Notes under the pieces: model-generated
Seen by the model: the letters and a program-made list of their open reading frames with translations, nothing else
What the model was told of the DNA's origin: nothing
The model's database searches: none
Part shown: piece after piece, positions 1 through 64,000 of the stretch
Position numbering within the stretch: position 1 is the stretch's first letter
How the letters are laid out: every line of letters starts with the position of its first letter
Assembly: GCF_010731655.1 (NCBI RefSeq)
Contig: NZ_AP022619.1
Coordinates: 310,001 to 374,000, forward strand
Length of the DNA stretch: 64,000 nucleotides
Source: Mycobacterium paraseoulense
GTDB lineage: Bacteria; Actinomycetota; Actinomycetes; Mycobacteriales; Mycobacteriaceae
Reading direction: 5' to 3'
Made by a program: the position numbers and the translations under genes

Positions 1-983
1 ACGGCGCACGGCACACCCATGGTCTGGAAGATGGGCATGCGGGTAAAGCCGAGGCACAACATCGCCCCGGCGATCGTCAAGCCGGAGCCCAAGACAACGG
101 GGGCTACGCCACGATAGGTGGTGTAGAAGGCCGTTTCCCGGTCCTCGCCGGCCTGGCGCGCTTCCTGGTAACGGCCGAAGAAGAAGATTGCGTAGTCGGT
201 TCCGGCCGCCATCGCAAGCGCCACCAGCAGATTGACGGCAAAAGTGGAGAGCGCGACGAGACTGTGATCGCCGAGAAAGGCGACGATTCCGCGGGCCGCA
301 AGGACCTCGATTCCCACGGTGACCAGCAACAAAATTACGGTGAGGACCGACCGGTACACGAAGAGCAGCACCACAAAAATGATCAGCGCGCCCACCGCGG
401 TCATCTTCAGAATGGATCCGTCACCGGCCTGCTGCATGTCCGACAACAGCGCTGATGGACCGGTGACATAGACCTTGAGCCCCGGCGGCGGCGTGGTATG
501 CGCGATGATACTGCGGACCGCGGCGATGGAGTCCTGACCGAGGGTGGTGCCTTGGTTGCCGGCCAGGTTGAGTTGCACGTAGACGGCCTTGCCGTCGTCA
601 CTCTGGGCACCCGCCGCCGTCAGCCGGTCTCCCCATAGATCCTGGACATGCTCGACATGCTTCGGGTCGGCTTTTAGCGCACGGACCAATTGGTCGTAAT
701 AGTTGTGAGCGTCGTCCCCGAGGCGCTGCTGCCCCTCCAGCACGATCATTGCAATGCTGTCCGAATCGGACTCCTTGAAATCCTTGCCCATACGCTGCAT
801 CGCCTGGACCGCCGGTGCGTCCTGGGGAGCCAATGGCACGGAATGCTCTCGGCCCACCGTCTCCAGCCAGGGAACACCGAAAGTCACCAGCAGCGTCAGC
901 GCGACCCACGCCAGGACGATGAGCACCGAGAACCGGCGGATGCTCCGGGCGAAGAACGGCCCTCGACCGGTTTCGGTGCTCAT
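1..983 (-). CDS. mmpL4b: MmpL-family GPL exporter, N-terminal part (runs off left edge)
   Basis: Inner-membrane RND-superfamily lipid transporter, expected to move glycopeptidolipid or its precursor outward with mmpL4a and mmpS4. About 327 residues are visible from the ATG at 981-983; the 3' part lies outside the window. The sequence shows an N-terminal membrane segment ([14 protein letters not shown]), a periplasmic porter region, then a run of membrane helices. These include the GTDYAIFF motif with the Asp-Tyr pair that forms part of the proton relay in MmpL proteins, followed by [20 protein letters not shown]. It is clearly paralogous to the upstream mmpL4a. The start codon overlaps (ATGA) the stop of a decayed mmpS reading frame, the same overlap used by mmpS4/mmpL4a. 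The name mmpL4b follows the mmpS4-mmpL4a-mmpL4b order known in GPL loci. Confidence 0.9.
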
Positions 984-1138
984 GCGGCCCTCAACGCCGC
1001 CGCGGCATTCCGCCGCTGCGGGCTCATCACAGCCTTGACCACACCGTCCACTTCGGCGCAGCGGCGAATGCCGTCCCTGTTGTCCTGTGTCACGATGTTC
1101 CCCACGGTCGCTATGCCTGTGCTGAAAGTGGAAGTCCG
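980..1138 (-). pseudogene. Relic of an mmpS C-terminus between the two mmpL genes
   Basis: This is a 52-codon open stretch without its own start, ending in TGA that overlaps the ATG of the next mmpL. Its translation contains [15 protein letters not shown] followed by VDGVVKA. It aligns with the C-terminal end of the intact mmpS here ([14 protein letters not shown], then VDGVVKAE), and the preceding [10 protein letters not shown] matches [10 protein letters not shown]. The last dozen residues no longer match the mmpS end, and the N-terminal two thirds, including the membrane anchor, are missing. What remains is probably untranslated or only read through. The upstream mmpL4a stop at 1143-1145 abuts it. 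It implies that the present mmpS-mmpL-mmpL order arose by duplication of an mmpS-mmpL unit followed by loss of the second mmpS. Confidence 0.8.
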
Positions 1139-1142
1139 GCAG

Positions 1143-4043
1143 TTAGAGCGGCTCTTTGAGCAACAGCGAGCGCACCAACGGACGGGGGCCTAACGGCCGT
1201 AGCAACGAGCTGGCGGGTCGCGGACGCACGCGTTGCGGCCACCAGAACCAGCGTCCCAGCAACGCAGCGACAGACGGCGTCATGAACGCGCGCACGACCA
1301 AAGTGTCGAACAGCAGACCCAACCCGATCGTCGTGCCCGTCTGGGCGACGCTGCGCAAGTCGCTGACACCCATCGAAGCCATGGTGAACGCGAACACCAG
1401 GCCCGCATTGGTGACGACCTTGCCGGTCCCGGCCATCGCCCGGATGATGCCGGTGTTGATACCGGCGGCAAGCTCCTCTTTCATCCGGGAGACCAGCAGC
1501 AGGTTGTAGTCCGAACCCACCGCCAGGAGGACGATCACGGACGTCGATAGCACCGTCCAGTGCAGTTGCAGGCCGAGAAGATACTGCCAGACGAGCACGG
1601 ACAGCCCGTACGATGCGCCCATTGACAGCAACACCGTGCCGACGATCACCAGCGCGGCGATGAAACTTCGCGTCATGATCAGCATGATGATGAAAATGAG
1701 GCAGATCGCGGCGACCCCCGCGATCAAGAGATCCCATTTGGAGCCGTCCACGATGTCTTTCGTGATCGCGGCGGTGCCGGTGAGATAGATCTTGGCGTCT
1801 TCCAACGGGGTTCCCTTGAGCGCCTCTTCGGCCGCCGTCTTGATGGGTTCCACGCGGGAAAGGCCTTCGGGCGTCGCCGGATCGCCCTTTTGCGAAATGA
1901 GCATCCGGACGTCTTTTCCGTCCGGCGACATAAAGATTTTCTCCACACGTTTGAAGGCCTCCGAGTCATTGATGATTCCCGGCGGCAGGTAGAACGAGTC
2001 CTCGTTTCTGGACGCGTCGAACGCCTGACCCATCGCGGCCGAATTATTGCCCTGCGATTCCATCTGGCCCATGACGCCGGCCATGGTGCTGTGCATGGTC
2101 AGCATCATGGTCCGCATACTTTGCATGCTTTCGATCATGGGCGGCAGCAGGATGACCATCTGCGGCAGCAGCACGTCGAGCTGATCCAGGTCCGCCACCA
2201 ATTCTTTGAGCTTGTCGGTTATCTCGTCGACGCCGTCGAGCGCGTCGAATATGGATCGCAACGAAAAGCAGACCGGAATGTCGTAGCAGTGCCGCTCCCA
2301 GTAGAAGTAACTGCGAACCGGCCTGAAGAAATCCTCGAAATCGGAAATCTTGTCGCGCAGATCATTCGTGATCTCCTGCATCTCATGCGTTTTGCCAACC
2401 ATGTGATGGGTCGTCGCGACAAGCTCCTTCATCAGGCCATACATGTGCTGCATGACCTGGATCATCTTCGATAGTTCTTCGGCCTGCTTGAGCATGTCGT
2501 CCATGCGGTCCTTCTGGAACGCCATGTTCACCTGCTGGCTCGCCTGCGACATGCTCACGATCCAGGGGATCGTCGTGTGCTCGAGCGGGATCCCCTCGGG
2601 CCGGGTCACCGACTGCACGGTGGAAACGCCCGGGACCGCGAGGACGCCCTTGGCCACCTTGTTCAAGACGATCATGTCGGCCGGGTTGCGCAGATCGTGG
2701 TCGCTCTCCAGCAGCAGAATCTCGGGCATCATCGTGCGCGACTGAGGGAAATGCCGCTGTGCGGCGGCATTTCCCACACTCGCGGGAATGTCGTCGGGGA
2801 TGAATTTCTGATCGTCATAGCTGGGGTTGTAATTCGGCAGAGTTATTAGACCGATCAGTGCTATCGCTAAGGTCGTGATGAGAATGGGCGCCGGCCACCG
2901 TACGATGGCCGTGCCAATCCGCCGCCACCGATGGGTCGTGATCACCCGTTTCGGGTCGAACAGTCCGAAACGGCCCCCGACCACGAGCAGCGCCGGCGCG
3001 AGCGTGAGGGCCACCAGAACCGCGACGGTGATGCCGATGGCGCAGGGAATGCCCAGTGGCTGGAAATAGGGCAATCGGGTGAAGTTGAGGCAGAAAACCG
3101 CCCCGGCGATCGTCAAACCCGAAGCCAACACGACTTTGGCTACACTGCCGAACGTGGTGTAGAAAGCCGTTTCCCGGTCCTCGCCGGCCTGTCGTGCTTC
3201 CTGATATCGGCCGACGAAGAAGATGCCGTAGTCGGTTCCCGTTGCGATGACCGCGGCGACCAGCAGGTTGACGGCGAACGTGGTGAGGCCCAATAGCTGG
3301 AGATGCCCTAGGAAAGCGACTATTCCACGTGACACCTGCAATTGAAGCCCGACCATCAGCAACAAAAGAATGACGGTCGTCACCGATCGATAGACCAGCA
3401 GCAGGGTAATGAAGATCACCGCGAGGCTGGTGACGGTGACCAGCATGACGGTCTTCTGACCGGCGATGTTCATGTCCGCCACTGTTGGCGCCGGGCCGGT
3501 TACGTAAGCCTTCAATCCGTTCGGCGTGGGTGTCCGCGCCACTATTTGTCGAATCGCCGCTACCGATGCATCGCTCGCGGCCCCACCCTGCGTGCCGGCA
3601 AGTTGAACCTGCACATAGACGGCCTTCGAGTCGGAACTCTCCGCAGCCTTCGACGTGACCGGATCGCCCCAGAAGTCCTGGACGTTCTGCACGTGCTTGT
3701 CGGCTCGCAACTCACGAATCAACTGGTTGTAGTACTTGTGCGCTTCGTCGCCGAGAGGTTGCTGACTCTCCAGGACGATCATCGCCAGCGCGCCGGAGTT
3801 GGTTTCCTTGAAGTCCTGCCCGAGGTGCGCCATCGCCTTAAACGACGGTGCGGCAACGGGACTCAGCGGGACCGCGTTCTCTGCCTCGACCTTTTCCAGC
3901 GGTGGAACGCCCAAGGCAATGACGACGGCGATCCCCAGCCATCCCAAGATGATGGGTATGGAAAGCGCATGGATCGCCCGCGCAATGAATGGCCTTGCGT
4001 GGCGGCCATTCTCCATATGCGGGTCGCTCTGCACGTCGCTCAT
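1143..4043 (-). CDS. mmpL4a: MmpL-family GPL exporter
   Basis: A full-length 966-residue MmpL transporter of the inner membrane, expected to export GPL or its lipopeptide core. It has the usual two-repeat layout: an N-terminal helix, a periplasmic porter domain, helices 2-6 with [20 protein letters not shown], a second large periplasmic segment, and helices 8-12 with [16 protein letters not shown]. The two Asp-Tyr pairs correspond to the proton-relay positions of MmpL proteins. The second periplasmic region (about residues 480-690) is very rich in Met and Gln and contains a long helical, coiled-coil-like stretch, as in siderophore/GPL-type MmpL4/5 members. The ATG overlaps the mmpS4 stop as ATGA, so translation is probably coupled. 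Assignment to GPL export rests on its position beside mbtH-mps1-mps2. Confidence 0.92.
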
Positions 4044-4636
4044 GTGGCCGTCAGCATGCAGTAGGTGAACGCGTTCAATTCGTGCGAAACCCTCTCGGCT
4101 TTGACGACACCGTCGACCACGATGCGGCAGCCGAGCGTGTCGCTATTACCCTGTGCCACAACGTTTCCCAAGATCGATGGCAGCGTCGTCGAAATATCGA
4201 AAGACCACGGCACGGGCTGTCCGTTGACGTGCACCGGGTTGCCGTCGACGTCGAAATAGCTGATGTCGGCAGTCGTCCCCGGCGGACCGAAGATCTCGTA
4301 CCTGATGTGCTTCGGGTTGAAAGGTTTGGTGTCTTTGATCCGGGTGTCGGCATACGACTCGCGCTTCTCGGAGCCGAAGATGCCGTGCAGCCGCGCGACG
4401 GTCATCCCTCCGATGGCGACCACCACCACGATAAGCAACGGGATCCACAGCCGCTTCAGCGCGGCGATCATCCCCGCCCCGCGGGGATGAGTCTGTTGCC
4501 GCCCAATTGGCCTCTGAGGTCCGGCGGGGGCTTTGCGACCGATGCCCAAAAAGCCCCGCCGGCGACCAGGCCGCTGGCCACTGTCGCGGCCTTCCCTCGC
4601 GCCGTCGGGCCGGGCCCGCAGGTCGGGTTCGGTCAC
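4040..4636 (-). CDS. mmpS4: MmpS-family accessory protein of the GPL exporter
   Basis: A small membrane-anchored periplasmic partner of MmpL4a/b. One transmembrane helix ([15 protein letters not shown]) is followed by the MmpS domain with [30 protein letters not shown] and the conserved C-terminal VDGVVKAE and NAFTYC. From the GTG at 4634-4636 the protein is 198 residues. That start has a good ribosome-binding site (AGAAGGGGG, four bases away), but it gives a basic, Pro/Gly/Arg-rich cytoplasmic extension of 55 residues unusual for MmpS proteins, which are commonly about 140-150 residues. The internal ATG at 4469-4471 gives the canonical 143-residue form, so the start is uncertain. It is first in a minus-strand operon mmpS4-mmpL4a-mmpL4b, divergent from mbtH-mps1-mps2. 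Confidence 0.88.
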
Positions 4637-5428
4637 CGCACCCCCTTCTACCCGTTTGCACGTCTCTTGTTATTCCGCCTGCCCGGCGAACCCGTTACAC
4701 GTCGGAAGCGATACGCCGGGTGTGGACACTTCGAATGCGGTGTACGTCGCAGACTAGTCGTGCTTCGGCACCTCATACGAGCCCCGCCCCCGGGGAGCGC
4801 GACCAGGTCTCCATGAGTAAACCACGCCAATCGTCTCCGTATCAGCCCTTCTCCGACGAGATACGGGATCGTAATGCATACCGCGTGCGTAACGGCACTT
4901 TATTGTTTCGCCGGCCCTGATGGTTAACCCGGTTGTCACCGGGCGGCCCACTCGGTCCGAAATAGCATCCTCCCACCCGAGGTCGGCCCGGTGGCCAAGG
5001 CTTGCTGAGTGATCAACAGCCCCGGTCAGCTAACGACGATGACCGCCCGTAGTCAATGGGTTCGCGATGGTATTTCCGTGGCGACCCGGTGCCGCCGACC
5101 TCCGCCGCGGTCGCCCTCGGCCGTCGGTCGCCTCGCGGTGATTTTCGCGGCGGCTCCAGGGCCGGTATCCTAGGCGGCGACAACCACCAAAACTTCATCG
5201 TCCTTGAAGGTCGACCGCGCCCAATCGCGAACCGCACCGGTGCGCCATTGCTACAGGTCACAGCTGCCAACGGCGGCAGCTGCGCAGCCTCGCACCGGCC
5301 CAATCTTTAGGCGGCGTTAAGAGCCTGAAGGTAACACCCGAAACTTTGTCCAAACCACGGACGCGCGCTGGTGCCTCCAGTAGGGTTTGGAGCGGTTCCA
5401 CTCGTGTCAACTAGCAGCTTGGAGAACT
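4637..5428. promoter_or_regulatory. Divergent regulatory gap between the export and synthesis operons
   Basis: This gap of about 790 bp separates the divergent mmpS4 and mbtH operons and must hold promoters for both. I see no convincing gene: the short open frames have no ribosome-binding site and look like random high-GC frames. Visible structure includes a small inverted repeat CCCGGT-TGTC-ACCGGG (4928-4943) and a hairpin CAGCTGCC-aacggc-GGCAGCTG (5261-5282) about 150 bp ahead of mbtH. A possible -10 hexamer TATCCT lies near 5167. The 35 bp directly before mbtH are recognisably duplicated upstream of the mbtH relic near 23.8 kb. No operator can be assigned to a named regulator. Confidence 0.5.
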
Positions 5429-5659
5429 GTGAGCATCAACCCATTCGACGACGACAACGGCAGCTTTTTCGTCTTGGTGAACGACGAGGAGCAACACAGC
5501 CTGTGGCCGGCCTTCGCCGATGTTCCAGCCGGCTGGCGAGTGGTGTACGGCGAGACCGACCGCGCTGCGTGCTTGGAGTACATCGAACAGAACTGGCCCG
5601 ACATTCGGCCAAAGAGTCTGCGCGACAAGCTCGCAACGGGCCGGGGTTTTGACCAGTAA
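5429..5659 (+). CDS. mbtH: MbtH-like protein, NRPS adenylation activator
   Basis: A 76-residue MbtH-like protein that binds NRPS adenylation domains and is needed for their folding or activity. The family signature is complete: [28 protein letters not shown], and then [14 protein letters not shown]. The GTG at 5429 is chosen because it has GGAG four bases upstream and gives the standard family length; the upstream in-frame ATG adds unrelated residues. It is the first gene of the mbtH-mps1-mps2 operon and ends 40 bp before mps1. Because the second mbtH copy (near 23.8 kb) is destroyed, this is the only MbtH visible in the window for eleven adenylation domains. Its use by the giant NRPS is an inference. 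Confidence 0.95.
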
Positions 5660-5699
5660 AGAGTCGGGGTATGGGGCGGGTGGAGGTTTGGGGGAGTCG

Positions 5700-8600
5700 A
5701 TGGGAGATGGTGCGCACCCGCTTCCGCTGACGCGCGGGCAGCTTGACATCTGGCTTTCGCAGGAAACGGGCTTCGTCGGCACGGAGTGGCAGCTCGGGCT
5801 TTTGATCAAGATCGCGGGTCCGGTTGACCGCGACGCCCTCGGGCGCGCCCTCACCCAGACCGTCGCGGAGGCCGAGGCCGGCCGGGTGTCGTTCTTCGAG
5901 GTCGACGGCCAGGTGGTACAGAAGCCGATCGACTACCCGGACGTCGAGCTCGCCTTCCACGACCTGACGTCCCTGCCCGACCCCGTGCAGGAAGCCCGCG
6001 CGATGGCGTCGTCGATCCAGCGCACGCCCATGTCATTGAACGGGCAGCTGTTCCAATTCGTGTTATTCCAAACGGGGGTTGACGAGTTTTATTTGTTCGG
6101 TTGCTGCCACCACATAGCAATCGACGGATTGGGTATGGCGCTGGTGGCCCGTCGCGTTGCCACAATTTATTCGGCCATGATGGCCGGAAAGCCCATTCCC
6201 GATGCGTATTTCGGCTCGGCGCAGGATTTGGTCGACCTGGAGTCAGGATACGAGGCGTCCTCCGACTACCAGGAAGACAAGGCGTACTGGAGCAACAACC
6301 TCCCACCGGAGACCGCATGGGTTGACCGGCCGGCCGACCGCGCGAGCGGCAAAGACCACTACTCGCCGTCCGCGTCCGTCCAGTTGGACCCGTCCGTCAC
6401 CACCCGGATCAAGGAGCTGTCCAAGAGACTGGGTATCCGCCGGTTCTCCGTCACCACCGCGGCGTGCGCGCTGCTGGTGCGCGCCTGGTCCGGGAGCGGC
6501 TCCGAGGTGGCGCTCGACTTCCCGGTGAGCCGGCGCGTGCGGCAGGAGTCGAAGACGATTCCCGGGATGTTCGCCGGGGTGGTGCCGCTGGTGCTGAACA
6601 CCTCGCCCACGGCCACGGTTGCCGACTTCTGCAAACACGTCGACATAAAAATCAGGGAGCTGCTGCACCATCAGCGGTTCCCCGTGCACACCCTGGAGAG
6701 CGACGGCCTGAGGCAGGCTGCGAACCGGGTCGGCATCAACTTCCTTCCCATGCGACTGACGCTCGACCTCGCCGGTTCCCCGGCGACGGCGACGTACACC
6801 AACCACGGGCCCGTGGGGCACTTCAGCCTGTTCTTCCTCGGCGCCGGTGACCAGCTTTTCCTGAGCACCGCGGGACCGGGGCAGCCCTTCGCCGACTTCG
6901 GCGTGGCCGACCTGGCCGCGCGCATGCAGCAGGTGCTGGAGGAGATGACCGCCGACCCCGAGCGGTGGCTGTCCTCGATCGACCTGCTGGCCGCCGACGA
7001 GCCGGCCCAGATCGACGAATGGAGCAACCGGGCGGCCCTGACCGAGCCGGTCCCGCCGCCGGTGTCGATCCCGGTGGCGTTCGCCGAACACGTGCGGCGC
7101 TCGCCCGATGCCCCGGCGGTCACCTGCTCCGCCAAGTCGCTGACGTACGCCGAACTCGACGAGGCCTCCAACCGGCTGGCGCACCTGCTGGCGGATCACG
7201 GCGTCGGCCCGGGTGGATGCGTCGCGGTCATGTTTCCCCGCTGCGCCGAGGCGATCGTGGCCATGCTCGCGGTCCTGAAAACGGGCGCGGCCTACGTGCC
7301 GATCGACCCCGCGCACTCCGCGGCCCGTATGGAGTTCGTCCTCTCCGACGCGGCGCCGAGCGCGGTCATCACCACCGCGGACCTGCGTTCGCGGCTGGAC
7401 GGGCACGACCTGCTGGTCGTCGACGTCCACGACCCGGCCGTCGACGCCCAGCCCAGCACACCGCTCCCCGCGCCCGCCGCGGAGAACATCGCCTACATCA
7501 TCTACACCTCCGGAACCACCGGAACCCCCAAAGGCGTTGCGATTCCTCATCTCAACGTCACGTGGCTGATCGAATCGCTCGACGCCGGCCTGCCCAAGGG
7601 GCAGGTGTGGACGCAATGCCACTCCTCGGCCTTCGACTTCTCGGTCTGGGAGATCTTCGGCGCCCTGCTGCGAGGGCGCCGGTTGCTGGTGGTGCCCGAG
7701 TCGGTGGCGAGCTCCCCCGAAGACCTGCACGACCTGCTGGTCGCGGAGAAGGTCAGCGTGCTCACCCAGACCCCGTCCTCGGTCGCGATGGTGCCCGCCG
7801 AGGGTCTCGAGTCCACCGCGCTGGTGGTGGCCGGCGAAGCCTGCCCGACCGACGTGGTGGATCGGTGGGCGGCGCCCGGCCGCGTGATGATCGACGCGTA
7901 CGGCCCGACGGAAACCACGGTGTGCGCGTCCATCAGCAAGCCGCTGACCCCAGGCTCGGCCGTGGTGCCGATCGGGTCACCGATATCCGGCGCGGCGATG
8001 TTCGTGCTCGACAAGTGGCTGCAGCCGGTGCCCGTGGGCGTGGTCGGCGAGCTGTATCTGTCGGGCCGCGGCGTCGGGATCGGATACGTGCGCCGCGCCG
8101 GCCTGACGGCCTCTAGGTTCGTCGCCAACCCCTTCGGCGGTCCGGGCGCGCGGATGTACCGCACCGGCGATCTGGTCTGCTGGGGCGAAGACGGGCAGCT
8201 GCAATACTTCGGCCGCTCCGACGAGCAGGTGAAGATCCGCGGCTACCGCATCGAACTCGGTGAAATCCAATCGGTGCTCAAGGGCCTCGACGGGGTGGAC
8301 CAGGCCGCCGTGGTCGCCCGCGAGGACCGCCCCGGCGACAAGCGCCTGGTCGGGTACATCACCGGCACGGCCGACCCGGCCGCGATCCGCGCCGCGCTGG
8401 CCGACCGCCTGCCGCCGTACATGGTGCCGGCCGCGGTGGTGGTGCTGGAGGCCCTGCCGTTGACCGGCAACGGCAAGCTCGACAAGCGCGCCCTGCCCGC
8501 ACCCGAATACGCCACCGCCGAATACCGCGCGCCGGAGGACCCGGTCGAGGAGGTCCTGGCCGACATCTACGCCCAGGTGCTGGGCCTGGACCGGGTCGGG

Positions 8601-11600
8601 GTGGACGCCTCGTTCTTCGACCTCGGCGGCGACAGCATTCTCTCGATGCAGGTAGTGGCCCGGGCGCGCGCGGCCGGCATCCTGTTCCGCCCACGCGACG
8701 TGTTCGTCGAGCAGTCGGTGTCCCGGCTGGCCCGGGTGGCCGAGGTGGCGGTCGACGGCGCGGGCGGTGCGGCCGACGACGGCGTCGGGCCGGTGGTCGC
8801 CACCCCGATCATGCGGTGGCTGCACACCATCGAGGGCCCGATCGAGCAGTTCAACCAGACCATGGTGGTGCAGGCCCCGGCGGGCGCGACCGAGGCCGAC
8901 GTGGTGGCGGTGCTGCAGGCGCTGCTGGATCGCCATGCCGCGCTGCGGCTGCGCGCCGACGACGACGGCGCGGGCGGCTGGTCGCTGCAGGTGCCCGAGG
9001 TCGGTGCGGTGGACGCGCGCGGCTGCGTGCACGCCGTCGAGACGTTGTCCGACGAGGCGTTGGCGGAGGCGCGGTCGCGGTTGAACCCGGCCGCCGGGCT
9101 GATGGTCAGCGCGGCGTGGGCGGAGCCCACGGGTCAGCTGGCGTTGATCATCCACCACCTGGCCGTCGACGGGGTGTCGTGGCGAATCCTGTTGGAAGAC
9201 TTCAACATTGCCTGGGCCCAGCATCACAGCGGGCAGCCCATCTCATTGATGGCGCCCGGCACGTCGTTCGCCCGGTGGTCGTCGCTGCTCGAGGAATACG
9301 CCCACCGGTCCGACGTGGTGGCCCGGGCCGACGAGTGGCGGCAGGTGGCGGCCACCCCGGCCGCGTTGCCGGCGGTGCAACCCGACGCCGACACCTATGT
9401 GAACGCCGGTCAGCTGTCGGCCGCGCTGGACGTCGAGACGACCCGGCTGCTGCTCGGTGAGGTGCCCGCCGCGTTCCACGCCGGCGTCGGCGACATCTTG
9501 CTGATCGCCTTCGGGCTGGCGTTCGCGGAATTCCTCGGCACCGGTGCGGCGCCGATCGCCATCGACGTGGAAGGCCATGGGCGGCAGGAAGAACTGGCTC
9601 CCCGGGTCGACCTGTCGCGCACCGTGGGCTGGTTCACCACCAAGTACCCGGTCGCCCTCAATGGCGGCCGGCTGAACTGGTCGCAGGTGGTGGCCGGCGA
9701 GGCCGCGCTGGGGCCGGTGATCAAGGCCGCCAAGGAGCAGCTGCGCGCCCTGCCCGACGGCCTGACCTACGGGCTGCTGCGCTACCTCAACGCCGACGTG
9801 GACCTCGACGGGCCGGACCCGGTGATCGGGTTCAACTACCTCGGACGGCTGGGCGCGGGCGCCGACCTCTCCGACGACCTGTGGCGGGTCAGCCCCGACA
9901 GCCTGGCCGTGGCGGCCGTGGCCACCGCGGTGCCCATGCCGCTGACGCACACGGTGGAGCTCAACGCCGGCACCATGGACACCGAGGCCGGCCCGCACCT
10001 GCAGGCCAACTGGAGTTGGGCGCCTTCGGCGCTCGACGAGGAGCGCGTTAACCGGTTGAGCCGGTTGTGGTTTGAGGCGCTCGCCGGGATCTGCGCCCAC
10101 GTCCGGGCCGGCGGCGGCGGGTTGACCCCGTCGGACATCGCTCCCGCCCACCTCAGCCAGCAGCAACTCGACGCCCTCTGCCGGCAGGACGGTGTCGCCG
10201 ACGTGTTGCCGCTGACCCCGGTGCAGCAGGGGTTGCTGTTTCACACCGCCTTCGCGCAGGACACCGACGACCTGTACGCCGTGCAGCTGGGCATCACGAT
10301 CAGCGGTGCCCTCGACGCGGCGCGGCTGCGCGAGGCGGTCCACACCGCCGTCAAGCGGCACCCCAACCTGGTCGCCCGGTTCACCGAGGACTTCGGCGAG
10401 CCCGTGCAGGTCATTCCGGCCGATCCCCAGATGGCGTGGCGCTATGTCGACCTCGACGGCGGCGACGTCGACGAGCAGGTCGAGCGGCTGTGCGCCGACG
10501 AGCGCGCCGCGGTGTGCGACCTGGCCGATCAGCCGTCGTTTCGGGCCGCTCTGATCCGCACGGCGCCCGACCGGCACAGGTTCGTGCTGACCATCCACCA
10601 CATCGTGGTGGACGGCTGGTCGCTGCCCGTCCTGCTGCAGGAGATCTTCGCGAGCTACTACGGGGAGCGGCTACCGGCCGCCCCGTCGTACCGAAGCTTC
10701 GTCACCTGGCTGACCCGTCAGGACCGCGCCGACGCACAGGAGGCCTGGGCCCAGGCGCTGGCCGGTTTCGAGACCCCCACCCTGGTGGGTCCGCCCGGAC
10801 AGATCGGCCGTCGGGGCGTAGCCGCCTTCCACCTGCCCGCCGAGACCACCAAGGCGCTGGGCGAGCTGGCCCGTTCGTGCCGCACCACCATCAGCACCGT
10901 GCTGCAGGGCGCGTGGACGCAGCTGCTGACCTGGATGACCGGCCAGCATGACGTGGCCTTCGGCACCGCGGTCTCCGGGCGGCCCACCGAATTGGCCGGC
11001 GCGGACGCGATGGTCGGCCTGCTGATCAACACCGTGCCGGTGCGGGCGCGGATCACCGCGACCACCACCGTCGCCGACCTGCTCGACCAACTGCAACGCC
11101 TGCACAACGACACCGTCGACTACGAGCACCTGGCGCTGCCCGAGATCCACCGCGTCACCGGCCACGACCAGCTGTTCGACACCCTCTTCCTCTACGAGAA
11201 CTACCCGATCGACGCGGGCGCGCTGCTGGGCGTCCGCGAGTTGGCCGTCACCGACTTCAGCAGCCGGGAGTACAACCACTACCCGCTGTCGGTGGTGGCC
11301 TCGCCGGGTCACGAACTGAGCCTTCGCGTCGAATTCGACACCGAGGTGTTCAACGCCGCCGCCATCGACACGCTGATCGAGCGGTTGCAGCAGGTGATGG
11401 TGGCCATGACCGCCGATCCCTCGCGGCGCCTGTCCTCGATCGACCTGCTCGACGCCGCCGAGCAGCACCGGCTCGACGACTGGGGCAACCGGGCGATGCT
11501 GGCCGAGCCGGCGCCCAAGCTCCTCTCCATTCCTGAGCTGTTCGCCGCGCAGGCGGCCCGTGCGCCCGAGGCGGTGGCCATCACCGACGGCGACCGGTCG

Positions 11601-14600
11601 TGGTCCTACGGAGAGGTCGAGGAGTCGGCCAACCGGTTGGCGCACCTGCTGGTCAGCCGCGGCGCCGGGCCGGGGGAGCGGGTCGCGGTGCTGTTCCCGC
11701 GCACCGCCGAGGCCGTCGTGGCGATCCTGGCGGTGCTCAAGACCGGGGCGGCCTACCTCCCGGTCGACCCGACGGTGCCCGCGGCGCGCATGGAGTTCGT
11801 CCTCGGCGACGCCGCCCCGATTGCCGCGGTCACCACCGCGGACGTGCGGGCGCGGCTGGACGGGTCGAACGTGGACATCATCGACTTCGACGACCCCGCC
11901 GTCGCGAGCCAGCCCACCGACGGGCTGCCCGCGCCGTCGCCGGACGACATCGCCTACATCATCTATACGTCCGGAACCACCGGCACCCCCAAAGGTGTGG
12001 CGGTGCCGCACCGCAACGTCACCCAGCTGCTGGAGTCCCTGGACGCCCAGCTGGCGCTGGGGCAGGTGTGGACGCAGTGCCACTCGCTGGCCTTCGACTT
12101 CTCGGTCTGGGAGATCTTCGGGTCGCTGTTGTACGGCGGCCGGCTGGTGATCGTGCCCGACGCGGTGGTCCGCTCGCCGGAAGAGCTGCACGCCATGCTG
12201 GTCCGCGAACAGGTCAGCGTGCTGAGCCAGACGCCGTCGGCGTTCTACGCGTTGCAGACCGCGGATTCCCTGGCGCCGGAGCTGGGCCAGCAGCTGAAGC
12301 TGCAGACGGTGGTGTTCGGTGGCGAGGCCCTCGAGCCGCGAAAGCTGGGCAAGTGGATGCACCACCACCCCGGCCTGCCGCGACTGATCAATATGTATGG
12401 CATCACCGAAACCACGGTGCACGCCTCGTTCCGGGAGATCGTCGACGGCGACGTCGACAGCAATGCCAGCCCCATCGGCGGGCCGCTGGCGCACCTGGGC
12501 TTCTTCGTGCTGGACGGCTGGCTGCGGCCGGTGCCCGAGGGTGTCGTCGGCGAGTTGTATGTGGCCGGCCGCGGGCTCGCGTATGGATACGTGGGCCGGT
12601 CGGGGCTGTGTGCGACGCGGTTCGTGGCGTGCCCGTTCGGCGCGGCCGGCGCGCGGATGTATCGGACCGGGGACCTGGTGCGCTGGGGCGCCGACGGCCA
12701 GCTGCAGTACCTGGGGCGGGCCGACGAGCAGGTCAAGATCCGCGGATACCGCATCGAGCTCGGCGAGGTCCATGCGGCCCTGGTCGCGCTGGACGGGGTC
12801 AACGAGGCGGCGGTGATCGCCCGCGAGGACCGTCCGGGCGACAAGCGGCTGGTGGGCTACGTGACGGGCACCGCCGACCCGGCCGAGATCCGCAACCGGC
12901 TCGGCGAGCGGCTGCCGACCTACATGGTGCCCACCGCCGTGGTGGTGCTCGAGACGCTGCCGCTGACGGTCAACGGCAAACTCGACACCCGCGCGCTGCC
13001 CGCACCGGAATACTCCGACGCCGACCACTACCGCGCCCCGAGCACGGCCATCGAGGAGATCCTGGCCGGGATCTACGCCCAGGTGTTGGGGGTCGAGCGC
13101 GTCGGCGTCGACGACTCGTTCTTCGACCTCGGCGGGGACAGCATCCTGTCGATGCAGGTCGTCGCCCGGGCCCGGGCGGCCGGTGTGGTCTGCCGGCCGC
13201 GCGACGTCTTCGTCGAGCAGACGGTGGCCCGGCTGGCCCGGGTGGCCGGACTGGCCTCCGACGACGACGTGGTCGACGAGGGCATCGGCCCGGTCGTCGC
13301 GACCCCGATCATGCGCTGGCTGCACAGCGTCGACGGTCCGGTCGAGCAGTTCAACCAGACCATGGTGGTGCAGGCCCCGGCCGGGGTGAGCGAGGCCGAC
13401 GTGGTGTTGGTGCTGCAGGCTTTGCTGGATCGGCACGCCATGCTGCGCCTGCGCGTCGACGACGACGGCGCGGGGGACTGGTCGTTGCGGGTGCCCGAGG
13501 TCGGCGCGGTGGACGCCGCGGGGTGCGTGCACACCGTGGAGGCGCTGTCCGACGCGGCCCTGGCAACGGCACGCTCGCAGCTGAACCCGGCCAGCGGCGC
13601 CATGCTGCGGGCGGTGTGGGTCCCCTCCACCGGCCAGCTGGCGTTGGTCATTCACCACCTGGCCGTCGACGGGGTGTCGTGGCGAATCCTGTTGGAAGAC
13701 TTGAATATTGCCTGGGCCCAGCACCACAGCGGGCAGCCGGTGGCGTTGCCGGTGGGCGGCATGTCGTTCGCCCGGTGGTCGTCGCTGCTGGCGGAGCACG
13801 CGCGCCGGCCGGAGGTCGTCGAGACCGCCGAGGCGTGGCGCCAGATCGCGTCGACGCCGGCGCCACTGCCGGCGGTGGCGCCCGACATCGACACCTACGT
13901 CAGCGCGGGACAGCTGTCGGTGGCGCTGGACGCCGACACCACTCGGTTGTTGCTGGGCGAGGTGCCCGCGGCGTTCCACGCCGGGGTGCAGGACATCCTG
14001 TTGATCGCGTTCGGGTTGGCCTGGGCGCAGTTCGTGGGCACCGGCGCGCCGATCGGTATCGACGTCGAGGGCCACGGCCGCCACGAGGAGCTGGGGCCGA
14101 CCGTGGACCTGTCCCGCACGGTGGGGTGGTTCACCACCAAGTACCCGGTCGCGCTGAAGGTCGGCGGGCTGTCCTGGGGACAGGTCGTCGCCGGTGAGGC
14201 GGAGCTGGGGGCGCTGGTCAAGGACGCCAAGGAGCAGTTGCGCGCCCTGCCGGACGCGCTGAGCTACGGGCTGCTGCGCTACCTGAATCCGGACGTGGAC
14301 ATGGAGGCCTCGGACCCGGTGATCGGGTTCAACTACCTCGGCCGGCTGGGCGGCGCCGCCGAGCTCACCAGCGACTTCTGGCGGCTCGACCAGGACAGCC
14401 TGGCGTCGGCCGGCGCGGCGACGGCGGTGCCCATGCCGTTGCCGCACACCGTCGAGCTCAACGCCGGCACCCTGGACACCGCCGGCGGCCCGCTGTTGCA
14501 GGCCAACTGGACCTGGGCGCGCTCGGCGCTCGACGAGGTCCAGGTCGGCCGCCTGAGCGAGTTGTGGTTCGACGCCCTGAGCGGCATCTGCAGCCACGTC

Positions 14601-15944
14601 CGCAGCGGTGGCGGCGGGCTCACCCCGTCCGACCTCGCCCCCGCCCGGCTGACCCAGCGCGACATCGACGAGCTGTGCCAGCGCTACCCGGTCGCCGACG
14701 TGTTGCCGTTGACCCCGCTGCAGCAGGGCCTGCTGTTCCACACCGGCACCGCGCACGGCAGTGACGACCTCTACGCGGTGCAGCTCGACATCAGCGTCAG
14801 CGGCGCCCTCGACCCGCACCGGTTGAGCGACGCGGTGCATACCGCGATCAAGCGGCATCCCAACGTGGTGGCCCACTTCATCGAAGACTTCGGCGAGCCC
14901 GTGCAGGTGCTCTCCGCCGACCCCGCGCTGGCGTGGCGGTACGTCGAACTCGACGCCGAAGACCTCGAGCCCGAAGAGCAGATCCAGCAGCTGTGCGCCG
15001 CCGAGCGGGCCGCGGTGTGCGACCTGGCGGAGCGCCCGCCGTTCCGGGCCGCGCTGATCCGCACCGCCGACAACCGGCACCGCTTCGTGCTGACCAACCA
15101 CCACATTGTGCTCGATGGCTGGTCGAAGCCGATCCTGCTGCAGGAGATCTTCGCCGCCTACTACGGCGTGCCGCTCCCCGCCCCGGTGCCCTACCGCAAG
15201 TTCGTCGACTGGCTGGCTGTGCAGGACCGCGGCGCCGCCCAGGCCGCGTGGCGGCGGGTGCTGGCCGGCTTCGACACCCCCACGCTGGTCGGGCCGCCCG
15301 GCCGGATGAGCCTCGGGCCGCGGGCCGTCTCCTCGTTCCAGATGTCCGCGGAGACCACGCGGGCGCTCGGCGAGCTCGCCCGGTCGTGCCACACCACCGT
15401 CAGCACCGTGCTGCAGGGCGCCTGGGCGCAGCTGCTGATGTGGCTGACCGGCCAGCACGATGTGACCTTCGGCACAGCGGTGTCGGGACGGCCGACCGAT
15501 CTGGCCGGCGCGGACCAGATGGTGGGACTGCTGATCAACACGGTGCCGGTGCGGGCGACGATCGGCGCCGAAACCACCATCGCCGACCTGCTCAACCAGC
15601 TACAAAGCGCCTACAACGACACGCTGGAACACCAGCATTTGGCACTGAACGAAATCCATCGTGTAACGGGACACGACCAATTATTCGACACCATGTTCGT
15701 GTACGAGAACTATCCGATCGACACCGCCGCGTTGTCGGCCGTCGACGAGCTGGCGATTGATGGTTTTACCAACCGGGAATTCAACCACTACCCCCTCTCG
15801 GTGCAGGCCGTTCCGGGTCACGAACTAGGTCTTCGCGTCGAATTCGATACAGAAGTCTTCGACACGGGCAGAATCGAGAGGTTGGTCGAACGGTTCCGGC
15901 GCGTGCTGGAGGCCATGACCGCAGATCTGGAGGAGCAGGCATGA
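5700..15944 (+). CDS. mps1: Glycopeptidolipid NRPS 1 (Phe and Thr modules)
   Basis: A 3,414-residue nonribosomal peptide synthetase building the first part of the GPL lipopeptide core. Domain order by motifs: starter C about 1-440 (HHIAIDG near 137), A1 about 453-937, T near 975 (LGGDSI), E about 1033-1473, C2 about 1500-1910, A2 about 1940-2437, T near 2477 (LGGDSI), E about 2534-2980, terminal C3 about 2997-3414. Specificity residues read by eye (235...517 numbering of PheA) are DFWTVAAVCK for A1, close to Phe codes, and DFWSVGMVHK for A2, close to the Thr code DFWNIGMVHK. Two epimerases fit D-Phe and D-alloThr. The protein ends in a C domain with no A partner; that partner is the first domain of mps2. 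ATG 5700 has GGGGAG just upstream and matches the homologous start of the giant NRPS. Confidence 0.95.
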
Positions 15945-18900
15945 CCGTCGGCGCGGGGCGGCGATTGTTGTCGATCGACTTGCTGGATGGCGGCGAGCAC
16001 GATCGCCTCGACGAGTGGGGTAACCGGGCGGTACTGACCGCGCCGGTGATGGGGGCTGCGTCGATCCCGGCATTGTTCGCGAAGCAGGTCGCGCGTGTCC
16101 CCGAGGCGCCGGCGCTGACGTTCGAGGGCCGCTCGCTGACGTATCAGGAACTCGACGAGGCCGCGAACCGGCTCGCGCACCTGCTGGCCGATCACGGGGC
16201 GCGCCCGGGTGCGTGCGTGGCGCTGCTGCAGTCGCGGTCGGCCCAGGCGATCGTGTCGATCCTGGCGGTGCTCAAGACGGGGGCGGCCTACCTGCCGATC
16301 GACCCGGCGGTCCCGGCCGCACGGATGGAGTTCATGCTCGGCGACGCGGCGCCGGTCGCCGCGGTCACCACGGCCGAGCTGCGGTCGCGGCTGGACGGGT
16401 TCGACTTACTGGTCGTCGAGGTCGACGACCCGGCGGTGGCCGAACAGCCCACGTCGGGGCTGCCGGGCCCGGCCCCCGAGGACATCGCCTACATGATCTA
16501 CACCTCGGGCACGACCGGAACGCCCAAGGGCGTCGCGGTCACCCACCAGAACGTCACCCAGTTGCTCAAGAAGCTGCCCGCCGACCTGCCGGAGGCCGGT
16601 GTCTGGTCGCAATGGCATTCGCTGGTGTTCGACGTGTCGGTGTGGGAGATCTGGGGTCCGCTGTTGCACGGCGGGCGCCTGGTCGTGGTGCCCGAGTCGG
16701 TCGCCGGCTCCCCGGACGACTTGCACGCGCTGCTGGTCGCCGAGAAGGTCACCGTGTTGTGCCAGACCCCGTCGGCGGTGGGGATGCTGTCGCCGGACGG
16801 GCTGGACTCGACGGCGCTGATCGTGGCGGGCGAGGCCTGCCCGGCCGAGGTGGTGGACCGCTGGGCGCCGGGGCGCGTGATGATCAACGCCTACGGCCCG
16901 ACCGAGGGCACGGTGTACGCATCGATGAGCGCGCCGCTGAGCGCCGAATCGGGGGCGCCGACGATCGGCTCGCCCGTGCCGGGGGCGGCGCTGTTCGTGC
17001 TGGACAAGTGGCTGCGCCCGGCGCCCGAGGGCGTCGTCGGCGAGCTGTACATCGCCGGTCGCGGCGTGGCCTCCGGGTATGTGCGCCGGGCGGGTCTGAC
17101 GGCGTCGCGCTTCATCGCGTGCCCGTTCGGAGCGCCGGGGACGCGGATGTACCGGACCGGCGACCTGGTGCGCTGGGGCGTCGACGGCCAGCTGCAATAC
17201 CTGGGACGCGCCGACGAGCAGGTCAAGATTCGCGGCTACCGCATCGAGCTCGGCGAAATCCAGACGGCGCTCGCGGGGCTGGACGGGGTCGAGCAGGCGG
17301 CGGTGATCGCCCGCGAGGACCGCCCCGGCGACAAGCGGCTGGTCGGCTACATCACCGGCACCGCCGACCCGGCCGAGGTCCGCGCCCGGCTCGGTGAGCG
17401 GCTGCCCGGCTACATGGTGCCCGCCGCGGTCGTGGTGCTGGACGCGCTGCCGCTGACCGTCAACGGCAAGCTCGACAAGCGGGCCCTGCCCGCCCCCGAG
17501 TACCAGAAGACCAACGGCGAATACCGCGCCCCCACCACGGCCGTCGAGGAGACCCTGGCCGCCATCTACGCCCAGGTCCTCGGGCTGGAGCGGGTGGGCG
17601 TCGACGACTCGTTCTTCGACCTCGGCGGCGACAGCATCCTGTCCATGCAGGTGGTGGCCCGCGCCCGCGCCGCCGGCGTGGTGTGCCGCCCGCGCGACGT
17701 CTTCGTCGAGCAGACCGTGGCCCGGCTGGCCCGGGTCGCCGGCGTGGCCTCCGACGACGACGTGGTCGACGAGGGCACCGGCCCGGTGGTCGCCACCCCG
17801 ATCATGCGCTGGCTCCAGCAGGTCGACGGCCCCACCGACCAGTTCAACCAGACCATGGTCGTGCAGGCCCCCGCCGGCGTCACCCGCGACGACGTCCAGG
17901 TGGTGCTGCAGTCGCTGCTGGACCGGCACGCCACCCTGCGCATGCGCGTCGACGACGACGGCGCCGGCGGCTGGTCGCTGCACGTGCCCGAGGTGGGTGC
18001 GGTCGAGGCGGACTCGTGCATGCACACCGTGGACGCGCTGTCCGACGCGACGCTGGTGGCGGCGCGCTCGCAGCTGAACCCCGCGGCGGGGATCATGCTG
18101 CGCGCCGTGTGGGCCGAATCGACGGCCCAGTTGGCGCTGATGATCCACCACCTGGCCGTCGACGGCGTGTCGTGGCGAATCCTGTTGGAAGACTTGAACA
18201 TTGCCTGGGCCCAGCACCACAGCGGCCAGCCGGTGGCACTGCCCACGGGCGGGACGTCCTTCGCCCGGTGGTCGGCCATGCTGGAGGAGCACGCCCAGCG
18301 CCCCGAGGTCGTCGCCCAGGCCGAGGCCTGGCGGCAGGTCGCGGCGACCCCGGCGCTGTTGCCCGCGGTGCGCCCCGACGTCGACACCTACGAGACGGCC
18401 AAGCAGCTGTCGGTGTCGCTGGACGTCGATACCACCCGGATGCTGCTGGGCGAGGTCCCCGCGGCATTCCACGCCGGGGTGCAGGACATCCTGCTCATCG
18501 CGTTCGGGTTGGCCTGGGCGCGTTTCGTCGGCACCGGCGCCCCGATCGGCATCGACGTCGAGGGCCACGGCCGCCACGAGGAGCTGGGCCCGCACGTCGA
18601 CCTGTCCCGCACCGTGGGCTGGTTCACCACCAAGTACCCGGTCGCGCTGACCGTCGGCGAGCTGGACTGGACCCAGGTGATGGCCGGCGACCCCGCGCTC
18701 GGCTTGCTGGTCAAGAAGGCCAAGGAACAGCTGCGCGCGCTGCCCGACCCGTTGACCTACGGCTTGCTGCGGTACGTCAACACCGAGGTCGACCTGGACG
18801 GGTCGGACCCGGTGATCGGGTTCAACTACCTGGGCCGGCTGGGTGCGGCGGCGGATCTGCCCGGCGAGATGTGGCGCATCAGCCAGGACAGCCTGTCGTT

Positions 18901-21900
18901 CACCGGCGCCGCCAGCGCGGCGCTGCCCATGCCGTTGATGCACACCGTCGACCTCAACGCCGGAACCATGGACACCGAGGCCGGCCCGCACCTGCAGGCC
19001 AACTGGACGTGGGCGCCCTCGGCGCTGGACCACCAGCAGGTCAGCCGGCTGAGCCAGTTGTGGTTCGAGGCCCTCGCCGGGATCTGCGCGCACGTGCGCA
19101 GCGGCGGTGGCGGGCTGACCCCGTCGGACGTCGCCCCCGCCCGGCTGACCCAGCAGCAGCTCGACGACCTCTGCCAGCAGTACACCGTCGCCGACGTCTT
19201 GCCGTTGACCCCGCTGCAGCAGGGGCTGCTCTTCCATGCCAGCTTCGCGCACGACCCCGGCGACGACGTGTACGCGGTGCAGCTCGGGATCACCGTCACC
19301 GGTGACCTCGACGCGCACCGGTTGCGCGAGGCCGTCCACACCGTCGTCGACCGGCATCCCAACCTGGCGGCCCGGTTCTGCCCCCAGTTCGGCGAGCCCG
19401 TGCAGGTCATACCGGCCGACCCCGTGATGGCGTGGCGCTACGTCCAGCTCGGGGCCGAAGACCTGGACCCGGACGAGAAGATCGAACAGCTCTGCGCCGC
19501 CGAACGCGGGGCGGTCAGCGATCTGGCCAACCGGCCCGCCTTCCGGGCCGCGCTGATCCGCACCGCCGACAACCGGCACCGGTTCGTGCTGACCAACCAC
19601 CACATCGTGATGGACGGCTGGTCGCTGCCGATCATGCTGCGGGAGATCCTGACCAGCTATTACGGGGAGCGGTTGCCCGCGCCCGCGTCCTACCGCAGCT
19701 ACCTGACCTGGCTCGCGGCCCAGGACCGCACGGCCGCCCGGGCCGCGTGGGCCGAGGTGCTGGCCGGGTTCGACACCCCCACCTTGGTCGGTCCGCCGGC
19801 CCGGCTGGGCCTCGGGCGGCGCGGCGTCGAGTCGTACCGGCTGCCCGCGGAGACGACGCGGGCGCTGGGCGAGCTGGCCCGCTCGTGCCACACGACCATC
19901 AACACCGTCCTGCAGGCGGCCTGGGCGCAGCTGCTGATGCGGCTGACCGGCCAGCACGACGTGGCCTTCGGCACCGCGGTCTCCGGCCGGCCGGCCGATC
20001 TGGCCGGCGCCGAGTCGATGGTGGGCTTGTTGATCAACACGGTGCCGGTGCGCGCGCACGTCAGCGCGGGCACCACGGTGTCCGAGCTGCTGCAACAGCT
20101 GCAGCGCGCCCACAACGACACGATCGAGCACGAGCACCTGGCGCTGAACGAGATACACCGCGTTACCGGCCACGACCAGCTGTTCGACACGCTGTTCCTG
20201 TACGAGAACTACCCGATCGACACCAGCGTGCCGCTGGGCTTCCACGAGCTCGCGATCACCGACGTCACCAACCGCGAATACAACCACTACCCGCTCTCGG
20301 TGATGGCGCTTCCGGGCCGTGAACTCGGCCTGCGCGTCGAGTTCGACACCAGCGTGTTCGACACCGCCGGGATCGAGTCGCTGATCGAGCGATTCCAGCG
20401 GGTGTTGGGGGCCATGACCGCCGACACCAGCCAGCGGCTCTCGGCCATGGATGTGCTGGATGGCGACGAGCGTGCCCGCCTCGACGAGTGGGGCAACCGA
20501 GCGGTGCTGACCGCGCCGGTGCGGGCGGCGAAGTCGATCCCGGCGTTGTTCGCCAGGCAGGTGGCCCGCGTTCCCGAGGCGGTGGCGCTGACGTTCGAGG
20601 GCCGCTCGATGACCTACCGCGAGCTCGATGAGGCGGCCAACCGGTTGGCCCACCTGCTCGCCGAGCACGGCGCGGGCCCGGGCCACAGCGTCGCCCTGCT
20701 GTTCTCCCGGTCGGCCGAGGCGATTGTGTCGATCCTGGCCGTGCTCAAGACCGGGGCGGCGTACCTGCCGATCGACCCTGCTGTCCCGGCGGCGCGGATC
20801 GAGTTCGTGCTCGCCGACGCTGCGCCGGTCGCCGCCCTCACGACCGCCGACTTGCGGTCGCGGCTGGAGGGTTCCGACCTGCTGGTCATCGACGTCGACG
20901 ACCCGTCGATCGGCGACCAGCCCGCCACGCCGTTGCCGGCACCGTCGCCGCAGGACATCGCGTACCTGATCTACACGTCCGGCACCACAGGTGTCCCGAA
21001 GGGTGTTGCGGTCACGCACCACAACGCCACCCAACTGCTGGAGAGACTGCACGCCGACCTGCCGGACCCGGGCGTCTGGGCGCAGTGGCACTCCCTGGTC
21101 TTCGACGTCTCGGTCCACGAGATCTTCGGCGCGCTGCTGCACGGCGGGCGGCTGGTCGTGGTGCCCGAGGCCGTCGCCGGCTCCCCGAAGGACCTGCACG
21201 CCTTGCTGGTCGAGGAGAACGTGACGGTGCTCAGCCAGACCCCGTCGGCGGTGGGAATGCTCTCGCCGGAGGGGCTGGAATCGACCGCGCTGGTGGTCGC
21301 CGGCGAGGCCTGCCCACCCGAGGTGGTGGACCGGTGGGCGCCGGGCCGCGTCATGATCAACGCCTACGGCCCGACCGAGGGCACGGTGTACGCGGCGATG
21401 AGCGCGCCGCTGACCGCGGAGACGGGAGCCCCGATCGGCGCCCCGGTGCCGGGGGCGGCGCTGTTCGTGCTGGACAAGTGGCTGCGCCCGGCCCCGCAGG
21501 GCGTCGTCGGCGAGCTGTACATCGCCGGCCGCGGTGTGGCCGCCGGCTATGCGCGCCGCGCGGGCCTGACGGCCTCGCGGTTTGTGGCCTGCCCGTTCGG
21601 TGCGCCCGGACAACGGATGTATCGCACCGGCGACCTGGTGCGCTGGGGCGTCGACGGCCAACTGCAGTACCTGGGCCGGGTCGACGAGCAGGTCAAGATC
21701 CGCGGCTACCGCATCGAGCTCGGCGAAATCCAGGCCGCGCTGGCCGGTTTGGACGGGGTGGAGCAGGCCGCGGTGATCGCCCGCGAGGACCGGCCCGGCG
21801 ACAAGCGGCTGGTGGGCTACATCACCGGCACCGCCGACCCGGCCGAGATCCGGACCCGGTTGGGCGACCGGCTGCCGGGCTACATGGTGCCCGTTGCGAT

Positions 21901-23587
21901 CGTGGTGCTGGACGCGCTGCCGCTGACGGTCAACGGCAAGCTCGACAAGCGGGCCCTGCCCGCACCCGAGTACCAGAAGACCGCCGGTGAATACCGGGCC
22001 CCGGCCACCCCGCTGGAAGAGACCCTGGCCGAAATCTTCGCCGAAGTCCTTGGGCTGCAGCGGGTTTCGGTCGAGGACTCCTTCTTCGACCTCGGCGGCG
22101 ATTCGCTCTCCGCGATGCGGGTGATCGCCGAGATCAACACGGCCCTCGACGCCAACCTCTCGGTGCGCACCCTGTTCGAAGCGCAGTCGGTGCGACGCCT
22201 CGGCCAACGGGCGGAGCGCGACGCCAGCGGTGCGGACGAAGACGAGGGTGGCGCGGCCAGCTTCGCCTCGGTGCACGGCCGCGACGCGACCCAGGTGTAC
22301 GCCAGTGATCTGACGTTGGACAAGTTCATCGATGCCGCGACGCTGAGCGCCGCGCCGTCGTTGCCGGGCCCGGGTCCGGAGGTTCGGACGGTCCTGTTGA
22401 CCGGGGCGACGGGCTTTTTGGGGCGTTATCTTCTGCTGCAGTGGCTCGAGCAGCTGGAGCTGGTCGACGGCAAGTTGATCTGTCTGGTGCGGGCCGGCTC
22501 TGACGAGGAGGCGCGCCAGCGGCTGGAGAAGACCTTCGACAGCGGTGACCCGAAGTTGTTGCGGTACTTCCAGGAGCTGGCCGCCGACCACCTCGAGGTC
22601 GTGGCCGGCGACAAGGGCGCGGCGAACCTCGGCCTGGACGAGCCGACGTGGCAGCGGTTGGCCGACACCGTGGATCTGATCGTCGACTCGGCGGCTCTGG
22701 TCAACGGCGTGCTGCCCTACAGCGAGCTGTTCGGTCCGAACGTCGCCGGCACCGCCGAACTGATCCGGGTGGCGCTGACGACCAAGCTGAAGCCGTACGC
22801 CTACGTGTCGACCTCCGATGTGGGCCGCCAGATCGACCCCGCGGCGTTCACCGAGGACGCCGACATCCGGGTCATCAGCCCCATTCGCAAGATCGACGGC
22901 AGCTACGCCAACGGCTACGGCAACAGTAAGTGGGCCGGCGAGGTGCTGCTGCGGGAAGCCCATGACCTGTGCGGGCTGCCGGTCTCGGTGTTCCGATCCG
23001 ACATGATCCTGTCCGACACCAGCTACGCCGGCCAGTTCAACCTGTCGGACATGTTCACCCGGATGGTGCTGAGCCTGGTGGCCACCGGCATCGCGCCGCG
23101 CTCGTTCTATCAGCTCGACGCCCAGGGCAACCGGCAACGTGCGCACTTCGACGCGCTGCCGGTGGAGTTCGTGGCCGAGGCGATCACCACGCTGGGCACC
23201 CAGGTGGTGGAGGGGTTCGAGACGTATCACGTGATGAACCCCCACGACGACGGCGTCGGCATCGACGAGTACGTCGACTGGCTGATCGAGGCCGGCTACC
23301 CGATCGAGCGGGTCGACGACTTCGGCGAGTGGCTGCAACGCTTCGAGGCCGCACTGCGCGAGTTGCCGGAACACCAGCGCAAGCACTCGGTACTGCAGAT
23401 GTTGCAGGTCCCGGGCTACAACCAGCTGCAAGCGCCGGAGCCGGCCAGCGGGTCATTCGCCCCGGCCGACCGGTTCCGCGCGGCGGTGCAGGAAGCCAAG
23501 ATCGGCGCCGACAACGACATCCCGCACATCTCGCCGCCGGTGATCGTCAAGTACGTCACCGACCTGCAGCTGCTGGGCCTGCTCTAA
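15941..23587 (+). CDS. mps2: Glycopeptidolipid NRPS 2 (Ala and alaninol modules, terminal reductase)
   Basis: A 2,548-residue synthetase completing the GPL tetrapeptide. Order: A about 40-523, T near 560 (LGGDSI), E about 620-1066, C about 1083-1496 (HHIVMDG), A about 1530-2016, T near 2050 (LGGDSL), R about 2117-2546. The adenylation codes read as DVWCIAAVYK and DVHSVAAVYK. They resemble each other, fitting alanine twice, but alanine is assigned mainly from the known GPL structure (D-Ala, L-alaninol). The terminal domain is an NAD(P)H thioester reductase with the Rossmann motif GATGFLG near residue 2153 and a YGNSK (YxxxK) catalytic motif. It should release the chain reductively as the amino alcohol. 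The ATG overlaps the mps1 stop (ATGA), so the two are translationally coupled, and a long hairpin follows the stop. Confidence 0.95.
22259..23587 (+). repeat. Reductase-domain repeat, copy 1 (in mps2)
   Basis: This is a direct repeat with 47336-48673. From the linker encoding [11 protein letters not shown] through the stop codon, the two reductase domains are nearly identical at DNA level over long stretches. A more divergent patch (about 22770-22840 here against 47845-47915) encodes [16 protein letters not shown] against [16 protein letters not shown]. The 3' part before the stop also differs. Such near-identity between domains 25 kb apart suggests recent duplication or gene conversion. Confidence 0.9.
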
Positions 23588-23593
23588 CGCGCA

Positions 23594-23634
23594 CGCGATT
23601 TGGGACGGTCCCGCGGGGACCGTCCCGAGTCGCG
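23594..23634 (+). terminator. Long perfect hairpin after mps2, probable terminator
   Basis: Seven bases after the mps2 stop is GGGACGGTCCC-GCG-GGGACCGTCCC, an 11-bp perfect stem with a 3-nt loop. It extends outward as CGCGA/TCGCG through two G-U pairs to a 19-bp RNA stem. There is no U-tract, as is common for mycobacterial terminators. It would separate the mbtH-mps1-mps2 transcript from the giant NRPS. Confidence 0.7.
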
Positions 23635-23800
23635 TAGTCGGTTTCCGAGGTCGAAACATTCCTTCCGTATCTTTTGCGATCTCTTACAGGAGTCACTGAC
23701 AGGTTGCTGGGACTTTTTCGAAACCTCTAGCGCAACCCTCCCGCCGTCGACTAACCTTTCGGACTGTTGCACTTATGTTGACTAAGTTGACGGAGATACT

Positions 23801-23974
23801 GTGCTCGTCGGCCCATTCGACGACGACATCGGCAGCTCTGCCTCATTAGCGGCGACGAGTGGCAACAGCGGCGAGGATCCGCCACGGACCGCGCCGGATA
23901 TGTATTAGCGGAACCGGACAGGCATTGCGGAGGAGTTCGGTCGAGCGGCCGTCAACCGGGGGTTTCAAGGGTGA
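23801..23974 (+). pseudogene. Decayed mbtH copy upstream of the giant NRPS
   Basis: The sequence GGAGATACTGTG plus CCATTCGACGACGACATC at the 5' end matches the intact mbtH start (GGAGAACTGTG, CCATTCGACGACGACAAC). The encoded PFDDDIGS corresponds to PFDDDNGS of MbtH. The frame then diverges and meets TAG near 23908. At the 3' end another frame reads NRGFQG-stop, matching GRGFDQ-stop of MbtH. The relic is 174 bp against 231 bp for the intact gene, so an internal deletion has occurred, and none of the SLWP or YIEQNW motifs survive. It sits 21 bp before the NRPS start, the position the functional mbtH holds relative to mps1. It is therefore a dead remnant of a duplicated mbtH-NRPS cassette. Confidence 0.82.
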
Positions 23975-23995
23975 GCCCTATGGTTGGGAAGTTGG

Positions 23996-26900
23996 ATGGA
24001 GCTTGGTGACCGGGCACTTCCGCTTACTCGCGGACAACTAGACATCTGGCTGGCCCACGAGACGGGCCACTCCGGCACGGAATGGCAGATCGGACTCTTC
24101 GTCACGATCGACGGCAGGGTTGAACGTGATGCCCTGAAGTGGGCGATCCGCCAGGCCATCGAAGAAGCCGAACCCACCCGGGCCTCTTTCGTCGAGGCGG
24201 ATGGCCAGGTCTTCCAACGGGCGGTCGACTATCCGGACGTCGAACTGGCCTTCCATGACCTGACCGCATCGCGCGACGCCGTCGACGAAGCCAGGCGGAT
24301 GGCGCTGTCGATCCAGCGAACGCCCATGCCGCTCTCGGGCCCGCTGTTCCGATTCGCCCTTTTCCAGACCCGTGCCGACGAATTCCACCTGTTCGCCTGC
24401 TGCCACCACATCGTCATCGACGGAACCGGTGTCGCGCTCGTCGGGCACCGCATCGCCTCCATCTACTCGGCCATCGTCTCCGCCGCCCCCATCCCGCCGG
24501 CCGTCTTCGGCTCACTGCGGGATCTGGTCGACTGCGAGGCGAAGTACGAAGGGTCCGGCGACTACCGCAACGACGAGGCCTACTGGGCTCAGCACCTCCC
24601 CGCGGACGACGCCGGCCCACATCGTGGGCCGCCCACCGGGGAACGGGATCCGTGGCCGTCCGCGCCGGTCGCGTTGGACTCGGGCATCCTGCGCCGGGTC
24701 AACAAGGTGTCTGAGGTGTGGGGCGTGTCCCAAACGTCGGTCATCACCGCCGCATGCGCGTTGTTGGTGCGCGGGTGGGGCGGACACGGCTCGGAGGTGG
24801 TCCTCGACTTCCCGGTCAACAGGCGCGTGCTTCCCGAGTCGAAAACCCTCCCCGGCATGGTGGCCGGCGTGGTGCCGCTGGTGTTGCGCGTCGCGCCACA
24901 GCTCAGCGTCGCCGAGTTCTGCCGACAGGTCGACACACGTATTCGGGAATCCGTTGAGCACCAACGGTTTCCGGTGCAAGCGCTGGAGCGCAAAGCCCGT
25001 GGGCCGGCGGGGCCGGCCGAGCGGGTGAGCGTCAATTTCATCCCGTCCGCATTTACCTTGCCGTTCGGCGGTGTCACCGCCTCCGCGTCGTACACCAACT
25101 CCGGCCAGGCGAGTGGCTTCGGTTTGATCTTTTCCACCGATGGTGACCGGCTTTTCCTCAGCACGGCGGGCGCGTGGGGGCCGTTTTCCCGCCTCGACGT
25201 CGCCCAGTTGGCGGAAAGCTTGCAGCGCGTGCTGGTGGCGTTGACGGCGGACACGACGAGGCGGTTGCTGACCATCGATGTGCTCGACGAGTCCGAGCAT
25301 GATCGGCTGGCCGCCTTGGGCAAGCGGGACGGGTTGGGCCGGCCCGTGGTTTCCGGGGCGTCGATTCCGGAGTTGTTTGCGGTTCAGGCGGGTCGCGCGC
25401 CCGGGGCCGCGGCGGTGTCGTGCGGGGCGCGGTCGTGGTCGTATCGCGAGGTCGATGAGGCGTCGAACCGGTTGGCGCGCCGGCTCATTGACAGTGGTGT
25501 GGGCCGGGGGGCGTGCGTAGGACTGGTGGTGGAGCGCTCCGGGGAGGCCGTGATTGCGGTCCTGGGGGTACTGAAGGCGGGGGCGGCGTACGTGCCGATC
25601 GATCCCGGGTCGCCGGTGCGGCGGGTGGAGTTCATGCTCGCCGACGCCGCGCCGGTGGTGGTGATCGTTTCAGCCGGGTTACGGTCGCTGTTGGGCGGGT
25701 TTTCCGGGCCGGTGATCGACCTTGACGATCCGGCGATCGAGGAGCAGTCGTGTGCCGCGGTGGTGGGGCCGGGCGCCGATGACGTGGCGCACGTGATCTA
25801 CACGTCGGGTACGACGGGGCTCCCCAAGGGCGTGGCGGTCACTCATCGCAACGTCACGCAATTGTTCGAGGCGTTGGCCGGTGATGGGCTGCTGGCGACG
25901 GGACACGTGTGGTCGCAGTGCCATTCGTTGGCTTTCGACTTTTCGGTGTGGGAGATCTGGGGGGCGCTGTTGCACGGGGGGCACCTGGTGGTGGTGCCCG
26001 ATGCGGTGGTCCGGTGCGCGGACGACCTGCAGGCGTTGGTGATTGGCGAGCGGGTGTCCGTGTTGACGCAGACGCCGTCCGCGGCGGGAGCGTTGTCGCC
26101 GCAGGGGGTGGAGGCGGCGTTGGTGGTGGGGGCCGAAGCGTGCCCGGCGGCGGTGGTGGACCGGTGGGCGCCGGGGCGAGTCATGGTCAATGTGTATGGG
26201 CCCACGGAGACCACGATGTGGGCGGCCAAGAGCGCACCCTTGGTGGCGGGTTCGGGGGCGCCGGCGATCGGGGCGCCCGTGGCGGGCGCGGCGTTCTTCG
26301 TGCTGGACAGCTGGTTGCGCCCGGTGCCGGCCGGCGTGGTCGGCGAGCTGTATGTGGCCGGAGCCGGGGTCGGTGTGGGCTACGTGGGCCGGGCGGGGTT
26401 GACCGGGTCGCGGTTTGTGGCGTGTCCATTTGGCGGGGTGGGGACGCGGATGTATCGGACGGGGGATTTGGTGTGGTGGGGCTCCGATGGGCAGCTCCGA
26501 TATGTGGGACGGACCGACGAACAGGTCAAAGTCCGCGGGTACCGCATCGAGTTGGGGGAAATCCACACGGCGCTAACAGCTTTGGAGGGCGTCGAACAGG
26601 TGGCGGTGATCGCCCGGGAGGACCGCCCCGGCGACCGGCGGCTGGTCGCCTACCTCACCGGCGGCGCCGAACCGACCGTGGTGCGCGCCGCGCTGGCCGA
26701 GCGGCTCCCGGACTACATGATCCCCGCCGCGATCGTCCCGTTGGCATCCCTGCCCCTTACCCTCAACGGCAAGCTCGACACCCACGCCCTACCCCCACCC
26801 GAATACACCGACACCGATCGCTACCGCGCCCCGGCCACCCTCACCGAAGAGATCCTCGCCGGGATCTACGCAAAGGTTCTTGGCCTTGGCAGGGTCGGGG

Positions 26901-29900
26901 CCGACGACTCCTTCTTCGATCTGGGCGGGGATTCGCTGTCGGCCATGCGTCTGGTCGCCGCGATCAATGCCAGCCTCGATGCCAACCTTTCGGTGCGGGC
27001 CTTGTTCGAGACACCGACGATTCGCCGGCTGGCGCCCCGCCTGCACGAGGGGGCGGGCTGGTTGCCGCGGGTGGAGGCCGGTGTGCGCCCCGGGGTGGTG
27101 CCGTTGTCGTTCGCCCAGTCGCGGTTGTGGTTCCTCGATCAATTGCACGGGTCGTCGCCGGTGCACAACATGGCGGTGGCGCTGCGCTTGCGCGGACGCC
27201 TGGATGCCGACGTGCTCGGGATGGCGCTGGCCGACGTGGTGGCGCGGCATGAAAGCCTGCGCACCGTCTTCGTCGCGCCCGACGGCATCCCGCGGCAAGT
27301 GGTCGTCCCCGTGGGGCAATTCGATTTCGGGTGGCAAGTCGTGGATGCCAGTGGGTGGCCGGCCGACCGGCTGGCCGAGGCCGTCGAGGGGGCTGCGCGT
27401 TACTCGTTTGATTTGGCGGTTGAGATTCCGTTGCGGGCAAGGCTCTTTCGGGTCGGCGAGCGTGAGCATGTGTTGGTGGCGGTGGCTCATCATATTGCTG
27501 CCGATGGGTGGTCGATTACGCCGTTGGTGCGTGATCTAGGCGTGGCGTATGCCAGCCGGTGTGCCGGTGAGGCGCCGGGGTGGGCTGAATTGCCGGTCCA
27601 GTACGTCGATTACACGTTGTGGCAACGCGCCCAGTTCGGCGACCTCGATGACCCGCATAGCGCGATCACCGCGCAGCTGACGTATTGGCTGGATGCGCTG
27701 GCGGGGATGCCGGAGCGCCTGGAGTTGCCGACGGACCGGCCGTATCCGGTGGTGGCCGATTACCAGGGTGCGCGGGTGGCGGTGGAGTGGCCCGCGGAGT
27801 TGCAACAACGAGTGAGTGAGGTGGCCGGTGAGCATAATGCGACCAGTTTCATGGTGGTGCAGTCCGCGTTGGCGGTCTTATTGGCCAAGCTGGGAGCGAC
27901 TTCAGATGTGGCGGTGGGTTTTCCGATCGCCGGGCGTCGTGATCCCGCGCTTGATGAGCTGGTCGGATTCTTCGTCAACACGTTGGTATTGCGCACCGAT
28001 TTGGGTGGAAATCCGACCGTGGCTGAGGTCTTCGCCCAGGTCCGCCAGCGCAGCCTGGCCGCCTACGAACACCAAGACCTGCCCTTCGAAGTCCTCGTCG
28101 AACGGCTGCACCCGACCCGCAGCCTCACCCACCACCCCCTGATCCAGGTCGTCCTCGCCTGGCAGAACTTGCCCTGGCAGCACAGCGGCCCCGCCGCCGG
28201 GCTGACGTTGGGAGACGTGCAAGCCAGCCCGGTGCCGTTGGATACCCAAGTCGCCCGGATGGATTTGGTGTTCTCGCTCGCTGAGCGGTGGACCGAGGAT
28301 GGTCGGCCGGCGGGGATCGGTGGGGCGGTGGAGTTTCGTACCGATGTGTTCAACACCGCCCGGGTGGAGGGGTTGGTCGAGCAGTTGCGTCGGGTGTTGG
28401 TGGCGATGACCGGTGATCCGGCGCGGTTGTTGTCGTCGATTGAGGTGCTCGATGACGGTGAGCGTGCCCGTCTTGGGGTGGTTGGTAATCGGGCGGTGTT
28501 GGGTGGGCCGGTGCCGGTGGGGGTGTCGATTCCGGAGTTGTTCGCCGCTCAGGTGGTTCGCGACGCCGAGGCGGTGGCGATCAGCTTCGGGGAGCGTTCG
28601 TGGACGTATGGGGAGGTCGATGAGTCGTCGAATCGGTTGGCGCGCCTGCTCGTTGAGTACGGTGCCGGTCCGGGGGAGTGTGTGGCGCTGGTGGCCGAGC
28701 GCTGTGCCGAGGCGGTGGTGGCGATCCTGGCGGTGCTCAAGACCGGGGCGGCCTACCTGCCCGTCGATCCGGGCCTGCCCACGGCGCGAATCGACTTCAT
28801 GCTCGCCGACGCCGCCCCGATCGCCGCCGTCACCGCCGCGGACGTCCGGTCGCGGCTCGACGAAACCGACCTGGCCGTCATCGATATCGACGACCCCGCC
28901 GCCGAGACTCGACCCAGCGACGCGCTGCCCGCGCCGTCCCCCGAGGACATCGCCTACATCATCTACACGTCCGGCACGACCGGGGTTCCCAAGGGCGTGG
29001 CCGTAGCGCACCGCAACGTCACGGAACTGCTCGATTCCGTCAATGACGAGCTGGCGCTCGGGCGGGTCTGGTCGCAGTGCCACTCGTTGGCGTTCGACTT
29101 CTCGGTGTGGGAGATCTTCGGGTCGCTGCTGCGCGGTGCCCGGCTGGTGATCGTGCCCGACGTCGTCGTGCGCTCGCCAGAAGAACTGCACGCCATGCTG
29201 ATTCGCGAACAGGTCAGCGTGCTCAGCCAGACGCCCTCGGCGTTCTACGCGCTCGCGCCCGAGCTGGGCCGGCAGCTGAAGCTGCGGACCGTGGTCTTCG
29301 GCGGCGAGGCGCTGGAACCGCAGCGGCTGGGTAAGTGGTTGCGCAACCGGCCGGGGCTGCCGCGGCTGATCAACATGTATGGCATCACCGAGACCACGGT
29401 GCACGCCTCGTTCCGCAGGATCGTCGACGGGGACGTCGACAGCGGCGCCAGCCCCATCGGTGTGCCGTTGGCGCACCTGGGCTTCTTCGTGTTGGATGCG
29501 TGGCTTAATCCGGTGCCGGTGGGTGTGGTGGGTGAGTTGTATGTGGCCGGGCGTGGGGTGGCGTGTGGGTATGTGGGCCGATCGGGGTTGACGGCGTCGC
29601 GGTTTGTGGCGTGTCCGTTTGGTGGGGTCGGGTCGCGGATGTATCGCACGGGGGATTTGGTGCGTTGGGGTGCCGATGGGCAGCTGCGGTATGTGGGGCG
29701 GGCCGATGAGCAGGTCAAGGTTCGGGGGTATCGCATCGAGTTGGGCGAAGTCCGCACGGCGTTAACCGGTTTGGATGGCGTCACGCAGGCGGTGGTGGTC
29801 GTGCGTGAGGATCGCCCCGGCGAAAAGCGTTTGGTCGCTTATGTCACCGGGGCCGCCGACCCGGCCGCGATCCGCGCGCGGTTGGCCGATCGGTTGCCCC

Positions 29901-32900
29901 CCTACATGGTCCCGGCCGCGGTCGTCGCGCTCGAGGAACTGCCGCTGACCATCAACGGCAAACTCGACACCCGCGCCCTGCCCCCACCCGACTACCAAGA
30001 AGGTGGCGAATACCGGCCCCCGGCCACCCCGGTCGAGGAAATCCTCTCCGACATCTACGCCCGGGTGCTGGGGCTGGAGCGCGTCGGGGCCGAGGAATCG
30101 TTCTTCGACCTCGGCGGGGACTCGTTGTCGGCCATGCGTTTGGTGGCTGCGATCACTACCGGCTTGGACGCCCACCTCGAAGTGCGAACCCTGTTCGAGG
30201 CGCCCACCATTCGCCAGTTGGCGCCGCGGCTCAGGGCGGGTGGGGGCCGGCCCGCCCGGGTGGTGCCCGGGGTGCGGCCGGCGGTGGTGCCGTTGTCATT
30301 CGCTCAGAACCGGTTGTGGTTCACCGATCAATTGCAGGGGCCGTCACCGGTTTACAACATGGCCGCGGCGATGCAGCTCGACGGGCGCCTGGATGTCGAG
30401 GCGCTCGGGGCGGCGCTCGGCGATGTGGTGGCCCGACACGAAAGCCTGCGCACGGTGTTCGCCGCACCCGAGGGAACCCCGAAGCAGGTGGTCATCCCCG
30501 CCGAGCGCGCCGACTTCGGTTGGCGGGTGGTGGACGCCAGCGCGTGGCCGGCGGGCCGTCTCGACGCGGCCGTCGAGGCCGCGGCGCGCCACACATTCGA
30601 TCTGGCCACCGAAGTCCCCTTGCGCGCCCAGCTTTTCAGGGTCGGACCCGACCGGCACGTACTGGTGGCCGCCGTCCACCACATCGCCGCCGATGGCTCC
30701 TCGCTGGCCCCGCTGGTGCGCGATCTCGGGACGGCGTACGCCAGCCGGTGTTCGGGTGAAGCGCCGGCGTGGGCGCCGCTGCCGGTGCAGTACATCGATT
30801 ACACGCTGTGGCAGCGGGCCAGCCTGGGTGAACTCGACGACCCGGACAGCCCCGTCGGCGGCCAGCTGCGCTACTGGCAACAGGCCTTGGCCGAGCTGCC
30901 CGGGCATCTTCGGCTACCGACCGACAGGCCCTACCCTCCGGTGGCCGACTATCGCGGGTCCAGCGTGGCCGTGGAGTGGCCGGCGGAGTTGCAGCAACGG
31001 GTGCGCGAGACTGCCCGCGAGCACAATGCGACGAGCTTCATGGTGGTCCAAGCCGCCCTGGCGGTGCTGCTGGCCAAAGTCAGTGCGACCGCGGATGTGG
31101 CGGTGGGCTTTCCGATCTCCGGCCGGCGCGATCCGGCGCTCGACGACCTGGTGGGCCTCTTCGTCAACACCTTGGTGCTCCGCGTCGATCTGACCGGAAA
31201 CCCCACTCTCGCAGAGGTATTGGCGCAGGTGCGGCAGCGCAGCCTCGCCGCCTACGAGCACCAGGACGTGCCGTTCGAGGTCCTGGTGGAACGACTCAAC
31301 CCCACCCGCAGCCTCACTCACCATCCGCTGGTGCAGGTCATGTTGACCTGGCAGAACGACAACCCGGCCGAACTGAGCCTGGGCGATCTGCGCGTGACTG
31401 CACTGCCCCTGCACACGCGCACGGCCCGCACGGATCTGGTGTTCTCGCTGGCCGAACGCTGGACCGACGACGACCAGCCCGCCGGCATCGGTGGGGCGGT
31501 GGAATTCCGCACCGACGTTTTCGACGCCGGCACCGTCGAGGCGTTGGTCGAGCGGCTGCGCCGCGTGTTGGTTTCGTTGACGACCGACACGGCCCGGCCC
31601 CTGTCTGCCGTTGACGTGCTCGACGAGCCCGAGCATGCCCGCCTGCGTGCCCTCGGCAACCAACACGAGCTCAGTCGGCCCGCACCGCCGGGGGTGTCGA
31701 TTCCGGCGTTGTTTGCCGTTCAGGTGGGGCGTGCGCCTGGGGCGGTGGCGGTCACCTGTGGGGGTCGGTCGGTGTCGTACGGCGAGTTGGATGAGGCGTC
31801 GAGTCGGGTGGCGCACTGGTTGATCGGTGTGGGTGCGGGTCCGGGTTGCGCTGTGGGGGTGATGTTTACGCGCTCGGTTGAGGCGATTGTGGCGATTGTG
31901 GGGGTGCTCAAGTCGGGGGCGGCGTATGTGCCGATCGATGCGGGGTTGCCGGCGGCGCGGGTGGAGTTCATGCTGGCTGACACCGCGCCGGTGGCGGTGG
32001 TGAGCACCGGCGCGTTGGTCGAGAAGCTGGCCGGGTATGGCCTGCCGGTGTTGGATGTGGCCGATCCGGTGTTGCAGCGCCAGCCGGTGAGCGCGCCGCC
32101 GCCGCCGGGCGCGGATGAGGTGGCGCACATCATTTACACCTCGGGGACGACCGGGGTGCCCAAGGCGGTGGCGGTGAGCCACGCCAATGTGACGCGGTTG
32201 TTCGACGCGGCGGCGGTGGGGGTGGCGTTGACGCGCGCGCAGGTGTGGAGCCAGTTCCATTCGTATGCCTTTGACTTTTCGGTGTGGGAGATCTGGGGGG
32301 CGTTGCTGCATGGGGGGCGGCTGGTGGTGGTGCCCGAGGCGGTGGCGCGTTCGCCCGAGGACTTCCACGCGTTGTTGGTTGCTGAGCGGGTGACGGTGTT
32401 GAGTCAGACCCCGGCGGCGGTGCGGATGCTCTCGCCGCAGGGTTTGCAGGGGATGGCCTTGGTGATCGGGGCCGAGCCGGTGCCCGCGGAGGTGGTGGAT
32501 CGCTGGGCGCCGGGGCGGGTGATGGTCAACGTCTACGGGCCGACCGAGACCACGATCTTGGCTTCGGCCAGCGCGCCGTTGGTGGCCAGGTCGGGGGCGC
32601 CGGCGATTGGGTCGGCGGTACCCGGGGCGGGGTTGTTCGTGCTGGATGGCTGGTTGCGGCCGGTGCCGGTCGGGGTGGTCGGGGAGTTGTATGTCGCCGG
32701 GCGCGGGGTCGGGCTGGGCTATCTGGGTCGGGCGGGGTTGACCGCGTCGCGGTTCGTGGCGTGCCCGTTCGGCGGGCCCGGGCAGCGGATGTATCGCACC
32801 GGGGACCTGGTGTGCTGGGGCCCCGACGGCCAGTTGCGGTATGTGGGGCGCGCCGATGAGCAGGTCAAGATCCGCGGGTACCGCATCGAGGTCGGCGAGA

Positions 32901-35900
32901 TCCGCGCGGCGCTGGCCGGCCTGGATGGGGTCGAGCAGGCCGTGGTGATCGTGCGCGAGGACCGCCCCGGCGACAAGCGCCTGGTCGGCTACCTCACCGG
33001 CACCGCCGAACCGACCGCGCTGCGCGCCGCGCTGGCCCAGCGCCTACCCGGCTACATGATCCCGGCCGCCCTGGTCACCCTCGCCGACCTGCCCACCACC
33101 CTCAACGGCAAACTCGACACCCGCGCCCTACCCCCACCCGAATACACCGACACCGGGTACCGCGCGCCGACCAACCCCACCGAAGAAATCGTGGCCGGCA
33201 TCTACGCACAAGTCCTGGGTCTCAAACGGGTCGGAGTGGACGACTCTTTCTTCGACATCGGCGGCGACTCGCTCTCGGCCATGCGCGTGATCGCGGCGAT
33301 CAATAGCGGCTTCGCTACCGCCCTTTCGGTGCGCGCCCTGTTCGAGGCGCCCACGGTGGCGCAGCTGGTACCCCGCATCGGCGGCGGCGGAGGCGGCCTC
33401 GCGCCGCTGGTGGCCGGCCCCCGGCCCGCGGTGATCCCGCTGTCGTTCGCCCAGAGCCGGTTGTGGTTCCTCGACCAATTGCAGGGCCCGTCACCGGTCT
33501 ACAACATGGCCGCAGCGCTGCGCCTGGTCGGGACGCTGGACGCCGACGCATTGCGCGCCGCGTTGGACGACGTGGTGACCCGCCACGAAACCCTGCGGAC
33601 GGTGTTCTCCGCACCCGAGGGAACCCCGCAGCAGGTCGTCCTGCCGCCCTCGCAAACCCGCGTCGGATGGGACGTGGTGAACACCGACGGATGGTCGGCG
33701 AGCCGACTGGAGGAAGCCGTCGAGGCCGCTGCGCGTTACTCGTTCGATTTGGCGGTTGAGCTTCCGTTGCGGGCGACGCTCTTCCGGGTGGGTGCGGGTG
33801 AGCATGTGTTGGTGGCGGTGGCTCATCATATTGCTGCCGATGGGTGGTCGATTACGCCGTTGGTGCGTGATCTAGGCGTGGCGTATGCCAGCCGGTGTGC
33901 CGGTGGGGCGCCGGGGTGGGCTGAATTGCCGGTCCAGTACGTCGATTACACGTTGTGGCAACGCGCGCAGTTCGGCGACCTCGATGACCCGCGTAGCGCG
34001 ATCGCCGCGCAGTTGGCGTATTGGCTGGATGCGTTGGCGGGGATGCCGGAGCGCCTGGAGTTGCCGACGGACCGGCCGTATCCGGTGGTGGCCGATTACC
34101 GGGGTGCGCGGGTGGCGGTGGAGTGGCCCGCGGAGTTGCAACAACGAGTGAGTGAGGTGGCCGCTGGGCATAATGCGACCAGTTTCATGGTGGTGCAGTC
34201 CGCGTTGGCGGTCTTATTGGCCAAGCTGGGAGCGACTTCGGATGTGGCGGTGGGTTTTCCGATCGCCGGGCGTCGTGATCCCGCGCTTGATGAGCTGGTC
34301 GGATTCTTCGTCAACACGTTGGTATTGCGCACCGATTTGTCGGGGAACCCCACGGTCGCCGAGGTATTGGATCAGGTGCGACAGCGCAGCCTGGCCGCCT
34401 ACGAACACCAGGACGTGCCCTTCGAGGTCCTCGTCGAACGGCTGCACCCGGCCCGCAGCCTCAGCCGCCACCCCCTGATCCAGGTCGTCCTCGCCTGGCA
34501 AAACGTCGACCTCGCCGAGCTGGCCCTCGGCGATCTGCAGGTCACCCCGCTGTCTACCGACACGCGAAGCGCCCGGATGGATTTGGTGTTCTCGCTCGCT
34601 GAGCGGTGGACCGAGGATGGTCGGCCGGCGGGGATCGGTGGGGCGGTGGAGTTTCGTACCGATGTGTTCAACACCGCCCGGGTGGAGGGGTTGGTCGAGC
34701 AGTTGCGTCGGGTGTTGGTGGCGATGACCGGTGATCCGGCGCGGCGGTTGTCGTCGATTGAGGTGCTCGATGACGTTGAGCGTGCCCGTCTTGGGGTGGT
34801 CGGTAATCGGGCGGTGTTGGGTGGGCCGGTGCCGGTGGGGGTGTCGATTCCGGAGTTGTTCGCCGCTCAGGTGGTTCGCGACGCCGAGGCGGTGGCGATC
34901 AGCTTCGGGGAGCGTTCGTGGACGTATGGGGAGGTCGATGAGTCGTCGAATCGGTTGGCGCGCCTGCTCGTTGAGTACGGTGCCGGTCCGGGGGAGTGTG
35001 TGGCGCTGGTGGCCGAGCGCTGTGCCGAGGCGGTGGTGGCGATCCTGGCGGTGCTCAAGACCGGGGCGGCCTACCTGCCCGTCGATCCGGGCCTGCCCAC
35101 GGCGCGAATCGACTTCATGCTCGCCGACGCCATACCGGTCGCCGCGATCGCCACCCCCGAACTGCGCCCACGGCTCGACGGAACCGACCTGGCCGTCATC
35201 GACTTCGACGACCCCGAAATCGCAATCCAACCCCGCAGCGCGCCACCGGTCCCCGACCCCGAGAACATTGCCTACATCATCTACACCTCGGGCACGACCG
35301 GGGTTCCCAAGGGCGTGGCGGTCACCCACCACAACGTCACCCAACTGCTCGAATCGGTGGACGGCGAGCTCGAACTCGGATACGTCTGGTCGCAGTGCCA
35401 CTCGTTGGCGTTCGACTTCTCGGTGTGGGAGATCTTCGGGTCGCTGCTGCGCGGTGCCCGGCTGGTGATCGTGCCCGACGCCGTGGTCCGTTCACCAGAA
35501 GAACTGCACGCCATGCTGATTCGCGAACAGGTCAGCGTGCTCAGCCACACCCCGTCCGCGGTGGCGGCGCTGTCGCCGCAGGGTCTGGAGTCGGTCGCGA
35601 CGCTGGTGATGGGCGGCGAACCCTGTCCACCCGAGGTGGTCGACCGATGGGCTACCGGACGCGTGATGGTCAACCAATACGGTCCGACCGAGACCACGAT
35701 GTACGCGGCGATGACCCCGCCGCTCGCCGCCGGAACCGGAGCGCCCCCGATCGGGTCCCCGGTGCCCGGCGCGGCGTTGGTCGTGTTGGATGCGTGGCTT
35801 AATCCGGTGCCGGTGGGTGTGGTTGGTGAGTTGTATGTGGCCGGGCGTGGGGTGGCGTGTGGGTATGTGGGCCGATCGGGGTTGACGGCGTCGCGGTTTG

Positions 35901-38900
35901 TGGCGTGTCCGTTTGGTGGGGTCGGGTCGCGGATGTATCGCACGGGGGATTTGGTGCGTTGGGGTGCCGATGGGCAGCTGCGGTATGTGGGGCGGGCCGA
36001 TGAGCAGGTCAAGGTTCGGGGGTATCGCATCGAGTTGGGCGAGATCCGGGCGGCGCTTAGCGGTGTGCGGGGGGTGGGGCAGGCGGTGGTGGTCGTGCGT
36101 GAGGATCGCCCCGGCGAAAAGCGTTTGGTCGCTTATGTCACCGGGGCCGCCGACCCGGCCGCCGTTCGTGCGCAGTTGGCCGATCGGTTGCCGCCCTACA
36201 TGGTCCCGGCCGCGGTCGTCGCGCTCGAGGAACTGCCGTTGACCCTCAACGGCAAACTCGACACCCGCGCCCTGCCCCCACCCGACTACCAAAGCGCCGA
36301 ACAGTATCGCGCTCCCGGCGACGCCGTCGAACAGATCCTGGCCGGCATTTACGCCCAGGTGCTCGGCGTCGAGCGCGTCGGCGCCGACGACTCCTTCTTC
36401 GACCTCGGCGGAGACAGCATCCTGTCGATGCAGGTGGTCGCCCGGGCCAGGGCGGCCGGCGTCCTGTTCCGCCCGCGCGACGTCTTCGTCGAGCAGACGG
36501 TGGCCCGGCTGGCCCGGGTGGCCGGCGTGGCCACCGAGGACGACGTGGTCGACGAGGGCATCGGCCCCGTCACCGCGACGCCGATCATGCGCTGGCTGCA
36601 GCAGGTCGACGGGCCGGTCGACGAGTTCAACCAGACCATGGTGGTGCGGGCGCCGGACGGGGTCACCCGCGACGACGTGGTGGTGCTGCTGCAGGCCTTG
36701 ATCGATAGGCACCCGATGCTGCGGCTGCGTGTCGACGACGACGGTGCCGGCGGCTGGTCGCTGCATGCGCCCGACCCCGGCACGGTCGACGCCCGCGGGT
36801 GCGTGCACACCGTCGACGCGTTGTCCGAAGCGGCGCTGGTGGCGGCGCGGTCGTGGTTGAACCCCGCCGCGGGGGTGATGCTGCGGGCGGTCTGGGCGGA
36901 GTCCACCGGCCGACTGGCGTTGATCGTCCACCACCTCGCCGTCGACGGGGTGTCCTGGCGAATCCTGTTGGAAGATCTCAATATCGCATGGGCTCAGCAG
37001 CGCAGTGGCCAGCCCGTGGCGCTGCCCCCAGGCGGGACGTCGTTCGCCCGGTGGTCGGCGCTGCTGGCGGAGCACGCCCGCCGGCCGGAGGTCGTCGAGA
37101 AGGCGGAGGTCTGGCGGCGGGTGGCGGCGACGCCCGCCGCGTTGCCTGCGGTGCGCCCGTGTGCCGACACGTACGAGTCGGCCGAACACCTGTCGGTGTC
37201 ACTGGATGCCGAAACCACTCGCATGTTGCTGGGGGCAGTGCCGGCGGCGTTTCACGCCGGTGTCCAGGACATTTTGGTGGTCGCCCTCGGGTTGGCGATC
37301 AACGAATTCCTGGGCACCGGCGCGCCGCTCTGCATCGACGTCGAGGGCCACGGTCGCGACGAGCACGTGGGCCCGCACGTCGACCTGTCGCGCACCGTCG
37401 GGTGGTTCACCGCCAAATACCCGGTCGCACTGAGCCTCGGCAGGCCGCGCTGGCCGAAGGTCGAGGCGGGCGCGGCCGAGCTGGGTGCGCTCGTCAAGGA
37501 CGCCAAGGAACAGTTGCGCGCCGTCCCGGACGGGCTGACGTACGGGCTCCTGCGGTACCTGAATCCGGAAGTGGGCCTGGGCGATTCGGACCCGGCGATC
37601 GGGTTCAACTACCTGGGACGGCTCGGCGGGGCGGGCGAGCTGCCGGACGAGCTGTGGCGGCTCGATCAGGACGGCCTGGCGTTGACCGGCGCGATGGCCG
37701 CGCTGCCGATCCCGCTGGGGCACCCGCTGGAACTGAACGCCGGCACGATGGACACGACGAATGGCCCCCGCCTGCACGCCAATTGGACGTGGGCGCCGTC
37801 GGCGCTGCGGCGCGACCAAGTCGGCCGGCTCAGCCGATTGTGGTGTGAGGCCCTGGCCGGCATCTGCGCGCATGTACGCAACGGCGGGGGCGGCCTGACC
37901 CCGTCGGACATCGCCCCCGCCCGGCTGGGCCAGCGCCAGATCGACGACCTCTGCCGACAGCACGCGATCGCCGACATATTGCCGCTGACGCCGCTGCAGC
38001 GAGGACTGCTCTTCCACACCAGCACCGGCGTGGACACCGGGGACGACGTGTACGCGGTGCAGCTCGACATCACCGTCTGCGGCCCCCTCGACCCGCAGCG
38101 CCTGGGCGAGTCGGTTCGCGCCATGCTCACCCGGCATCCCAACCTGATGGCCCGGTTCTGCGACGAGTTCGACGAGCCGGTGCAGATCATCCCGGCCGAC
38201 CCGGCCATGACGTGGCGCTACCTCCAACTCGACGCCGATGACCCCGACCCGGACGAGCAGATCGAGCGGCTGTGCGCCGCCGAACGGTCCGCGGTGTGCG
38301 ACGTGGCCGCCCGCCCGGCGTTCCGGGCCGCGCTGGTGCGCACCGCGAACCAGCGGCACCGCTTCGTGCTGACCGTCCACCACATCGTGATGGATGGCTG
38401 GTCGCTCCCGATCGTGCTGCAGGAGATCTTCGCCGGTTATTACCGAGAGCGACTGCCGCCGGCGGCGCCGTATCGCAACTACCTCACCTGGCTGGCGGAC
38501 CGCGACGGGGCGGCCGCGCAAGCGGCCTGGCGCCAGGTGCTCGACGGCTTCGACAGCCCGACGTTGGTGCGCCCGGCGGGCCCGGCGGGGCGTCGGGGCG
38601 TCGCCACCGTCGCATTGCCCGCGGACACCACCCGGGCCCTCGGCGGGCTGGCCCGTTCGTCGCACACCACGGTCAGCACCGTCCTGCAGGCGGCCTGGGC
38701 GCAGCTGCTGACATGGCTGACCGGCCAGGGCGACGTGGTCTTCGGCACCGTCGTGTCCGGCCGTCCGCCCGAGGTGAGCGGCGCCGAATCGATGGTGGGC
38801 CTGCTGATCAACACCGTTCCGGTGCGGGCGACCATCACCCCGACCACCACCGTCACCGGGCTGCTCGACCAGCTGCGCCGGGCCCACAACCAGACCCTCG

Positions 38901-41900
38901 AACACGAGCACCTGGCGCTGCCCGAAATCCACCGCGCCACCGGCCACGACCAGTTGTTCGACACGTTGTTCGTGTACGAGAACTACCCGATCGACACCGC
39001 CGCGTTGGCGGGCGCTCACGAAGTCAGCGTCACCGACTTCAGCAGCCGCGAGTTCAACCACTATCCGCTCTCGGTGCAGGCCGTGCCGGGCGACGAGCTG
39101 GGCCTGCGTGTCGAATTCGACACCCACGTATTCGATGAGGCCGGCATCCGGGCGCTGACCGACCGGTTGCGCCGGGTGTTGGCGGCCATGGCCGCCGACC
39201 CCGCCCGCCCGCTGTCGACAATCGACGCCCTCGACGAGTCGGAACACGCCCACCTGGCCGCGTGGGGGAACCGGGCGGTACTGACCGAGCCGGTGACCGG
39301 GCCGTCGATTCCGGAGGCGTTCGCCACCCAGGTGGCCCGCACGCCGGAGGCGGTGGCGGTGACCGTCGAAGGCCGCTCCATGACGTATCGGGAGCTGGAC
39401 GAGGCCGCGGACCGCCTGGCTTACCTGCTGGCGTCACGCGGCGCCGGGCCCGGACACTTTGTGGGACTGTTGTTTTCGCGGTCCGCGGAGGCGATCGTCG
39501 CGATCCTGGCCGTGCTCAAGACGGGGGCGGCTTACCTGCCGATCGACCCCGGCCTGCCGGCGGCGCGGATGGGGTTCATGATCGCCGACGCCACCCCGAT
39601 CTTGGCCGTCACCACGGCGGGGCTTCGGCCGCTTCTGGACGGGTGCGACGTGCCGGTCATCGATGTCACCGATCCGGCGGTGCACACCCACCCCGTCATC
39701 GCGTTGACCGCACCGGCCCCCGACGACATCGCGTACCTGATCTACACGTCGGGCACCACGGGCGTCCCGAAGGGCGTCGCGGTCACCCACCACAACGTGA
39801 CTCAGCTGATGACGTCGCTGCATGCGCCCCTGCCCGCGGCCGGCGTCTGGTCGCAGTGCCACTCGCTGGCCTTCGACGTCTCGGTCCAGGAAATCTTCGG
39901 CGCGCTGCTCGGCGGGGGCCGGCTGGTCGTGGTGCCCGAGCCGGTGGTCCACGCACCGGAAGACCTGCGCGCCTTGCTGATTCGGGAAGGGGTCGGTGTC
40001 CTGAGCCAAACCCCGTCCGAGGCGGGCGCGCTGTCGCCGGAGGGCCTGGACGCGGTGGCGATGGTGATCGGCGGCGAAGCGTGCCCGCCCGAACTGGTCG
40101 ATCGGTGGGCGCCGGGCCGGGTGATGGTCAACGCCTACGGACCGACCGAGACCACCGTGGACGCGGCGATCAGCGCGCCGCTGACCGCGGGAGCCGGAGC
40201 GCCGATCGGGCCACCGGTGTCCGGCGCCGCGTTCATGGTGCTGGACAGGTGGTTACGGCCGGTGCCGGCCGGGGTGGTCGGGGAGTTGTATGTGGCCGGT
40301 CGCGGTGTCGCGTGCGGGTACCTGGGCAGGCCCGGCTTGACGGCGTCGCGGTTCGTGGCGTGCCCGTTCGGCGGGACCGCGACGCGCATGTACCGCACCG
40401 GCGACCTGGTGTGCTGGAACCCCGACGGGCAGCTGCGGTACGTGCGCCGCGCCGACGATCAGGTCAAGGTCCGCGGGCATCGCATCGAACTCGGCGAAAT
40501 TCGCGCCGCGCTCACCGGTTTCGAGGGCGTGGAACAGGCGGCGGTGATCGCCCGGGAGGGCCGGTTGGTCGGCTACGTGACGGGGGCCGTCGACCCCGAC
40601 GCGATACGCGCCGCGCTCGCCGAGCGGTTGCCGGCCTACATGGTGCCCGCCGCGGTGATCCGATTGGACGCGATCCCGTTGACGCTCAACGGCAAACTGG
40701 ACAAGCGGGCCCTACCGGCGCCGAAATACCACGACGCCGACTCCTACCGCGCCCCGGCGACCCCGGTCGAGGCGATCCTGGCCGAGATCTACGCCCGCGT
40801 GCTGGGATTGGCCCGGGTGGGGGTCGAGGAATCGTTCTTCGACCTGGGTGGCGATTCACTGGCGGCCATGCGCCTGGTCGCCGCCGTCAACGCGGGCCTG
40901 GACGCGCAGCTGTCAGTGCGTGCGGTGTTCGAGGCGCCCACCGTTCGCGGGCTCGCGCCGAACCTGGGTTCGGGCGGCGGTGGACCGACGCGCGTGGTGG
41001 CCGGCGCGCGACCCGAGACACTGCCGTTGTCCTTCGCACAGTCCCGGCTGTGGTTCATCGACCAGCTGCACGGGCCGTCGCCGGTCTACAACATGGCCGC
41101 GGCGCTGCGCCTGCGCGGGGACCTGGACACCGACGCGTTGGGCGCCGCGCTGGCCGATGTCGCCGCGCGCCACGAAAGCCTGCGCACGGTGTTCGTCGCC
41201 GCCGAGGGGACTCCCCAACAGGTCGTGCTGCCGCCGGAGCGCGCCGAGATTGACGCGGTCGACGCGACCGGATGGTCACCGGCCCGGTTGAGCGAGGCCG
41301 TCGAGGCCGTGGCCGCACATCCCTTTGACCTGGCCACCGAGATCCCGCTGCGGGCACGGCTTTTCAGGATCGCCCCGGACGATCATGTGCTGGTGGCCGT
41401 GGTGCACCACATCGCCGCCGACGGCTGGTCGCTCACCCCGCTGGTGCGCGATCTCGGCCTGGCCTACGCCAGCCGGTGCGCGGGCCGGCCGCCGGGATGG
41501 GCGCCGCTGCCGGTGCAATACGCCGACTACACCCTGTGGCAGCGGGCCCAGCTCGGCGATCTGGACGATCCGGACAGCCCGATCGCCGGCCAGCTGCGCT
41601 ACTGGCACGAGGCGCTGGCCGGGATGCCCGAGCGTCTCGACCTGCCCACCGACCGGCCCTACCCCGCGGTCGCCGATTACCGCGGGGCCAGTGTGGGCGT
41701 CGAGTGGCCGGCCGAGCTGCAGGACCGGGTGCGCGAGGTGGCGCGGGCGCACAACGCCACCAGTTTCATGGTGATCCAGGCCGCCCTGGCGGTGCTGCTC
41801 GCCAAGCTGGCCGCGAGTTCGGATGTGGCCGTAGGCTTTCCGATCGCGGGGCGCCGCGATCCCGCCCTCGACGAGGTGGTCGGCTTCTTCGTCAACACCC

Positions 41901-44900
41901 TGGTGTTGCGGGTCGAGCTGGCCGGGGATCCCACCGTCGCGGAGCTGCTGGACCAGGTGCGGCGGCGTAGCCTGGCCGCCTACGAGCACCAGGACGTGCC
42001 GTTCGAGGTGCTCGTGGAGCGGCTCAACCCCACCCGCAGCCTGGGGCACCACCCGCTGGTTCAGGTGATTCTGGCCTGGCAGAACAACGAGCCGGCCGAC
42101 CTGGTTCTGGGCGATCTGCAGGTGTCCCCGCTGCCGGTCGACACCCGAACGGCCCGCACCGATCTGTTGTTCTCGCTGGCCGAACGCTGGACCGGTGACG
42201 GCCGGCCCGCCGGGATTGCCGGGGCCGTCGAGTTCCGCACCGACGTGTTCGACACGGCCACCGTCGCAACGCTCGTCGCGCGGCTTCAACGGGTGGTGGC
42301 GGCCATGACCACCGACCCCGCCCGCCGCCTGTCGACGATCGATGTGCTCGACGAGGCAGAACATACCCGCCTCGAGGTGATCGGCAACCACGCCGCGCTG
42401 ACCCGGCCCGCCCCCCCGGCGAGGTCCATTTCGGACGCGTTCGCCGCGCAGGTGCACCGCGCGCCGGAGGCGGTGGCCATCAGCTGCGAGGGGCGCTGCC
42501 TGACGTACCGCGAGGTCGACGACTCGGCGGATCGCCTGGCGCACCGGCTCGTCGAGCACGGCGCGGGCCCGGGGGAGCGGGTCGCGCTGCTGATGCCCCG
42601 GTCGGCGGAGGCCGTCGTGGCGATCCTGGCGGTGCTCAAAACCGGGGCGGCCTACCTGCCGATCGATCCGGGGCTGCCGGCCGCGCGGATCGGCTTCGTG
42701 CTCACCGACGCCGCCCCGGCCGCCGTGATCACCGTCGAAGGCCTGCGGTCGAGGCTCGGCGGGTGCGGTGTACCCGTCATCGACGTCGACGACCCCGAGC
42801 TGCACGGCCGCCCCGGCGCGCCGCTACCGGCCCCGTCGCCCGAGGACATCGCATACGTGATCTACACGTCGGGCACGACCGGTACGCCCAAGGGCGTCGG
42901 CGTCACCCACCGAAACGTCATCCAGCTGCTGGAGGCGCTGGACGCCGAGATGGAGCTGGGCCAGGTGTGGACGCTGTGCCACTCCCTGGCCTTCGACTAC
43001 TCGGTGTGGGAGATGTTCGGCGCGCTGCTGCACGGGGGTCGTCTGGTGGTGGTGCCCGACGCGGTGGTCCGCTCCCCAGAAGACCTGCACGCCTTGCTGG
43101 TTCGTGAACAGGTCGACGTCCTGAGCCAGACACCGTCGGCCTTTTACGGGCTGCAAACCGCCGACGCGCTCGCACCCGATGTCGCTCAACGACTCAAGCT
43201 GCAGACGCTGGTGTTCGGTGGTGAAACGCTCGAGCCCCGGCGGCTGGGCACGTGGCTGGACAGCCACCCGGGACGCCCGCGCATCATCAACATGTACGGC
43301 ACCACCGAGACCACGGTGCACGCGTCGTTCCGCGAGATCGTCGACGGCGACGCCGACGGCGACGCCAGCCCCATCGGAATTCCCTTGGCGCACCTCGCCT
43401 TTTTCGTGCTGGATAACTGGTTGCGGCCGGTGCCGGCCGGTGTGGTGGGCGAGCTGTACGTCGCCGGCCGCGGGGTGGCGTGCGGGTATTTGGGCCGGCC
43501 CGGCCTCACGGCGTCGCGGTTCGTGCCATGCCCATCCGGAGCGCCGGGAGAACGCATGTATCGCACCGGGGATGTGGTGCGCTGGAGCGCAGACGGGCTG
43601 CGATACGTCGGCCGCGCCGACGAGCAGGTCAAGATCCGTGGCTATCGCATCGAGCCCGGCGAGATCCGCACGGCCCTCACCGAGTTGGCCGGTGTGCGGC
43701 AGGCCGCGGTGATCGTCCGCGAGGACCGTCCGGGGGACAGGCGGCTGGTGGGCTACGTGACCGGCGACGCCGACCCGGCCGTGCTCCGCGCCGCACTCGC
43801 CGAGCGGCTGCCCGCCTACATGGTGCCGGCCGCGATCGTCGCCCTGGAGGCAATCCCGTTGACGGTCAACGGCAAACTGGACACGCGCGCCCTGCCGGCG
43901 CCCGCCTACCGCGACACCGGCCGGTACCGCGCCCCCACGACCCCCACCGAAGAGATCCTGGCCGGCATCTACGCCCAGGTCCTGGGCGTCGACCGGGTCG
44001 GCGTCGACGACTCGTTCTTCGATCTGGGCGGCGATTCGCTCGCGGCCATGCGGCTGATCGCGGCCGTCAACGCCGGCCTGAACGTCCACCTCGGCGTGCG
44101 ATCACTGTTCGAGGCGCCCACGATTCACCGGTTGGCGCCGCGGCTCGGCAGCGACGGGGCGGGGCGCACACCGTTGGTGGCGATCGAGCGGCCCGCGGTG
44201 ATCCCGTTGTCCTTCGCCCAATCCCGGTTATGGTTCCTCGACCAGTTGCAGGGGCCGTCGGCGGTGTACAACATGGCGGCGGCGCTGCGGCTGGACGGGC
44301 GCCTGGACGCCGACGCGTTCGCTGCCGCGCTGGGCGACGTGGTGGCCCGCCACGAAAGCCTGCGCACGGTCTTCGTCGCGGCGGAGGGGACCCCGCAACA
44401 GCTCGTGCTCGCGCCCGAACAGGCCGACGTCCGGTGCGACCTGGTCGACGCCTCCGCCTGGTCGCCGGACCAGCTGGCGGAGGCCGTCGAGTCGGTGGCG
44501 CATTACGCGTTCGACCTGTGCAACGAGATCCCCTTGCGCGCATGGCTTTTCCGCACCGCGGTGGATGAACACGTGTTGGTGGCGGTGCTGCACCACATCG
44601 CCGCCGACGGGCTGTCGCTGACCCCGCTGGTGCGTGACCTCGGCGTGGCCTACGCCGGCCGGTGCGCGGGCGAGGCCCCGGCGTGGGCGCCGTTGCCGGT
44701 GCAGTACGCCGATTACGCGCTCTGGCAGCGCACGCATTTCGGGGACCCGGACGACCCGGACAGCCCCATCGCCGGACAGCTGCGATTCTGGGAACACACC
44801 CTGGCCGGAATGCCCGAGCGACTGGTGCTGCCCACCGATCGGCCCTACCCGCTGGTGGCCGATCACCGCGGGGCGACCGTCGGCGTGCGGTGGTCGGCCG

Positions 44901-47900
44901 AGTTGCAGCAGCGGGTGCGCGAACTGGCGCGCGCGCACAACGCGACCAGCTTCATGGTCGTCCAGGCCGCCCTGGCGGTGCTGCTGTCGACGCTGAGCGG
45001 AAGCAGCGAGGTCGCCGTCGGCTTCCCGATCGCCGGCCGCCGCGATCCACTGCTCGACGACGTGGTGGGCTTCTTCGTCAACACCCTGGTGCTGCGGACG
45101 GACCTGGGCGGGGACCCGACGGTCGCCCAGGTGCTGGAGCGGGTCCGCGGGCGCAGCCTGGCCGCCTACGAACACCAGGACGTCCCCTTCGAGGTGCTGG
45201 TGGAGCGGCTCCGCCCCGCCCGCAGCCTCAGCCATCATCCGCTGGTGCAGGTGATGTTGGCCTGGCAGAACAACGATCCCGGCGACGTGATCCTGGGCGA
45301 TCTGCACGTCACCCCGCTGCCGGTGGACAGCCACACCGCCCGCATGGACCTGACCTTCTCGCTGGCCGAACACTGGGGCGACGCCGGTGAACCCGCCGGG
45401 ATCGGCGGGCAGGTCGAGTTCCGCACCGACGTGTTCGACGCCCGCACCATCGAAGCGCTGATCAAACGCCTGCACCAGGTGCTGGTGGCCATCACCGCCG
45501 ACCCAGGCCGGCCGTTGTCGTCGATCGACGTGCTCGACGACGACGAGCGCGCCCGCCTCGACGACTGGGGTAACCGCGCGGTGTCAGACCGGCCGATGAC
45601 CTGGCCGTCGATCCTGGAAGTGTTCGACACGCAGGTGGACCGCGCCCCGGAAGCGGTGGCTGTCCGCTGCGGTGACCGCTCGATCACCTATCGGGAACTC
45701 AACCGCGCCGCGAACCGGTTGGCGCACTTGTTGATCGGCCACGGGGCCGGCCCGGGCGAATGCGTGGGTCTGCTCGTGGACCGCTCGGCGGAGGCGGTCG
45801 TGTCGATCCTGGCGGTGCTCAAGACCGGGGCGGCGTACCTGCCGATCGACCCCGGGCTGCCCGCGGCGCGGATCGCGTTCATCCTCACCGACGCCGCGCC
45901 CGTCGCGGCGCTGACGACCGCCGACCACCGATCACGGCTGGACGGCTTCCAAGGTGCGGTCGTCGATGTCGACGATCCCGCCCTCGACGCCCAGTCCGGC
46001 GGTCCGCCCCCGGCGATGCCGACGGCCGAGGACATCGCCTACATCACCTATACGTCCGGCACCACCGGGACGCCCAAAGGCGTTGCGGTCACTCACCGCA
46101 ACGTCACGCAGCTGTTCGCCCCCCTCGAGGCGCCCGTGCCGGTAGCCGGCGTGTGGTCGCAGAGCCATTCGCTGGTGTTCGACGTGTCGGTGTGGGAGAT
46201 CTTCGGCGCGCTGCTGCACGGCGGGCGGGTGCTGGTGGTGCCCGACGCGACGGCCCGTTCCCCGGAAGACCTGCATGCCCTGCTGAGCGCCGAAGACGTC
46301 AGCGTGCTGACCCAGACGCCGTCCGAGGCCGCGATGCTCGCGGTGGCGGGCTTGGACTCGGCCGCCCTGGTGGTCGCCGGCGAGGCGTGCCCGCAAGAGG
46401 TGGTGGACCGGTGGGCGCCCGGGCGGACCATGCTCAACGTCTACGGTCCGACCGAGACCACGATGTGCGTGGCGATCAGCGCGCCGCTGGTGCCCGAGTC
46501 GGGAACACCGCCGATCGGAGCACCGGTGCCGGGGGCGGCGCTGTTCGTGCTCGACGGGTGGCTGCGGCCGGTGCCCGCCGGGGTCATCGGCGAGCTGTAT
46601 GTGGCCGGAGCCGGCCTGACGTACGGGTACGTGCGCCGCGCGGGCCTGACCGCGTCGCGGTTCGTTGCCTGCCCGTTCGGTGCGCCCGGACAACGGATGT
46701 ATCGCACCGGGGATGTGGTGTGTTGGGGCCCGGACGGGCAACTGCGGTATCTGGGCCGCGCCGACGAACAGGTGAAGATCCGCGGGCACCGCGTCGAACT
46801 CGGCGAGGTCCGCGCCGCCCTGGCCGCCCTGGACGGCGTTGAGCAGGCGGCGGTGATCGCGCGCGAGGACCGGCCCGGCGACAGGCGGCTGGTGGGGTAC
46901 GTCACGGGCACCGCCGGCCCGGCCGCCCTGCGCGTGGCCCTGGGCGATCGGTTGCCCTCCTATATGGTCCCGGCGGCGGTGGTGACCGTGGACGCGCTGC
47001 CGTTGACGGTCAACGGCAAACTCGACACCCGGGCCTTGCCGGCACCGGAGTACAGCGACGTTGACCGCTACCGCCCGCCGGCCACGCCGGTCGAGGAGAC
47101 CCTGGCCGACATCTACGCCCAGGTGCTGGGGGTGGAGCGGGTCGGAGTGGAGGAGTCGTTCTTCGACCTGGGCGGTGACTCGCTGTCGGCGATGCGCCTG
47201 GTTGCCGCGATCCACACCACCCTCGGCATCCATCTGCCGGTGCGCGCCGTGTTCGACGCGCCGGCCGTGCGGAACTTGAGCCAGCAATTGGATTGGCAGA
47301 ATGGCGATTTCGAGTCCGCATCGCGGACCGGTCCCAGCTTCGCCTCGGTGCACGGCCGCGACGCCACCGAGGTGTATGCGAGTGATCTGACGTTGGACAA
47401 GTTCATCGATGCCGCGACGCTGAGCGCTGCGCCGTCGTTGCCGGGCCCGGGTCCGCAGGTGCGGACGGTCCTGTTGACCGGGGCGACGGGCTTTTTGGGG
47501 CGTTATCTTCTGCTGCAGTGGCTCGAGCAGCTGGAGCTGGTCGACGGCAAGTTGATCTGTCTGGTGCGGGCCGGCTCTGACGAGGAGGCGCGCCAGCGGC
47601 TGGAGAAGACCTTCGATAGCGGTGACCCGAAGTTGTTGCGGTACTTCCAGGAGCTGGCCGCCGACCACCTCGAGGTTGTCGCCGGTGACAAGGGCGCGGC
47701 GAACCTCGGCCTGGACGAGCCGACGTGGCAGCGGTTGGCCGACACCGTGGATCTGATCGTGGACTCGGCGGCTCTGGTCAACGGCGTGCTGCCCTACAGC
47801 GAGCTGTTCGGTCCGAACGTCGCCGGCACCGCCGAACTCATCAGGTTGGCGTTGACCACCAAACACAAGGCCTACTCGTACGTCTCGACCGCGAACGTCG

Positions 47901-48673
47901 GGGACGGGGTCGACGCGGAGGCGTTCACCGAGGACGCCGACATCCGGGTCATCAGCCCCATTCGCATCGTCGACGGCGGCTACGCCAACGGCTACGGCAA
48001 CAGCAAGTGGGCCGGCGAGGTGCTGCTGCGGGAGGCCCATGACCTGTGCGGGCTGCCGGTCTCGGTGTTCCGCTGCGACATGATCCTGTCCGACACCAGC
48101 TACTCGGGGCAGCTGAACCTGTCGGACATGTTCACCCGGATGGTGCTGAGCCTGGTGGCCACCGGCATCGCGCCGCGCTCGTTCTATCGACTCGACGCCG
48201 AGGGCGACCGGCAACGTGCGCACTTCGATGCGCTGCCGGTGGAGTTCGTGGCCGAGGCGATCACCACGCTGGGCACCCAGGTGGTGGAGGGGTTCGAGAC
48301 GTATCACGTGATGAACCCCCACGACGACGGCGTCGGCATCGACGAGTACGTCGACTGGCTGATCGAGGCCGGCTACCCGATCGAGCGGGTCGACGACTTC
48401 GGCGAGTGGCTGCAACGCTTCGAGGCCGCCCTGCGTGATCTCCCGGAGCGCCAGCGGCAACACTCGGTGCTGCCGCTGTTGCAGTTGCCGAGCACCCAGC
48501 AGGTCGAACCCGGTGAGCCCGGCCGCGGTTCGCTCGCCCCGACCGACCGGTTCCGTGCGGCGGTGCGGGAAGCCAAGATCGGCCCCGACAGCGACGATCC
48601 GGACATCCCGCACATCTCGCCGCCGGTGATCGTCAAGTACGTCACCGACCTGCGGCTGCTCGGGCTGCTGTAA
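23996..48673 (+). CDS. Giant seven-module lipopeptide NRPS with terminal reductase
   Basis: An 8,225-residue synthetase (24.7 kb, no internal stop) with the order C-A-T, C-A-T, C-A-T, C-A-T-E, C-A-T, C-A-T, C-A-T-R. The first C domain (HHIVIDG near residue 137) is closely related to the acyl-starter C of mps1, sharing [12 protein letters not shown] and [11 protein letters not shown], so the product is predicted to be N-acylated. C2, C3, C4, C6 and C7 are LCL-type ([18 protein letters not shown]). C5, after the epimerase, is DCL-type (HHIVMDG). All seven T domains keep GGDS, and all A domains keep NGKLD near the end. The terminal R domain has GATGFLG and YGNSK. The predicted product is an acyl-heptapeptide with a D residue at position 4, released as aldehyde or alcohol. 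ATG 23996 is preferred (GGGAAG upstream, alignment with mps1); a TTG at 23984 is possible. No such product is known to me, so no gene symbol is given. Confidence 0.93.
24017..27060 (+). other. Giant NRPS module 1: starter C - A - T
   Basis: The starter condensation domain spans about residues 9-425, the A domain about 452-935 and the T domain is near 976 (LGGDSL). The A-domain code reads as DFWTVGVMWK, which I cannot match confidently to a known substrate. No epimerase follows, unlike mps1 module 1, so an L residue is expected at position 1, acylated on its amino group. Confidence 0.8.
27392..28003 (+). repeat. Direct repeat tract 1, module 2 copy (C domain)
   Basis: Nearly identical to 33728-34339 (612 bp, offset 6,336 bp, only scattered substitutions). 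It covers the C-domain catalytic HHIAADG region of modules 2 and 4. The tract uses many T- and TTG-rich codons unlike its surroundings. Confidence 0.92.
28253..28813 (+). repeat. Direct repeat tract 2, module 2 copy (C-A junction)
   Basis: Nearly identical to 34571-35131 (561 bp, offset 6,318 bp). It covers the end of the C domain, the C-A linker and the N-terminal third of the A domain. The 18-bp change of offset relative to tract 1 reflects a six-residue insertion in the module 2 copy (around [10 protein letters not shown]). Confidence 0.92.
29487..29748 (+). repeat. Direct repeat tract 3, module 2 copy (A-domain C-terminal part)
   Basis: Nearly identical to 35781-36042 (262 bp, offset 6,294 bp), and the similarity continues patchily to about 29975. 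Between tracts 2 and 3 the two A domains diverge, including the whole segment that carries specificity residues 299-331. Confidence 0.9.
30270..33390 (+). other. Giant NRPS module 3: LCL C - A - T
   Basis: C spans about 2095-2530 (HHIAADGSS), A about 2569-3048, T near 3087 (IGGDSL). The code DFWSVGVILK has no confident match but shares its first positions with module 1. Core motif A3 reads [14 protein letters not shown], with Ala where the family has Gly after PK. Confidence 0.78.
33728..34339 (+). repeat. Direct repeat tract 1, module 4 copy (C domain)
   Basis: Partner of 27392-28003; see that entry. The reading frame and domain position are the same, within C4. Confidence 0.92.
34571..35131 (+). 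repeat. Direct repeat tract 2, module 4 copy (C-A junction)
   Basis: Partner of 28253-28813. It ends at the same codon (after ADA), where the two A domains begin to differ. Confidence 0.92.
35781..36042 (+). repeat. Direct repeat tract 3, module 4 copy (A-domain C-terminal part)
   Basis: Partner of 29487-29748. Similarity resumes at the codons for LDAWLNPVP, just after the specificity core. Confidence 0.9.
37960..40970 (+). other. Giant NRPS module 5: DCL C - A - T
   Basis: C spans about 4659-5070 ([19 protein letters not shown]), the type that accepts a D-configured upstream residue. A spans about 5102-5578 and T is near 5617. The code DVQSVGAVDK starts like proline codes (DVQ) but does not match further. 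A short deletion removes the usual DRPGDK segment in the A-domain C-terminal part ([10 protein letters not shown]). Confidence 0.78.
41010..44150 (+). other. Giant NRPS module 6: LCL C - A (Thr-like) - T
   Basis: C spans about 5675-6108, A about 6145-6638, T near 6678. The code DYWSVGMVHK differs from the threonine-type codes of mps1 A2 and module 2 only at the second position, so Thr or a close relative is likely. It contains the same [14 protein letters not shown] subtype core. Confidence 0.8.
44190..48673 (+). other. Giant NRPS module 7 and release: LCL C - A - T - R
   Basis: C spans about 6735-7172, A about 7205-7685, T near 7726, R about 7789-8225. The code DVWTVAVMCK is partly Phe-like (compare DAWTVAAVCK) but is not conclusive. 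The reductase has GATGFLG and YGNSK and is almost the same as that of mps2. In mps2 it yields alaninol, so a C-terminal amino alcohol is the natural prediction. Confidence 0.8.
47336..48673 (+). repeat. Reductase-domain repeat, copy 2 (in the giant NRPS)
   Basis: Partner of 22259-23587. It includes long runs of identical DNA, for example through the GATGFLG-encoding region, and ends at the stop codon. Confidence 0.9.
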
Positions 48674-48803
48674 ACGTTTGAGCGGCAACGGATTTCACGT
48701 GGAAGGGCCGAAATACCCGGCATTCGTGCCACGTCGCAGCAAAGCCTGACTAACATGGCCGGTGATCGTGACGGTGTCCCGCCAGCACACGAAAGCGCTC
48801 ACC

Positions 48804-49385
48804 ATGACCACAGCCCGCGTGCCCAAGTTGCCGCTCGAGGAAGCCACCGCGGCCGCCGACGAGGCGGCGGTGCCCAACTACATGGCCGAACTGAGCATCT
48901 TCCAGGTGCTGCTCAACCACCCGCCGCTGGCGCGCGCCATCAACGATCTGCTCGCCACCATGCTCTGGCATGGTGCGCTCGACGCGCGGTTGCGTGAGTT
49001 GGTCATCATGCGGATCGGCTGGCTCACCGCATGCGACTACGAGTGGACACAGCATTGGCGCGTCGCGTCGAGGCTGGGCGTGGCGCCCGACGACCTGCTC
49101 GGCGTGCGTGACTGGCAGGCGCACCACGGGTTCGGCCCGACCGAGCGGGCGGTGCTGGCCGCCACCGACGACGTGGTGCGCGACGGCGCGGTGAGCGACG
49201 CCAGCTGGGCGGCCTGTGAACGCGAATTGAACGGCGACACAACGGTTCTCATCGAGCTGGTCACCGCGATCGGTGCGTGGCGGATGGTCGCGTCCATCCT
49301 GCACAGCCTCCGGGTCCCGCTCGAAGAGGGCGTGTCCAGCTGGCCGCCCGACGGCCGGTCGCCGTCGGAAGCCGTCATCGATTGA
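48804..49385 (+). CDS. Carboxymuconolactone decarboxylase / AhpD-like family protein
   Basis: A 193-residue helical protein of the CMD/AhpD fold. The diagnostic stretch is RELVIMRIGWLTACDYEWTQH: a conserved Glu, then Cys and His in the family's active-site arrangement, but with one Cys rather than the CxxC pair of the AhpD peroxidase partner. That makes a peroxidase-coupled role uncertain; a decarboxylase-like or small-molecule redox role is possible. The ATG at 48804 is preferred. A GTG at 48762 would add 14 residues with no better ribosome-binding site. The next gene (nitronate monooxygenase family) starts 32 bp downstream in the same direction, so the two probably form an operon. The 130 bp between this gene and the giant NRPS show no clear terminator. 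Confidence 0.82.
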   Translation: MTTARVPKLPLEEATAAADEAAVPNYMAELSIFQVLLNHPPLARAINDLLATMLWHGALDARLRELVIMRIGWLTACDYEWTQHWRVASRLGVAPDDLLGVRDWQAHHGFGPTERAVLAATDDVVRDGAVSDASWAACERELNGDTTVLIELVTAIGAWRMVASILHSLRVPLEEGVSSWPPDGRSPSEAVID

Positions 49386-49417
49386 CATATCGATCGGTGG
49401 CTCTTTAGCGTCGGGCA

Positions 49418-50539
49418 ATGCGTACCAGAGTCGCCGACATGCTCGGTGTCGAGTTCCCCATCTGCGCGTTCAGCCACTGCCGCGACGTGGTGGCCGCGGT
49501 GACCAACGCGGGCGGGTTCGGCATCCTCGGCGCCGTGGCGCACAGCCCCCAACGGCTGGAAAGCGAACTCACCTGGATCGAGGAGCAGACGGGCGGCAAG
49601 CCCTACGGGGTCGACCTGTTGTTGCCGCCCAAGTATGTCGGCGCGGACGAAGGCGGCATCGACGCCACCCAGGCGCGGGCGCGGCTGCCCGAGGAGCACC
49701 GCGCCTTCGTCGACGACATCCTCGCCCGCTACGGGATCACCGCGCCTGCCCAGGATCGTCCCTCCGCGGGTGGCCTCAACATCTCGCCCAAGGGCTACGA
49801 ACCGCTGCTCGAAGTGGCCTTCGCCCATGACATTCGGCTGATCGCCAGCGCGCTCGGGCCGCCCCCCGAAGACCTCGTCGAACGCGCCCACGACCGCGGC
49901 GTGCTGGTGGCCGCGTTGGCCGGCACCACGCGCCATGCGCAGCGGCACGCGGCCGCCGGTGTCGACCTGATCGTCGCGCAGGGCACCGAGGCCGGGGGAC
50001 ACACCGGGGAGGTCGCCACCATGGTCCTGGTTCCCGAGGTCGTCGATGCCGTGTCGCCGGTCCCCGTTCTCGCCGCCGGCGGCATCGCCCGCGGCCGCCA
50101 GATCGCGGCGGCGCTGGCCCTCGGCGCTGAAGGCGTGTGGTGCGGGTCGGTGTGGCTGACCACCGAGGAGGCCGAGACGCCACCGGTGGTCAAGGACAAG
50201 TTCCTGGCCGCCACCTCCTCGGACACGGTGCGGTCGCGGTCGATGACGGGCAAGCCGGCACGGATGCTGCGGACGGCCTGGACCGAGGAATGGGAGCGCC
50301 CGGAAAAACCCGACCCGCTCGGCATGCCGTTGCAGACCGCGCTGGTCACCGAACCGCAGGTGCGCATAAACCAGGCGGCCGCGCACCCCGGCGCCAAGGC
50401 GCGAGAGCTGGCCACCTACTTCGTCGGCCAGGTGGTCGGGTCGCTCGACCGGGTTCGCCCCGCGCGCACGGTGGTGCTCGACATGGTGGAGGAATTCATC
50501 GACACCATCGGGCGGCTCGACGGCCTCGTCGAGAGGTAA
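49418..50539 (+). CDS. Nitronate monooxygenase family FMN oxidoreductase (Rv1533-like)
   Basis: A 373-residue TIM-barrel flavoprotein of the nitronate monooxygenase / 2-nitropropane dioxygenase family. It has the N-terminal barrel start (PICAFSHCRDVVAAVTNAGGFGILGA), the FMN phosphate-binding and catalytic region AQGTEAGGHTG with the conserved His, and the following LAAGGIARGRQIAAALALGAEGVWCG. Members oxidise alkyl nitronates using FMN and oxygen, but many mycobacterial paralogues have unknown substrates. By position (before the M-box, the Rv1535-like gene and ileS) it corresponds to Rv1533 of M. tuberculosis. The ATG start gives the standard length. Confidence 0.87.
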   Translation: MRTRVADMLGVEFPICAFSHCRDVVAAVTNAGGFGILGAVAHSPQRLESELTWIEEQTGGKPYGVDLLLPPKYVGADEGGIDATQARARLPEEHRAFVDDILARYGITAPAQDRPSAGGLNISPKGYEPLLEVAFAHDIRLIASALGPPPEDLVERAHDRGVLVAALAGTTRHAQRHAAAGVDLIVAQGTEAGGHTGEVATMVLVPEVVDAVSPVPVLAAGGIARGRQIAAALALGAEGVWCGSVWLTTEEAETPPVVKDKFLAATSSDTVRSRSMTGKPARMLRTAWTEEWERPEKPDPLGMPLQTALVTEPQVRINQAAAHPGAKARELATYFVGQVVGSLDRVRPARTVVLDMVEEFIDTIGRLDGLVER

Positions 50540-50754
50540 CCGGTGTTCCCCACGGCGGCTGAACGGCCCCCGCGGCGGTTCGGCAAACACGAGATGAACA
50601 ATCCACGCAAGCCCGTGCGCGGCCATACGCCCAGCTCATAGCCCCTTACCTGGCCGAATCCTGTGTGCCCGCCCCGGGAAACCGTAAAGATTCACCAACA
50701 TCGCATCGAGGAGTTTGACCCCGTCGGACCCGTCGTGCATTATCGGTCGGGTAT

Positions 50755-50918
50755 GCACCTCGTTAGGTGAGGCGTCTACACGAATACAGGCCACTGACCC
50801 CGAACGTCGAAAGACGCCCCGGGTCAGGACAGCTCCTCCCGGCTTAAGGGTTGAGCCCAGGTGGCTTCCGGAATTCCGGACACGTCGTGTGGTGCCGAAG
50901 CTCTGACGAGAGGGGTGC
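50755..50918 (+). ncRNA. M-box (ykoK-type) magnesium riboswitch
   Basis: The leader contains the hallmark M-box segments in order: CTCGTTAGGTGAGGC (50759 on), TACAGGCCACTGACCCCGAA, CGTCGAAAGACGCC, GGGTCAGGACAG, GGCTTAAGGGTTGAGCCCAGG, and GGTGCCGAAGCTCTGACGAG. The ends pair as the closing helix (CTCGT with ACGAG; GCACC with GGTGC). M-box RNAs sense Mg2+ and usually switch off expression when it is plentiful. In M. tuberculosis an M-box precedes the Rv1535 gene, and the same arrangement is present here. Confidence 0.93.
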
Positions 50919-50924
50919 GGATCT

Positions 50925-50946
50925 CCGACGGTCGTCGGGTTTCTGC
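50925..50946 (+). terminator. Possible expression-platform terminator of the M-box
   Basis: CCGAC-GGTC-GTCGG followed by GTTTCTGCT lies just after the aptamer. The stem is short, so termination rather than another mechanism is tentative. A second hairpin (CGTGCGGG-TC-CCCGCACG, 50967-50984) follows and precedes the ribosome-binding site of the small ORF. Confidence 0.45.
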
Positions 50947-51013
50947 TCCTCATGCTGCGCAGATCGCGTGCGGGTCCCCGCACGTGTCGTGACCGCGAGG
51001 AGGTGAGGGACAC

Positions 51014-51094
51014 ATGAGTTCCAGCGACAGTCCGGACCGAAGTCCGAGCTCCGTCTCGTCCCGATCCCGTCTCCGGCACGACGTTCTCAGCTGA
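51014..51094 (+). CDS. Small ORF between the M-box and the Rv1535-like gene
   Basis: A 26-codon ORF, too short to be found by usual gene callers, beginning MSSSDSPDRSPSSVSS and ending RLRHDVLS. It is preceded by one of the strongest Shine-Dalgarno sequences in the window (GAGGAGGTGAGGG, spacing about seven bases). The peptide is Ser/Arg/Asp-rich with no recognisable domain. Its place in the riboswitch-controlled leader, 115 bp before the next start, suggests either a regulatory upstream ORF or a small protein expressed under Mg2+ limitation. No homologue can be checked here. Confidence 0.55.
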   Translation: MSSSDSPDRSPSSVSSRSRLRHDVLS

Positions 51095-51209
51095 GTCGTC
51101 GCAACGCCAAGTGGCTTATCGGCCAGGCGTTCTCCGGATCGGAACCGCGACGGGACTTCGACACGTCAGTCCAGTTAGTCCCGGTAGGAACCCCGCGTAG
51201 GAGATGATC

Positions 51210-51449
51210 ATGACCACAGCTCTGTACGACGAAGTGGTGACCGTAGCGCCCGCACGCAAGTTGACGGTGGTGCGCGACGTCGAGACCACTGCGGCCCCGG
51301 TGGCCAAGAAGGCCGCCCGCCCGGCCGGCAAGCAGCCCGTCTTCGCGGGCGACCCGCTGGTGGAGGGCGCCACCCGCTTGCTGAGCATTCCGCTGCGCCA
51401 CCTGTACGCCGCGCTGCTGCGGGTTGGTGTGCTCGAAGTTCTGGCCTGA
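51210..51449 (+). CDS. Small M-box-controlled protein, Rv1535-like
   Basis: A 79-residue protein of unknown function. It begins MTTALYDEVVTVAPARKLTV, has a basic Ala/Lys/Pro-rich middle (AAPVAKKAARPAGKQP) and ends in a hydrophobic amphipathic tail (LSIPLRHLYAALLRVGVLEVLA) that might touch membranes. The ATG at 51210 is chosen for TAGGAG six bases upstream; an ATG two codons earlier is too close to it. Position downstream of the Mg2+ riboswitch and directly before ileS corresponds to Rv1535 of M. tuberculosis. A role in Mg2+-limited growth is inferred from its leader only. Confidence 0.85.
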   Translation: MTTALYDEVVTVAPARKLTVVRDVETTAAPVAKKAARPAGKQPVFAGDPLVEGATRLLSIPLRHLYAALLRVGVLEVLA

Positions 51450-51540
51450 TCCGATGGGCAGCGACCAACCAGGGCTCCAAGGGGCTACCCGGCCGCAGGT
51501 GTGACCTGAGGCCAGGTGGCCCCTTGGGGTGCTTCGCCTG

Positions 51541-51765
51541 AGTAGAATCGAGCCACTGGCGTTGATCCGGCATCACCGGGGAGCTTTCGGAAGAACAGCC
51601 GGCTTCTTTCTCTGGCCAGCTCAGTAGAACCGAACGGGTGGGCCCGTCACAGCCTCCAAGGAGCGGTCACGCGACAGCGTGGCAAGCGGGGTGGTACCGC
51701 GGCGCTCGCGCAGGCAGCGCGTCGTCGTCCCCGGCCTGACCATAGGCACGCAGGAGACGACGCGC
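51541..51765 (+). ncRNA. Actinobacterial ileS T-box riboswitch with SD-sequestering hairpin
   Basis: The tRNA-sensing leader of ileS. It contains AUC isoleucine triplets in the stem I area (51565-51567 and 51572-51574; CATCACCGGGGAGC is the likelier specifier region), the AGTAGAACCGAACGGG segment, and the T-box GGGGTGGTACCGCGG (51688-51702). The UGGU of the T-box would pair with the uncharged tRNA acceptor end. Downstream, GCGCGTCGTC (51717-51726) pairs perfectly with GACGACGCGC (51756-51765), a 10-bp hairpin that covers the bases around the GGAG ribosome-binding site. This matches the translational mode known for actinobacterial ileS T-boxes: uncharged tRNA-Ile frees the ribosome-binding site. 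Confidence 0.92.
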
Positions 51766-51768
51766 ACC

Positions 51769-54700
51769 GTGACCGAAAACGCTGACGCCAGGGCTTATCC
51801 CAAACTGGCGAGCGGAGCACCCGATTTTCCGGCCCTCGAACTCGAGGTCCTGGACTACTGGGCCCGTGACGACACCTTTCGGGCCAGCATCAACCGCCGC
51901 GACGGCGCCGAAGAATTCGTCTTCTACGACGGACCGCCGTTCGCCAACGGGCTGCCGCACTACGGGCACCTGCTGACCGGCTACGTGAAGGACATCGTCC
52001 CGCGCTACCGGACCATGCGCGGCTACAAGGTGGAGCGGCGTTTCGGCTGGGACACGCACGGGTTGCCCGCTGAACTCGAGGTCGAGCGGCAGTTGGGCAT
52101 CAACGACAAGTCGCAGATCGACGACATGGGGATCGCCGCGTTCAACGACGCGTGCCGCGCCTCGGTGCTGCGCTACACCGACGAGTGGCAGGCGTACGTC
52201 ACCCGTCAGGCCCGCTGGGTCGATTTCGAGAACGACTACAAGACGCTCGACCTGTCCTACATGGAGTCGGTGATCTGGGCGTTCAAGCAGCTCTGGGACA
52301 AGGGTCTGGCCTACGAGGGCTACCGCGTCCTGCCGTACTGCTGGCGCGACGAAACCCCGCTGTCCAACCACGAATTGCGGATGGACGACGACGTCTACCA
52401 GAGCCGCCAAGACCCCGCGCTGACAGTGGGATTCAAGGTGGTGGGGGGCGCGCTGGACGGCGCGCACCTGCTGGTGTGGACGACGACGCCGTGGACGCTG
52501 CCGTCGAACCTGGCCGTCGCGGTCAACCCCGAGGTCACCTACGTCGAGGTCCGGGCCGGCGAGCACCGCTTCGTGCTGGCGCAGCCCAGGTTGGCCGCCT
52601 ACGCCCGCGAGTTGGGTGACGAACCAGAAGTGCTGGGCACCTACCGCGGGGCCGACCTGCTCGGCACGCGCTACCTGCCGCCCTTCCCGTATTTCATGGA
52701 CACCCCCAAGGCTTTTCAGGTGCTGCCGGGGGAGTTCGTCACCACCGAGGACGGCACCGGCATCGTGCACATGGCGCCGGCCTACGGCGAGGACGACATG
52801 GCCACCACCGACAAGGTGGGCATCGTGCCGGTCACCCCGGTCGATTCCAAGGGCCGCTTCGACGCCACCGTCCCGGATTACCAGGGGCAGCACGTGTTCG
52901 ACGCCAACCCGCACATCATCCGCGACCTGAAGAACGGCAGCGGCCCGGCGGCGGCCAACGGCGCGGTGCTGCTGCGCCACGAGACCTACGAGCACCCCTA
53001 CCCGCACTGCTGGAGGTGCCGCAACCCACTGATCTACCGGGCGGTGTCGTCCTGGTTCGTCGCGGTCACCGCGTTCCGCGACCGCATGGTGGAGCTCAAC
53101 CAGCAGATCACCTGGTACCCCGAACACGTCAAGGACGGCCAGTTCGGCAAGTGGCTGCAGGGCGCCCGCGACTGGTCGATCTCGCGAAACCGCTACTGGG
53201 GCAGTCCCATTCCGGTGTGGAAATCCGACGACCCGGCCTACCCGCGCATCGACGTTTACGGCAGCCTCGACGAGCTGGAGCGCGACTTCGGGGTGCGGCC
53301 GACCAACCTGCACCGGCCCTACATCGACGAGCTGACCCGCCCCAATCCCGACGACCCGACCGGCCGCAGCACCATGCGGCGCATCCCCGACGTGCTCGAC
53401 GTGTGGTTCGATTCCGGGTCGATGCCCTACGCCCAGGTGCATTACCCGTTCGAGAATGGTGAGTGGTTCGACACCCATTATCCCGGCGACTTCATCGTCG
53501 AGTACATCGGCCAGACCCGCGGCTGGTTCTACACCCTGCACGTGCTGGCCACCGCGCTGTTCGACCGTCCGGCATTCAAAACCTGTGTGGCGCACGGGAT
53601 TGTGCTGGGTTCCGACGGCCAGAAGATGAGCAAGTCGCTGCGCAACTACCCGGACGTGTCCGAGGTGTTCGACCGTGACGGTTCCGACGCCATGCGGTGG
53701 TTTTTGATGGCCTCGCCGATCCTGCGTGGTGGGAACCTGATTGTCACCGAGCAGGGCATCCGCGAGGGCGTGCGCCAGGTCCTGTTGCCGTTGTGGAACG
53801 CGTACAGCTTCCTGGCCCTCTACGCGCCCAAAGTCGGCTCCTGGCGCACCGATTCGCGGCAGGTGCTGGACCGCTACATCCTGGCCAAGCTCGCCGAACT
53901 GCGCGACAGCCTCACCCGCGAGATGGACACCTGCGACATCTCGCGCGCCTGCGAGCACCTGCGCCAGTTCACCGAGGCGTTGACGAATTGGTATGTGCGA
54001 CGGTCGCGTTCGCGGTTCTGGGAGGAGGACCCCGACGCCATCGACACCCTGCACACTGTGCTCGAGGTGACCTCGCGGCTGTCCGCGCCGCTGCTGCCGT
54101 CGGCCACCGAGATCATCTGGCGCGGTCTGACCGGGGGGCGGTCGGTGCACCTCACCGATTGGCCCGACGCCGAATCGCTGCCGGCGGACCCCGCTCTGGT
54201 CGCCGCGATGGACCAGGTCCGCGAGGTGTGCTCGGCGGCGTCGTCCCTGCGCAAGGCCAAGAAGCTGCGGGTGCGCCTGCCGCTACCGAAACTGACCGTG
54301 GCGGTGCACGATCCGCAGCGGCTGCAGCCGTTCGCCGACCTGATCGCCGACGAGCTCAACGTCAAGAGCGTCGAACTGACCGACGCGATCGACACCTACG
54401 GCCGCTTCGAGCTCACCGTCAACGCCTGGGTCGCCGGGCCGCGGCTGGGCAAGGACGTGCAGGCCGCCATCAAGGCGGTCAAGGCGGGGGAGGGCGTCGT
54501 CAATCCCGACGGCACCCTGACGGCGGGTCCCGCGGTGCTGCAGCCCGAGGAGTACACCTCGCGGCTGGTCGCCGCCGACCCCGAGTTCACCGCCGCCCTG
54601 CCCGACGGGGCCGGGCTGGTGGTGCTCGACGGCACCGTCACCCCGGAGCTGGAGGCCGAGGGCTGGGCCAAGGACCGCATCCGCGAACTGCAGGAGCTGC

Positions 54701-54894
54701 GGAAGTCGAGCGGGCTGGACGTGTCCGACCGGATCTCCGTCGTGATGTCGGTGCCCGCCGAGCGGGCCGACTGGGCGCGCACCCACCGCGACCTGATCGC
54801 GGGTGAAATCCTGGCCACCAGCTTCGAATTGGGCGAACCGGCCGACGGCGCCGACATCGGCGACGGCGTGCGGGTGAGCATCGCCAAGGCGTAG
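51769..54894 (+). CDS. ileS: Isoleucyl-tRNA synthetase
   Basis: A 1,041-residue class I aminoacyl-tRNA synthetase that charges tRNA-Ile. The HIGH-type motif is HYGH at residues 64-67, and KMSKS lies at 619-623. The CP1 editing domain region shows TTPWTLPSN, and the tRNA anticodon-binding and C-terminal parts are complete. Upstream in-frame codons exist, but the GTG at 51769 follows the ribosome-binding site AGGAG and the T-box sequestering hairpin, and the resulting length equals that of M. tuberculosis IleS. Expression should rise when tRNA-Ile is uncharged, through the T-box. It lies downstream of the small Rv1535-like gene and is followed by a hairpin terminator. Confidence 0.97.
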
Positions 54895-54903
54895 CGGCGC
54901 AGA

Positions 54904-54920
54904 GCCCCGGTCGGGGGTTT
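54904..54920 (+). terminator. Hairpin after ileS
   Basis: CCCC-GGTC-GGGG followed by GTTT begins about ten bases after the ileS stop. The stem is short but GC-only. It is followed by unusual A-tracts. Confidence 0.45.
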
Positions 54921-55023
54921 GCGAAAAAAAGTTCCGAAAAAAGTGTCCGACCCGTCCGGGTTGGCTGCTCGTAGCTGTGACGGCGGCCCACCGGGGGTCG
55001 CGACCACAGTTGAGGAACACGCC

Positions 55024-55767
55024 ATGAGCACCATCGAAGACTTTCAGTCGACGTCCTTCGTCGCGCTCCCGCACGACGATCCGACGGTCGCCGAGGCGTG
55101 GGCGTCGAGCCCGCTGGGTGACCCCACGATCGAGGACGGCTCCCTGGTCCGGCCCGCCAAACGTGAGGACTCCCCGGCCACGACCGTGACCGGGAAGCCG
55201 CGCTCGAGGGGAACGAACGCATTGGTGGCCGGGGCCGTGGTCGCGGCGCTCGGAGCGGTTGCCGGGCTCGGCCTGATCCTCATCGACGGGCCGGGCTCCA
55301 AGGCGCACAAGCCTGCCGTCGTGGTTCCGAATTCCAGCGTCGGTTCGGTGACGCCCCAGGCCCCCAGCGCGGTTGCGCCGCCGCCCCTTTCGCCGGCCCC
55401 GCCGCCGGCGGGCAGCCCTCCCGACGCCGCGCAGGTCTCGCCGGGACCCGTCAGCGGTGGGCATGCGCCCGCCGTGATCGCGCCCGCGCCGGTGCCCGCG
55501 GCCCCCGCCCCGGCCGATCCCGGCGCCTCGCCGCCCCCTCCCAACGTGACCGTCAACCTCCCGCCGGTGATCGTGCCCGTGCCCGTCCCGGTGCCTGTGC
55601 CGCCCCAGCAAGGTGGCGGTCAGCAGGGCGGCCAGCCCGCGCCGAGCGGAGGCGGCCACGGGCCGATCCAGTGTTTCGCCTGCCACCCGCCGGTGCCGCA
55701 ACAACCGATCCACCCGCAGCCGATCCACCCGGAGCCGATCCACCCGCAGCCGCTGCAGCATCCCTAG
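55024..55767 (+). CDS. Proline-rich single-pass membrane protein with a CXXCH motif
   Basis: A 247-residue protein of unknown function. It has an acidic N-terminal cytoplasmic segment of about 60 residues, one transmembrane helix (about 65-88), then a long Pro/Ala/Val-rich extracytoplasmic region with PVPVPVPVPP and Gly/Gln stretches. It ends in IQCFACHPPVP, whose C217-x-x-C220-H221 is a c-type haem attachment consensus. This is followed by three tandem IHPxP repeats (15-bp DNA repeat at 55705-55749). The motif could bind haem or a metal, or be coincidental in this low-complexity tail. The ATG at 55024 has GAGGA seven bases upstream; upstream frame extension has no support. It lies between ileS and dinX, where M. 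tuberculosis has no gene that I recall, and converges with the next gene. Confidence 0.72.
   Translation: MSTIEDFQSTSFVALPHDDPTVAEAWASSPLGDPTIEDGSLVRPAKREDSPATTVTGKPRSRGTNALVAGAVVAALGAVAGLGLILIDGPGSKAHKPAVVVPNSSVGSVTPQAPSAVAPPPLSPAPPPAGSPPDAAQVSPGPVSGGHAPAVIAPAPVPAAPAPADPGASPPPPNVTVNLPPVIVPVPVPVPVPPQQGGGQQGGQPAPSGGGHGPIQCFACHPPVPQQPIHPQPIHPEPIHPQPLQHP
55705..55749 (+). repeat. Three 15-bp tandem repeats (PIHPQ/E units)
   Basis: The sequence CCGATCCACCCGCAG occurs three times in a row, with one substitution in the middle copy (GAG for CAG). It encodes the His-Pro tail of the proline-rich protein and may vary in copy number. Confidence 0.85.
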
Positions 55768-55773
55768 CCGCTG

Positions 55774-56307
55774 TTACGTGCGCGATCGCAGCGCGCGGTG
55801 GGCATGCGGCCAGAACGGCATGCCCGCCACGACGGTCGCACCGGTGGCGATGAGTCCGACCGCGACGTCGACGCTCTCGCGGCCATCGCTTGCCCAATAG
55901 ACGTCTTTGAGGTCCAAGAGCAGGGCGAGCTCGTCAACGATCATGGCATTGGCGGCGCCGTACGCGACGGCCGCCGCGGGGTGCCTGCGCTGCTTGTCCG
56001 TCCCGCGCAGGCCCACGCCGCCCACCGCCGCCAGCAGCCCGATGCCGATGTTGTAGTGGTGAAAGTGCTTCCCGCCCATTGACACACCACCACCCGACGG
56101 GCCATGGCCGGCGCGGATCCAGTGTGTGAGTCCCCGCAGTCCGGCGAAGGTGAGGGTGAACGACGCCCAGGCCAGCACCGTGGCCTGTTCACCGGGCTGC
56201 AACCGTTGGTCCCACTGGTGACGCAGCCGCTCCAACCGTGACGTCGGTGGGTCGCCCTGCTCGGTTCCCCGCGTGTGACCGCCCGCCACGGCGCCGTCGG
56301 CGTCCAT
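55774..56307 (-). CDS. Four-helix membrane protein with conserved His/Asp/Glu residues
   Basis: A 177-residue integral membrane protein of unknown function. After a charged N-terminal stretch come four predicted membrane segments: VLAWASFTLTFAGLRGL, YNIGIGLLAAVGGVGL, AVAYGAANAMIVDELALLL and VAVGLIATGATVVAGM. Notable polar residues sit at helix edges: KHFHHYNIGI ahead of helix 2, and DELALLLDLKDVYWASDGRESVD around helix 3. Such His/Asp/Glu clustering suggests metal binding or an intramembrane activity, but no family function is known to me. The ATG at 56307 is chosen; a longer frame upstream would overlap dinX on the opposite strand. It is convergent with the proline-rich gene (6-bp gap) and divergent from dinX (34-bp gap). 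Confidence 0.72.
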   Translation of the reverse strand: MDADGAVAGGHTRGTEQGDPPTSRLERLRHQWDQRLQPGEQATVLAWASFTLTFAGLRGLTHWIRAGHGPSGGGVSMGGKHFHHYNIGIGLLAAVGGVGLRGTDKQRRHPAAAVAYGAANAMIVDELALLLDLKDVYWASDGRESVDVAVGLIATGATVVAGMPFWPHAHRALRSRT

Positions 56308-56341
56308 ACAGTAGGACGCTAGACCAATACCATTTTCAGTT

Positions 56342-57760
56342 GTGGAGTCCCGTTGGGTGCTGCACCTGGACATGGATGCGTTCTTCGCCTCGGTCGAACA
56401 ACTCACCCGGCCGACCCTGCGGGGGCGGCCGGTGCTGGTCGGCGGCCTGGGCGGGCGGGGCGTGGTCGCCGGGGCCAGCTACGAGGCCCGGGTGTACGGG
56501 GCCCGGTCGGCCATGCCGATGCACCAGGCCCGCCGCCTGATCGGGGTGACCGCGGTGGTGCTGCCCCCGCGCGGCGTGGTGTACGGGGTGGCCAGCCGGC
56601 GGGTCTTCGACACGGTGCGCGCGGCGGTGCCGGTCGTCGAGCAGCTGTCGTTCGACGAGGGCTTCGGCGAACCGCCCCACCTCGCGGGCGCGTCCGCCGA
56701 GGACGTCGAGGCGTTCTGCGAGGATCTGCGCCGACGGGTGCGCGACGAGACGGGCCTGATCGCCTCGGTCGGGGCCGGCTCGGGAAAGCAGATCGCCAAG
56801 ATCGCCTCCGGCCTGGCGAAGCCGGACGGTGTGCGGGTGGTCCGGCGCGCCGAAGAGCGGTCGCTAGTGGGCGGGTTGCCGGTGCGGCGGCTGTGGGGCA
56901 TCGGGCCGGTCGCCGAGGAGAAGCTGAATCGGCTCGGCATCGAGACGATCGGCGAGCTGGCCGCGCTGACCGACGCCGAGGCCGCCAACATCCTGGGCGC
57001 GACGATCGGTCCGGCGCTGCACCGGCTGGCGCTCGGCATCGACGACCGCCCGGTCGCCGAGCGGGCCGAAGCCAAGCAGATCAGCTCCGAGTCCACCTTC
57101 GCCGTCGACCTGACCAGCCTGGAGCAGCTGCGTGAGGCGATCGACCCGATCGCGGAGCACGCGCACCAACGTCTGCTGCGTGACGGCCGGGGCGCCCGCA
57201 CCGTCACGGTGAAACTGAAGAAATCCGACATGAGCACGCTGACCCGTTCGGCCACCTTGCCGTATGCGACGACCGAGCCCGGCGCGCTCGTCGCCGTGGC
57301 CCGCCGGCTGCTGCTGGACCCCCGCGAGATCGGGCCGATCCGCCTTCTGGGCGTGGGGTTTTCGGGGCTCAGCGACGTGCGCCAGGAGTCGTTGTTCCCG
57401 GACCTCGATCTGGTGGGCGAGACGGAGGACCATCCCCTGGAAACTGTGGCGACCGCGGCCGAGGCCATGTTCTCGCCGGGGCCCGAGGCGGTCCCGGGGT
57501 GGCGGGTGGGGGACGACGTCACGCATCCCGACCTCGGTCACGGCTGGGTCCAGGGCGCCGGCCACGGCGTCGTCACCGTACGGTTCGAGACCCGCGGCTC
57601 GGGGCCCGGCCCGGCCCGCACGTTCCCTGCCGACACCGCCGAGCTCGCCAAAGCCAACCCGGTGGATTCCCTGGACTGGCCGGACTACCTGGGCGCGCTG
57701 CAGGCCCCGGACGCGAATCCGCCGTCAGCCCCAGCGGGCGATGACGTCGCCGACCGGTAG
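56342..57760 (+). CDS. dinX: DNA polymerase IV, Y family
   Basis: A 472-residue error-prone translesion polymerase. The N-terminal palm begins [14 protein letters not shown] with the metal-binding Asp10. The second catalytic pair is D105-E106 in SFDEGF, where the usual Y-family sequence is S-x-D-E. Then come the thumb with helix-hairpin-helix ([24 protein letters not shown]) and the little finger domain. A beta-clamp-binding motif QESLF (348-352) is present. The C-terminal extension ([19 protein letters not shown] onward) is of the type seen in actinobacterial DinB proteins. The GTG start at 56342 gives the family N-terminus. The gene order dinX-ansA-lspA corresponds to Rv1537-Rv1539. The 3' end overlaps ansA by 36 bp tail to tail. 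Confidence 0.93.
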
Positions 57761-58651
57761 CTTCGCGGCCAGCGCGGCCATCACCAGCACCCGGGCCTGG
57801 GGCGGCCGCAGCCGGGGCACCATCACCGCGCCGGCGGCCGCCATCTCGTGCCCCGGCCCATAGCTCGCACCGACGCGGCCGCCCGGGACGCGGGTGGACA
57901 CCGCGACGGCGATCCCGGCCCGGCAATGCCGGGCCACCGCGTCGACCACCGCGTCGCCGGCGTTGCCCGAACCCAGCGCCTCGAGCACCAGGCCCCGCGC
58001 CCCGGCGGCCACACACGCGTCCATGGCCACGCCGTCGCTGCCCAGGTACGCGGCGACGATGTCGACCCGGGGCGCCTGCGCCGCGCTGAGATCGCCGAGC
58101 TGGGGCCGCGTCTTGGGGCCGGCCAGCGTGACGCCGCCGTCCACCGTGGCGATCAGCTCACCGGCGAAGCCGCTCAGGTCGTCGGTCGCCACCTTGCTCA
58201 GGCCCAGCGGCTGCAGCACCCGGCCGGCCAAGCAGACCAGAACGCCCAGGCCACGGGCGGCGGGGCTGCCCGCCACGGCGAGGGCGGCGCGCAGGTTGGC
58301 CGGGCCGTCGGCGTCGGGGGCGTCGGCGCTGCGCATGGCCCCGGTGAGCACCACCGGGACGTCCCCGGCGTGGGTCAGCTCGAGCCACAGCGCGCTCTCC
58401 TCCATGGTGTCGGTGCCGTGGGTGACCACCACCCCGTCGGCGCCGTTGTCGATCGCCGTCCGCACCGCGCCGCGCATCCGGTCCCAATCGGCCGGCACCA
58501 GCTGCGAGCTGTCCAACGCCAGCACGTCGACGACGTCGACGTCGAGACCCGCCGCCAGGTCGGCCGCGCCGTAGGAGGGCCGGTGCACGCCGTCCGCGTC
58601 GGTGCCGGTCGATATCGTGCCCCCGGTGGCGATGACGGTGAGCCGGCCCAT
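57725..58651 (-). CDS. ansA: L-asparaginase
   Basis: A 308-residue type I/II bacterial asparaginase, which hydrolyses L-asparagine to aspartate and ammonia. The N-terminal motif ATGGTIS carries the nucleophile Thr (Thr12). The second signature THGTDTMEE (77-85) has the catalytic Thr80-Asp81 pair, and the downstream [19 protein letters not shown] region is typical. No signal peptide is visible. The ATG at 58649-58651 gives the family start; longer in-frame extensions would cross the lspA promoter region. It is divergent from lspA with a 70-bp gap and overlaps dinX at the 3' end. In M. tuberculosis AnsA supplies ammonium from asparagine during infection; the same role is inferred. Confidence 0.93.
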
Positions 58652-58721
58652 GGTGAGATCATCGCGCACGCCAACCGCGAACACCGGCCGGCCCGCGTGC
58701 GCATTGGGGGATGATGTGAGA

Positions 58722-59309
58722 GTGCCCGAGGAACCCACAGGATCCACTGAGCCCGTGACCTCGACCGAGAAGGCCGGGGACACCGCGGCCACCCCCCCGG
58801 CGCGGCCGCCGAGGCGGCTGCGCCTGCTGCTGTCGGTCGCGGCGATCGTCTTGGCCCTGGACATCGTCACCAAGGTGCTCGCCGTCAAACTGCTGCCACC
58901 CGGTCAGCCCGTGCCGATCATCGGCGACACGGTGACCTGGACGCTGGTGCGCAATTCCGGTGCCGCGTTCTCGATGGCCACCGGGTACACCTGGGTGCTC
59001 ACGCTGATCGCGACCGGTGTGGTGGTCGGGATCTTCTGGATGGGACGCAGGCTGGTGTCACCCTGGTGGGCGGTCGGGCTGGGCATGATCCTCGGCGGCG
59101 CCATGGGCAACCTGGTCGACCGCTTCTTCCGGGCGCCCGGGCCGCTGCGCGGCCACGTCGTGGACTTCCTGTCGGTGGGCTGGTGGCCGGTGTTCAACGT
59201 CGCCGATCCCTCCGTGGTCGGCGGGGCCATCCTGCTGGTGGTGCTGTCGGTCTTCGGCTACGACTTCGACACCGTGGGCAGGCGCAGGCCGACCAGCGCC
59301 AATGACTGA
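58722..59309 (+). CDS. lspA: Lipoprotein signal peptidase (signal peptidase II)
   Basis: A 195-residue inner-membrane aspartic protease that removes signal peptides from diacylated prolipoproteins. Four hydrophobic segments follow a roughly 35-residue cytoplasmic tail. The catalytic pair is Asp133 (NLVDRFF) and Asp162 (FNVADPS), and VRNSGAAFS is the conserved periplasmic-loop motif. The GTG at 58722 matches the mycobacterial N-terminus ([10 protein letters not shown]); the GGGGGA upstream is somewhat distant. Its last codons overlap the start of the downstream pseudouridine synthase by 8 bp, indicating an operon. Confidence 0.95.
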
Positions 59310-60228
59310 CCGCTCCATGCCCGTGCCCGAGGGCCTGGCGGGCATGCGGGTGGATGCGGGTCTGGCGCGCCTGCTGGGGGTTTCCCGCAGCGCCGCGGCC
59401 GCCCTGGCCGAGGGCGGCGGGGTGGAACTGGACGGTGTGCAGGCCGGAAAATCCGACCGGCTGACGGGCGGGGCGTGGCTGCAGGTGCGCCTGCCCGACG
59501 CCCCGCCGCCGGTTCAGAACACGCCCGTCGACATCGAGGGCATGACGATCCTGTACTCCGACGACGACATCGTCGCGGTCGACAAGCCGGCGGCGGTGGC
59601 CGCGCACGCGTCGGTGGGCTGGACGGGGCCGACGGTGCTCGGCGGGCTGGCCGCCGCGGGCTACCGGATCACCACGTCGGGGGTGCCCGAGCGGCAGGGC
59701 ATCGTGCACCGCCTCGACGTGGGCACCTCCGGGGTGATGGTGGTGGCGCTCTCCGAGCGCGCCTACATGGTGCTCAAGCGGGCGTTCAAACAGCGCACGG
59801 TCGACAAGCGCTACCACGCGCTGGTGCAGGGGCATCCGGACCCGTCGAGCGGGACCATCGACGCGCCCATCGGACGGCACCGCGGCGGCGAGTGGAAATT
59901 CGCGGTCACGACGAACGGCCGGCACAGCCTCACCCACTACGACACCATCGAAGCCTTCACCGCCGCCAGCCTGCTCGACGTGCACCTGGAAACCGGTCGC
60001 ACGCACCAGATTCGGGTGCACTTCTCCGCGCTGCACCACCCGTGCTGCGGTGACCTGGTCTACGGAGCGGATCCGAAACTCGCGAAAAGGCTTGGGCTGG
60101 AACGGCAATGGCTGCACGCTCGCGAGCTGTCGTTCGCCCACCCGGCGGACGGCAGGCGGATGGAGATCGTCAGCCCCTACCCGGCGGACCTGCAGCACGC
60201 GCTGGACGTGCTGCGCGCCGAGGGCTGA
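59302..60228 (+). CDS. RluA-family pseudouridine synthase (Rv1540-like)
   Basis: A 308-residue enzyme that isomerises uridine to pseudouridine in RNA, probably large-subunit rRNA as for RluD-like members. An N-terminal S4-like RNA-binding domain (about 15-75, [20 protein letters not shown]) precedes the catalytic domain. That domain carries [13 protein letters not shown] with catalytic Asp139, the KRYHALVQG strand, and [11 protein letters not shown] near the C-terminus. The ATG start lies inside the end of lspA (8-bp overlap), a conserved arrangement in mycobacteria. The exact target uridine cannot be inferred. Confidence 0.93.
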
Positions 60229-61005
60229 TCACCCGGGCTTGCGCGCCTCGACGAGCAGCCGCGTGGAGTGCGCGACGAACGGCCCGTCGGCCTCGATGCG
60301 CTCGTGCAGTTCGCGCAGCCGCTCCCGGTAGGCGTCGACAGTGAAGTCCGGCACCGTCCAAATCACCTTGCGCAGGAAGTAGATAACGGCCCCGATGTCG
60401 AAGAACTCGGCCCGCATCCGCTCCATGCGCATGTCGAGGACGTCCATCCCGGCGGCCCGGGCCTGGGCGCTCTGGATGTCGGGGTGCAGCTCGGCCCATT
60501 TCTCCGGCTGCGGCCCGATGAAGTATTCGACCAGCTCGGCCATGGTCGCGGGCCCGATCTGCTGGGCGAAGTAGGTGCCGCCGGGCCGCAGCACCCGGGC
60601 GATCTCAGGCCACCGCACCGCGACGGGGTGGCGGCTGGTCACCAGGTCGAACGCCGCGTCGGCGAACGGCAGCCGCGGCTCGTCCGCCGTGACCACGACC
60701 ACCACGCCGCGGGGGTGTAGGCGTTGGGTCGCCAGGGCCGCGTTGGGCGGCCAGGACTCCGTCGCGGCCATCGTGGGCGGGAACCTTTCGGCGCCCGCGA
60801 GGACCTCGCCGCCGCCGGTGTCGATGTCGCAGGCGGCCGACGCGCCCGCCAGCCGGTGGCTCATCTGGCGCTGGTAGCCCCACGACGGGCGTTCCTCGGT
60901 GGCGCGCCCGTCCAGCCAGGAGAAATCCCACCCGTCGACGGGGGCCGCGTCGGCCTCCGCCACCAGCTCGTCGAACGTGCGGCCCATGCCGAGCATGCTA
61001 GGCAT
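60229..61005 (-). CDS. Class I SAM-dependent methyltransferase
   Basis: A protein of about 258 residues with a Rossmann-type methyltransferase fold. Motif I is degenerate but recognisable (ACDIDTGGGEVLAG). It is followed by an acidic-loop region (VVTADEPRLPFADAAFDLVTSRHPV) and post-motif RVLRPGGTYFAQQIG, typical of small-molecule methyltransferases. The substrate is unknown. The start is uncertain: ATG codons at 61005, 60996 and 60987 are all in frame and none has a clear ribosome-binding site; GRTFDELVAEA probably begins the conserved part. It is convergent with the pseudouridine synthase with zero gap. In M. tuberculosis this spot before glbN holds lprI, so the gene content differs here. 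Confidence 0.82.
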   Translation of the reverse strand: MPSMLGMGRTFDELVAEADAAPVDGWDFSWLDGRATEERPSWGYQRQMSHRLAGASAACDIDTGGGEVLAGAERFPPTMAATESWPPNAALATQRLHPRGVVVVVTADEPRLPFADAAFDLVTSRHPVAVRWPEIARVLRPGGTYFAQQIGPATMAELVEYFIGPQPEKWAELHPDIQSAQARAAGMDVLDMRMERMRAEFFDIGAVIYFLRKVIWTVPDFTVDAYRERLRELHERIEADGPFVAHSTRLLVEARKPG

Positions 61006-61120
61006 GGTTGACGGCGCGCGGCAGACGAATCCGGTGCCGTTCAATTCCAGCGCCGAGATTGCCGCCACGGTCGTGCTTGCGGGCGCGACCACAGCCCTGG
61101 CGGCAACCTCGGCGAACGGG

Positions 61121-61531
61121 CTAGACCGTGGCCGTGTTCGCCTCGCCGGTCGCGATCTCGGGGGCCAGCGGCGCGATCGCGCCGATGATCTCGGTGACCG
61201 TGCCGGAGGGGACCCCGGCGGCGGCGAGCGCGTCGGACAGGTGCCGAGCCACCAGGTTGAAATGATGCATCGTGATGCCCCGCCCCCGATGCACCTGCTT
61301 CATCGGCGCGCCGGTGTAGGGCACGGGGCCACCGAGGGCGGCGGCGAAGAACTCCACCTGCTTGCCTTTGAGGCGGTTCATGTTGGTGCCGGTGAAAAAG
61401 CCTGCGAGTTGGTCGTCGGCAAGCACACGAACGTAAAAGTCCTCGACCACGACTTCGATCGCCTCGTGTCCGCCGATCCGGTCGTAGATCGCGTCCGGCG
61501 GGGGTTTGCGGAAGCGTGCCAGAATTTTCAT
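61121..61531 (-). CDS. glbN: Truncated haemoglobin N
   Basis: A 136-residue group I truncated haemoglobin that converts nitric oxide to nitrate using bound oxygen. Key residues are present at the M. tuberculosis numbering: Tyr33 (B10), Gln58 (E11) and proximal His81 in [13 protein letters not shown]. The N-terminal pre-A segment ([16 protein letters not shown]) needed for fast NO dioxygenation in TrHbN is also kept. Length matches the family. In M. tuberculosis it is followed by lprI in an operon; here the next gene on the same strand is a methyltransferase 115 bp further on, with no lprI. Confidence 0.96.
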
Positions 61532-61816
61532 AAGTTCGATTGGAACATTTCGGCGTTGCCCGTCAGTTAGTTCGCGATCACGCGCGGATGTCTTTGCGTA
61601 ACAAGCGGATTGCCCCCTTTTGACGGTTGCGCCCGTCCGCGCGTGAGGCGCGCGGGCTGCTTTACATGCGCGAAATCTGCATCGACCCGGGGGGCTGATG
61701 CCATAGGTTGGCTTAATGACTCACGTCACATCATTCACACAGCCCCACCAAGCGGTCGTGGCCAGCGGGCGGGCCAGTTGCGGTCGGGGGGCCGACATCA
61801 TCAGGAGCGCAAGCCG
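61532..61816. promoter_or_regulatory. Divergent gap between glbN and the reductase pair
   Basis: This non-coding gap of about 285 bp holds the promoters of glbN and of the downstream SDR genes. Visible elements are a small inverted repeat TGAC-TCAC-GTCA (61717-61728) that could be an operator half-site pair, and AGGAG (61803-61807) as the ribosome-binding site of the next gene. GC-rich self-complementary sequence GCGCGTGAGGCGCGC lies near 61640-61655. No regulator can be named. Confidence 0.4.
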
Positions 61817-62857
61817 ATGAACCTTGGTGACTTAACGAGCTTGGTCGAGAAGCCGCTCGCGAACTTGGTCGAAAAGCCGATCGCGGCGGTGTCCCACATC
61901 GTCAACACCCCCAACTCCGCGGGGCGCTACCGGCCGTTCTATCTGAGAAATCTGCTCGATGCGGTGCAGGGCCGCACGATCGACGAGGCCGTCGGCGGCA
62001 AGACCGTCCTGATCACCGGCGGCTCGTCGGGCATCGGCGAGGCCGCCGCGAAGAAGATCGCCGAGGCGGGCGGCACGGTCGTGCTCGTCGCGCGGACCCG
62101 GGAAAACCTGGAGAAGGTGGCCGACGAGATCCGCGGTGACGGCGGCACCGCCCATGTCTATCCGTGCGATCTGTCGGACATGGACGCGATCGCCGCGATG
62201 GCCGATCAGGTGCTGAGCGACCTCGGGGGAGTCGACATCCTGATCAACAACGCGGGGCGGTCGATCCGGCGATCGCTGGAGCTGTCCTACGACCGGATTC
62301 ACGACTATCAGCGCACCATGCAGCTGAACTACCTGGGCGCGGTCCAGCTCATCCTCAAATTCATCCCCGGCATGCGGGAACGCGGCTTCGGCCACATCGT
62401 CAACGTGTCCTCGGTCGGCGTGCAGACCCGCGCGCCGCGCTTCGGTGCCTACATCGCGAGCAAGGCCGCGCTGGACAGCCTGTGCGATTCGCTGCAGGCC
62501 GAGACCGTCAACGACGGGGTGAAGTTCACCACCGTGCACATGGCCCTGGTGCGCACCCCGATGATCAGCCCGACCACGCTCTACAACAAGTTCCCGGCGC
62601 TGACGCCGGATCAGGCGGCGGGGGTGATCACCGACGCCATCGTGCACCGGCCGCGGCGGGCCAGCTCGCCGTTCGGGCAATTCGCCGCCGTCGCCGACGC
62701 CGTGAACCCGGCGGTGATGGACCGGGTGCGCAACCGGGCGTTCGTCATGTTCGGCGACTCGGACGCCGCCAGAGGCGACGAATCACCAAGCGATTCACCG
62801 CAATTCGATAAGCGCAGCGAGACGTTTGTGCGGGCCACCCGCGGGATACATTGGTGA
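61817..62857 (+). CDS. Short-chain dehydrogenase/reductase, fatty acyl-CoA reductase-like (Rv1543-like)
   Basis: A 346-residue SDR oxidoreductase. The cofactor motif TGGSSGIG lies near residue 73, NNAG follows, a Ser sits in IVNVSS and the catalytic YxxxK is YIASK. The N-terminal roughly 60 residues (MNLGDLTSLVEKPLANLVEKP...) form an extension seen in mycobacterial acyl-CoA reductase-type SDRs. Rv1543 is annotated as a possible fatty acyl-CoA reductase, which by analogy would make fatty aldehyde or alcohol; the substrate is not shown by the sequence. ATG 61817 is chosen for AGGAG nine bases upstream. It is followed 4 bp later by a second SDR gene, clearly an operon. Confidence 0.9.
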   Translation: MNLGDLTSLVEKPLANLVEKPIAAVSHIVNTPNSAGRYRPFYLRNLLDAVQGRTIDEAVGGKTVLITGGSSGIGEAAAKKIAEAGGTVVLVARTRENLEKVADEIRGDGGTAHVYPCDLSDMDAIAAMADQVLSDLGGVDILINNAGRSIRRSLELSYDRIHDYQRTMQLNYLGAVQLILKFIPGMRERGFGHIVNVSSVGVQTRAPRFGAYIASKAALDSLCDSLQAETVNDGVKFTTVHMALVRTPMISPTTLYNKFPALTPDQAAGVITDAIVHRPRRASSPFGQFAAVADAVNPAVMDRVRNRAFVMFGDSDAARGDESPSDSPQFDKRSETFVRATRGIHW

Positions 62858-62861
62858 CATC

Positions 62862-63665
62862 ATGAGCCTTCCGAAACCCGACCTTGACACCACCGTCGTC
62901 ATCACCGGCGCCTCGTCCGGCATCGGCTCCGAACTGGCGCGCGGGCTGGCCCGCCGCGGCTTCCCGCTGCTGCTGGTCGCGCGGCGCCGGGAACGCCTCG
63001 ACGATCTCGCCAACGAGGTGGGCCAGGAATACTCGGTGGCGGTCGAGGTGCTGCCGCTGGACCTCGGCGATCCCAAGGGCCGCGCGAAGTTGGCGGACCG
63101 GTTGCGCGCCGAGCCGATCGCCGGCCTGTGCAACAGCGCGGGTTTCGGCACCAGCGGCGTCTTCCACGAGCTGCCGGTAGAGCGCGAGAGCGAGGAAGTC
63201 ACCCTCAACGCGCTGGCGTTGATGGAACTCACCCACGCGGCCCTGCCCGGCATGGTCGAGCGCGGCGCCGGTGCGGTGATGAACATCGCGTCGATCGCCG
63301 GGTTTCAGCCGGTGCCCTACATGGCGGTCTATTCGGCGACCAAGGCGTTCGTGCAGACGTTCTCCGAGGCCGTGCACGAGGAGCTGCACGGCACCGGGGT
63401 ATCGGTGACGTGTCTGTGCCCCGGCCCGGTGCCGACCGAGTGGGCCGAGATCGCCAACGCCGAGCGGTACAGCATTCCCCTCGCGCAGGTCTCGCCGCGC
63501 GACGTCGCCGAGGCGGCGATCGGCGGGATGCTGGCCGGCAGCCGCTCCGTGGTGCCCGGCGTCGTGCCCAAGGTCGTCAGCACCGCCGGCAGATTCGCAC
63601 CGCGCAGCCTGCTGCTGCCCGGGATCCGGATCGGTAACCGCTTCCGCGGGGGACCCAACCGCTGA
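62862..63665 (+). CDS. Short-chain dehydrogenase/reductase (Rv1544-like ketoacyl reductase)
   Basis: A 267-residue SDR. TGASSGIG binds the NAD(P) cofactor near residue 14, NSAG replaces the common NNAG, and IASIAG carries the active-site Ser. YSATK is the YxxxK motif, followed by PGPVPTEWAE. Rv1544 is annotated as a possible ketoacyl reductase; a step in lipid metabolism together with the upstream SDR is inferred from the operon. The ATG at 62862 is used; upstream in-frame codons overlap the previous gene. It is followed by a large inverted repeat. Confidence 0.9.
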   Translation: MSLPKPDLDTTVVITGASSGIGSELARGLARRGFPLLLVARRRERLDDLANEVGQEYSVAVEVLPLDLGDPKGRAKLADRLRAEPIAGLCNSAGFGTSGVFHELPVERESEEVTLNALALMELTHAALPGMVERGAGAVMNIASIAGFQPVPYMAVYSATKAFVQTFSEAVHEELHGTGVSVTCLCPGPVPTEWAEIANAERYSIPLAQVSPRDVAEAAIGGMLAGSRSVVPGVVPKVVSTAGRFAPRSLLLPGIRIGNRFRGGPNR

Positions 63666-63725
63666 CCGACGCCGGTTTTCGGCCACTCGCGTCACTCGCG
63701 CCCCTGCGCCGGACGACCGACGATC

Positions 63726-63794
63726 TGCCCGCCTCATAGCGACAAATCGTCCACCGGGTGGACGGTGTCGTGGATTGTCGCTATGAGGCGGGCA
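63726..63794. repeat. Large nested inverted repeat after the SDR operon
   Basis: The left arm TGCCCGCCTCATAGCGACAA and right arm TTGTCGCTATGAGGCGGGCA are perfect complements (20 bp each). The roughly 29-bp interior contains a second palindrome, CGTCCAC-CGG-GTGGACG. It lies 60 bp after the SDR stop and 70 bp before the next gene. It may act as a terminator, or be a copy of a small dispersed palindromic element. Confidence 0.85.
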
Positions 63795-63865
63795 CCACGC
63801 CGCATCCCCCCGGAGTGGGGACGGGAGTGGCGGATGTGACGAATCGGCCGCGCTAGGCTCCGTTC

Positions 63866-64000
63866 ATGGCCGCCGTTGACCTGACCGCCGATATGCCGAT
63901 GAGCCCGGAAGAGATGTGGGATCACGTCTCCGACCTGTCGGACCTGGGCGATTGGCTGGTGATGCACGAGGGATGGCGCAGCGATCTGCCCGAGGAGCTC
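63866..64000 (+). CDS. SRPBCC-family protein, N-terminal fragment (Rv1546-like)
   Basis: The first 45 codons of a gene that runs off the right edge. The visible sequence begins [20 protein letters not shown] and continues [19 protein letters not shown]. This is the N-terminal strand and helix of the START/SRPBCC hydrophobic-ligand-binding fold, and it corresponds in position to Rv1546. The function of the family member is unknown; a role in lipid or polyketide binding is typical of the fold. Confidence 0.8.

Follow-up and report, generated by a model that had tools for sequence, protein, structure and literature searches.

Results

Organization of the locus

The window, which is the whole stretch of DNA analyzed here (64,000 nucleotides), spans positions 310001–374000 of the single-contig genome of Mycobacterium paraseoulense (6,085,955 bases); all coordinates below are window positions. 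The glycopeptidolipid (GPL) locus encodes an MbtH-like protein (5429..5659, + strand; PF03621), the GPL synthetase mps1 (5520..15944, + strand; the true start is probably downstream of 5520, near 5700), and the GPL synthetase mps2, which ends in a reductase (15941..23587, + strand). The MmpL transporter of this locus (1143..4043; PF03176) and an MmpS-like membrane protein (4043..4669; PF05423) are encoded on the − strand. Directly after mps1 and mps2 lies a seven-module NRPS gene, herein N7 (23996..48673, + strand), followed by a nitronate monooxygenase-family gene (49418..50539, + strand; PF03060) that synteny marks as the conserved right-hand neighbor of the site. The preliminary description had placed N7 beside the GPL synthetases, and these neighbors bear that out. 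Within the 20 kb upstream, eight of ten scanned frames match Pfam families (methyltransferases, glycosyltransferases, sugar epimerase/dehydratase-type genes, and an ABC transporter); our guess is that these genes serve either GPL modification or the product of N7.

The reading frame of N7 starts at ATG 23996, with an upstream TTG at 23984, and ends at 48673. Its 8,225 codons contain no internal stop, confirming the earlier claim of one uninterrupted gene. Parsing by Pfam, by HMMs built from the window's own domains, and by motifs returned the claimed domain order: C-A-T three times, C-A-T-E, C-A-T twice, and C-A-T-R. Motif and HMM parsing counted seven C, seven A, seven T, one E, and one R domain, with none missing, and Pfam reported C, A, T, and NAD_binding_4 domains. 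All domains described below lie on the + strand. The C terminus (47408..48670) is a thioester reductase domain, scoring 330 bits with TIGR01746 (NCBIfam cutoff 213) and 213 bits with PF07993. The product-named NRPS models in NCBIfam (AusA, MxcG, SolG, and EntF) all fell below their cutoffs on N7 among the best 25 of 108 and 113 families. Some single-enzyme NCBIfam models, such as DltA and menE, exceeded theirs, which we explain by the adding up of scores from several A domains.

The preliminary description also held that all catalytic motifs are intact. This proved slightly too strong. HHxxxDG is kept in all eight C and E domains, GGDS in all seven T domains, YTSGTTG, YRTGD, and NGKLD in all seven A domains, and TGATGFLG and YGNSK in the R domain. 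The exceptions are the A domain of module 3, with PKA in place of PKG, and that of module 5, where motif A8 reads RRADDQ rather than the usual GRADEQ and five residues are missing just after it. In the matching domain of 12 relatives (P0016 was set aside, as its domain belongs to a different module), A8 reads RRAD in three (G325, P0002, P0010), ARAD in four (G046, P0006, G337, P0011), and GRAD in five (G100, G364, G118, G270, P0045). Because RRAD and ARAD also occur in relatives, the module 5 motif appears to be a long-standing variant and not a recent lesion.

Domain types and internal repeats

To assign domain types, we placed 66 condensation-type domains, labelled by position, in one tree; they came from this genome, the GL8P and L5P lines, and two relatives (G337 and G364). 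Three pure clades emerged, namely starter (7 domains, support 1.0), E (16, 1.0), and D-C-L (16, 0.999), while 26 L-C-L domains and one further domain share a node with weak support (0.476). The first C domain of N7 (C1; 24014..25234, motif HHIVIDG) falls within the starter clade with the C1 domains of mps1 and of the L5P-type line, whose products are N-acylated, in agreement with its earlier designation as an acyl-starter domain. The single E domain (36560..37798, motif HHLAVDG) follows module 4 and groups with the E domains of mps1 and mps2. The C domain after it belongs to the D-C-L clade, and the expectation of one D residue is thereby upheld.

The R domain of N7 is 89% identical to that of its own mps2, borne out as the reductase it had been said to resemble, versus 85% to the R domain of the N7 relative in M. 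parascrofulaceum. N7 and mps2 also share an exact 200-bp DNA match within this domain (48230-48429 and 23153-23352). The closer similarity to the neighboring gene and the exact tract together point to recent gene conversion between N7 and mps2. A longer exact repeat, of 330 bp, is common to modules 2 and 4 of N7 (28484-28813 and 34802-35131). Base composition divides the gene: GC3 is 0.79–0.88 over approximately the first 4,000 codons (modules 1–4) and 0.89–0.92 over the rest (E to module 7; the last bin, which ran past the gene end, was dropped), and GC and AT skew shift near 36 kb. The two parts may differ in history.

Predicted substrates

Ten-letter specificity codes were read from alignments at the positions of the GrsA scheme, with the last Lys assumed. 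They were compared with a code book of lipopeptides of known structure, comprising GPL, GL8P (T-A-F-I-Y-L, from the NMR structure given in PMC11978893), and L5P (composition given as D-Phe-MeVal-Ile-Phe-Ala in PMC8103206). The GL8P codes were taken from record P0018 and the L5P codes from P0120. P0018 is an M. abscessus record without the first C domain (A-T-E, C-A-T, C-A-T-E, C-A-T, C-A-T, C-A-T-E) and fits MAB_4691c; from host, domain order, E positions, and the methyltransferase, we infer that P0018 is the GL8P synthetase and P0120 the L5P synthetase. In this code book, DFWTVGVMWK denotes Ile in both GL8P and L5P, DFWSVGMVHK denotes Thr in both GL8P and GPL, and DVWTV(V/A)(A/G)MCK denotes Phe at three places; the Phe code of GPL differs (DFWTVAAVCK).

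The A-T portion of module 1 (25424..27040) carries DFWTVGVMWK and module 2 (C-A-T, 27095..30229) carries DFWSVGMVHK, predicting Ile and Thr as residues 1 and 2 by a match at every code position read. The code of module 3 (C-A-T, 30284..33376; DFWSVGVILK) differs from the Ile code at three of ten positions; its pocket region is nearest to Ile domains (79%, 75%), and two relatives (G364 and G246) show the exact Ile code there. Modules 4 (C-A-T, 33431..36523; DFWSVGQMYK) and 5 (C-A-T with the D-C-L type C domain, 37976..40963; DVQSVGAVDK) found no match in the code book, their pockets being nearest to Phe (74%) and alaninol (74%), respectively. Comparison by eye of the module 5 code with Pro and Gln codes gave no clear winner. 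Module 6 (C-A-T, 41018..44143; DYWSVGMVHK) is Thr-like at nine of ten positions, and module 7 (C-A-T, 44198..47287; DVWTVAVMCK) is Phe-like, agreeing at nine of ten with DVWTVAGMCK of L5P residue 4. These codes suggest a product core of acyl-Ile-Thr-(Ile-like)-D-X-Z-Thr-Phe-ol.

Similarity across the whole pocket region was also tried as a substrate predictor and set aside. Twelve of 15 labelled control domains have a same-substrate partner, which was the nearest domain in 11 (alaninol counted as Ala); the miss was GPL residue 1 (Phe), placed at 74% to alaninol versus 73% to Phe. For module 1 of N7, this measure did not separate Ala (70%), Phe (69%), and Ile (68%), Ile not being nearest, and for module 7 Phe leads by only one point. 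As a measure of expected error, the published prediction for GL8P is given as wrong at one of eight residues, position 6 having been predicted as Thr and proved to be Leu (PMC11978893).

If N7 operates as its domains indicate, C1 would join a fatty acyl chain to Ile, and the chain would then grow through Thr, an Ile-like residue, residues 4 and 5, a second Thr, and a Phe-like residue 7, with the E domain converting residue 4 to the D form. Using NAD(P)H, the reductase would free the chain from its thioester as an aldehyde or, more likely by analogy with mps2, as an alcohol. Mps2 is credited with the amino-alcohol end of GPL in PMC1885439. The two ends are not separable from sequence, and the R motifs do not decide between them. 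In this family, the R domain can halt after a two-electron reduction, and the product would then be an aldehyde or the cyclic imine derived from it. We regard such a product as unlikely, given that the closest characterized relative, the Mps2 R domain at 89% identity, acts in a pathway ending in alaninol. One might guess from location that glycosyltransferases of the GPL locus decorate Thr or the terminal hydroxyls, and that MmpL proteins export the product.

Distribution across Mycobacterium

The first 601 residues of N7 match 45 loci in genome contigs. The eight closest, at 77–84% identity, belong to M. scrofulaceum (two strains), M. europaeum, M. parascrofulaceum, M. nebraskense, and three further Mycobacterium strains. 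These matches place the host with the slow growers of that group. Using the first 460 residues of M. avium P0011 as the query and a cutoff of our choosing (E ≤ 1e-205), we counted 18 carriers of an N7-type gene among 396 sampled Mycobacterium genomes. A search with N7's own C1 at E ≤ 1e-60 matched 160 of 248 genomes, because other acyl-starter C domains match too. In that search, the lowest carrier is G118, at 72% identity, and the matches below it, at 69–67% (G243, G241, G143), are shorter mps1-like genes; the gap between N7-type and other C1 domains is therefore narrow.

The position of the gene is constant. It lies directly downstream of mps2 in all 17 testable carriers, the 18th (G393) being represented by a 5.2-kb contig; placement in G237 relies on distances in the mps2 scan and on locus L018, assigned to the same contig by coordinate. 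Culture-collection strains share this placement: the beginning of the gene adjoins mps2 in M. scrofulaceum DSM 43992, M. parascrofulaceum ATCC BAA-614, M. europaeum DSM 45397, and M. nebraskense DSM 44803, and in BAA-614 the gene was followed to its 3' terminus. Wherever the 3′ end and flank were in hand (M. paraseoulense, G337, G364, G325, G270, G046, G100, and G246), the gene is succeeded by that for nitronate monooxygenase and, beyond it, by ileS, in eight of eight genomes.

Module number is not constant. Seven modules occur in one frame in M. paraseoulense and, intact and in the same order, in four relatives (G100, G325, G046, and G364), so that the architecture is not unique to this host. 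Seven modules spread over four frames are present in G246, and the gene of M. sp. 4858 (L019) occupies at least two frames. Five modules were found in G118 and G270 (E after module 2) and in G337 (E after module 3), and six in M. avium P0011, P0015, and P0017 (E after module 3). All nine carriers read to the end have a single E domain and terminate in R, eight of them in one frame (the five seven-module genes, G118, G270, and G337) and G246 with the same order over four frames. N7 itself combines the features of this family: an N7-type C1 directly downstream of mps2, a single E domain, and an R end.

Two adjacent codes also recur, DFWS(V/I)GQ(M/L)(Y/F)K with E and then DVQS(V/I)GAVDK, in nine of nine genomes with an N7-type C1 read at this point. 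The same pair appears in 17 further records or fragments that we took as family, among them M. intracellulare (P0130, with 136 members, and P0045), M. mantenii, M. colombiense, M. marseillense, and M. nebraskense. Five other coded, reductase-ended records (P0035, P0036, P0125, P0127, P0128) do not have these codes and were excluded. The last residue is Phe-like in the scrofulaceum group, and the others read to the end carry DFWTAAVIVK.

Two M. avium forms differ by a single unit. G337 was assigned to M. avium on the strength of its C1 region, which over 460 residues shows 100% identity to that of P0011. P0011 (7,169 aa) and G337 (6,105 aa from ATG) are 99.4% identical outside one difference of 1,064 residues, whose junction lies in the C-A linker, either inside the 12 residues LTRPQHPPTSIP or at their edge; the unit present or absent is therefore A-T-C. 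This may represent the gain or loss of one such unit, and an assembly error in one record is possible.

Loss and selection

Taking mps2 identity of ≥ 81% as the cut, below which a gap to 76% follows, we obtained 30 of the 396 genomes: the 18 carriers and 12 without an N7-type C1. Nine of these 12 (all but G131, G048, and G059) were examined. In each, the nitronate monooxygenase gene comes 0.70 to 3.03 kb after the end of mps2, and no N7 C1, mps1 C1, or second R domain was detected in between at the thresholds used. When the nine gaps were scanned with the whole of N7, the matches listed included short A-domain pieces in five (G282, G357, G289, G268, G232), together with end pieces resembling residues 1-40 in G268 and 8185-8225 in G232; among the same matches, the other four gaps (G080, G036, G265, G199) held no N7 pieces. 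A-domain pieces alone do not prove the source NRPS, and it is the site and the two end pieces that favor decay of an N7-type gene. In G241, G243, and G143, the region contains an mps1-like, an mps2-like, and a second mps1-like gene. The broken frames in G246 and M. sp. 4858 and the absence from nine relatives indicate that the gene is dispensable, and the family appears to be of long standing in the group, with repeated losses.

N7 is under purifying selection. Its dN/dS is 0.220 (G325), 0.223 (G100), 0.278 (G046), and 0.278 (G364), compared with 0.106-0.257 for mps1 and mps2, and in the comparison with G325, all 17 bins of 500 codons have a dN far smaller than their dS. The four pairs all show lower amino-acid identity in N7 than in either mps1 or mps2; N7 therefore evolves faster than its neighbors but remains constrained. 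These values weigh on whether N7 is itself decaying and makes nothing in this strain, as the broken frames, fragments, and clean absences among its relatives and the altered A8 motif of module 5 might suggest. With dN/dS of 0.22–0.28 in four comparisons, a frame open over its full length, and intact seven-module frames in four relatives, we consider that quite unlikely; N7 is probably functional.

Discussion

Our analysis favors N7 as an assembly line complete in itself that would make a lipopeptide other than GPL, with an expected core of acyl-Ile-Thr-(Ile-like)-D-X-Z-Thr-phenylalaninol, a reading of the sequence that we consider likely. N7 has two sequence features of reductase-terminated lipopeptide NRPSs, an acyl-starter C domain and a C-terminal R domain with cofactor and catalytic motifs. 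Given its location, one may ask whether N7 instead extends GPL, working in series with Mps1 and Mps2 toward a longer glycopeptidolipid. Its adjacency to mps2 in all 17 testable genomes, the recent DNA shared between the two R domains, and the grouping of its E domain with those of mps1 and mps2 would be compatible with this. Mps2, however, already ends in its own reductase, N7 brings its own acyl-starter C domain and a second reductase, and in five other carriers (G046, G100, G118, G246, G062; only carriers were compared) the mps1/mps2 codes are the usual GPL set. We reject a GPL extension as very unlikely on account of the separate starter and reductase.

The comparison with characterized systems supports the distinction from GPL, and the preliminary description was right that neither GPL nor L5P fits. 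The GPL synthetases mps1/mps2 (pstA/pstB) share with N7 the locus, an acyl-starter C1, the reductase end, and a Thr code, but that line comprises two genes and four modules coding Phe-aThr-Ala-alaninol with E domains after the first three, whereas N7 is one gene with seven modules, one E domain, and other codes. The L5P synthetase type of the M. avium group (P0120/P0077) shares the starter clade, an identical Ile code, and a Phe code at residue 4 that agrees with module 7 at nine of ten positions. It has five modules, E in module 1, an N-methyltransferase in module 2, a thioesterase listed by Pfam (P0120), and no R domain, an arrangement that N7 does not have. GL8P synthetase MAB_4691c/4690c, from the second GPL locus of M. 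abscessus, is likewise a lipopeptide line separate from GPL and has identical Thr and Ile codes. It differs in having two genes, eight modules, four E domains (modules 1, 3, 6, and 8), and thioesterase release, and its genes are described as lying 600 kb from the GPL locus (PMC11978893), whereas N7 is next to mps2. On architecture, L5P and GL8P were rejected as products of N7.

Closer to N7 are the five- and six-module lines of M. avium (G337; P0011, P0015, P0017), which share the starter, the D-X and Z codes, and the R end, and of which G337, the one whose site was read, occupies the same place after mps2. They differ in module number and in a last code, DFWTAAVIVK, that is not Phe-like. M. 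paratuberculosis PstA (MAP1242) is a further NRPS, described as belonging to GPL-type biosynthesis; it is given as a 12-kb gene and may be mps1 or N7-type. Altered biofilm and colonization are described for its mutants (PMC8707695, PMC4158869).

For a rough variant of M. avium, PMC11978893 cites a lipooctapeptide (Riviere et al. 1996); it does not fit the N7-type M. avium lines, as these have five or six modules. This genome also has another line, herein the 588-kb line, with eight residues coded, three Phe-type modules, and an L5P-like start. It is highly improbable that the product of N7 is one of the known mycobacterial lipopeptides, whether L5P, GL8P, or the Phe-containing lipopeptide from rough M. 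avium: the Ile, Thr, and Phe codes are held in common, but module number, E positions, methyltransferase, and release domain differ from L5P and GL8P, and the eight residues of the lipooctapeptide fit the 588-kb line better.

The earlier proposal of an undescribed product holds as a limited claim. In the open-access literature searched, locus tags included, no product is assigned to N7; coverage of that literature was incomplete and was without Data S1 of PMC11978893, which gives predicted products of second GPL-like loci. The same 2025 paper describes such loci as varying between species. As far as searched, then, the product is undescribed.

GPLs, L5P, and GL8P matter for colony form, for uptake by the host, or for serodiagnosis. 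We tentatively raise the possibility that the surface lipopeptides of the M. avium-scrofulaceum group include a class not seen so far, made by N7-type genes. These would be acyl-peptide alcohols whose peptide length varies between species and between M. avium forms as whole A-T-C units are naturally lost or gained at the C-A linker; GPL enzymes might glycosylate them, and they might serve as a polymorphic, lineage-specific antigen. The conserved flanks provide natural carriers and non-carriers at one site, and the M. avium forms that differ by one A-T-C unit are a clean experiment of nature for studying the gain or loss of residues by assembly lines. If the GPL locus does harbor a second lipopeptide line, smooth/rough comparisons and GPL-locus deletions may remove two products at once.

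Features of the GPL region and relatives of the seven-module gene

Over its first four modules, the seven-module NRPS gene stands in a stretch of shifted base composition (window 24000-36000), in which GC skew lies between +0.06 and +0.16 and AT skew between −0.14 and −0.20, unlike the remaining window, and which reaches about as far as the E domain. The listed start codon of the mps1 gene (ATG at 5520) lies within the MbtH gene (5429-5659), and translation of mps1 probably begins further downstream, around 5700.

The five-module line of genome G337 and the six-module protein P0011 are two forms of one synthetase in M. avium; a single A-T-C unit of 1,064 residues sets them apart, and its junction lies within the C-A linker. 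Relatives of the seven-module gene in G246 (L101-L103) and M. sp. 4858 (L019) are spread over several frames, which may reflect either sequencing errors or real breaks.

Other NRPS lines

The M. paraseoulense genome (G000) encodes a second large NRPS line (L088-L089, C1:587813-618953), which resembles the L5P synthetase and has eight modules. Domain parsing and specificity codes give, by module, D-Phe, a MeVal-like residue, Ile, Phe, D-Ala, a residue with code DFWSVGVIFK, D-Ala, and Phe. Its reading frame is broken within the module-4 A domain, leaving open frames of 4,814 and 5,513 aa. The second frame of a third line (L090-L091, C1:3735947-3769122) spans 5,690 aa and carries two reductase domains; one is internal (residues 3354-3773), and C-A-(insert)-T-R comes after it. 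The frame may represent two separate genes read as one, or release may occur internally in an unusual manner.

At the GPL region of G241, G243, and G143, an mps1-like and an mps2-like gene are accompanied by a second mps1-like gene (L104-L109). Because the codes in G241 and G143 differ from those of GPL (e.g., DIWCLGEMWK in the last mps2-like module), these two lines probably make a different lipopeptide.
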